Source of the DNA: a virus
IMG/VR virus record: IMGVR_UViG_3300010883_000362
Coordinates: 1-26,671 of that record
Strand: one strand, 5' to 3'
Length of the DNA stretch: 26,671 nt
This document shows, piece after piece, positions 1-26,671 of the stretch. How positions within the stretch are numbered: position 1 is the stretch's first letter; each line of letters opens with the position of its first letter. A program made the position numbers and the translations under genes. The notes under the pieces are model-generated. The model worked only from the letters and a program-made list of their open reading frames with translations. It had not been told where the DNA came from and ran no database searches.

Positions 1-205
1 GGTCTGGGTCATTAACCGTGGCCAGTTTAATCATGCACCAGCCCTGCGTGTCTGTCGCCGGATACGAAACATGTGTCGATTTCATGTAATCACTATCGTC
101 AGTAACTGCTTCTTTTATCAATGGATTAAGGGCACCAGTAGCACCATTTTGCTTTACCCACTCGGCATCTCCACCGTCAGAGTTTGGTCTTGCGTATTGT
201 GTCAT
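1..205 (-). CDS. Partial virion structural protein (N-terminus only)
   Basis: The gene begins with ATG at 205 and runs off the left edge, so only about 68 N-terminal residues are visible. They begin MTQYARPNSDGGDAEW and continue with acidic DDSDYM. This resembles the start of many phage virion proteins, in which an arPdsD element is followed by a dDsdYi element and then a beta-rich, probably jelly-roll domain. An AGAGGA ribosome-binding site lies about 8 nt upstream of the ATG, in the short gap after the stop of the preceding fibre gene. It is the last gene visible in the tail/fibre cluster. A structural role is inferred from motif resemblance and position only. Confidence 0.6.
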   Translation of the reverse strand, partial: MTQYARPNSDGGDAEWVKQNGATGALNPLIKEAVTDDSDYMKSTHVSYPATDTQGWCMIKLATVNDPD

Positions 206-221
206 TTTTTATTTCCTCTGT

Positions 222-1253
222 CTAGCTAAGATTCTGTCCTATAACATAGCCATCAAAGTTTGAGGACGCAGTAGTACATATGTATCCATACACATCGACG
301 CCGGTGCTAGTATTTGTAGGTGCTGTGCCTCCGGGCCATATCACTGTGGTGCTGGCATAGGCAAGAGTGTCAGAACCTCCCCATGCAAACCTTATGACAA
401 GCTTCTGTCCAAGCACAGCGTTTTGAATGTCTAATCCTGTAATAGCACCATTGGTGATAACGGTAAAGTAGTTTGCTTTAGTTGCGTCAATTGCGACACT
501 GCCACTTTGGGCTGTGTATGCTTTTGTGGTTCCGATATATCTAGCTCCAAGGTCGAGATCTCCGTCAACCTGAAGGTGTCCCCCTTCAGTGAGATTCATT
601 CTCTCCAAGCCTGCCCCATTGAGCCACGAAAATGATTCTGAAGTATCGCCATCAGCATCTACCTGAAAGATCATGTCTCCTTCAGCTTTGATGGTTATAT
701 CCCCATCAGTAGCCGAATAGAGTGTTTTGCTAATAATGATTTTCTCAGAAGAGGTGTCAAACTTCATATAGGAGTTACTGCCCTCAGTAATATTAAGGGC
801 GTCTGCTAAACTATCCGTAAGCGTCATCGTGTTAGTGGTAGTGACGCCACCAAAGACAATATCAAGACCAGCCGCAGCAGTATCGACTACCATGCTGCCA
901 CAAGCTAGAGAGCCAACATTGGTAATGTTAGCGTCACTAAAAGATGTGGCACCAAAAGTGTTGGCAGCAGCCGTCGAAGTTATTCCTCCGGCGGGGGTTA
1001 GTAGGCCAGCAGAACTAAGGGTCATCTTGGATGCAGCAGTGCCATCTGCTGCCAGATAGAACACCATTTTTGTTTGGTTCTCGCTAGCGGTAAACGCTTC
1101 TTCTGCAACGGCTTCTATTTTGCCGACGACTAAAGTAGCATAAGTACCATCGGGATCACGGGCAACAAAGCCTAATCTACCAATAACAGCGTCGGTGGTA
1201 ACACTGTTATCACCCATGCCCTCTGGGCCTTGTAATACTATAGTATGAACCAT
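222..1253 (-). CDS. Tail-fibre-like structural protein, 343 aa
   Basis: This is a probable virion fibre or appendage protein, rich in Thr, Ser, Ala, Gly and Asp with short beta-type repeats. I start it at the ATG at 1253 (MVHTIVLQ) because AAGGGG sits 6 nt upstream. The longer frame opening at 1295 would overlap the previous stop at 1270 and has no clear ribosome-binding site. The centre contains TFGATSFSDANITNVGSL and SFSWLNGAGLERMNL, typical of phage fibre shafts that carry short 'truth-label' repeats. The last 95 residues resemble the C-terminal module of its three upstream neighbours (beta strands ending in DGYVIGQNL). It is co-directional, 16 nt after the preceding gene. The receptor or binding target is unknown. 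Confidence 0.7.
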   Translation of the reverse strand: MVHTIVLQGPEGMGDNSVTTDAVIGRLGFVARDPDGTYATLVVGKIEAVAEEAFTASENQTKMVFYLAADGTAASKMTLSSAGLLTPAGGITSTAAANTFGATSFSDANITNVGSLACGSMVVDTAAAGLDIVFGGVTTTNTMTLTDSLADALNITEGSNSYMKFDTSSEKIIISKTLYSATDGDITIKAEGDMIFQVDADGDTSESFSWLNGAGLERMNLTEGGHLQVDGDLDLGARYIGTTKAYTAQSGSVAIDATKANYFTVITNGAITGLDIQNAVLGQKLVIRFAWGGSDTLAYASTTVIWPGGTAPTNTSTGVDVYGYICTTASSNFDGYVIGQNLS

Positions 1254-1269
1254 ATCAAACCCCTTTGTG

Positions 1270-3171
1270 CTATACAGCGTACCAATCTGCACCATCGGAA
1301 ATGAATGTCACAGCTTCATTCTGATAATTAAGTTCTACGTTTCCAGCACCACCATCAATATTATCAGCACTAGCAATAGTTATTTTGTGACCATCATTAG
1401 TTTTCTTTTTGATTGTCACTGTAGTGCCATTGGCTACGTCGGCATTTAAAGTCACCGTTATTGGTGATCCACCTGTAGTATCTGCAAGAATATATCTGCT
1501 CGATGTAGCGGATATTGCCGTAGCAGAAGTGACCGTGCTAACAGTGTGGTTAATTTGACTAGCCGTAGCTGTAACGCCGTCGAGGATGTTAAGCTCGGCG
1601 GCAGTAGATGTGACATCTGTACCACCAATATCAAGAGTGGTAACGCTGATTTCTCCAGCCACCGTCACCACACCATCGGCAACCGTAATTAAGTCTGTAT
1701 CATCTGTATGGCCAATAGTGGACCCATTAATCACAACATCATCAATATCTAGAGACCCGCCAGAAATCAGGCCGGTGGTGGTAATGGTGCTTGCGCCATT
1801 ATCAATGTTACCAAATCCAGATGTTATGGAACCAGCGTTCAAAGCCCCAACTGTGGTTACATTACTTAGAGTATCCAAAGCGGTCTCAAAATATGTTTCA
1901 AAATCGCTTAGTGCCACTTGGACCATCGCGCCATTATCATTTACCACAACCCTGTCAGCATCAGCCAGCGTAGTTGAGGTGGCAGCAGTTCCACCGTCCA
2001 CGATGTTAAGCTCAGCAGCACTAGAAGTAACCAAAGTGTCGGCCAATTTAAGACCATAAGAGGCTTCATCATGAGAAGCAATATCAACAGTATAGTTACC
2101 ATCTTTGAAAACAACTTCAGCGGCGTCCAACTTAATCATATCAGGGACAGTAGCATTATGAATACCACCACCATCTGGAACTTTCAAGTCGGTGCCCTGA
2201 ACAATCCCCGCCGCACTATAAATAACAGCTTTGCTATTAACAACAGTACCGGCAACAGAACCATCCAAAAGGTTAAGTTCGGCAGTTGTGACGCTGGCCC
2301 CGTCCAGTATCTCTAGCTCTACCTCTGTGATAGCAGCCGAGCCAATGGTAAATCCAGTTGCTGTCACAGTGCTGTTGAAAGTAGCTGCTCCAGCCTCACT
2401 ACCATCAAGAGTTAAAGCGGTGATTACTTCATCTGCATCGTCCACCTTAAAGATAATATCAGCATCAGTTGCCGCAGCGTCTATGGTGATGTTACCAACT
2501 GAGGTTGTAATAGTAACAGCAGCATCACCAGTTGTAATGTCGTCAGCAGCAGTTTCTCCACCACCACTGGCATAAGTCTTAAGTTCAGAAGCAAGTACCA
2601 TCTTCATGGTGCCGCCGTCATTCACCAAAATGCCATCAGCGTCCACGATGGTACAGGATACTCTAGCAGTACCACCATCAATCTTGTTGAGTTCTTCTGG
2701 AGTTGAGGTAATCGCTGTAGTACTAGCAACAGCCAGCACTGGTAAATAACCATTAGCGTTGGGTAGATAAATTGTTTTGCTAGGGGTTGTTGGATCAATA
2801 ATTGTCAAAGTTGTTTCAAAAGCATCTGCCGTGACTCCCTCAAATACAACGGCATTTGCCGCATTCATCGTCACAGTATCAACAGTAGTTGTGGTGCCAG
2901 TGACCGTAAGGTCTCCGGTAACTGTAAGGTTGTCGGCAACAGTTACTTCAGAAGTGGCATGGCCAATTGTGATAGCCTTCCCGCTAGTGTCAGTTCCAAT
3001 CTTGAAAACTGAATTGCTATGGTCCCAAAAAAGCGAAACGTCTTGATCCGCACCGAACCAGACTTTATCATCATCTTGAAATTCTATATCTCCGTTGTCA
3101 TCAGCAAGATAAAATTTATTTGCTGCTGACTGACCTTCAGTAATTCCAAAAGCATGTGGTGAATATGACAT
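1270..3171 (-). CDS. Tail-fibre-like structural protein with AELNILDG repeats, 633 aa
   Basis: This is a long, low-complexity, beta-rich protein of the kind found as fibres in many aquatic phages. It starts at ATG 3171 with AGGAG 9 nt upstream. AEL(N/E)(I/L)LDG-type units recur at scattered places (ITEVELEILDGASVTTAELN, SAAELNIVDGGT, TAAELNILDGVTATAS). A second module of about 35 residues, DADRVVVNDNGAMVQVALS, occurs once here, with a diverged copy nearer the N-terminus (VDADGILVNDGGTMKMVL), and also occurs in the 1526-aa fibre. The C-terminal 80 residues (TVTIKKKTNDGHKITI, then DNIDGG, then FISDGADWYAV) match the C-terminal module of the neighbouring fibre genes. It has its own promoter-like element about 40 nt upstream. 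It probably encodes a trimeric fibre, but the exact role is unknown. Confidence 0.75.
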   Translation of the reverse strand: MSYSPHAFGITEGQSAANKFYLADDNGDIEFQDDDKVWFGADQDVSLFWDHSNSVFKIGTDTSGKAITIGHATSEVTVADNLTVTGDLTVTGTTTTVDTVTMNAANAVVFEGVTADAFETTLTIIDPTTPSKTIYLPNANGYLPVLAVASTTAITSTPEELNKIDGGTARVSCTIVDADGILVNDGGTMKMVLASELKTYASGGGETAADDITTGDAAVTITTSVGNITIDAAATDADIIFKVDDADEVITALTLDGSEAGAATFNSTVTATGFTIGSAAITEVELEILDGASVTTAELNLLDGSVAGTVVNSKAVIYSAAGIVQGTDLKVPDGGGIHNATVPDMIKLDAAEVVFKDGNYTVDIASHDEASYGLKLADTLVTSSAAELNIVDGGTAATSTTLADADRVVVNDNGAMVQVALSDFETYFETALDTLSNVTTVGALNAGSITSGFGNIDNGASTITTTGLISGGSLDIDDVVINGSTIGHTDDTDLITVADGVVTVAGEISVTTLDIGGTDVTSTAAELNILDGVTATASQINHTVSTVTSATAISATSSRYILADTTGGSPITVTLNADVANGTTVTIKKKTNDGHKITIASADNIDGGAGNVELNYQNEAVTFISDGADWYAV

Positions 3172-3211
3172 AGCTATTATCTCCTAGAGTGGATATGGTT
3201 TACTATAATAG

Positions 3212-3218
3212 TATACAC
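3212..3218 (-). promoter_or_regulatory. GTGTATA late-promoter-like element
   Basis: On the minus strand this reads GTGTATACT, 41 nt before the ATG at 3171, in the gap between two fibre genes. The same GTGTATA core appears in four other intergenic gaps on this strand. No good -35 box sits 17 bp upstream; a TTGACT lies only 6 bp before the TATACT. I read it as a -10-type late promoter, by inference. Confidence 0.5.
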
Positions 3219-3219
3219 G

Positions 3220-4344
3220 TTAAGTCAAATACCAGTGACTATTATTAGAAATAGCAGTTACCGACTCATAAAGGTTGTCGATGCCGAAAGAAGACGATCC
3301 GTCTATAGTTTCTGAGCCATAAGGATTAATGGTAACTACATTGCTACCCGCAGTTCTTTTGAATATAAACTCCTTGCCCCCATTGCCCGCTGCTGTTGGT
3401 AGGGCTATCTCTATTGACTCAGATGAAGAGTCTACAAATACTACGCAGTCGCTAATTAGTAGTGTCGCATCTGCGATTATAGACTTGTATGTTCGCCAGC
3501 CTGTCTTTGGGGATGTAGTTTGACTAGTTCCATCAGAAAAATTAATGGCCGGGGCCGTAATAACCCCTCCCGAATCCACATAAGATAAAACAGTGTCGGC
3601 ACTATTTTTCCATTGCTGTAAGTGGGCCGACTGTGACACGGCACCTCTAACTGTAATACCCACCGTTGAAGATAAAGCATTATCGTATAGTAAGCCTCCA
3701 ACCTTATCTACATTAAACAGTACAGAATCTTTATGTGTTACCCAGAAACCATTAGAGTAATTTATTAGCGATGATGTATCGCTAGTAACATACATTCCAA
3801 CCGAGCCGTTATTTCCATAAACGTATCCCTGATCTGGAGATTCCGTCGCTGTTGAAGGAGAATTTTTAAGACCCAACTTCCAAGTGGGCATGAGATTGTC
3901 TTCAAGGTACAAGCCTATTGTTCTATCATTAGCATTATCTATATAGGCATGGATAAGATTACCAGAAGAAGTTCTAGTTATAGTAAGAGTAGAACCAGAA
4001 TTGGAAACATCAAATCGATGATCTCCAGACTCGTCTAGAAAAGAGGATCTACCCGCCGGATATGTCACGAATACCACGGAGGTGCCATCAAGAGAAATTT
4101 TTACGCCTGCGCCACTGCTACCATCTAGAACGGTGTCTCGGGACAAGGTGTTAGTCGATGAAGAATAGGTTCCTATGCCTACTTCCCACCGGGTCATATT
4201 TTCTATGGTATAATATGTCTGATTGCCGTTGCCAATCCCATTGGCAAAAGTTTGAAATCCACCATAAGCCCCGCCCAACGCGATGTCAGACGTGCCAATG
4301 GTGGTGGTTTCTTCTTTTACTCTGTCTGCTACAACTACAGCCAC
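3220..4344 (-). CDS. Tail-fibre-like protein, 374 aa, GTG start
   Basis: The N-terminus (DRVKEETTTIGTSDIALGGA, GFQTFANGIGNGNQTYYTI, then WEVGIGTY) matches a common N-terminal domain of phage fibre and structural proteins of the 'vke.tt..gtg...l.ga..gf..f' type. That domain is usually followed by TLSRDTVL and VFVTYPA, both present here, and it probably attaches the protein to the virion. The C-terminus (IEIALPTAAGNGGKEFIFKR, INPYGSETIDG, HWYLT) is the module shared by this fibre cluster. The start is GTG at 4344, with AGGTGAG about 6 nt upstream; no ATG fits. It begins 16 nt after the stop of the 1526-aa fibre and is probably co-transcribed with it. Confidence 0.75.
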   Translation of the reverse strand: MAVVVADRVKEETTTIGTSDIALGGAYGGFQTFANGIGNGNQTYYTIENMTRWEVGIGTYSSSTNTLSRDTVLDGSSGAGVKISLDGTSVVFVTYPAGRSSFLDESGDHRFDVSNSGSTLTITRTSSGNLIHAYIDNANDRTIGLYLEDNLMPTWKLGLKNSPSTATESPDQGYVYGNNGSVGMYVTSDTSSLINYSNGFWVTHKDSVLFNVDKVGGLLYDNALSSTVGITVRGAVSQSAHLQQWKNSADTVLSYVDSGGVITAPAINFSDGTSQTTSPKTGWRTYKSIIADATLLISDCVVFVDSSSESIEIALPTAAGNGGKEFIFKRTAGSNVVTINPYGSETIDGSSSFGIDNLYESVTAISNNSHWYLT

Positions 4345-4360
4345 GTTCTACTCACCTATA

Positions 4361-7300
4361 CTAAGGATGAACCGATATTCCATGGAGAATGTGATAGCTT
4401 GTACCGTCAGAAACGACAGTCATCACTTGATAAAGATCAGTAAGAATTTTCGAGCTTGCACCATCAATTGTACTCGCTGAATAAATGGTTACATCGTAGT
4501 CGCCATCGCCAATCATCTTGATAGCATATTTAGTTCCGGCTGGAGTGCTGCTGGGCAGCGTGATAGTGCAGGAATTATCACTTGTATTTACAAGAGTTAC
4601 AGACGTATCAGCCGTATGGCTGGTCGTTACCGTTCTCACATTATTCATATATTCTTTAAGATCATCAACTGCGCATTGAACCATTGTCCCATTATCATTA
4701 AGAACAACTCTATCGGCATCTACAACTACAGTCGCTGTGGCAGAATTATCGCCGTCTAAGATATTAAGCTCTTCTGTAGTTATAGTTACTCCGTCAAGTA
4801 TATTAATCTCTCCGGCGGTAGACGTTACGCCGTCAAGTATATTAAGCTCCCCTGTAGTTAGGGTCGCTCCATCAAGAATATTAAGTTCCGCCGTGGTAAC
4901 CGTTGCTCCATCAAGAATCTCTAGCTCAGCCTCCAGAATAGCCGCATCTCCAATGGTGAGACCAGTAGCGTTGAAAATTCCACCTTGATCCAGATGAGCC
5001 ACCGTTGCGCCGTCTGCCCTTTCCCACTCTTGCACCTTGACAATATTATCACTAGACTCTGCTCTAACTACCAGAGTGGCGCTTGGATTAATAGTTGCCT
5101 CACCAATAGACATCCTCTTGAGAGACATGTCACCAGCAATAGTAGTTCCTAGAGCAATCTTATTATTTATTTCTTCAACACCGCCACCAATCAACCTGTT
5201 GGTCCCACCAGCACCCACTGTTAGTTCAATATTAAGAGAACCTGACACGGCCTCTAAAGCGTTATCGCCAATGCCGATAGACCTTTGACTGGAAGCAAAC
5301 TGGCCAGCAGAGTCTCCGATAAAGACTGCGTACTGAGAATTATCTGCATCATACCCAGCGCTAGAGCCAATAAATACTGAGTGCGATGCGTTGACAGTAC
5401 CGTAACCGGTTCTATAGCCAACAAAGTTAGAGTAATCACAGCCAGAAGCATTAAGGCCAGCTTCTGGACCTATAAAACTAGTAAAATCACAGAATACAGC
5501 ATTGTCAGCAGACTTATAGCCGATCATGTTGTTGTAAGTATTATTGACTGCATCAATAGTACTAGTGTTTGTGAATGCGTGATTATAGTTATTAAGAATC
5601 CTTGAAGTAGTGTCATCTAAGTAAGTAGCAAACTCAACAATCTTCATCTTACCAAGTGTTCCACCCGTACTTAGAGCTAAGTATGAAGTATCGCTAGACA
5701 CCGTGGACACATCGGTTGCCTTGCTCATCTCCTCGATGTTTAGATTAAATACTTCGTTCTCTGCCGTAGTATCTATATAGCTACTAAGCCCTACTCCCGG
5801 TATAGTTATAATTCCACTAGTACTACCAATACTTGTACCATCACTAAATCTAACTGAACCTAATAGATTGAGGTCTCCCTTAAGCTCAGCGACTGGCCTA
5901 ATAGGACTGGGAACATAGTAGCTAGGATAAGTACTCATAGCATTTGCATTATGCCGGAGAGTAAATATTGTGTCTACTGTATCATCAGCACCCCTAAAGG
6001 TAAATGCAACACCGCCCTGAACTTGGTCATTGATCGTGTCAACCTTTTCAATGATTGAGCCAATTCCGTCATCAAATTGATCGTTATAATGCCTCAGTAC
6101 TAACTGGTCAACTCCCTGATCGGAAGTCACTATAAATCTAGCTCTTGGAACAGAGAGAAATCTCTCGTCAACAGATGGACCCATAAGCCCATCAAGAATA
6201 ATATTGTCTTCGTTGGCTCCAATTAGAATAGTATAATCAGTATCTGTTCCTCGACCAATTTCCTCCGTGCCGATAATAATACTATTGCTAACATCATTAT
6301 CAGAAGTCTTCAAGGCATTATGCCCAATGATTACATTGTGACTACCGCCGACTAAAGATCGACCAGTATTATTTCCCACAAGGGTATTGCCACTACCAGA
6401 GGTAATTCTATAGCCAGCTAAATACCCAAACGCCGAATTGCCTCGACTATTTGTTAGCTTGTTTAACGCCCTATCTCCAAAGGATGTATTCTCTCTACGT
6501 TCATAACCTAATATATGAGCTTCTCTACTACTAGGAGAAGATCTACCAGCAAATGTATTGCCGCTTGAGTCAGTATAGACCCCCTTTGCGCCAGATACAT
6601 CATAGATATTAAGACTTAAATCAAATCTGTTGCCCGCATCGTCCATAAAATATGGAGCTTGCGTTTGAAGATTGACCCCGCCCCAATACTGCTCAGATCC
6701 ATTCAGGCCGCTAATATAGATCTTTCCAAATTCAGACGTGATAGATGGAGCCTGCTTCTTACCCATCTCTCTTATACTGAGTACGGGTTTACTTCCACTG
6801 CCATCCACATCCCTATCATCAATCGTTAATGTCTCATTGGGGCTAGTTGTATTAATTCCAACCCGGTGATAAGAATCCTTGCTCCAATCAAGAGCGATGA
6901 TTTCTCTTCTAACACCACTCTGAAATACGCTTAAGTCTACAGTGCTTTGATTAAAATTATAGTCAAGCTCAAACCCTTGGACTCCACTATTTTCAGGAGA
7001 AAGAAGTTGCAAAGATGACTTGTTGCCTGAAGCGGAAGTCACTCTCAGTATAGCGTCGCCAGTAGCCTGAATATTAGTAATCGTATTGGGCAGAGGTGCA
7101 TTAAATCCATCTGAGGAATTAGTGATACCCACTAGACCCGGAGAACTCGACCTCATGATAATAAATGCATTCAGTGGGGTCGGTGTGTCATCATAAGCAG
7201 AAATTACAAGCCTGTCTGTCGCTTGATTATCTAGAATTGTATTTTTGGTATCTACATAATCAATTCCAAACCCAACAATATGCTCTCCCTGACTTCCGAC

Positions 7301-8941
7301 TTCTTTCCGCATAGTCCTGCTGACAAGTCTTTGGCCAACAGTAACACCTGATGACAAGGAAGAATAAGTAACCCTATATGCATTGACTTCACCAGACCCA
7401 ACAAAGTTAATATTCGAAACGTTTGCTAGACGACTATCTACACCACGGGGGTCAGGTTTAAACAAATCTTCAGTACCGAAAAAGATTGCATTTTCATCTA
7501 CAGTAGAACCGATCACCAAGTCTGTATCAGAATCAAACTCAGAAACTCCCTTGACAAAAATACCATAACCAGATGGGCCACAAGAAATCATGGACAGATT
7601 TTTTCTGCCAATAATTCTATCTGTTTTTAAATGGCTTCCAGAAGCAATATGGATACTAATATTGCTATTCCATGCAGATCTAGAATATGGACTATCCATC
7701 TCTAAGCAGGTAAGAGTCGCATCTGTAGAAGTAAAAATAAACTCATAGTCTCTTCTATAATCAATACCACTAGACTGTAGAACAAATCCTCCTCCCTCTA
7801 TCTGTTGATCCTGTAGCCAACCACATGGTGCGCCTCCTCCAGACACACAAATGTCTCCACTAGAGGCTAGATAAAGAGTTCTACACTCATAAATACAGCT
7901 ATTAATCTCTGTATAATTAAAAGTAGTGACATCAGCCGTTCCGCTAATAGTAATATTTCCAAAGTGAGCGTCCCACCTTAAGTCTGGAGTGCCCAAGGAA
8001 AACTCGGTATTCCAGAGTGGAACTATATTACCACGAGAAGTAACTAGACCTTCATCTCCAGACGGAAGATTGGTGCCAAGGCCTATGAGGCCGCCACTAG
8101 ATAAGAATATAACATCAGATTTAACATAGTCGCCTCCACCCGGCGTCTGCTCTGGGCCACCGCGACGTATAGAAAAATTACCTGAATCAGGATATTCTAA
8201 TACATCAGATACGAAGAGATTACGCCAACTCTTCTTCTCATGTCCAAGGTCATATATTCCAGACTCTGAAGGAGATACGGTTCCAGCAACTTGCAGCGTA
8301 CCATAGTTGTGTAGAGTGTCTGTACCTATGGCTAACACGAGATTATACAGGTCACCTCTCATGAGAGGAACTAAACCCGACCCCAAGGGGTTGTCACATA
8401 CCCCGCTTTCATCTATATTGTGACTGCCCAAGTAGAAGTTATAACTAGAATTTGTGCCTATATAATGTCCAGCAGCATGCCCGATAGCAATGTTATAATT
8501 GCCTTCTTTATTCGATCTGAGAGCATTGCTACCAATAGCAACATTGCCTGAACCATATATATTATTGGTAAGAGCCTGAAACCCTAGGGCGGAATTATTA
8601 TCCCCATAAAGGTTACAACTCATGGCATACGAACCTATGGCGGTATTAGAGAATCCGTCATAGTTGTTTCCCAGAGCAAAGTAGCCAAACGCAGAATTAT
8701 CTGTGCTACTATAACCGGCCAGATATAGATTCTTTATGGTGTCAATGCCAGCCTTAGTTGTTCTAACGTCAGGCGTGGAAAAGTTGAGAGAGTTTAGATT
8801 GTTGTCATCTGTGAATAGATGTACAGAGTCTATAATGTCAAGCAGGTTATGCCTGACATCATTAGGAGAAACTGCCCCAGTAGAATTATTGGGTATTTCT
8901 CGCTTTATATTATCTATGAGTTGTAACTTATCTACAATCAT
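4361..8941 (-). CDS. Giant tail fibre with YadA-like head repeats, 1526 aa
   Basis: This is the largest protein in the window and the likely main receptor-binding or long fibre. Residues 8-42 (a short helical segment with SPNDVRHNLLDIIDS) look like a phage-fibre N-terminal attachment element. Three blocks of YadA/Hep-Hag-type head repeats follow, with units such as NSAFGYFAL, NTAIGSYAM, NVAIGSNAL and YNIAIGHAAG. They lie at roughly residues 80-170, 815-905 and 1135-1235. These motifs form trimeric left-handed beta rolls in bacterial adhesins. Near residues 1345-1397 there is a tandem 13-residue ILDG repeat, then a DADRVVLNDNGTMVQ module. The C-terminal module (CTITLPSSTPAGTKYAIKM, STIDGAS, VVSDGTSYHIL) is shared with neighbours. 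The ATG at 8941 has only a weak GGGGT upstream. It may be translationally coupled to the gene before it. Confidence 0.85.
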   Translation of the reverse strand: MIVDKLQLIDNIKREIPNNSTGAVSPNDVRHNLLDIIDSVHLFTDDNNLNSLNFSTPDVRTTKAGIDTIKNLYLAGYSSTDNSAFGYFALGNNYDGFSNTAIGSYAMSCNLYGDNNSALGFQALTNNIYGSGNVAIGSNALRSNKEGNYNIAIGHAAGHYIGTNSSYNFYLGSHNIDESGVCDNPLGSGLVPLMRGDLYNLVLAIGTDTLHNYGTLQVAGTVSPSESGIYDLGHEKKSWRNLFVSDVLEYPDSGNFSIRRGGPEQTPGGGDYVKSDVIFLSSGGLIGLGTNLPSGDEGLVTSRGNIVPLWNTEFSLGTPDLRWDAHFGNITISGTADVTTFNYTEINSCIYECRTLYLASSGDICVSGGGAPCGWLQDQQIEGGGFVLQSSGIDYRRDYEFIFTSTDATLTCLEMDSPYSRSAWNSNISIHIASGSHLKTDRIIGRKNLSMISCGPSGYGIFVKGVSEFDSDTDLVIGSTVDENAIFFGTEDLFKPDPRGVDSRLANVSNINFVGSGEVNAYRVTYSSLSSGVTVGQRLVSRTMRKEVGSQGEHIVGFGIDYVDTKNTILDNQATDRLVISAYDDTPTPLNAFIIMRSSSPGLVGITNSSDGFNAPLPNTITNIQATGDAILRVTSASGNKSSLQLLSPENSGVQGFELDYNFNQSTVDLSVFQSGVRREIIALDWSKDSYHRVGINTTSPNETLTIDDRDVDGSGSKPVLSIREMGKKQAPSITSEFGKIYISGLNGSEQYWGGVNLQTQAPYFMDDAGNRFDLSLNIYDVSGAKGVYTDSSGNTFAGRSSPSSREAHILGYERRENTSFGDRALNKLTNSRGNSAFGYLAGYRITSGSGNTLVGNNTGRSLVGGSHNVIIGHNALKTSDNDVSNSIIIGTEEIGRGTDTDYTILIGANEDNIILDGLMGPSVDERFLSVPRARFIVTSDQGVDQLVLRHYNDQFDDGIGSIIEKVDTINDQVQGGVAFTFRGADDTVDTIFTLRHNANAMSTYPSYYVPSPIRPVAELKGDLNLLGSVRFSDGTSIGSTSGIITIPGVGLSSYIDTTAENEVFNLNIEEMSKATDVSTVSSDTSYLALSTGGTLGKMKIVEFATYLDDTTSRILNNYNHAFTNTSTIDAVNNTYNNMIGYKSADNAVFCDFTSFIGPEAGLNASGCDYSNFVGYRTGYGTVNASHSVFIGSSAGYDADNSQYAVFIGDSAGQFASSQRSIGIGDNALEAVSGSLNIELTVGAGGTNRLIGGGVEEINNKIALGTTIAGDMSLKRMSIGEATINPSATLVVRAESSDNIVKVQEWERADGATVAHLDQGGIFNATGLTIGDAAILEAELEILDGATVTTAELNILDGATLTTGELNILDGVTSTAGEINILDGVTITTEELNILDGDNSATATVVVDADRVVLNDNGTMVQCAVDDLKEYMNNVRTVTTSHTADTSVTLVNTSDNSCTITLPSSTPAGTKYAIKMIGDGDYDVTIYSASTIDGASSKILTDLYQVMTVVSDGTSYHILHGISVHP
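4751..4906 (-). repeat. 39-bp in-frame tandem repeat (4 copies plus a partial)
   Basis: Four consecutive 39-bp units begin at 4751, 4790, 4829 and 4868, with a degenerate partial unit from 4907. Each encodes a 13-residue unit of the form ILDGxTxTTxELN. The units differ at many third positions, so the array is old or under selection for the protein rather than a recent slippage product. It lies within the 1526-aa fibre gene, close to its C-terminal domain. Confidence 0.85.
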
Positions 8942-8956
8942 TTTTGTACCCGACCC

Positions 8957-9421
8957 CTACTTAAAGCTGATTTCGAGAGTACCCATGTCAAACTTGACAT
9001 TGTCGCCGGTATAAATAATTCGTGGATTGGTTAACTCGGCATGCAGAAGCACATTGCCAGAACCAAACACTCCATTATCCAAGACAGCTACCCCAGAAAC
9101 CCAGCCCCAGTCAATAAGGGCGGTACTAAAGACAATTTGTCCACTATTTCTAATAACTCCACTACCAGCCCCATCGTCTTCCCCCGTAAGGGACCATGTC
9201 AGGTCTCCATCTTCAAATGGCGATCCCATACTTACTCTTCCATAGCCTGTTCCAGAGCCATTAATTCCGGTGGGCATTTCAATAAGAGTAGCTCCAGTCA
9301 TACTGTCCTCTGGGACACCGCTAGTTAAAGCGATAGAAATCTCAGTAGGCTTAGTAAAGGAATCACTCCTAAAAACATGATTTAAGAGGTTTTTTTCCAA
9401 ATAATCAGAGAATGCGACCAT
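8957..9421 (-). CDS. Small phage structural protein, 154 aa
   Basis: This is a small virion-type protein. Its N-terminus (VAFSDYLEKNLLNHVFRSD, then FTKPTEISIALTSGVP) matches a widespread family found next to fibre genes in many phages, in which residues of the form 'yLe..lL.hvfr...ytrP' are followed by beta strands. The middle has GTGYGRV and the end has a short GDNVKFDMGTLEISFK strand pair. I start at ATG 9421, which has AGGAG 8 nt upstream. The longer frame from 9496 would begin inside the terminator stem and add an unlikely hydrophobic leader. It is the first gene after the capsid terminator and has its own promoter-like element. The function is inferred as a tail or fibre-base component. 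Confidence 0.7.
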   Translation of the reverse strand: MVAFSDYLEKNLLNHVFRSDSFTKPTEISIALTSGVPEDSMTGATLIEMPTGINGSGTGYGRVSMGSPFEDGDLTWSLTGEDDGAGSGVIRNSGQIVFSTALIDWGWVSGVAVLDNGVFGSGNVLLHAELTNPRIIYTGDNVKFDMGTLEISFK

Positions 9422-9468
9422 GTTAATCTCCTGTGTGTATAGTCCTAAAAGAAAGCTTTCTACTAGTA

Positions 9469-9475
9469 TATACAC
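9469..9475 (-). promoter_or_regulatory. GTGTATA late-promoter-like element
   Basis: The minus strand reads ATGTGTATATACTAG, 48 nt upstream of the ATG at 9421 and only 2 nt beyond the T-run of the capsid terminator. No -35 box is apparent. It would restart transcription for the fibre cluster immediately after termination of the head operon. The assignment rests on the same core occurring in four other intergenic gaps. Confidence 0.55.
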
Positions 9476-9477
9476 AT

Positions 9478-9516
9478 AAAAAAAGAGCCGCCCCATATTA
9501 TTTATGAGGCGACTCT
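9478..9516 (-). terminator. Strong intrinsic terminator downstream of the major capsid gene
   Basis: On the minus strand a 13-bp uninterrupted stem (9516-9504 paired with 9496-9484, two G-U pairs, AGAGTCGCC...GGCGGCTCT) closes a 7-nt AT loop (9497-9503). A run of T residues follows directly, ending at 9478. It starts 26 nt after the capsid stop at 9543. It should separate the head operon from the fibre operon and limit read-through. Confidence 0.92.
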
Positions 9517-9542
9517 GGAACGGGTCTGTTTAAGTTCCTAAA

Positions 9543-10550
9543 CTAGAACGATCCGAGGATCACTCGTCTGTTATCTAGAACACCAAAGCCAAGCTCGGCC
9601 CATCCATAGAAACCGGCTCGTTGCTGACGGTGCAACGTAGGATCTTCAAAGACTTCCAATTCCTGCTTGACAGGCATGACAAAGCTATCGTTGCCGGACT
9701 GGTCAAGGCCCACAACAAGCTCAAGGTCAGAAGTTTCAACCGCGCCGCTAAGCTCGGTGGTGAAGAAATTCTGATACTCTTGACCTTCGCCAAGCTCATC
9801 AAGGTCGTGCAAGTTACACCCAAAGATTCTAGTGATAGGCGCGCCGCCCTCGCTAGCAGTGTAAATCTCACGACGTGACACTTCATCAAGCTGATCAATA
9901 CCCCAGTTACGCACATCTTCAAGTGCTTCAGGACTGACATACATGTCTGTCAAACGACCACGACCCACGGAGGCACTATTGCCACCAGAGTTGCGCCGCA
10001 TAACAGTTTGCATCAAAGAGACAAGTCTCTTCGAAAACATACCAGCAGTAGCGTCAGCATCGTAAACCAAAACGTTACGATCAACGCCAGCAGCCAAAAC
10101 TGTATGCCAACCATCGTCATTGACCTTCTTAACAAAGCCAGCTTCCATGACCTGCATAGCACGCCCAACGATATCCCAGCGGGCCTCTCGGGCATAGCGT
10201 AGGAGATAATCGATTGAACTTGTGATGCTATAAGTAGGAATCATCACGAAGTCGCTTTCAACGGCTCGTTCTGGGATCCTACCGTGTCCGGGATTGGTGT
10301 AAGCAATATGCTCACCCTCTGTACCCGGAGAAATCAGGTCCATGGGAAATTCTGTGGTACTTCCAGCTTCAACCGCGATAGTTTCGAAGATGTCGCCAAG
10401 AATATTACCAACCAAAACACCCTTACGCAGAGGCAGTTCTAGAGCTTTGGCGAATTCACGCTGAGCCGGAAGGGCCACGTCAATATCACTATCTCCAGAG
10501 GTGCGAAGTAGTGCAAGAAACTCTTCACTTGGTCTATTAGTAGTAGCCAT
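9543..10550 (-). CDS. Major capsid protein (HK97-like fold), 335 aa
   Basis: This is the probable major capsid protein. It has the right size and position: after portal, protease/scaffold and decoration-type genes, and directly before a strong terminator. The composition is soluble with an acidic N-terminal region. The segment around residues 72-88 (ISPGTEGEHIAYTNPGHGRI) could be the extended loop region. Residues 245-335 (CNLHDLDELGEGQEY to GWAELGFGVLDNRRVIL) look like the C-terminal A-domain and final strand of phage capsid proteins, which often end in 'G...lGf.v...r...'. AAGGAG precedes the ATG at 10550 by about 8 nt. The family assignment is by resemblance and context, not alignment. Confidence 0.8.
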   Translation of the reverse strand: MATTNRPSEEFLALLRTSGDSDIDVALPAQREFAKALELPLRKGVLVGNILGDIFETIAVEAGSTTEFPMDLISPGTEGEHIAYTNPGHGRIPERAVESDFVMIPTYSITSSIDYLLRYAREARWDIVGRAMQVMEAGFVKKVNDDGWHTVLAAGVDRNVLVYDADATAGMFSKRLVSLMQTVMRRNSGGNSASVGRGRLTDMYVSPEALEDVRNWGIDQLDEVSRREIYTASEGGAPITRIFGCNLHDLDELGEGQEYQNFFTTELSGAVETSDLELVVGLDQSGNDSFVMPVKQELEVFEDPTLHRQQRAGFYGWAELGFGVLDNRRVILGSF

Positions 10551-10580
10551 TTATATTCTCCTTATTATTTGTTTAATTAT

Positions 10581-11081
10581 TTACGCCAAAGGGCCGTGAT
10601 TAGGAAGGTTAACTTCTACCTTTGCGTAGCCATCCTCATCCAACTTGGACAAGAAACGACCAACAGCAAGGTTGCCTGATCCTGTAGCATCTTCAGAAAT
10701 ATTCGTCAGATTGCCCGCAGCAGCCATACTGGCATATGCCACGTCACCAGCAGCGATTGTAACAGAATCGATACTACTAGTTACAACATAACCTTTGCGC
10801 AAAATCGTGACCTTTCCGCCCTTCTGGACTTCATCTTTGAAGTGATTCAGATGAGTTCGGGTCAGATCCTTATTAACCACGTCGTTAAGAAGAATACCAA
10901 CGGGAACCATAGCCGTAGTAGCCACAACATACTTGACTAGGTTTACCCCCTGATCCATTGCTGCGCCAGAGCCAACATTCGAAGCGTCGTGCATAACAAC
11001 ACCTCCGCGTGTTGCTACTCCAGCGTCATAGAAGAAGCTGATATCAGTCTGAAGTTCATGTCTATCTGCTTTTAGAGCCAT
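10581..11081 (-). CDS. Probable head decoration or stabilisation protein, 166 aa
   Basis: This is a small protein encoded between the protease/scaffold gene and the major capsid gene, where capsid decoration proteins commonly lie. It contains AGVATRGGVVMHDAS, MVPVGILLNDVVN, KVTILRKGYVVTS and AAGDVAYASMAAAGNLTN. This pattern of glycine-rich beta strands, with VGILLnDv near residue 61 and GKVTILRKGyV near 88, resembles lambda gpD/DUF2190-type decoration proteins. AGGAG lies 7 nt before the ATG at 11081. Its C-terminal segment (GNLAVGRFLSKLDEDGYAKV) fits a head-surface protein. A minor structural role other than decoration cannot be excluded. Confidence 0.6.
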   Translation of the reverse strand: MALKADRHELQTDISFFYDAGVATRGGVVMHDASNVGSGAAMDQGVNLVKYVVATTAMVPVGILLNDVVNKDLTRTHLNHFKDEVQKGGKVTILRKGYVVTSSIDSVTIAAGDVAYASMAAAGNLTNISEDATGSGNLAVGRFLSKLDEDGYAKVEVNLPNHGPLA

Positions 11082-11110
11082 TATTTATCTCCTAGATTTA
11101 AAAAATTATT

Positions 11111-11773
11111 TTATTTATTAAGAACGTTCTCTTCCAGCCATTCCGCCACATCGGCGCGTATAGACTGCTGCTCGTCCTCTTCGCCAACTGCATCAACGAG
11201 AGTGGCTTCAGTAGACTCCACTTCGTCAAAGATCTCTTCAGACACTTCAGCCTCAGCTTCATCAGCGGTTGCAGAATTCTCATCAGTTGCATCATCATCA
11301 GAATCAGCAGCTTCTGCCCCAGCTTTACCTTCAGACTGTCTCTGCGACCACTGCTGAACAATAGCCTCAAACGCATCGTCATCGAGTGCATCATAAAGAG
11401 CTAGAGACCCTTCAGCTTCATTGCTGTTAAAGCCCGCTTCGATCAGGCTGGCAAGACGTTTTTGTGTCTTCTCTGCCTTCTCCATGGCGTCAACGGCATT
11501 TACAGCCTGCGCAAGCTCTTCGTTCTTTTGGGCAAGCTCATCTTCAAGCTCAGCAATTCTGGCTTGAGTCGTCTTGATAGCCTCATCTAGACCAGCAATC
11601 GCCATGTCTTTCTCGGTGATAGAGGCTTCAAAAGCTTCAACCGTAGATGAGAACTCTTTGTCCTTAGCATCTTCGATATTCTGCTTCATAGCTACATTTT
11701 CTTCCTTAGCCGCAGAAAGTTCGGCGTGAAGATCAGCAACCTGCTTGTCTAACAGATTTAGATTATCTGACAT
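11111..11773 (-). CDS. Nested in-frame scaffold protein (internal start), 220 aa
   Basis: An in-frame ATG at 11773 (codon 265 of the protease/scaffold gene) is preceded by a perfect AGGAG at 11782-11786, 8 nt away. This signal is as good as that of any gene in the window. Translation from it would give MSDNLNLLDKQVADL followed by the whole coiled coil and the acidic tail, i.e. exactly the scaffold domain without the protease. The arrangement is the same as lambda C/Nu3, where scaffold is made from an internal start in the protease gene. The scaffold would then outnumber the protease. This is inferred from the ribosome-binding site and the domain boundary. Confidence 0.65.
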   Translation of the reverse strand: MSDNLNLLDKQVADLHAELSAAKEENVAMKQNIEDAKDKEFSSTVEAFEASITEKDMAIAGLDEAIKTTQARIAELEDELAQKNEELAQAVNAVDAMEKAEKTQKRLASLIEAGFNSNEAEGSLALYDALDDDAFEAIVQQWSQRQSEGKAGAEAADSDDDATDENSATADEAEAEVSEEIFDEVESTEATLVDAVGEEDEQQSIRADVAEWLEENVLNK

Positions 11774-12565
11774 TTGAACATCTCCTATTGAAATATTAGT
11801 AAGTATGTCGCTTTCATCAACAAGGAAAGCTTTGCTAGAATTAAAAATGATACTCCTTGGGTTAGCGGGTTTTGATACTAGCCCTTTACCAGAAAAGGCA
11901 ATTCCGCGTAAAGACCTTCCTACTTTATATCCTTCGTATTCACCGGTTCCTCCGTAAGCACGCAAATGCTTCGTAAGAAAGGCTGAAGTCTCATTTCTTT
12001 GCACGAGCTTAGAATTTCCCTCGGGGTCAATAAGGGCATAGTCAAAACCGGCAAATAGACACTCCATTGAAACGAACCATTTTCCATCCTCAATCTCAGC
12101 AATAAGCTGCTGCATCCTTTCTCTATTAGCTGGTTCAGTCCAGCTATTATACAAAACAGATTCAGTTATAATATCGAACTGTCGAGGAATTTCCTCGTCG
12201 GAAACAATCTTATCACCCGCACTATCTATAATATAACTGCCTGTTATATGACCGATGATGTCATTCTCATCGTGCATAAAGTTAAACTGCTTATCCTCTG
12301 GCGTACTTCTAGCTTCCCAAGCTACCGCTGGCTCAAAAACGTCATCATTTTTGTTCCACCCTGTAGAAACTAAAACTGATTCTAAGTAATATAGATCAAT
12401 TTGATCAGGATTACCTTTAGCCAGAATTTTAGAAAGCTCGCTTATATTAGGGCTGTCGTTGGCAGATACATTCACTTGTGTACAGTACGCAACGCTATTG
12501 GCGGCTGCCACCAAGTCGGCAACTCCATCACATTTTTCTTCAGCGTATATTTTAATTTCTTTCAT
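11111..12565 (-). CDS. Prohead protease fused to scaffold, 484 aa
   Basis: The N-terminal part (about residues 50-240) looks like a phage prohead serine protease. H98 lies in NFMHDENDIIGHITG, and S166 in GKWFVSMECLFAGFDYAL; they are candidate catalytic His and Ser, in the usual order. The region ends in RSLRGIAFSGKGLVSKPANP. From about residue 265 the protein becomes scaffold-like: a long Ala/Glu/Lys coiled coil (about 265-385), then a very acidic tail (about 400-465), then a short helical C-terminus (DVAEWLEENVLNK). Scaffolds of this type are removed by the protease during head maturation. AGGG is about 9 nt upstream of ATG 12565. A second ribosome-binding site and ATG inside the gene suggests that the scaffold is also made alone (see the nested entry). 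Confidence 0.75.
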   Translation of the reverse strand: MKEIKIYAEEKCDGVADLVAAANSVAYCTQVNVSANDSPNISELSKILAKGNPDQIDLYYLESVLVSTGWNKNDDVFEPAVAWEARSTPEDKQFNFMHDENDIIGHITGSYIIDSAGDKIVSDEEIPRQFDIITESVLYNSWTEPANRERMQQLIAEIEDGKWFVSMECLFAGFDYALIDPEGNSKLVQRNETSAFLTKHLRAYGGTGEYEGYKVGRSLRGIAFSGKGLVSKPANPRSIIFNSSKAFLVDESDILTNISIGDVQMSDNLNLLDKQVADLHAELSAAKEENVAMKQNIEDAKDKEFSSTVEAFEASITEKDMAIAGLDEAIKTTQARIAELEDELAQKNEELAQAVNAVDAMEKAEKTQKRLASLIEAGFNSNEAEGSLALYDALDDDAFEAIVQQWSQRQSEGKAGAEAADSDDDATDENSATADEAEAEVSEEIFDEVESTEATLVDAVGEEDEQQSIRADVAEWLEENVLNK

Positions 12566-12584
12566 AATGATAACCCTAACAAGA

Positions 12585-12591
12585 TATACAC
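12585..12591 (-). promoter_or_regulatory. GTGTATA late-promoter-like element
   Basis: The minus strand reads TTTTGTGTATATCTTG, 20 nt before the protease ATG at 12565 and after the portal stop. The leader would be only about 12 nt and would begin near the AGGG ribosome-binding site, which is tight but possible. No -35 box is seen. Confidence 0.45.
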
Positions 12592-12624
12592 AAAATAGTA
12601 TAAATGGTGCAAATTACGACTTTT

Positions 12625-14724
12625 TCAATACCCCAAATATTCAAGATATAAGCCAACAGCACGTCTCCTATACGGTTCGATGTTCATACTTTGGGTGTTT
12701 ACGCCTTGCTCATCAAGCATCGCCCTGAAAGAGGGCGGGGCCTGAAGACCGTTAGAGAGAATCTCATAAACAATATCGGGAGTAACTGGATCAAGTAATT
12801 CCAAATTAGAAAAAACATCTAGCTTTAATTTTTCTAGATCTACTACGTCAGATTTGGTAAGCTGTCTGAGATTTTTCTTCTCCTTGATTTTCAAGAAGGC
12901 CGCATTAACAATCTCTGATACTTCTTGAAAAGCTTCATCGGTCCAAACAATCAGCTTAGCTACACCGGGTTTTGTTTTCGGCGTATCTACTCGCTTCTTT
13001 CTTGGTTCTGTATCATTAGAAAACTTGGGCCTTCCCCCGTCAGGATTCGGACTATTCTTTTTCTGTGGTGGACCGCCGGATGGACCCGCCGGTTGGGGCT
13101 TGGGAAATTTTCTATCTATCAACTCTTTTGAGTCCAAAGTAGTTTCAACGCCCACATCTTCAGGCGTTACCACGCCCTGTTGCAAGGCGATCTTTTGCAG
13201 GTCATGCTCACGCTGAGCATTATGAAAGGGGCTAGCTTTCTCAGGAGAATCTTCTCTAGCCCGACTTTTAACTTCGCGCTTCAACCTAATTTTCTCAACA
13301 CTCGGAATTTCGTTAAATCGTTCTAGTAAAGTCTCGTGACTAATAATATCTCTATCGGCAAGTTGTAGCAACAGGTTTTTCTCAGAAGCTTCATCAGACA
13401 AATTCATTTGGTCAAAATGCACATGTGCTGGTTTTCTGAAACCCATGGCTCTTCTTACAAGTTCAATTTCCTTTTGCCAGAACTTAATCAATAATCCTCT
13501 GCCATATTGCAGCCGTTCTACTAAAGTCTTAAGAGAGATAAAATTATTAGTGAAACCTCCACTTTGTCCAGCGACACCAGTTAATGTTGGCGGAACACCA
13601 AGGCCAGCATAAATACTATTCAGAACCGCCTGATATTTTTCAGATCCCAAAAACTTGTACACCTCACTATGGGACTCTTCAAAGCTCAGCTCTGGCCCCC
13701 AAACAAGCTCCATTGTTCCACCGCCCACATTACTAGTGAGTATATCACGCAGCTTATTGATAGCGGCTTTATTAGGGAGGATCTTATGGTCCAGACTACC
13801 CAAGGTCCAAAGTCTAATATTTGAAATGGCTCCATCCAATGCAGATAGATCAGCAAGACGCATTTTTTCAAGCATATTAATATCGTCTAGAATTGCATAG
13901 ATCATTGGATTAGACCACTGAGACCAGTCATCTTTCTTATAATGAACTACTGATAGCCTATCCGCTTCTAGTGGAATAACCTTGTCTCCTCGCACAATAG
14001 CTCTTTTTGCCTTGGGGGGCAAAGTGTCCAAAATATTAGCTGGAATATCCCCCTTCTTAAAATTGTCTTGTATAGTTTTTGTGGTGATGGTAAAGTTTCT
14101 CTTAGCCATAAATAACGATAGCTGCCCATCTTTCATATCAATCGTAAGGGGATTAAAAAAGTTGTATCTCCAAGGGATAACACCCGGCTCTAGCGGAGAA
14201 ATTTCTACCTTGATATCATTTCCAAGCGTTTTCATATACCTACTCAACTCGGGAGTAATCTTAGCATTGCTTCGGTATACAATAACATTGCCAGCCCTAT
14301 AAAGATTATTCAGAAATCTTTCCGACCTTTCACCTCCATCAACTTTCTTAAACCATTGGCGATAAAACTTTTCTACACTCTTGTCCTCGTGAACAAGATT
14401 TATTCCTTGACTTCCAAAGTCCCCCATTAGATCAATGACATTCCTAATAATGCCCACTTTATCATAAGCATCCATGCACATCTTAATAATGCGTTTTTGT
14501 TGACTTGGCACCTGCTCGTCTGATCGGAAGGCATAATAATCAGAATGAGTAAAGCCGGGTCTAACACTGCGGCGATCTTCTACATTTTTAAAGTTACTAT
14601 AATGACTACCATGAGACTTATTAACCCCAGCGTATGCATCGATACTTTCTGAAAACTCCGACATAGCATCGATCTTACTTTGCCCATCATCAGACCATGT
14701 AATGAACCCTTTGTCTTCACTCAT
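12625..14724 (-). CDS. Portal protein, 699 aa
   Basis: This is the probable portal, the dodecameric DNA channel at one capsid vertex. It lies between terL and the prohead protease. The N-terminal 60 residues are polar. The core includes DAYDKVGIIRNVIDLMGDF (a helix typical of portal clip and stem regions), RLSVVHYKKDDWSQWSNPM, LEKMRLADLSALDGAISNIR and YAGLGVPPTLTG (residues about 385). The ...iyaglGvPptl... element is characteristic of portal proteins. A Pro/Lys-rich linker follows (about 560-605), and then a helical C-terminus. It starts at ATG 14724 with GGTGA 6 nt upstream. A GTGTATA element precedes it. At 699 aa it is larger than T4 gp20 (524 aa). Confidence 0.85.
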   Translation of the reverse strand: MSEDKGFITWSDDGQSKIDAMSEFSESIDAYAGVNKSHGSHYSNFKNVEDRRSVRPGFTHSDYYAFRSDEQVPSQQKRIIKMCMDAYDKVGIIRNVIDLMGDFGSQGINLVHEDKSVEKFYRQWFKKVDGGERSERFLNNLYRAGNVIVYRSNAKITPELSRYMKTLGNDIKVEISPLEPGVIPWRYNFFNPLTIDMKDGQLSLFMAKRNFTITTKTIQDNFKKGDIPANILDTLPPKAKRAIVRGDKVIPLEADRLSVVHYKKDDWSQWSNPMIYAILDDINMLEKMRLADLSALDGAISNIRLWTLGSLDHKILPNKAAINKLRDILTSNVGGGTMELVWGPELSFEESHSEVYKFLGSEKYQAVLNSIYAGLGVPPTLTGVAGQSGGFTNNFISLKTLVERLQYGRGLLIKFWQKEIELVRRAMGFRKPAHVHFDQMNLSDEASEKNLLLQLADRDIISHETLLERFNEIPSVEKIRLKREVKSRAREDSPEKASPFHNAQREHDLQKIALQQGVVTPEDVGVETTLDSKELIDRKFPKPQPAGPSGGPPQKKNSPNPDGGRPKFSNDTEPRKKRVDTPKTKPGVAKLIVWTDEAFQEVSEIVNAAFLKIKEKKNLRQLTKSDVVDLEKLKLDVFSNLELLDPVTPDIVYEILSNGLQAPPSFRAMLDEQGVNTQSMNIEPYRRRAVGLYLEYLGY

Positions 14725-14774
14725 TTTATTTCACCATATAAACAGTTGGAATGTAATTGGACTGTCACCATAAT

Positions 14775-14781
14775 TATACAC
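14775..14781 (-). promoter_or_regulatory. GTGTATA late-promoter-like element
   Basis: The minus strand reads ATTGTGTATAATTATGG, a perfect TATAAT preceded by GTG. It lies about 50 nt upstream of the portal ATG and directly beyond the terL stop at 14785. The hexamer 17 bp upstream (CGCAAG) does not resemble TTGACA. Confidence 0.6.
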
Positions 14782-14784
14782 AAT

Positions 14785-16776
14785 CTAGTATGCCTCTTGC
14801 GCTCCGTCTGTAAACCAGTTGGGACCAGAGAAAAACTGCTCGCCTTCTTTTCGCTTGTATTCACCTCCATGACCAGCAAACCCCCCATAAAATTCGTATT
14901 CTTCCGGCGTCGGAGTTCTTTGCAAAATCCTTGCTGCCATGTTTGCCATCAGCAATGCAGAATATCTATCCTTGCGGAGTTTATTTTTCTTACCCGTACC
15001 AACAATAACTTCCGGGGTATCCCATCGATCACGACCACTTGGGGTTTGACTCATCTCAATCATAGAAAGCTCATCTTTTAACTCCTCAATATCCATCACG
15101 CATTCTTCTAAAGTGTCAAACATCCTACTCTTAATAGAGTCTTCAGAGTGTGAAAGGCCAAGGCTTACTGAGTCAAAGAATGGAAACAAGAGAACCTTAT
15201 CTTCAAAATCTTTTCTCATACCATGGTTAGCTTCAGAAAGCCACTCGTATCTAGCAAACTGACACATTTCTAGAATATGTAAACCCTTCTCGTCATCTGT
15301 GTCGGCTTCTTTATCTTCATCTATGACAGGCCAAATAGAAATTTCACCCTCTTGAAGTTTATCTAGATCGTGCAAGGACTCCATCACTGCAATGCCACCG
15401 CCTTGGGCGTCCATGGCGATATGTTCACATGGGAATAATTTCATTAGATCTCTGATCTTTCTGGCGCAGTATGAATAAAAATCTGTGTCAGCAGAAAAAC
15501 CCTTCTTAACCTTTGCCCTATGTTCAGATCTAGTTGTAGTCCAACAGTGAACTATCCTCCTGTGGTCTGGATGAATTTCAAGAACTACAATACTAAAATT
15601 ATCTACTTCAGACGCTGGGTCCACTCCAAACATGTACCTTTTCTTATGATCACCTATTAGGGTGGCCTCAAAATGTATATCGTTGCCCCCGAAGTCTTTA
15701 GTGGGATTTTCAAGATTTACTACGCAAAGTTCAATCAAAGCTCTCTTAAAAAATCCTTGAGAGTCTCTAGTAAAGCAAGCTCCATATTCCATTTGATAAA
15801 TTCCAGTATGCATAGTAGCTTTAGATCTAGCTACTTGAGCATCGTCCATAAAACCATCCGGTAAAAGCTCGTAAGGAATTCTTATCACAGAGTACTGTCT
15901 CCAATCAAAGCTCGGTGGAGGATCGTCATTTCCGAATATTTCCTTGAGTCTATTTTTCTGACCCCTACTCTGTATTATAGCCTTCCACCTCTTCCAATAC
16001 TCAGCATAATGATTAAAATCGTAATATGCGGTGCCGGAAATAATAATCTGGTTTGGCATGTTCTGTCTAGATTCTTCGGCGCTATATATTTCCAAGTCTA
16101 CACCAAGCTCTTTCGCCTTCTTTTTACTTGCTGCTCTTATGACGTTGTCTATAGGATCTGCACTAACAGCAGCAAAACCAGCGACAACAGTCTCAAAAAT
16201 ATTTCTTGGAATTGCTGCAAACTCATCACTAATAATATCATTAGCTCGTTGTCCACGAATTTTTTGACCATCACCCAGTGGAAGGCAGGTTATAGTGCTT
16301 TCATTAATTCGCATTGTACATCGATCAACATCTCGACGGGGTCCACTACTGCTACTACATATATCGCGTAAAATAGGAGAATTTCTCCAGATAGTTTCCA
16401 TATATTCAAACAGTATTTTTGACTGTCGAAATGCAGCACCGACGATAACAATTTTACGTTCTGGCAGTAGCAATGCTCGTATTAAGGCATATAATGACAA
16501 CATGAAAGATTTACCAAAACCACGGCTAGCAATTAAGATAGGGAACTTTCGGTTCCACAACTCGTGTAGGATCAAGGCTTGAGATGGCAGCAGCTGCACG
16601 TTAAGTATTTGCTTACACAGGAATGAAAAATATTCTGGCTGGGTCATCAGCCATGTAAGCCTAAGGTGAAAATCTTCTTCTTCAGTTTGCAGTATGGATG
16701 TAGGACTAAAAATTTCCTTTTCAGAAATATCTAATCCCAGCCATGCCTCATTTATTTTCTTAAGGTTTTTTGTCAC
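14785..16776 (-). CDS. terL: Terminase large subunit, 663 aa, GTG start
   Basis: This is the DNA-packaging motor ATPase and nuclease. The Walker A motif is SRGFGKS (residues 84-90), and Walker B with the catalytic glutamate is DIISDEFA (180-187). The RNase H-like nuclease domain has MFGVDPASEVDNFSIVV (Asp 386) and HIAMDAQGGG (Asp 456). These are the paired acidic sites of phage large terminases of the T4 gp17 type. The start is GTG at 16776 with GGAGAAA about 7 nt upstream. The frame overlaps the preceding zincin gene by 17 nt, so coupling is likely. The C-terminal region is Gly/Lys-rich and ends in EQFFSGPNWFTDG. It forms a headful-packaging pair with a small terminase, perhaps the protein encoded at 23160-23945. 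Confidence 0.95.
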   Translation of the reverse strand: MTKNLKKINEAWLGLDISEKEIFSPTSILQTEEEDFHLRLTWLMTQPEYFSFLCKQILNVQLLPSQALILHELWNRKFPILIASRGFGKSFMLSLYALIRALLLPERKIVIVGAAFRQSKILFEYMETIWRNSPILRDICSSSSGPRRDVDRCTMRINESTITCLPLGDGQKIRGQRANDIISDEFAAIPRNIFETVVAGFAAVSADPIDNVIRAASKKKAKELGVDLEIYSAEESRQNMPNQIIISGTAYYDFNHYAEYWKRWKAIIQSRGQKNRLKEIFGNDDPPPSFDWRQYSVIRIPYELLPDGFMDDAQVARSKATMHTGIYQMEYGACFTRDSQGFFKRALIELCVVNLENPTKDFGGNDIHFEATLIGDHKKRYMFGVDPASEVDNFSIVVLEIHPDHRRIVHCWTTTRSEHRAKVKKGFSADTDFYSYCARKIRDLMKLFPCEHIAMDAQGGGIAVMESLHDLDKLQEGEISIWPVIDEDKEADTDDEKGLHILEMCQFARYEWLSEANHGMRKDFEDKVLLFPFFDSVSLGLSHSEDSIKSRMFDTLEECVMDIEELKDELSMIEMSQTPSGRDRWDTPEVIVGTGKKNKLRKDRYSALLMANMAARILQRTPTPEEYEFYGGFAGHGGEYKRKEGEQFFSGPNWFTDGAQEAY

Positions 16777-17035
16777 TATTATTTCTCCAGCCTAGCTTCC
16801 AGAGCACGCGGGAAACGTCCATCGCCGTTTGTTCAACCCACTCCTCGTCCTGATGCCAGTCAGCAGCATGTAGCAGTTCGTGTAAGATAACATCTAATTT
16901 CTCTAAGCCTTCAAGATCTTTAGATATGCGTATCTGCTTCCCACGGGTGTCAGGGGAGTCACACTTGCCCAGATAATCCCTGCGCATCTTCTTAAAGACT
17001 AATCTCCAATATTTTCCACCAACTTTTATTCTCAT
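16760..17035 (-). CDS. Small HExxH zinc-metallopeptidase-like protein, 91 aa
   Basis: This small protein has a clear zincin motif, VILHELLHAADWHQDEEW, with H52, E53 and H56, and acidic residues downstream (E64, E65, E68) that could supply the third ligand. The N-terminal half (KVGGKYWRLVFKKM, RGKQIRISKD) is beta-like, as in minimal SprT/WLM-type or phage-borne metallopeptidases. It begins 2 nt after the acyl-CoA dehydrogenase stop and overlaps the start of terL. The ribosome-binding site is weak, so it is probably translated by coupling. The substrate is unknown, and the motif alone does not prove protease activity. Confidence 0.7.
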   Translation of the reverse strand: MRIKVGGKYWRLVFKKMRRDYLGKCDSPDTRGKQIRISKDLEGLEKLDVILHELLHAADWHQDEEWVEQTAMDVSRVLWKLGWRNNSDKKP

Positions 17036-17037
17036 GG

Positions 17038-18891
17038 CTAATCATCGTATCTCATAAGTATTGAATCGAGACCGTTGTCTTCATACTGACTGGCCAATAT
17101 TTCTCCAAGGTTAACGCTTTTTCTAATCTGTCTATCCGTGGGGTGGTTGCCAGTAATTTTATTTTTTAGATTCTCGCAGGATACATCCGCTATAAGTGAT
17201 ATCGTAGTATCGGCTTTAGCAAAAGCATAACAAACAGTAACCATCATTGTAAGTAGGTTTTGTATTTTCCTAGAGAGTATAGACATTCGACATTGCCTGT
17301 CGGCCAACTTCAGTTGATACTTACGCATAAGGCTGCTTATCTCCCAAGCCGAACTTTGCAGATTTTTAATGGCGAAATTAGCATGGCAGACTAGATTCTT
17401 ATTGAACCCGATTGGGCGTATTCCACTCTTTATAGTTGTAGCCTCTGTAAAAATCCACTTAGCATATGGAACAAAAACTCTATAATTTTTAATCATGTCT
17501 TTGGGAGAGAGGCTCTTTTTCCCCAATTGGGACATGAGGTTTCCTACTGGCTCGAAATAGGTTTTCCCGTGATCTTTTACCAGACTTTTAAAGAATGCCA
17601 TATTGAGCATGTCGCCCTCTCCTTCGTAGATTAGGGGGGCCAGAAGGTCGTAAATATTATCTCCAATAATATGACCCCCTAGGAAAGATCTCCCGCCGTG
17701 AGTCTTCATGCACAAGTCAATAGCAGCTTCCTTTTGACACTCAGACCCAAAAGTTTTTGCTATGATGCACTCTAGCTCTCCTCGGTAGCCCTTATCTATG
17801 AGGCCGGAACACCAAGCTACCAAGGCGTCAGATGAGAGTATATAGCCAGCCAATCTGGCAATTCTGTCTTGAACAAGCTCTCTATTTTTGATAGGCTGTC
17901 CATACGTTGACCTATAGCTAGCCCAAGGAATCATTGATTCCAGCATAACCTTCATACATCCCGAAGCGTTGGCGCACAGGGACACCCTGCCTAGATTCAA
18001 CCCGTGATAGGCAACCGTCAGTCCGTTTCCACTCTCTAGGCTGATTAGGTTTTCTTTAGGCACTTTAAAGTCCTTAAACACCAAGGCGTTATTATACAAC
18101 TTACTAAGTGCGTATATATCATAGTTTACAATTTCAAAATGGTCAGTGTCTTCTTCTGGCAGCTCTACGATAATAACTTGAGGCTCGCCGTCTACAAGGC
18201 ATACGACAGACACAAGCCTTCCATAAATTGCATTGGTGATGAATAGCTTCTTTCCATTTATAAGGTAGTGATCACCATCCAAGCAGGCGGTAGTTTTTAG
18301 TGCGGTGAGGTCTGAACCAGCGCATGGTTCAGTTAAAGCAAAGGCAGAAAGAAATTCTCCGTTGGCCAGCTTGGGAAGATATTTCTCCTTTTGATATTCG
18401 CTACCAAATGTTCTAATGGGGTCGACGGACCCTATGCATCCATGTATAGAAGACAGGCCAGCTACACTCGCCTCGACGGAGGCCATCTTTGTAAGATAGT
18501 AGGAAAACTCGGAAAAAGAAACCGCAGGCTTTTCTGGCAAGGGAACTAGTTGTCCAAAATACCCAGCATCAGATAGATCTTTGAGAAGGTCTTCGCTTAG
18601 CTTTCCCTTATCATCATAAAGATTGCCCTTCTGCTTGAAAGACGAGGCAATACTCACACAGTTTTTTAGCATGGTAGAGTTTGGTCTATGGAAGTCGAAC
18701 TCAAAAAAGTTCTTAGTTGGAAACTCCCTACCCCACACAGCTTTAAAGGCGGGGCTGTTGTTGGTCTGGTATTTGTCTTCGAAAAGATGATCCACCTGAT
18801 CGTCTGCTGTATCCACCTTGCCTATACTTTTATACTCCTCTGCGCTTTTGCCACCTAGTTTCATAGCAGTCTCTGCGAATGATCTATTCAT
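17038..18891 (-). CDS. Acyl-CoA dehydrogenase family flavoprotein, 617 aa
   Basis: This is a complete acyl-CoA dehydrogenase (ACAD) family protein. These FAD enzymes normally oxidise acyl-CoA to 2-enoyl-CoA and pass electrons to ETF. The family signature AFALTEPCAGSDL is at residues 183-195. A second family segment, YRSTYGQPIKNRELVQDRIA, is at 326-345. THGGRSFLGGH is at 397-407, and LIYEGEGDMLNMAFF is at 420-434, with E423 at the position of the usual catalytic base. A C-terminal extension of about 170 residues follows. This gives a VLCAD/ACAD9-like length rather than about 380 aa. The start overlaps the preceding nuclease gene as ATGA, with GGAAGGA upstream, so the gene is embedded in the phage operon. 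Its role is unknown: lipid metabolism, or a non-catalytic use, is possible. Confidence 0.88.
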   Translation of the reverse strand: MNRSFAETAMKLGGKSAEEYKSIGKVDTADDQVDHLFEDKYQTNNSPAFKAVWGREFPTKNFFEFDFHRPNSTMLKNCVSIASSFKQKGNLYDDKGKLSEDLLKDLSDAGYFGQLVPLPEKPAVSFSEFSYYLTKMASVEASVAGLSSIHGCIGSVDPIRTFGSEYQKEKYLPKLANGEFLSAFALTEPCAGSDLTALKTTACLDGDHYLINGKKLFITNAIYGRLVSVVCLVDGEPQVIIVELPEEDTDHFEIVNYDIYALSKLYNNALVFKDFKVPKENLISLESGNGLTVAYHGLNLGRVSLCANASGCMKVMLESMIPWASYRSTYGQPIKNRELVQDRIARLAGYILSSDALVAWCSGLIDKGYRGELECIIAKTFGSECQKEAAIDLCMKTHGGRSFLGGHIIGDNIYDLLAPLIYEGEGDMLNMAFFKSLVKDHGKTYFEPVGNLMSQLGKKSLSPKDMIKNYRVFVPYAKWIFTEATTIKSGIRPIGFNKNLVCHANFAIKNLQSSAWEISSLMRKYQLKLADRQCRMSILSRKIQNLLTMMVTVCYAFAKADTTISLIADVSCENLKNKITGNHPTDRQIRKSVNLGEILASQYEDNGLDSILMRYDD

Positions 18892-19391
18892 TTTTTCCTT
18901 CCTATAGTATACATTTCGTTAACCCTCTTAAAGATGCTGCTAACTGTTAGAAATGCATTGTGTTTATTCCCACAGAATAAAACATGAACTTCTTCATGTA
19001 GCTGAAATTCCATTAGGCACTTTAGCATATACTTGCCAGTTATCTTGATGGAAGATTTGTTTTTCTCTGGTATTCTAGTATTCTCTGGAAAGTCTATTAA
19101 GTCATCTAAAGAAAACTCCAGAACAATAAACCGATGAGAAAAATCCTTCATGCGATCTATCTCGTTTAAGAATGCATGCTTTTTCTGCCCTAGGTTTATG
19201 GCTAGCTCTTCTATGCATCCCTTACGCTCTACACAACATTTGTCCTCCATGCCCAATATAGCGTAATCCCCCGTGTCTAGCTTCTCAGTCACCATTCCAG
19301 CGCATTTATTATACTTGCTAAAATAATACCCCTCCTGCTCTCGGGTATCTTTAATGACAAAGTATTCGGGTGCTTGCTTATAATTATCCAT
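18888..19391 (-). CDS. ERCC4-type (XPF-like) nuclease, 167 aa
   Basis: This is a single-domain ERCC4/XPF-family nuclease. The catalytic pattern is visible: VIKDTRE (D15, R17, E18), LDTGDYAI (GDY at 41-43) and CVERKGCIEEL (E55, R56, K57). These match the D...RE, GDY and (V/I)ERK...D/E core of ERCC4 domains, which cut branched or flapped DNA. No HhH domain is present, so it is a minimal version. Its ATG at 19391 overlaps the HNH gene by 8 nt, and its stop overlaps the acyl-CoA dehydrogenase start. A role in resolving replication or recombination intermediates before packaging, or in DNA repair, is inferred. Confidence 0.82.
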   Translation of the reverse strand: MDNYKQAPEYFVIKDTREQEGYYFSKYNKCAGMVTEKLDTGDYAILGMEDKCCVERKGCIEELAINLGQKKHAFLNEIDRMKDFSHRFIVLEFSLDDLIDFPENTRIPEKNKSSIKITGKYMLKCLMEFQLHEEVHVLFCGNKHNAFLTVSSIFKRVNEMYTIGRKK

Positions 19392-19659
19392 TTTTATCTC
19401 TCACTATCTGGTGAAATAGAACCTCATAGTGTGATTCTGATCCACTGATTGATTCATGGCATTTTTTACACAGGGTAATCCCGTTAGTAATATCAAATCT
19501 TAGTATCGCTGCTTCTGACCATTTCTTTATATGGTGAGCTTGTATCTTAAATCTGGACTTACACCCCGGCATCTGGCACCGACGCCCATCTCTTCGATAG
19601 ACTTTCTTCCGCCACTCTTTATAGGCGGGATCTTCGTAATTTCGTCGGGCTACTGACAC
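19384..19659 (-). CDS. HNH endonuclease, 91 aa, GTG start
   Basis: This is a compact HNH nuclease. Two CxxC-like zinc pairs (C28 and C33; C64 and C67) flank the HNH core: IQAHHIKKWSE (H42, H43), DITNGITLC (N59) and KKCHESI (H68). The start is GTG at 19659 with GAAGG about 5 nt upstream; no ATG fits. It overlaps the preceding small gene by 10 nt and the ERCC4 nuclease by 8 nt. HNH proteins near phage terminase genes can act in headful packaging. Free-standing homing HNH genes are the alternative, but the tight operon overlaps favour a fixed phage function. Confidence 0.85.
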   Translation of the reverse strand: MSVARRNYEDPAYKEWRKKVYRRDGRRCQMPGCKSRFKIQAHHIKKWSEAAILRFDITNGITLCKKCHESISGSESHYEVLFHQIVRDKNG

Positions 19660-19898
19660 TTTGCCTTCATGATCTTTACTTTCCGTCTTATCTGCCTACA
19701 CAGTAGTCTAGTCTTCACAGAGTCATCTTGGGCGAGTAGAAGTTTGACTAGGTTGTATACAGCCTTAAAGCATGCGTCATCGGGATTACGAGCCTCCACA
19801 AAAACAATGGGAAACATTGCGTTATATTTTCCCAGTGTGTAGGGCTTGAGGCTAACAATCACCTCGGTCATGTCAAGGTATACTTTGTAGATTGGCAT
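19650..19898 (-). CDS. Hypothetical protein, 82 aa
   Basis: No family is recognised. The N-terminal half has beta-like strands (PIYKVYLDMTEVIVSL, PIVFVEARNPDDA) and the C-terminal half is helical and basic (CFKAVYNLVKLLLA, RQIRRKVKIMKAK), so it might bind nucleic acid. It overlaps the end of the GDP-mannose dehydratase gene by 26 nt and the HNH start by 10 nt. The ribosome-binding site is weak. An alternative ATG at 19871, immediately after the dehydratase stop, would give 73 aa by coupling. The position suggests that it is real. Confidence 0.6.
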   Translation of the reverse strand: MPIYKVYLDMTEVIVSLKPYTLGKYNAMFPIVFVEARNPDDACFKAVYNLVKLLLAQDDSVKTRLLCRQIRRKVKIMKAKCQ

Positions 19899-20964
19899 TC
19901 AGGTCGTGTTCCATCATAACTTGTACTAGTTCTTCTAGTCCATGCGTTGCAGTCCAGCCAAGTTTTTCTCTAGCCTTGGAGGCATCTCCTCGAAGATAAT
20001 CCACTTCTGCTGGTCTATAAAAATCTGGATCAATTACTACTAAGTCGCTCCAGTCAGTAATACCGATATAGCTAAATGCATAATTCAGAAAATCCTTTAT
20101 ACTATGCGTATCACCAGTACATATGACATAGTCATCCGGCTGATCTTGTTGTAACATCAAATACATAGCCTCTACGTAATCTCCGGCATATCCCCAATCT
20201 CGGCAAGCGTCTAAATTTCCCAACCGAAGCTTTGGGTATTCGAATTCATCGTCATCTTCACGCCTATTTTTTATGTAAATTTCATCTACACCAAAGGAAA
20301 GAATGCTGTCGTGGTGAGAAATATGAAACCGATCTAGCCATTTGCAATAACCACCTATCCACTTGGTAATCTTTCTGGTAACAAAGCTTTCCCCACGCCG
20401 TTCTCCTTCGTGGTTGAATAGAATACCAGAACTAGCATGCAAGCCATAGGCTTCTCTAAACAGGCGGGTCATATAGTGAGCGGCAACCTTTGCTATAGCA
20501 TACGGAGATTGTGGTAAAAATTTAGTATCCTCATCTTGATATTTTTCACCATTCTTATTGATACTATGCGAGCCTCCAAACATCTCACTTGAAGACGCCT
20601 GATAAAATCTACACTGCAACCCAAGATCTACAATAGCCTGTAAGATATTTAAGCATCCTTTTCCAGTAATATCCCAAGTTAAACCGGGTTGCTTAAAGGA
20701 GACTCCCACATGCGACTGTGCAGCTAGGTTATAGACTTCATCTACATTCTCGTTATCCTTAAGAATTCCAATGATACTGAAAACATCTGTGATGTCTCCT
20801 TGAACAGCCTTGAAGTTAGCAATTCCTGATAGATGCTTGATTCTCTCTGTATTATCTATACTGCATCTTCTCGCCACTCCGACGACTTCATACCCCTTCT
20901 CTAGAAGTAGATCCGCTAGATGGCTCCCGTCCTGCCCGGTTATGCCAAATATAATTGCTTTCAT
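19873..20964 (-). CDS. gmd: GDP-mannose 4,6-dehydratase, 363 aa
   Basis: This enzyme converts GDP-mannose to GDP-4-keto-6-deoxymannose, the precursor of GDP-fucose and related deoxysugars. It is a short-chain dehydrogenase of the extended type, with NADP-binding GITGQDGSHL (residues 8-17), SSSEMFGG (124-131), SPYAIAKVAAHY (153-164; Y155 and K159 catalytic), LFNHEGERRGESFVTRKI (182-199) and LGNLDACRDWGYAGDYVEAM. The length is close to bacterial Gmd (about 370 aa). Compared with the E. coli enzyme as I recall it, there is an insertion of about 30 residues before LRLGNLDA. The start overlaps the upstream membrane gene as ATGA. It may modify host surface glycans or phage DNA or virion sugars. Confidence 0.95.
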   Translation of the reverse strand: MKAIIFGITGQDGSHLADLLLEKGYEVVGVARRCSIDNTERIKHLSGIANFKAVQGDITDVFSIIGILKDNENVDEVYNLAAQSHVGVSFKQPGLTWDITGKGCLNILQAIVDLGLQCRFYQASSSEMFGGSHSINKNGEKYQDEDTKFLPQSPYAIAKVAAHYMTRLFREAYGLHASSGILFNHEGERRGESFVTRKITKWIGGYCKWLDRFHISHHDSILSFGVDEIYIKNRREDDDEFEYPKLRLGNLDACRDWGYAGDYVEAMYLMLQQDQPDDYVICTGDTHSIKDFLNYAFSYIGITDWSDLVVIDPDFYRPAEVDYLRGDASKAREKLGWTATHGLEELVQVMMEHDLNANLQSIP

Positions 20965-21281
20965 TTTGTCTCCTCTTTCCTTCTCGCTCTAAATTTCCTT
21001 TTGATTGGCCATGTAATATAATGGCCTACAAAAAACTTAATTTCCTTCATGCCCAATTCCCGTCGAAGCTTATTCTCTAACTTTGTCACAGGACAGTCGA
21101 CCATTTGCGTAAAGGTCAAATTAAACACCCATGTCATTAGGGGTAAACTGATATACCAAGGTGTCATGAATGGCAAAACGAATATCGCAAATAGATTCCC
21201 AAAAACAACAAATAGATGAAAAGCAACAACTAGCTCCCACAGATGAAAAATCACGGCAGATCTTTTTGAAACACTCTTCAT
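20961..21281 (-). CDS. DUF2784-like small membrane protein, 106 aa
   Basis: This is a small inner-membrane protein with two or three hydrophobic helices (about residues 8-33 and 40-60). The feature that suggests DUF2784 is a conserved stretch after the helices: MVDCPVTKLENKLRRELGM, then FVGHYITWPIKRK. In that family the core is C-P-(L/V)-T-x-(L/W)-E-x-x-L-R followed by HY. The C-terminus is strongly basic (KRKFRARRKEE), consistent with a cytosolic tail. It ends with ATGA overlapping gmd and follows the glycine-rich membrane protein by 2 nt, so it belongs to the same translational unit as the ExbB/ExbD-like genes. The function is unknown. Confidence 0.65.
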   Translation of the reverse strand: MKSVSKRSAVIFHLWELVVAFHLFVVFGNLFAIFVLPFMTPWYISLPLMTWVFNLTFTQMVDCPVTKLENKLRRELGMKEIKFFVGHYITWPIKRKFRARRKEETK

Positions 21282-21283
21282 TC

Positions 21284-21892
21284 TTACTGCGATCCTTTCT
21301 CTGGTAATACTGGAGGAGGAAGTCGTTGGAATGAAATATCTCCACCCTCCGTAAGACTTCCTGCACCCTCTCCATCCTGTGATCCTTCGCCACCCCCTTG
21401 ACCAGATGGATCTTCTCCAGATCCAGCCTCACCTTTGCCCGACCCCGACTCACCCGACTCATTTAATCCTACAACTTGCTGGCCACCCCTGATCATGCCC
21501 AAGGCCTCCTGAGCTTTCTCGTGTAGCTTTCTTGTATATAGTAGCTTGTAAGCTCTAGGCTCCGAACTGTCGCCCCTCAAAAGGACTAGGTAGTCTGTCC
21601 AACCACTCGTCTTCTTTCGCTCCTTCAGGGGGTGTACCCAAGCAAAGATAGCTCCCCCAAACCCAGTCTTTCGGTCTGGCTCTTGAATGACCATCCAGTG
21701 AACATAAAACTCATCTGGAAGAGGCTCATCAGTTGGCCAGCCTTTAAAGCCCCTGATCGAAACTCCTACGGATAAACAGAAATATAATGCTACCGCGATA
21801 ACAAAGGCCTTTGTAGCCCAGTGGCCCTTGGAACCGATGATGACCCAAAGTAACAGCGACGTGATAACCGCAAAACCAATTGTAAGACTCAT
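21284..21892 (-). CDS. Two-TM protein with a glycine/serine/glutamate-rich tail, 202 aa
   Basis: The family is not named. Two N-terminal hydrophobic helices lie at about residues 3-20 and 27-46. A soluble domain follows (about 48-145, FKGWPTDEPLPDEFYVHW, GGAIFAWVHPL, SEPRAYKLLYTRKLHEKAQ). Next comes a low-complexity acidic Gly/Ser/Glu-rich linker (about 147-183) and a short end, ISFQRLPPPVLP. The soluble part with (P)RAYkLlYtRkLHE looks like a conserved phage protein family that I cannot name. It overlaps the ExbD-like gene at ATGA and is followed after 2 nt by the DUF2784-like gene. It is likely to be a partner of the channel-type proteins, inferred from this tight linkage. Confidence 0.7.
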   Translation of the reverse strand: MSLTIGFAVITSLLLWVIIGSKGHWATKAFVIAVALYFCLSVGVSIRGFKGWPTDEPLPDEFYVHWMVIQEPDRKTGFGGAIFAWVHPLKERKKTSGWTDYLVLLRGDSSEPRAYKLLYTRKLHEKAQEALGMIRGGQQVVGLNESGESGSGKGEAGSGEDPSGQGGGEGSQDGEGAGSLTEGGDISFQRLPPPVLPEKGSQ

Positions 21893-22494
21893 CTTCTTTC
21901 CTTAGCAGTTAAAGATATAGGTAATTCGTTTACTTCTATTACTTTCCCGTCTTTATCCAACTTAAATCTAAAAGCTGTCTTTTCGTCACCCTTGATATTA
22001 AGTATAACATCTCTCATGGCTACAGTCTTAAAGCTGGGATTTACTTTATCCAAACGAATGTTAACCGGAGTAGCCTGTGTCTCTGGCGAGTCATACTTGG
22101 AAAAGAGGTGAACATTGACGATATATTCTCCCGGCATAAATCCACGCAAGATAACTAGCTCAATATTCTCTTTATGGGTGATAGGTCCGAATTCCGTCTG
22201 TACAGTATCATTACGGTGCCCCAAGTCATCACGATCCAAATGCATTAGCCCCTGCTCCCTGCGCATGAATGCTACTAGGTTTCCCTGTGGGTCTTGCACA
22301 TACATATCGACATCATGATTCAACTCCGATGGCCACGTCACGGTTATGATGTAGTCAGCCTTGGCCTTAATATTGTTCTCATTCTTGCTGGGATTAATCA
22401 AAATAAAGGACAGCATAAACAATGCTGCAAAGCACAAGAGCGTATTAAACAACAGGTCCAAAAAGGCCAAGTTAGTATGGTAGTTCCGTTTCAT
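21889..22494 (-). CDS. ExbD/TolR/MotB-like protein with a YfaP/DUF2135-like domain, 201 aa
   Basis: The layout is that of ExbD, TolR and MotB: a short basic cytosolic N-terminus, one TM helix (about residues 9-34, LAFLDLLFNTLLCFAALFML), then a periplasmic domain. An Asp early in the helix (D13, in LAFLDLLFN) is at the place of the proton-carrying Asp in that family. The periplasmic part is not ExbD-like. HDVDMYVQDPQGNLVAF (60-76) and PGEYIVNVHLF (121-131) resemble the YfaP/DUF2135 beta-sandwich. It overlaps the ExbB-like gene upstream by ATGA and the next gene downstream by ATGA. It probably forms a complex with the ExbB-like protein and couples proton flow to something in the periplasm. Confidence 0.7.
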   Translation of the reverse strand: MKRNYHTNLAFLDLLFNTLLCFAALFMLSFILINPSKNENNIKAKADYIITVTWPSELNHDVDMYVQDPQGNLVAFMRREQGLMHLDRDDLGHRNDTVQTEFGPITHKENIELVILRGFMPGEYIVNVHLFSKYDSPETQATPVNIRLDKVNPSFKTVAMRDVILNIKGDEKTAFRFKLDKDGKVIEVNELPISLTAKERR

Positions 22495-22997
22495 TTTCTT
22501 ACCTGATCAATCGCCTGATTAAGATTAAAATACTGAACCTTTAAAAGAGAACTACAAATTAGACCCGTCAGCGTACTATACAGCGCCGTTGACATACCAG
22601 CACCAAGATTCTTGATTAACCCCTGCACCGTATTGATATCGGAAACGTCTACCTGAGCAAGTCCCGACAGCATCATAACAAATCCGATCACCGTTCCCAT
22701 CATGCCGATACTCAAACACAGGTCGCTGGTAAACCAGCCCACTTCTACTAGATGTTCAATCTTTTCTACAAGGTGCTTATCTTCTCCCTCTTGGTCTAAA
22801 AAGCAGCTAAGCCTCCACGTCTTCACACCACACCACGTAGACATACCCATAAAAATAGCGAGAAGTACAAAGCTTAACTTTGTTGTATCTTCATTCCACA
22901 AGATTAACCATCCGCCATTGATAGCTATCAACACTATGCCCACTATAGTTGCAGTAAAAATAAGCCACCACTTAAGAAACAGCGTGTGTTTAATCAC
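22491..22997 (-). CDS. MotA/TolQ/ExbB-like proton-channel subunit, 168 aa, GTG start
   Basis: This is a four-helix inner-membrane protein: about residues 9-33, 41-61, 88-113 and 127-152. The last two helices carry the MotA/TolQ/ExbB pattern: SIGMMGTVIGFVMML (96-110), then GLIKNLGAGMSTALYSTLTG (126-145). This corresponds to GllGTViG and the later 'gia.AL.tTa.Gl' helix with its conserved threonines. Such proteins form pentamers around a dimer of an ExbD/MotB-type partner, here the next gene. The cytosolic loop is short. The start is GTG at 22997, with a GGAGGGTGG-type ribosome-binding site about 6 nt upstream. Its first 8 nt overlap the preceding miniprotein gene. The phage role is unknown. Confidence 0.78.
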   Translation of the reverse strand: MIKHTLFLKWWLIFTATIVGIVLIAINGGWLILWNEDTTKLSFVLLAIFMGMSTWCGVKTWRLSCFLDQEGEDKHLVEKIEHLVEVGWFTSDLCLSIGMMGTVIGFVMMLSGLAQVDVSDINTVQGLIKNLGAGMSTALYSTLTGLICSSLLKVQYFNLNQAIDQVRK

Positions 22998-23157
22998 GAT
23001 CCCACCCTCCCGAAGTTATCGAATGTCTCTCTACAATGCCGCACCTCTTACATTTCCGATGCTTGACAGAGTGCGACTCGACGCCACCACCCTTCCAGAT
23101 ATACTCCCACATGTGCCATCCGAGCCAGCATAAAAACTTGAGAACATTAAGCCACAT
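22990..23157 (-). CDS. Trp-rich miniprotein with CxxC, 55 aa
   Basis: This small gene has a good AAGGA ribosome-binding site 6 nt before ATG 23157. The N-terminal half is hydrophobic and unusually Trp-rich (WLNVLKFLCWLGWHMWEYIW). The C-terminal half is cationic with a HxxxxHRKCKRCG cluster (H35-ish His with CxxC at 36-39), which could bind one zinc ion as a small zinc-ribbon half-site. It follows the possible small terminase by 2 nt and overlaps the ExbB-like start by 8 nt, so it belongs to the operon. No family is recognised. The hydrophobic, Trp-rich start could be a membrane-surface helix. Confidence 0.65.
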   Translation of the reverse strand: MWLNVLKFLCWLGWHMWEYIWKGGGVESHSVKHRKCKRCGIVERHSITSGGWDRD

Positions 23158-23159
23158 AA

Positions 23160-23945
23160 TTATTCCTTTATAGTGTCTGAGGTTAAGAAGGGCTGGTCTA
23201 CTGTGCCATCCTCATATGTATGAAATTCTGACAACCTTTTTCTTTCGCCCTCCATAGCCAAACGCATCTTCTCCATCTCAACCGAATACTTCTTAACAAG
23301 ACTCGGGTTCTGAATCAGATGAGCCATCCACCCCACAAAAGTTAGACGAGAGTCTTCAAGCCTCTTAATACGCTGCTCACGAGTACCCTTCATCTCTTTT
23401 AGCATAGAGTTCTTCTTAGTCTGCAAGTCGCGGTAGTCCCTATTCAAGGACTCCTGAGCGGCACGAAGAGAAGCGATTTGTCTCTCAAGGTTTAATATGT
23501 AGTCTCGGTCTTGTTGGTCGGGGTCTACCGACCTTTCCTGCTGTATCACTCCTTCAAATGCGCTAATCTTATCTATGTTATCTTTGTTCTGCTTAAGAGA
23601 ACGATTCATAAGCAGTTCCAACTTAATAGCGTCAACAACCTGCAACTCTTCTGTTGGAAATACATCATCCTTGAACTGCGAGATAATACGTGCCCAGTGG
23701 TACTTGAATAGTTCCAGCTCTTCATAAGTAAACTGCTGCCCAAGCTCTTTCCAATAGGGGCGTTCCTCTAAAGAGTACGTAGCCTCTTCTTCTTCTGATA
23801 AGCCAAGTTTAAGCTTGCGCTTTATAAACAGTTCGATAGACTTGGGATCACGACTCAGTGCATCTGCCATTGCCTCTACAGATAATGCGTCCACATTCTT
23901 TTCAATGAAGTTGGTCTCTTTCTTTGACAATCTACCTTTCCGCAT
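23160..23945 (-). CDS. Possible small terminase or HTH DNA-binding protein, 261 aa
   Basis: The N-terminal 45 residues (KGRLSKKETNFIEKNVDALS, MADALSRDPKSIELFIKRKL) look like a helix-turn-helix. They are followed by YWKELGQQFTYEELELFKYH, a long helical region and a coiled coil (about 130-240, RQIASLRAAQESLNRDY and similar). The order, DNA-binding head then helical oligomerisation and a C-terminal tail, is what small terminase subunits show, and no other small-terminase candidate is visible. AGGAG lies about 7 nt upstream of ATG 23945, inside the sigma gene's 3' end. A transcription factor is the alternative. The assignment is by architecture only. Confidence 0.4.
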   Translation of the reverse strand: MRKGRLSKKETNFIEKNVDALSVEAMADALSRDPKSIELFIKRKLKLGLSEEEEATYSLEERPYWKELGQQFTYEELELFKYHWARIISQFKDDVFPTEELQVVDAIKLELLMNRSLKQNKDNIDKISAFEGVIQQERSVDPDQQDRDYILNLERQIASLRAAQESLNRDYRDLQTKKNSMLKEMKGTREQRIKRLEDSRLTFVGWMAHLIQNPSLVKKYSVEMEKMRLAMEGERKRLSEFHTYEDGTVDQPFLTSDTIKE

Positions 23946-24432
23946 GGCCGTGCTCCTCTAATATTTCATAGACAAAGGATAGTACTTCTTCTTTCCTCTT
24001 TTTGGGAACGTAAACATCATGAATAATCTTAAGATAGTCAGAGCGATAGCTAGCGGGAAGCTTGATGTCCAGTATCTTTAGCATCATTCGGTAATCAAGT
24101 CGATCTTTCACTTCTTCGTGATAATCAATAATGTATTCCTCATTTGCTAGTTGACCGGGCATAGCAACGCGCCTTTTTTCTGTTTCATCCTTAGTAAAAT
24201 AATTATCCCTGACAAAGTTCTTTAGCCTGTTAGATAAATGTACGGCGAGAAAGTTTTCTAGCGGCCTTTCCTCATCATATCTGGGTAGAGCTTCCATACA
24301 GATAATAAAAGCCTCTTGTTTTATATCCTCAAATTCGTATCCGTAAAAGGTGTACTTATGGGCGAGACGGTTGACAACGACATTTATTTCTTCAATAACC
24401 TGTTCTTTAGTCATGTTAGAAGGAATATGCAT
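23932..24432 (-). CDS. gp55-like late sigma factor (sigma-70 region 2), 166 aa
   Basis: This is a small sigma-family protein. Residues 20-80 (VVNRLAHKYTFYGYEFEDIK, EAFIICMEALPRYDEERPLE, NFLAVHLSNRLKNFVRDNYF) match sigma region 2: hydrophobic helix, DIkQEaf element, FD/YDe, then 'F..yl...l.N.l...i'. There is no region 4, and the size is close to T4 gp55 (185 aa). gp55 recognises a -10-only late promoter. The start is ATG 24432 sharing its A with the TGA of the preceding gene, with AGGAAG about 7 nt upstream. A longer frame from 24462 overlaps by 31 nt without its own ribosome-binding site. It is the obvious candidate to read the GTGTATA elements, by inference. Confidence 0.78.
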   Translation of the reverse strand: MHIPSNMTKEQVIEEINVVVNRLAHKYTFYGYEFEDIKQEAFIICMEALPRYDEERPLENFLAVHLSNRLKNFVRDNYFTKDETEKRRVAMPGQLANEEYIIDYHEEVKDRLDYRMMLKILDIKLPASYRSDYLKIIHDVYVPKKRKEEVLSFVYEILEEHGHAER

Positions 24433-25205
24433 CAAATATCTTCCTGTACCAGTGCTACCCATTTTTCACCGTCGAATAGCTCTATCCTTTTGCTTTCTTT
24501 GTTATATATAATGTAGCCTTCTTGGGCGGGTGGCTTATCTCTATCTGTATAGACTGGAGAAGCTTTAAAGACGGGAGAGGAAACTGAGGCATTTTTCCCA
24601 GTAAGCTCTAGACGGCGTGTGCCAATCTTGAGTTGTTTTTTTGGCTTTGTAAGAAACATACTTCTCAGTTCATCCATATCAATTGATTGTATTACATCGT
24701 CTTTTCTTCCTAACAGAGACTCTGGTTCCAATTCAACCGGTGTGGGATTCATCGGTGTCGTAGAAGCTATGATAGAATGGGGGGCGACGAGAGCTTCTAA
24801 ATAGTTGAGGGGCGAAACAGATAGGGCCATAAGATAGTCACCACCTCCAAACGTTGTGGGATCCGTGAAACTTCCTGCGTGAAGTTCCTCTCCACTTGTA
24901 GTACCCCACCCCAAGGGCATTTCCCTTACAATATAATACTCATCGTCACGAAGCTCTATGTGTCCGACACCTCTTTCATAAATAGAGGTTTGGTCATCGT
25001 ACTCTTGTATAATATAGTAGAAGCGATGGTCCAGTCCTATAATAGAAGAGAATAGCCTATCATCAGATTCCAGTCCACTCACATCAACCTCTGAAAAATC
25101 ATGGACTTCGATTAGGGCCTTGGTGCCCAGCAATCGTATATCATGGGAGCCTTCGACTTGACTAGCAAGCTCGACAGCTCCATGTCGGAATCTACTCTTG
25201 TGCAT
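24432..25205 (-). CDS. Probable virion protein, 257 aa
   Basis: The family is not recognised. The C-terminus (QEGYIIYNKESKRIELFDGE then KWVAL, about residues 224-251) is the beta-hairpin 'G.i.yN....l...dg..W..l' typical of phage fibre and neck proteins and of cyanophage structural proteins. The N-terminal part is rich in acidic beta-strand residues (FYYIIQEYDDQTSIYERGVG). The middle is loop-like with SLLGRKDDV. It starts at ATG 25205, overlapping the previous small gene by 14 nt, with only a weak AGAAGAG site, and it ends coupled to the sigma gene. I infer a virion component because of the end module. A regulatory role cannot be excluded. Confidence 0.55.
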   Translation of the reverse strand: MHKSRFRHGAVELASQVEGSHDIRLLGTKALIEVHDFSEVDVSGLESDDRLFSSIIGLDHRFYYIIQEYDDQTSIYERGVGHIELRDDEYYIVREMPLGWGTTSGEELHAGSFTDPTTFGGGDYLMALSVSPLNYLEALVAPHSIIASTTPMNPTPVELEPESLLGRKDDVIQSIDMDELRSMFLTKPKKQLKIGTRRLELTGKNASVSSPVFKASPVYTDRDKPPAQEGYIIYNKESKRIELFDGEKWVALVQEDI

Positions 25206-25356
25206 TCTCTTCTGTGTCCTCTTCGTCTTCTTCTACAATTTCAGACAGGGGCTTGTCTTTTAATTTTAGCTCATCAGCAATCTGATTGTCTAGAGCAGCA
25301 GTCGCTTTGCAATCCAATTGAGACTCTATGGATCGTCTATTGTCATCTTTAGTCAT
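25192..25356 (-). CDS. Small acidic protein, 54 aa
   Basis: This is the first gene of the minus-strand operon. It encodes a highly charged protein with a basic start (TKDDNRRSIESQLDC) and a run of Glu/Asp near the end (IVEEDEEDTEENAQE). The AGGTGA ribosome-binding site is 4 nt from the second of two adjacent ATGs (25356) and 1 nt from the first (25359), so 25356 is preferred. Its 3' end overlaps the next gene by 14 nt. A GTGTATAAT promoter-like element lies 38 nt upstream. No family is recognised. It might be an adaptor or inhibitor, but nothing in the sequence says which. Confidence 0.6.
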   Translation of the reverse strand: MTKDDNRRSIESQLDCKATAALDNQIADELKLKDKPLSEIVEEDEEDTEENAQE

Positions 25357-25393
25357 CATGTCACCTTTAGAAATGTTGGAGCCTACAGTTTAT

Positions 25394-25400
25394 TATACAC
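25394..25400 (-). promoter_or_regulatory. GTGTATA late-promoter-like element at the operon head
   Basis: The minus strand reads AATAGTGTATAATAAAC, with a perfect TATAAT preceded by GTG, 38 nt upstream of the first operon ATG at 25356. The expected -35 position shows TGCTTT, which is not a sigma-70 -35. It would drive the long operon through terL. Confidence 0.6.
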
Positions 25401-25698
25401 TATTCTGCCAATAAAAGCACACGTTGCATGCTGGGGCACAAAAGAAAGAGGGGGCGACGGGGGAGGTTTGGGTAATACACTGACGAAAAAAATTTTGAAT
25501 TTTGCCTGAACCACCCCGGCCTTTTGGGGGGGTGGGTAAGATGGGCAAGTTGAAGATAAAACTACCCCCTTGGCTAGAGAAGTAGGCTGGGAGGGCCAGT
25601 AAAAATAGGTAAGGTGAGAAGTTGGGGACGTTTCCGGGCCTCAGCCTCGCCAGTCAGCAATATATTTTATATAATTCGAGAAAGGCTGGCGATTGACC
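25401..25698. other. Divergent intergenic region, G-rich on the plus strand
   Basis: There is no convincing gene in these about 300 bases, which separate the leftward late operon from the rightward early cassettes. The plus strand is G-rich: GGGGG at 25450-25454 and 25459-25463, and a G-run series at 25526-25545. There is a GC hairpin candidate (about 25512-25536, CCACCCC paired with GGGGTGG) without a following T-run. An AT tract (AAAAAAATTTTGAATTTT, about 25485-25501) and a near-perfect CGCCAG...CTGGCG inverted repeat (25648-25690) are also present. A weak extra promoter at 25647-25675 is possible. It could be a regulatory hub or a replication origin; this is inference only. Confidence 0.5.
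25526..25545 (+). other. Potential G-quadruplex motif
   Basis: The plus strand has GGGGGGG, then T, GGG, TAAGAT and GGG. Splitting the seven-G run gives four G3 tracts with loops of 1, 1 and 6 nt, which satisfies the canonical G3-N1-7 pattern. It sits between the two divergent transcription units. Formation in cells is not shown by sequence. Confidence 0.5.
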
Positions 25699-25716
25699 TT
25701 GACAATTGACGATAAT
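25674..25716 (+). repeat. Duplicated promoter cassette, copy 1
   Basis: A 43-bp block with 36 of 43 bases identical to 25875-25917. It contains AGAAAGGCT and the -35 region (CCTTGAC, ATTGACGATAA). The two copies are exactly 201 bp apart. This suggests that whole promoter-plus-small-gene units were duplicated. Confidence 0.85.
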
Positions 25717-25727
25717 TTATATATAAT
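25699..25727 (+). promoter_or_regulatory. Consensus sigma-70 promoter, early unit 1
   Basis: Perfect TTGACA at 25699-25704, 17 bp spacer, and perfect TATAAT at 25722-25727. Transcription would start near 25734 and read rightward into a 32-aa gene. It is a very strong host-type promoter, in contrast to the -10-only elements of the minus-strand genes. Confidence 0.95.
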
Positions 25728-25766
25728 GGGGACATACAAACAACAGCACCACTAAGGACAATGACA

Positions 25767-25865
25767 ATGGATACACTACTCGCAATAAGTATGACAACGA
25801 CAATGGTAGTGGTTGGCCTGTGGGTTTACAACAGCTTCAAGTGGCAAGGGTGGGGTAAGATCTAA
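25767..25865 (+). CDS. Single-TM micro-protein, 32 aa
   Basis: This is a very small gene under a perfect promoter. It begins MDTLLAISMTTTMVVVGLWV, forming one hydrophobic helix over residues 2-20, followed by a basic, Trp-rich tail (YNSFKWQGWGKI). AAGGA lies about 9 nt upstream of this ATG. The in-frame ATG at 25761 is too close to it. It is too short for homology. An inner-membrane micro-protein made immediately after infection is plausible, but the function is unknown. Confidence 0.6.
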   Translation: MDTLLAISMTTTMVVVGLWVYNSFKWQGWGKI

Positions 25866-25866
25866 T

Positions 25867-25881
25867 CTGGAATCATTCCAG
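25867..25881 (+). promoter_or_regulatory. 15-nt inverted repeat CTGGAAT-C-ATTCCAG
   Basis: This perfect dyad with 7-nt arms around one base lies between the stop of the first micro-gene (25865) and promoter 2 (25900). No T-run follows, so it is not a classical terminator. CTGGAAT recurs at 26213-26219, upstream of promoter 3. It could be an operator or a mRNA-processing hairpin. Confidence 0.5.
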
Positions 25882-25917
25882 AAAGGCTAACGGTTGGCCT
25901 TGACGATTGACGATAAC
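25875..25917 (+). repeat. Duplicated promoter cassette, copy 2
   Basis: The second copy of the 43-bp block described at 25674-25716. The substitutions lie mostly in the AGAAAGGCT-flanking positions and not in the ATTGACGATAA part, which is kept in both copies. Confidence 0.85.
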
Positions 25918-25928
25918 AATAGTATAAT
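25900..25928 (+). promoter_or_regulatory. Sigma-70 promoter, early unit 2
   Basis: TTGACG at 25900-25905 (5 of 6), 17 bp, and TATAAT at 25923-25928. The predicted start is about 25935, so an ATG there would be leaderless. Confidence 0.92.
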
Positions 25929-25967
25929 ACAAGCATGACAAACAACAACAACACAAAGCGAAACACA

Positions 25968-26114
25968 ATGACAAGCGACTTCGAACACGGGATGACGGAA
26001 AATGGCTCACGTGAAGACGAATGGAATACCAACTGGCAGAACGTCTCTGAGGCGGTCTACCAAGAGGGTCGGCATCGGATGATGCAAGAGATCGCTGATA
26101 ATCTCGACAGGTAG
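25968..26114 (+). CDS. Small acidic/aromatic protein, 48 aa
   Basis: This gene follows promoter 2. The protein runs from MTSDFEHGMTENGSRED to MMQEIADNLDR and is rich in Glu, Asp and Trp, with a probable C-terminal helix. The ATG at 25968 follows a CAA-rich leader with AAAGCG, a weak ribosome-binding site. An in-frame ATG at 25935 lies at the predicted transcription start and would add eleven residues (MTNNNNTKRNT) as a leaderless gene of 59 aa. No family is recognised. The promoter strength suggests an early host-takeover role. Confidence 0.55.
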   Translation: MTSDFEHGMTENGSREDEWNTNWQNVSEAVYQEGRHRMMQEIADNLDR

Positions 26115-26120
26115 AGCACA

Positions 26121-26204
26121 ATGGGGTGGGCTAACAAAATCGTCAGGGCCGGGGGCCTCAGTCGCCGTAACTCCTTTGATACCAACGACTTACAACTACT
26201 TTGA
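26121..26204 (+). CDS. Micro-protein, 27 aa
   Basis: This is a very small reading frame immediately after the 48-aa gene (6-nt gap), with GGTAGAG about 4-6 nt upstream of ATG 26121, so coupled translation is possible. It encodes MGWANKIVRAGGLSRRNS and a short polar end. The family is unknown, and it could be non-coding. It sits in the same early transcript. Confidence 0.35.
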   Translation: MGWANKIVRAGGLSRRNSFDTNDLQLL

Positions 26205-26233
26205 GATAATTCTGGAATAGCTCATGATAGGGG

Positions 26234-26262
26234 TTGATTCATGCCGATAATATAGATATAAT
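26234..26262 (+). promoter_or_regulatory. Sigma-70 promoter, early unit 3
   Basis: TTGATT at 26234-26239 (4 of 6), 17 bp, and perfect TATAAT at 26257-26262. The sequence after the -10 (ATGGGAACATACAAA) closely matches that after promoter 1. Confidence 0.88.
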
Positions 26263-26284
26263 GGGAACATACAAAGGAACAACA

Positions 26285-26401
26285 ATGACTATCACTCGCT
26301 TCACCAACTACATCCGCTACAGCACCACATGCCCCGATGGTATCACTCCTGCACGATGGGGTGGAATGCTCACTTGGGCACGAACCAACGGGTTCCTGTA
26401 G
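26285..26401 (+). CDS. Small early protein, 38 aa
   Basis: A small gene with AAAGGA 6 nt before ATG 26285, encoding MTITRFTNYIRYSTTCPDG through RWGGMLTWARTNGFL. It is basic and aromatic with a likely C-terminal helix. It follows promoter 3 with a leader of about 16 nt that starts ACATACAAA. Its stop (26399-26401) ends 2 nt before promoter 4. No family is recognised. Confidence 0.55.
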   Translation: MTITRFTNYIRYSTTCPDGITPARWGGMLTWARTNGFL

Positions 26402-26403
26402 GG

Positions 26404-26432
26404 TTGACAAGCTGAGCCGTACTTGGTATAAT
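26404..26432 (+). promoter_or_regulatory. Consensus sigma-70 promoter, early unit 4
   Basis: Perfect TTGACA at 26404-26409, 17 bp, and perfect TATAAT at 26427-26432. From the -10 to the ATG at 26472, 38 of 48 bases match early unit 2 with no gaps. Confidence 0.95.
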
Positions 26433-26471
26433 ATACTCATGAGAAACAACAACAACGCTAAGGAAAACGGA

Positions 26472-26660
26472 ATGATCAAGATCCAAGACGCAACAGTAGA
26501 GACACTCGACAGCACACAAGCCCGCCCCGTGGGTAGCACGGTGTTGAGTGTGAAGATTGGCGAACACACGTTCCAGATGTTCGTTGACGAAAGCGAATTG
26601 CTCGAAGCAATAGCAAGCCAATATGGTGGCACTAAGCCTTGCATGACACCCGCACCGTAA
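26472..26660 (+). CDS. Small early protein, 62 aa
   Basis: The start at 26472 follows AAGGA by 7 nt. The protein begins MIKIQDATVETLDSTQARPV and continues with a beta-like STVLSVKIGEHTFQMFVDES and a helical ELLEAIASQ. It is acidic, soluble and probably folded as a small alpha/beta domain. An in-frame ATG at 26439 lies where transcription from promoter 4 should start and would extend it by eleven residues (MRNNNNAKENG), as in unit 2. The family is unknown. It is the last complete gene before the window edge. Confidence 0.65.
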   Translation: MIKIQDATVETLDSTQARPVGSTVLSVKIGEHTFQMFVDESELLEAIASQYGGTKPCMTPAP

Positions 26661-26671
26661 CACACACACAC

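Follow-up and report, generated by a model that had tools for sequence, protein, structure and literature searches.

What reads GTGTATA, a 7-mer that stands before five genes on the minus strand of a virus fragment that also encodes a small sigma factor, is the question raised by this locus. The fragment (IMG/VR record IMGVR_UViG_3300010883_000362; 26,671 bases, hereafter the window) had been reported in a preliminary description to carry five identical copies of this element upstream of genes, none with a credible −35 box, and no further copy on the same strand. All of this was borne out by our analysis. The minus strand contains exactly five GTGTATA, at positions 3212, 9469, 12585, 14775, and 25394, which lie 19–50 nt before the ATGs at 3171, 9421, 12565, 14724, and 25359, respectively, and all five sites match TTGACA at no more than 3/6 positions at spacers of 16–18. 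An order-2 Markov model predicted 1.8 copies for the entire minus strand and 0.09 for the strips located 10–60 nt before minus-strand genes. These strips contained every minus-strand copy (P(≥5) = 5e-8), and GTGTATA was their commonest 7-mer. When both strands were counted and position was ignored, the 6 copies observed against 3.2 expected were ordinary, and it is therefore the placement of the element, not its number, that carries significance.

Each of the five minus-strand sites is a predicted promoter. The site at 25394–25400, with a predicted transcription start site (TSS) at 25385/25386, precedes an operon in which the sigma gene is third, and the site at 14775–14781 (predicted TSS 14766/14767) precedes the portal gene, where GTGTAT was found in all 28 relatives displayed. 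The site at 12585–12591 (predicted TSS 12576/7) lies upstream of a 484-aa gene, with equivalent sites in five relatives (G001, G010, G013, G015, and G021); the label "protease" that this gene had been given could not be kept, as its product had no significant family match. The site at 3212–3218 (predicted TSS 3203/4) precedes a gene for a 633-aa fibre-like protein. The remaining site, at 9469–9475 (predicted TSS 9460/1), precedes a small head gene and comes right after an intrinsic terminator (9484–9516, minus strand; a 14-pair stem and a T-tract) located between the putative major-capsid gene and this promoter. The T-tract of the terminator leads straight into the GTGTATA promoter, an arrangement that was also seen in relatives L101, L115, L123, and L138, and the pair would serve to terminate and then re-initiate transcription past the putative capsid gene. 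A sixth GTGTATA, on the plus strand at 9435–9441, pairs with the 9469 site as an inverted repeat across the head-gene leader. It was rejected as a conserved hairpin arm: the equivalent site in L115 is followed by a different sequence, and the first arm of a 9435/9469 hairpin would stay untranscribed, so this reading was set aside.

We next asked how the element is distributed among relatives, for which searches of IMG/VR returned 463 portal-encoding and 306 sigma-encoding matches. All 7-mers were tested for enrichment, with no prior motif, in windows from −80 to −15 upstream of genes in 93 related loci; ORFs were called by a simple longest-ORF script, and some small-gene starts may be off. The top-enriched 7-mer was GTGTATA (139 occurrences vs 3.6 expected), GTGTAT occurred in 93/93 loci, and when six long related records (80–167 kb) were taken one by one, GTGTATA always ranked 1–3. 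The same method, applied to the T4 late region as a positive control, recovered TATAAATA; it gave no enrichment of GTGTATA in the controls T4 and phiEco32. The preliminary description had considered the case that the motif is equally frequent inside genes; instead, it was 39-fold denser upstream of genes than in the rest of the genome. Of the variants that differ at one base, GTGTATT alone came near this value (15.8-fold vs 39-fold). The element is common to relatives of 35–44% GC, and its constancy over this range argues against a host-specific signal. The family that carries it consists of uncultured, mostly aquatic phages. Because the loci share ancestry, we thinned them by identity, which left 124 sites at ≤70% identity and 70 GTGTATA sites at ≤55% identity; orthologous sites owe some of their conservation to common descent.

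The thinned sites gave the consensus WWTT-n-GTGTATA(A/T)T-n4-T-R-R-A, in which three signals lay outside the search criteria. TRR at positions 14–16 was present in 59/124 sites compared with 25/277 in-gene GTGTAT copies (p = 3e-17), and the AT-rich stretch at −5 to −2 and the T at position 9, the latter at a frequency of only 0.65–0.71, were also specific to the sites relative to the in-gene copies. The TRR signal looks like a transcription start site, and the layout appears to be that of a −10 element with a purine start approximately 6 nt downstream. A hidden −35 was sought by PWM, per-position chi-square, and shuffles, and was absent save for a weak trend in the sigma-operon promoters. No position from −40 to −6 of the aligned sites was informative at the per-position chi-square threshold, and a −35 matching at 5/6 or better was found at 2/124 sites, the same as in shuffled sequences. 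The earlier proposal of −10-only elements thus gains support from family-wide conservation and promoter-like anatomy, and the sites would behave as −10-only promoters that are kept across the family.

Since a perfect TATAAT lies inside 52/124 of the non-redundant sites (~40%), the elements could instead be promoters for host sigma70 that have a strong −10 and a weak or extended −10 contact in place of the −35, with the phage sigma reading something else. The weak −35 at the sigma-operon sites, described below, is also in favor of this explanation, which we nevertheless consider unlikely. While the TATAAT is shared with host sigma70 promoters, these sites differ from them in having no −35, a GTG that abuts TAT, and a rigid 7-mer; GTG is as rigid as TAT, whereas the last −10 base, the T at position 9, is not. 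An extended −10 (TGnTATAAT) was rejected on register, since GTG directly adjoins TAT and the TGn spacing is incompatible with GTG-TATAAT. Moreover, one entire clade has GTGTATTAA at its portal sites, which makes a poor −10 for sigma70, and the same phages carry near-perfect TTGACA–TATAAT promoters elsewhere, on the other strand.

In the window, these sigma70-type promoters lie beyond the head of the sigma operon, on the plus strand, in a divergent early region. Two are perfect (TTGACA-17-TATAAT, at 25699–25727 with CGATA in the spacer and at 26404–26432), one is near-perfect (TTGACG-17-TATAAT, 25900–25928, again with CGATA in the spacer), and one is weaker (TTGATT-17-TATAAT, 26234–26262, with GCCGATA in the spacer). 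In the genome of relative G001, 26/26 near-perfect sigma70 promoters were found on one strand. The opposite-strand sigma70 promoters probably mark the early region, in keeping with the usual divergent early/late layout. The early promoters of the window, G001, G010, and G015 also share a conserved G(C/A)CGATA box, mostly 3–5 nt past the −35. CGATA was detected in the spacer of 52/174 near-perfect promoters, against 2.2 expected from shuffled spacers, and the box looks like an operator placed inside the spacer.

The promoter of the sigma operon differs in degree from the other GTGTATA sites. The element occurs upstream of sigma in 54/61 non-redundant relatives (10 expected by shuffling), in most of them 810–1,070 nt before the sigma start, as with the site at 25394 in the window. 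TATAAT was kept more often at the sigma-operon sites (30/43) than at the others (44/97; p = 0.01), and a faint −35 was detected at 13/43 of them vs 5.4 in shuffled sequences, with 0/500 shuffles as high. The window's own sigma-operon site has a −35 of only 2/6, the weak −35 being a trend of the family. The more frequent TATAAT together with the faint −35 suggests a hybrid promoter that could be seeded by the host and amplified by sigma, and we infer that sigma may exert positive feedback on its own operon.

The sigma gene lies at 23932–24432 on the minus strand; its ORF was listed as 176 aa from 24462, and the start that is conserved, an ATG at 24432, gives 166 aa. The protein comprises region 2 (residues 3–78), a disordered linker, and a conserved C-terminal domain of three helices (114–160). 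The window protein matched Sigma-70 region 2 (PF04542, Sigma70_r2) at 34 bits against a cut-off of 24, and this profile was matched by 31/31 sigma homologues at E ≤ 1; Pfam region-4 profiles had no match among the 31 members. AlphaFold with the 31 homologues yielded a sigma2 domain at residues 3–78, with Z scores of 8–9 and 2.2–2.8 Å against E. coli sigma70 and others. The C-terminal domain modelled alone had a pLDDT of 86, and its best structural match was SigL region 4 (Z 7.2, 2.5 Å over 65 residues), which is weak for a helical domain, so that the resemblance to a degenerate region 4 is no more than suggestive. A sigma region-2 protein was found in 21/22 longer relatives. In the exception, G004, the portal gene lies at contig position 5,824, and sigma would be expected approximately 9 kb upstream, past the contig end. 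Among 50,697 phage records, tblastn gave no match to the sigma.

Several observations point to this protein as the reader of GTGTATA, as had been proposed. An RpoB domain, indicative of a multisubunit RNA polymerase, was not found in nine long records; the PF00940 search for a T7-type RNA polymerase had no working positive control. Given that neither a multisubunit RNA polymerase nor a clamp was detectable in these records and that the motif is constant across GC content, the phage sigma is the best candidate reader, its recognition of the element being inferred. No relative was found in which sigma and motif change together, and their co-occurrence therefore cannot single out sigma among the family-conserved genes.

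A second alternative is that GTGTATA is bound by a different conserved regulator of the phage, either an activator or a repressor, or by sigma plus an activator, rather than being sigma's own −10. In its favor, the element is rigid and many other genes are conserved along with it, phiEco32 gp79 activates gp36 promoters (PMC8948821), and the portal promoter has a fixed direct repeat downstream. In the window, this repeat, TCCAATTA-CATTCCAACT, occupies 14744–14761 (minus strand) at a fixed distance from GTGTAT. Among the relatives, the portal site of one clade is GTGTATAAT, directly past the TerL stop, and in another clade the element falls within the last TerL codons (GAT GTG TAT TAA). Once per locus, the leader of the portal mRNA carries the direct repeat TCCAATTA..ATTCCAATT 18–22 nt past GTGTAT, a spacing observed in 52/52 loci with upstream DNA present and in both clades. 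The spacing between GTGTAT and the leader repeat has thus been retained even though the TerL stop has shifted, and the repeat is a candidate operator or translational control site. Against an activator or repressor site, the TAT core, the ~6 nt to the start-like TRR, and the AT-rich flank make up the anatomy of a −10 element, and the aligned sites show no other −10-like element; we regard this alternative as very unlikely. A repeat that arose by chance, by coding constraint (for example, conservation of the DVY* codons at the TerL C-terminus), or purely by descent is scarcely credible. The overlap with TerL codons in one clade speaks for it; against it, other clades keep GTGTATA just past the stop at the same distance from the leader repeat. 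As a general explanation it is refuted by the enrichment across the 93 loci, by the 70 sites at ≤55% identity that share the element before different genes, and by the 39-fold upstream enrichment.

In comparison with known systems, the sigma had been called gp55-like. In T4, gp55 is a region-2 sigma that acts on host core polymerase with gp33 and gp45 at the late promoter TATAAATA (PMC2988020), and the present system resembles it in having a region-2 sigma and −10-only promoters before virion genes. The promoter here is GTGTATA instead of TATAAATA, and TATAAAT was not enriched upstream of genes in the window or the six long relatives by the method that recovers it in T4. Alignment of the sigma profile, which is shallow (Neff 2.4), with the single T4 gp55 sequence by hhalign gave a probability of 3%. 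No beta-type clamp (PF00712) was detected in nine long records, which may be incomplete, although control genomes matched, and T4 gp45 as the query found nothing in five records but matched T4 itself; the clamp search with PF02916 had no working positive control. In the model, the C-terminal domain resembles a degenerate region 4 rather than a tail that binds a clamp. On these grounds the gp55-like designation was not upheld. The suggestion of late-only use proved too narrow as well: some GTGTATA sites in the long relatives stand before non-structural genes, an endonuclease among them, and "middle and late" is therefore a safer label than "late".

The closest known system is phiEco32 gp36 rather than T4 gp55. 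The gp36 promoters consist of a single element, tAATGTAtA, with starts 6–8 nt downstream, and gp36 has no region-4 homology and serves middle and late genes (PMC8948821, PMC4281155). In both systems, a small phage sigma whose sequence shows no recognisable region 4 goes with single-element promoters that lack a −35 and contain TGTATA, and early genes are on sigma70 promoters (PMC8948821, PMC4281155); the TRR signal here lies at the expected distance, consistent with a predicted start like that of phiEco32. They differ in the core, GTGTATA here vs AATGTATA there, and AATGTAT was not clearly enriched in the family records by the same enrichment method. Furthermore, gp36 has 214 aa compared with 166 aa here, hhalign of the two sigmas gave a probability of 1.3%, and the phage records that TerL or portal matched did not include phiEco32. 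Phage 7-11 also encodes a sigma, gp47, that controls late genes, but its promoter is bipartite (GTAAtg-16-aCTA) and its region 4 is true (PMC8948821). Phage 7-11 also calls for caution, as an earlier in silico promoter motif for it (PMC4331800) differed from the promoter later mapped experimentally (PMC8948821); the evidence for GTGTATA is comparative and appears, at the level of sequence, much deeper than that motif. A literature search for GTGTATA as a phage promoter found nothing relevant, the occurrence in PMC5587285 being a sigma70 promoter that contains the 7-mer by happenstance. These comparisons place GTGTATA as a new promoter specificity in a familiar type of system, one in which both the element and the sigma family are distinct.

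Two further genes and a possible host link were noted. A 617-aa protein (17038–18891, minus strand) has all three acyl-CoA dehydrogenase domains and is encoded inside the phage operon, which makes it a candidate for an unusual auxiliary metabolic gene. A 168-aa protein (22491–22997, minus strand) matched the MotA/TolQ/ExbB proton channel family at 35 bits against a cut-off of 22.9. In addition, contig VFHP01000009.1 of a SAR202 MAG (L143–L147) was 97–98% identical to phage record G001 over tens of kb; the contig may be mis-binned phage DNA, so the link to SAR202 as host is weak and was set aside.

Promoter-like anatomy, conservation, co-occurrence with sigma, and segregation of early and late promoters by strand were observed computationally. 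We assign a probability of about 0.85 to the reading that GTGTATA marks a class of phage-sigma promoters without a −35 that serves structural and some middle operons, with positive feedback and sigma as the reader; start sites, timing, and feedback are predictions of this reading. The five copies would be the core of a phage-specific class, (WWTT-n-)GTGTATA(A/T)T-n4-T-R-R, without a −35, that drives structural operons and some middle operons. Host sigma70 holoenzyme would first read the strong divergent early promoters, and host polymerase would seed the sigma operon through its GTGTATA/TATAAT site. The 166-aa sigma would reprogramme host core RNA polymerase, boost its own synthesis, and then switch on the remaining operons.

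More tentatively, and with doubt outweighing confidence, these elements may be joined into a self-contained lytic switch that combines early sigma70 promoters bearing the operator-like G(C/A)CGATA box, a host-seeded and self-amplified hybrid promoter of the sigma operon, and a single-chain sigma2 plus degenerate sigma4 that reads GTGTATA without a −35 or a clamp. Such a single-chain sigma would resemble a fused gp55–gp33-like late sigma, the absence of which in T4-type phages has been remarked on in a T4 review (PMC2988020).

Together, the element and its sigma would constitute a new promoter specificity, carried by a widespread group of uncultured phages, and GTGTATA would allow the early and sigma-dependent operons of such metagenomic genomes to be told apart from sequence alone. 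The two are also a candidate for a small orthogonal sigma/promoter pair, and the system may reveal how a phage sigma that reads only a −10 can do without a sliding clamp.

Follow-up and report, generated by a model that had tools for sequence, protein, structure and literature searches.

The window analysed here is an IMG/VR virus record of 26,671 bp. At positions 17038-18891, its minus strand encodes a 617-residue acyl-CoA dehydrogenase (ACAD), while the plus strand across the same interval is full of stop codons. The surrounding minus-strand block also holds a recognised terminase large subunit (TerL), a portal protein and a virion structural protein. The main features are:

9543-10550, minus strand: probable major capsid protein, assigned from its place and from its conservation among relatives (71-93% identity), with no library match
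12625-14724, minus strand: portal protein (phrog_2739)
14785-16776, minus strand: terminase large subunit (PF03237, phrog_2)
16760-17035, minus strand: small zincin-like protein, assigned from its HELLH motif (weak match to phrog_3768)
17038-18891, minus strand: VLCAD-type ACAD of 617 aa, with a phage-specific N-terminal tail (residues 1-45), ACAD domains (about 60-440) and a VLCAD-type C-terminal domain (about 440-600)
18888-19391, minus strand: ERCC4-type nuclease (Pfam PF02732, phrog_3490)
19384-19659, minus strand: HNH endonuclease (PF01844), upstream of ERCC4 in a place conserved in relatives G001 and G002
19873-20964, minus strand: GDP-mannose 4,6-dehydratase (GMD; PF16363), in the same operon, conserved in G001 and G002

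The junctions around the ACAD are tight. The ERCC4 stop and the ACAD start overlap by 4 nt (ATGA) with a GGAAGG ribosome site in front, 2 nt separate the ACAD stop from the zincin ATG, and zincin and terL overlap by 17 nt. These measurements agree with the initial annotation, which described, with no strand given, an ACAD overlapping ERCC4 and lying 2 nt from the zincin-terL pair. In the window, G001 and G002 alike, the packaging operon includes the GDP-mannose 4,6-dehydratase, at 55-76% identity. Positions 222-8941 of the minus strand encode very long tail- or fibre-like proteins of up to 1526 aa with 'AELNILDG'-type repeats, and a tRNA search of the window returned none.

Sequence and structural comparisons identify the protein as a complete member of the ACAD superfamily. 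Pfam places all three ACAD domains above cut-off (N-terminal PF02771 at residues 92-179, middle PF02770 at 183-253 and C-terminal PF00441 at 288-429), and 92 ACADs of solved structure match the sequence, the best with E=1.7e-43. The window protein carries the motifs T187-EPCAGSD, F217-ITN, R327-STYGQ, T397-HGG and Y422-E423-G, with E423 at the catalytic-Glu position of MCAD and VLCAD. In an alignment of full-length phage copies, TEPxAGSD, FITN, RxTYGQ, HGG and YEG (E423) are kept in 8/8. The FAD and substrate motifs and the catalytic glutamate of the superfamily are all present, and FAD binding is predicted. The claim of a full-length enzyme with a FAD/substrate signature, a THGG motif and a candidate catalytic glutamate is borne out in every copy, and the loss of FAD-binding residues, which would have undermined it, is not seen.

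The AlphaFold model of the window ACAD (pLDDT 80, pTM 0.85) was built from an alignment of the eight phage sequences with nine cellular ACADs; the phage rows alone gave pLDDT 50.7. The model has the predicted three-domain ACAD fold, with a helical N-terminal domain, a beta middle domain and a helical C-terminal domain, and matches many ACADs at Z 27-32. Its top match is human VLCAD (VIA Z 32.4, rmsd 2.9, 494 residues; Foldseek E 7e-22). ACAD9, B. anthracis 3owa and Thermus 2z1q trail it by only 1-2.5 Z units, which leaves several candidates for the nearest member. Since the VLCAD alignment spans model residues 44-582, it takes in the modelled extra C-terminal domain of about 150-180 aa beyond the ACAD core that marks VLCAD, ACAD9 and the bacterial FadE proteins of about 600 aa. 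BLAST agrees, with a Paenibacillus FadE at 1e-41 (30% identity over 481 columns, reaching residue 574); this plasmid-borne FadE sits in an operon with 3HCDH/ECH, thiolase, ACAD and acyl-CoA ligase genes.

By tree and fold, the phage ACAD belongs with the VLCAD-type ACADs. It has in common with human VLCAD (2uxw), B. anthracis 3owa and Paenibacillus FadE the domain order, the C-terminal domain, the catalytic glutamate and the FAD motifs, yet it is only about 22-24% identical to VLCAD. Its first 45 or so residues form a strongly conserved tail that is absent from the aligned cellular rows, and its catalytic Glu-Gly is followed by glutamate (YEGEGD), a position occupied by threonine (EGT) in most of the nearest cellular rows. 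Judged from this VLCAD-type architecture, the enzyme probably prefers long-chain acyl-CoA.

With DNA enzymes beside the ACAD and DNA-associated AidB in the family, the initial annotation had suggested that the fold, if inactive as an ACAD, may have been repurposed. One such reading is an AidB-like role in DNA handling or packaging together with ERCC4, HNH and terL. This neighbourhood is real in the window and L001, and partly in L007, but affinity to AidB is rejected: E. coli AidB matches the window protein with E=0.013, against 1e-41 for the VLCAD-type FadE, and in the tree it is remote, on a long branch outside the group that contains the phage clade. The invariant catalytic and FAD motifs also speak against such a role, and the locations of the gene in related phages mostly refute it, leaving it very improbable.

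These locations come from 2.9 million scanned viral contigs, among which nine IMG/VR contigs carry ACAD relatives at 64-93% identity; a profile rescan of the viral contigs added 0 members. L001 (88% identity) shows the same ERCC4-ACAD-zincin-terL order, and its synteny with the window extends over 18 genes. L007, a third contig that is cut inside the ACAD, repeats the ACAD-zincin-terL part and has ACAD-zincin-terL-portal in common with the window. With two further contigs showing this arrangement, an assembly join, a concern raised at the outset, is rejected, and so is a chance reading frame. The proposed search for phage ACADs in this same position succeeds for L001 and L007, but the other carriers (G002-G006 and G008) have theirs elsewhere, away from ERCC4 and terL.

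Among these, the 161-kb G002 has in common with the window the block sigma-g21-g20-g19-g18-GMD-g15-HNH-ERCC4-terL-portal-prot-dec-capsid, with TerL 67% and capsid 71% identical. There, ERCC4 overlaps terL directly with no ACAD between them; the ACAD-zincin pair is found on the opposite strand at 143.6-145.7 kb, ahead of IMP dehydrogenase (IMPDH), about 127 kb from terL and among metabolic genes. Zincin travels with the ACAD, adjoining it in both the window and G002. The packaging context is secondary, and adjacency to DNA enzymes reflects a lineage-specific relocation, with no conserved link. On the simplest reading, an ACAD-zincin cassette would have entered between ERCC4 and terL in the lineage to which the window, L001 and L007 belong. 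A move in the opposite direction is possible but less parsimonious, because IMPDH is next to the ACAD or close by in G002, G003, G004 and G008.

The gene also behaves as a maintained part of phage genomes. Three pairs of phage copies give dN/dS values of 0.061, 0.063 and 0.081, so the protein is under strong purifying selection. Eight full-length phage ACADs from different contigs form one clade (support 100/100), and the stem leading to it is long, at about 2 changes per site. Among the cellular sequences in the tree, a Chloroflexota ACAD is the closest (99/99); long-branch warnings apply to FadE and AidB. Like an auxiliary metabolic gene (AMG), this is a metabolic gene on a viral genome that is kept across relatives, with nine contigs carrying it and with TerL and portal in the same operon.

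A donor or host was sought by sampling three phyla (Pseudomonadota, Bacteroidota and Chloroflexota) and by one pattern scan. No ACAD relative was found at E<=1e-60 in 398 Pseudomonadota and 395 Bacteroidota genomes (793 together), the closest ACAD across 301 Chloroflexota genomes was a single match at E 3e-51, and a genome contig scan gave local matches only, at 26-43%. Isolate phages are rejected as true relatives, their GenBank matches being distant (<=39% local identity). Most of these matches come from 'Acinetobacter phage MD-2021a' contigs or from MaAM05, with bacterial-looking surroundings. Numerous bacterial fad/ACAD genes occur on the former (GenBank CAKLQH02/CAKLQF02), and FliM, PomA, MurJ and BioD lie next to the ACAD of 'Microcystis phage MaAM05' (MW495066, L075); the two appear to be bacterial DNA entered under phage names. 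The window's TerL finds its nearest isolate match, Bacillus phage Stills, at only about 26% identity, so the isolate collection compared offers no cultured model.

Since ACADs abound in bacteria and several 'phage' ACADs in GenBank appear to be bacterial contamination, one might see in the window gene a recently captured host gene with no phage function, a chimeric contig or host DNA. Against this stand the identical junctions in separate contigs, the single clade of eight full-length copies, the strong purifying selection and the lack of any cellular relative at E<=1e-60 in the 793 genomes or below 3e-51 in the Chloroflexota set. Such an origin is the least credible of the explanations considered.

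Related phages place the ACAD alongside further steps of beta-oxidation. G002 and the 85-kb relative G003 carry separate genes for enoyl-CoA hydratase (ECH) and 3-hydroxyacyl-CoA dehydrogenase (3HCDH). For both proteins the best NCBIfam model is FadB, ECH aligning to its residues 1-296 and 3HCDH to residues 301-668; they are 43% and 52% identical, respectively, to the corresponding parts of G006 FadB, in which the two are fused. G004 and G008 also encode ECH. In G006, a more distant, contractile-tailed phage, the ACAD (639-aa frame) is directly followed by a 652-aa FadB and a 392-aa FadA-type thiolase, and NCBIfam scores FadB at 642 bits and FadA at 477 bits, both below the equivalog cut-offs. 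ECH, 3HCDH and thiolase all have their catalytic residues intact, the G006 thiolase reading LLCGSS, NEAF, GGAIALGH and CVGMG. As read from these genes, ACAD-FadB-FadA of G006 would be enough for the whole beta-oxidation spiral.

The carriers are recognisable phages: G002 has TerL, DNA polymerase and RNR, G003 has DNA polymerase, RNR and gene content in common with G002, and G006 has baseplate wedge and baseplate V proteins. G006 also has a strong Pfam match to the actin-like protein Volactin (L050:6366-7382). The window, a 26.7-kb fragment, carries the ACAD only, and ECH and 3HCDH are known only from its relatives. Among the relatives' records, thiolase was found in G006 alone. A search of 12 records, which may be fragments, revealed neither an acyl-CoA synthetase nor an ETF family member, so these functions would be the host's.

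Other genes accompany this set. The ACAD regions of G002 and G003 also hold IMPDH, a class I aldolase and a glutamine-fructose-6-P transaminase-like protein, and one phage region encodes class I fructose-bisphosphate aldolase (L002:14769-15743), a GlmS-like SIS/GATase protein (L002:19238-21034) and IMP dehydrogenase (L002:12118-13161). A tmRNA lies directly beside the 3HCDH gene in G002 (L029:1651-1993, minus strand, Rfam 135 bits, tag AEKQYALAA) and G003 (L032:8204-8541, plus strand, 133 bits, tag AEKQFALAA). Both genomes have tRNA-Ile(tat) and one tRNA-Asp(gtc), and G002 also has tRNA-Arg(tct). Two phage records encode DUF1501 proteins with strong Pfam scores (L028:5504-6742 and L004:15653-16900), and trypsin-like peptidases are also present.

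A lysine 6-transaminase-like enzyme (TIGR03251) occurs in G002 and G003 at 475 and 472 bits, below the family cut-off, together with an aldehyde dehydrogenase (L028:12852-16340 in G002, L032:12829-16326 in G003); G002 has an arginine dihydrolase-like protein as well. These genes suggest that the viruses may catabolise amino acids. Because such neighbours lie in the same region, the ACAD could be active on an amino-acid-derived acyl-CoA, for example from lysine via aminoadipate and glutaryl-CoA, with ECH and 3HCDH finishing crotonyl-CoA to acetoacetyl-CoA. However, the window ACAD reaches 121.7 bits against a cut-off of 470 for the glutaryl-CoA dehydrogenase NCBIfam equivalog, a single bacterial model that says little by itself. 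The extra C-terminal domain is of VLCAD type, G006 pairs its ACAD with FadB- and FadA-type partners, and the transaminase scores under its own cut-off. A non-fatty substrate is accordingly unlikely, though less so than a role in packaging.

The reading preferred here is that the ACAD is an auxiliary metabolic gene of uncultured large tailed phages, of VLCAD/FadE type, that would drive beta-oxidation of host lipids; we hold this to be likely. Using FAD and the catalytic E423, the enzyme would turn the host's acyl-CoA (probably long-chain) into trans-2-enoyl-CoA by oxidation and hand the electrons to the host ETF and ETF-quinone oxidoreductase. Viral enzymes in related phages, or those of the host, would then carry out the FadB and FadA reactions. 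Host membrane or storage lipids pushed through this route could supply reducing power and acetyl-CoA for replication, and insertion at ERCC4/terL probably also ties ACAD expression to the late operon. Because the ACAD is intact and selectively maintained and some relatives encode two, three or four steps, these phages probably make the host burn its own lipids. The initial suggestion that a phage may act on beta-oxidation or acyl-CoA pools is plausible, and the predicted ECH, 3HCDH and even thiolase of relatives strengthen it. The broader proposal, that uncultured tailed phages carry a beta-oxidation module of their own (a VLCAD-type ACAD with a two-gene FadB, and in one phage ACAD-FadB-FadA) and run lipid catabolism with viral enzymes, has about an even chance of being right.

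Several viral fatty-acid genes are already on record. Hurwitz et al. 2013 reported fadB and fadL gene families in the Pacific Ocean Virome (PMC4053976), an ACAD on a soil viral contig has been called an AMG (PMC8390657), and a partial ACAD occurs in pmoC phages (PMC7674155). The giant virus PkV RF01 has an ACAD, and according to a review neither ECH nor thiolase had been found in giant viruses (PMC9270025). The view that ACADs fall outside the usual list of phage AMGs is broadly correct, although examples of fatty-acid AMGs and of an ACAD AMG had been described (PMC4053976, PMC8390657). The ACADs of PMC8390657, PMC7674155 and PkV RF01 resemble the present one in their suggested fatty-acid role, yet they are isolated or partial genes or belong to eukaryotic viruses, unlike the linked phage set described here. 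Bacillus phage PBC_MG99, with a 3-hydroxyacyl-CoA dehydrogenase annotated in 2026 (PMC13030324), and a viral ECH in cold-seep mussels (PMC11078923) each provide one beta-oxidation enzyme, with no linked ACAD in the portions of these reports available.

A search of open-licence papers found no linked multi-step phage beta-oxidation set. Fatty-acid AMGs are known; what is new relative to those papers is a viral set that covers several steps, is syntenic and includes an ACAD of VLCAD type. The linked genes give concrete proteins to test, and FadB encoded as two separate proteins offers a natural experiment on substrate channelling. Within the literature searched, the complete ACAD-FadB-FadA in one phage would be the clearest case of a virus with the means to run a whole lipid-degradation cycle. 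The Pacific Ocean Virome genes are likewise candidate marine viral fatty-acid oxidation AMGs, and fadB is the gene found split or fused here; that study, in its available part, deals with virome gene families and mentions no ACAD, whereas the present genes occur several together on syntenic viral contigs. That marine viruses oxidise fatty acids was earlier proposed from virome families and single genes, and can now be considered on long syntenic viral contigs with intact active sites and purifying selection.

Follow-up and report, generated by a model that had tools for sequence, protein, structure and literature searches.

A conserved three-gene ExbB-type module of phages that may act on the cell envelope

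Genes at the locus and the extent of the module

The window, i.e., the whole stretch of 26,671 nucleotides of viral DNA analyzed here, carries four open reading frames (ORFs) on its minus strand, hereafter A, B, C, and D. A sequence-only reading had described them as a joint ExbB/ExbD-like channel module, and all four were found where it had placed them:

22491..22997, minus strand: gene A, MotA/TolQ/ExbB-like protein of 168 aa with a GTG start (Pfam MotA_ExbB)
21889..22494, minus strand: gene B, protein of 201 aa with one transmembrane (TM) helix and a periplasmic beta sandwich (alignments, AlphaFold2, VIA-align)
21284..21892, minus strand: gene C, protein of 202 aa with two TM helices and a small alpha/beta domain (alignment, AlphaFold2)
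20961..21281, minus strand: gene D, DUF2784 membrane protein of 106 aa, neighbor of A-B-C (PF10861)

A and B overlap by 4 nt, as do B and C, and a 2-nt gap separates C from D. These junctions (ATGA or 2 nt) are as described in the sequence-only reading, which had argued from them for a joint function of all four genes. Nevertheless, the chain of overlaps extends into both flanking genes, a 55-aa ORF upstream of A overlapping it by 8 nt and D overlapping the GDP-mannose dehydratase gene by 4 nt; thus, tight junctions alone are insufficient to delimit a four-gene unit. No lysis gene is shown in the window itself.

Relatives were collected through B alone, yielding 156 non-redundant loci. At permissive thresholds, A adjoins B in 152 of the 156 and C adjoins B in 152 of the 156, the loci without an adjoining A or C being contig ends or a rearrangement, and HMMs of A and C detected the partners in 90 of 91 loci, nearly all gathered via B alone. 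Across loci, the A-B-C genes are mostly joined by short overlaps. This association is far beyond chance, and A-B-C is a conserved three-gene module: a phage-encoded, coupled pair of ExbB/ExbD type with a third partner, kept as a unit. The co-occurrence expected of four genes therefore holds for A, B, and C but not for D. Although D matches DUF2784 (PF10861) at 1.4e-10, it was rejected as a member because it was seen in the window only, with no relatives in the other loci searched, and because it is missing from a locus near-identical to the window (L009, 98% in B).

Its carriers, numerous tailed phages of marine, freshwater, and soil origin, extend from the temperate Rhizobium phage 16-3 up to a 527-kb contig. 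The module also occurs in temperate phages and prophages, beside non-structural genes. In phage 16-3, it lies between h and int in a region described as silent; a paper on the relatives of this phage leaves the A-B-C genes undiscussed (PMC10460002). Stand-alone A-B-C operons exist on chromosomes of a marine alphaproteobacterial order (4 of 6 genomes, with the same neighbors), of Desulfobacterales, and of Patescibacteria, so that a strictly phage-specific module was rejected.

The three proteins

A is a member of the ExbB family, a four-helix MotA/TolQ/ExbB protein, in agreement with the sequence-only reading. Its predicted topology has four TM segments, with a short charged loop at about residues 60 to 88, and the window protein matches Pfam MotA_ExbB (PF01618) at 1.4e-8 (35 bits, cutoff 22.9), a family matched by 69 of 69 A family members. 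The Thr/Gly motifs of the pore helices are conserved, with G98-x-x-G101-T102-x-x-G105 in TM3 and T142-x-x-G145 in TM4 invariant in the 69 sequences. MotA, TolQ, and PomA were the only matches of the A profile in the PDB up to an E value of 0.05, and the GxxGT and ALxTTLxGL segments of A align with the same segments of these three proteins.

An N-terminal TM helix with an Asp is typical of ExbD/TolR/MotB. B has a single N-terminal TM helix, also present in its AlphaFold2 model (mean pLDDT 87), and Asp13 (FLDLLFN...), at the start of this only helix, is invariant in alignments of 8, 16, and 66 diverse sequences, which upholds its proposed place as the single-TM partner of ExbD/MotB type. ExbD was absent among the 25 Pfam families listed for 66 B members at an E value of 0.1 and gave no match to the window B at an E value of 1, and the modeled beta sandwich differs from the ExbD-type periplasmic domain (AlphaFold2, VIA-align). 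This sandwich, at about residues 47 to 189, contains the invariant residues D61, D63, D68, D87, D89, D90, D96, N110, and E112, and probably binds Ca2+.

The YfaP/DUF2135-like identity first suggested for this domain was abandoned: the window B reaches an E value of 0.032 and 14.8 bits, below the curated Pfam cutoff of 22, and DUF2135 is weakly matched by 8 of 66 B members (best E value, 0.0039). The predicted fold is instead closest to TerD. Three of the best five VIA-align rows are named TerD (Z scores of 11.9, 9.8, and 9.0), the other two being 9a6r_B (10.4) and 2qng, function unknown (10.0), and the next different family below TerD stands at a Z score of 7.0. This likeness is one of fold and found no support by sequence: an hhalign comparison with four proteins of the TerD family from plasmid R478 gave a probability of 0.4, i.e., no sequence-profile similarity, and TerD was not among the matches listed in the Pfam scans of 66 B members. 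Plain Foldseek returned no significant match of B to the PDB.

C shows the architecture anticipated for it, both in the alignment and in the AlphaFold2 model (pLDDT 78), namely two TM helices, a small soluble alpha/beta domain, a Gly/Ser/Glu-rich linker, and a conserved end, F-x-x-LPP-x-x-x-P-x-K. The loop between the TM helices is positively charged (+1 or more in 66 of 68 sequences), which argues for a periplasmic soluble domain. C had no match in Pfam, no significant match to the PDB by Foldseek, and only middling OB-like rows by VIA-align; its significant matches in BFVD were only to three phage proteins, the only one with a name coming from a Rhizobium phage. Within one clade, C is followed in frame by a GH24 lysozyme, and at least six distinct sequences of such fusions were found (PF00959 at 5.8e-50 and 2.3e-48; PHROG endolysin at 7.6e-64). 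The lysozyme of these fusions may also arise separately from an internal ATG.

Lysis neighborhoods and the proposed function

Lysis contexts, including the C-lysozyme fusion, occur in five separate branches of a quick tree of B, and in the four non-fusion branches the module has endolysins next to it, which come from three unrelated families and are often accompanied by Rz-type spanins. A GH108 endolysin and Rz- and Rz1-type spanins lie just upstream of it in L046, L047, L052, L057, and L058, and an M15 endolysin precedes A within about 0.5 kb in L083, L106, and L111. The order in L070 is Rz-like protein, A-B-C, ClpP-like protease, and GH24 lysozyme, while L193, L196, and other 16-3-like phages carry a GH24 endolysin and an Rz-like spanin, followed by A-B-C. 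Trypsin-like and ClpP-like proteases with signal-like N termini recur directly beside the module. A, B, and C had no match to holin and spanin families, and the presence of spanins in addition to the module indicates that it is no simple spanin replacement.

A universal linkage to endolysins was rejected, since several large phages carry the module far from any of them; the endolysin was found at least 17 kb away in L062, L078, L082, L132, L134, L144, L148, and L207. With lineages collapsed, an endolysin lies within 3 kb of the module in 3 of 11 lineages versus 0.98 expected (p about 0.06). Most long contigs had no endolysin of the families searched, and the GH19 search gave no match even in controls.

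We propose a model in which A, as a ring around a B dimer, would make up a 5:2 motor of the MotAB/ExbBD/TolQR type that sits in the inner membrane and is driven by protons. The motor reading is supported by the MotA_ExbB match of every A sequence, by the alignment of the pore motifs with those of MotA, TolQ, and PomA, and by the Asp of B, invariant in 66 sequences. Protons would pass Asp13 of B and the conserved TM3/TM4 threonines of A, and their flow would move the periplasmic, probably Ca2+-binding, beta domain of B. C may be a third subunit beside the ring, a putative force-transmitting arm whose soluble domain, in the periplasm, would relay this motion to a cell-wall or outer-membrane target. 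Late in infection, phages would most likely combine this complex with the endolysin and spanins, so that the envelope is weakened or remodeled for lysis. The link to the wall and to lysis comes from the C-lysozyme fusions and from the endolysin/spanin neighborhoods in several branches. We give this reading as a whole, a 5:2 A-B proton motor with C as a relay arm, used by phages late and for lysis, a probability of about 45%. Against a lysis role count the distant endolysins in several large phages, the long contigs and the window without such genes, the p value of about 0.06, the silent arm in 16-3, the stand-alone chromosomal copies, and the possible separate production of the fused lysozyme. 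The lysis role raised in the sequence-only reading has thus gained ground from the fusions and neighborhoods, but other carriers lack such a link. Its two other suggestions, superinfection exclusion and energy control, neither gained nor lost ground. That a motor driven by the proton motive force mechanically drives wall cutting or outer-membrane disruption at lysis, as a phage device distinct from holins, endolysins, and spanins and with stand-alone cellular relatives, appears to us somewhat unlikely.

The vertically kept chromosomal copies in small-genome marine Alphaproteobacteria, the presence of the module in very large phages, and the chaperone and Clp genes near it in one clade would suit a Tol-Pal-like maintenance of the envelope, keeping wall and outer membrane in order during a long infection until programmed lysis, with the cellular copies doing likewise for streamlined bacteria. 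We consider this unlikely, as no OmpA-, Pal-, or TolA-type partner was seen and as the C-lysozyme fusions and adjoining proteases suggest wall cutting, not protection. Superinfection exclusion or Zorya-like inter-phage defense, where the motor would sense or withstand the damage that an infecting phage does to the envelope, with C blocking DNA entry or wall digestion, seems rather improbable as well. Weak ZorA matches of A (best, 2.9e-7, in a domain common to all MotA/ExbB proteins), the temperate phages and prophages with the module next to non-structural genes, and solitary chromosomal copies in unrelated phyla, which resemble portable modules, speak for it. However, no nuclease or helicase partner and no ZorB, ZorC, or ZorD match was found, the neighborhood conserved across one marine order does not look like a defense island, and the lysozyme fusion and adjoining endolysins are better explained by lysis. 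Lysis timing by depolarization, with A-B as a leaky proton channel helping to collapse the membrane potential and so to trigger holins or SAR endolysins, could account for a lysozyme directly upstream in L193/L196, whose N terminus has a hydrophobic (SAR-like) segment, and for small membrane proteins of holin-like type near the module in L058, but it is the least probable, since a mere leak needs neither conserved coupling residues nor elaborate periplasmic parts of B and C and since in many carriers no endolysin of this kind lies next to the module.

Altogether, the function with the best support is that of a machine driven by protons that works on the cell wall or envelope during lysis.

Comparison with known systems

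No published description of a phage-encoded ExbBD-type motor was found in the open-access literature, and phage action on the cell envelope may include the module as an energy-driven component not described before. Should a lysis role be true, phages leaving Gram-negative cells would draw on the proton gradient in one step of their exit, ahead of its collapse through holins; with any other role, the module would remain a widespread unnamed phage system, testable in cultured Rhizobium and Sinorhizobium phages.

With ExbBD, TolQR, and MotAB/PomAB, the module shares the MotA_ExbB domain and TM3/TM4 motifs of A, the gene order of A then B, and the one N-terminal TM helix with an Asp in B. It differs from them by a minimal A, with a loop of about 30 residues, and by the TerD-like sandwich of B, which is neither ExbD/TolR-like nor OmpA-like; C resembles neither TonB nor TolA. 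The TerD family (tellurite resistance, Ca2+ binding) resembles the B domain in predicted fold and in its many invariant acidic residues, but TerD proteins share no sequence-profile similarity with B and have no motor helix attached. In several branches, the module occurs within phage lysis cassettes (endolysin, holin, Rz/Rz1 spanins) or next to them, and one branch has the lysozyme fusion. ZorAB, which a recent survey lists among motors of this kind (PMC12204202), likewise pairs a MotA/ExbB-type protein with a single-TM partner. The module, however, lacks the long ZorA tail and Zorya's other components and is mainly phage carried; none of B, C, D, and the 55-aa ORF matched in a PADLOC Zorya search, and Zorya identity was rejected since only the shared MotA/ExbB domain matches. 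Recent surveys name 5:2 proton motors that are cellular (flagella, Ton, Tol, gliding, and Zorya), and what is new here is a candidate three-gene version, compact and phage borne, whose periplasmic domain is unusual and whose third subunit is new.

The three-gene unit and its locus

In this IMG/VR virus record of 26,671 bases, four short genes lie between the terminase and a sigma-factor gene, a placement proposed in the sequence-only reading and borne out by the gene map:

22491-22997, minus strand: A, MotA_ExbB (Pfam, 1.4e-8)
21889-22494, minus strand: B, no significant Pfam match
21284-21892, minus strand: C, no significant Pfam match
20961-21281, minus strand: D, DUF2784 (Pfam)

The close junctions earlier taken to argue for a joint function are real, with 4-nt overlaps at A/B and at B/C, but similarly tight junctions run on into the flanking genes on both sides, and thus the unit cannot be defined from junctions alone. 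By tblastn, B matched 27 Rhizobium/Sinorhizobium phage records of several unrelated types, from the 60-kb temperate phage 16-3 up to 150- to 170-kb phages, in which the matches are annotated as hypothetical or unnamed; no publication describing the module was found in the open-access literature searched. In all seven rhizobial phages inspected, B is flanked by A on its upstream side and by C on its downstream side, in some cases separated by small genes or homing endonucleases (GIY-YIG/Seg-like or HNH in loci L002, L006, and L007, where the set is unbroken). A B alignment run against IMG/VR brought up 256 relatives, and the top 80 were retained. Searches with A and C HMMs, derived from the window plus the seven rhizobial phages, detected the partner genes in 90 of 91 loci, almost every one of which had been gathered via B alone. 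The virus scans based on B, pooled with the genome scan, yield 156 non-redundant loci; under permissive E-values plus a position rule, A adjoins B in 152 of them (the other 4 being at contig ends) and C adjoins B in 152 (2 of the remaining 4 being at contig ends). The last two loci (L199, L200) closely match L201, in which C is relocated upstream in the order C-protease-A-B. Altogether, A-B-C is well supported as a three-gene unit. D, previously proposed as its fourth member, had no relative in any other locus searched and is missing from L009, whose B is 98% identical to the window B.

Directly after D lies a GDP-mannose 4,6-dehydratase gene (19873-20964, minus strand), also near the module in 16 related loci, which suggests surface-sugar modification. 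The late region of the window also holds a complete acyl-CoA dehydrogenase gene with three Pfam domains (17038-18891, minus strand), an unusual auxiliary metabolic gene. Very long structural-type ORFs (4361-8941 and 1270-3171, minus strand) with repeated ELNILDG motifs probably encode tail fibre or virion surface proteins.

Lysis genes, proteases, and cellular copies

The target of the module is likely the envelope or cell wall, and action at the lysis stage is, in our view, the most favoured single reading, at somewhat under even odds. This reading is based on lysis-gene contexts that fall, in a quick tree of B, on five separate branches: (i) the C frame continues into a complete phage lysozyme in L061 (PF00959, 5.8e-50), L081, L093, L095, L096, L098, and near copies, with an ATG at the junction, preceded in most by GGAG, from which free lysozyme could be an additional product; (ii) upstream of A in L046, L047, L052, L057, and L058 lie a GH108 endolysin and Rz/Rz1-type genes that overlap; (iii) an M15 endolysin lies ~0.5 kb or less before A in L083, L106, and L111 (PHROG 894, 1.7e-46, in L111); (iv) L070 has the order Rz-like, A, B, C, ClpP-like protease, GH24 lysozyme; and (v) in L193/L196, the module comes after an Rz-like spanin and a GH24 endolysin whose N-terminal segment is hydrophobic. 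Moreover, in the 16-3-like group, nearly all stand-alone lysozymes lie ~2 to 6 kb or less from the module.

Nevertheless, the link has limits. In eight or more further contigs, the endolysin that was found lies no closer than 17 kb, and many long contigs gave no endolysin among the families searched, whose coverage is incomplete. Counting all hits, many from related contigs, 10 of 26 endolysins fall within 3 kb versus 2.5 expected; taken one per lineage and with the fusion clade left out, the count is 3 of 11 versus 0.98 (p ~0.06). In phage 16-3, A-B-C lie in a silent region of the published map (PMC10460002).

Most 16-3-like loci have, immediately before A, a trypsin-like protease whose N-terminus is signal-like, and such a protease adjoins the module in L001-L002, L006-L007, L181-L192, and L201 (longer and DegP-like in L201); L070 and L202 have instead a ClpP-like protein whose N-terminal part includes a hydrophobic segment. 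In L199-L201, what follows B is a small membrane protein resembling XhlA, along with a lipoprotein that has a hydrophobic segment at its C-terminal end and could be a unimolecular spanin. In marine phages L062, L082, and L086, ClpS follows the module (PF02617, 3.6e-31, in L062), with ClpP, Hsp20, or DnaK-like genes nearby.

The genome scan found B on ten genome contigs. A stand-alone A-B-C operon with identical neighbours occurs in four of six genomes of a marine alphaproteobacterial order (L171, L173, and relatives), and Desulfobacterales and Patescibacteria contigs with the module look chromosomal; stand-alone chromosomal operons comprise L171, L173, and L208-L211; L174 and L175; and L176 and L179. 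The existence of these copies suggests a module that is complete with three genes and not necessarily confined to lysis. Since the cellular B copies nest within the phage-rich part of the tree, transfer from phages to cells fits, in a scan biased to one sequence pattern.

The motor-like pair and its partner domains

Every A protein in the alignment of 69 matches MotA_ExbB. Against PDB, the A profile matched only MotA, TolQ, and PomA up to E 0.05, with ExbB and ZorA-type chains beyond that value; in the alignments to the first three, the GxxGT and TxxG motifs that are invariant in A fall on the pore helices. B has one N-terminal helix carrying an invariant Asp (D13 in the window), a feature also of ExbD, TolR, and MotB. 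The ExbD family itself, however, did not come up among the families listed in Pfam scans of the window protein and 66 members, and by the tests made the module does not belong to it. The motor-like nature of A-B is well supported; from motifs and family, we infer a 5:2 stoichiometry and proton flow, and the pair would work like a 5:2 motor. By the same tests, the module does not belong to Zorya.

C has two helices with a positively charged loop between them in 66 of 68 sequences, from which both its ends would be periplasmic. Its soluble domain had no clear PDB match, and the C-terminus of many members consists of a low-complexity linker plus the conserved motif F/Y-x-x-LPP-x-x-x-P-x-K.

The periplasmic domain of B had been read as YfaP/DUF2135-like, a membership we rejected as DUF2135 matched only 8 of 66 members, all below threshold. 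Seven aspartates, one Asn, and one Glu are invariant within the domain in all 66 sequences, which suggests a putative Ca2+ site. The AlphaFold2 model of B (66 sequences, mean pLDDT 87) omits the first Met, so that its numbering is one lower than that used here. Foldseek with this model returned nothing significant, and sequence profiles gave no link to TerD; the likeness to TerD is one of predicted fold. With VIA-align, the TerD structure 3ibz ranked first (Z 11.9, 141 residues, rmsd 4.4), followed by 9a6r_B (Z 10.4) and 2qng (Z 10.0) and next by the further TerD structures 2qz7 (Z 9.8) and 2kxt (Z 9.0), all above DUF4425 (Z 7.0).
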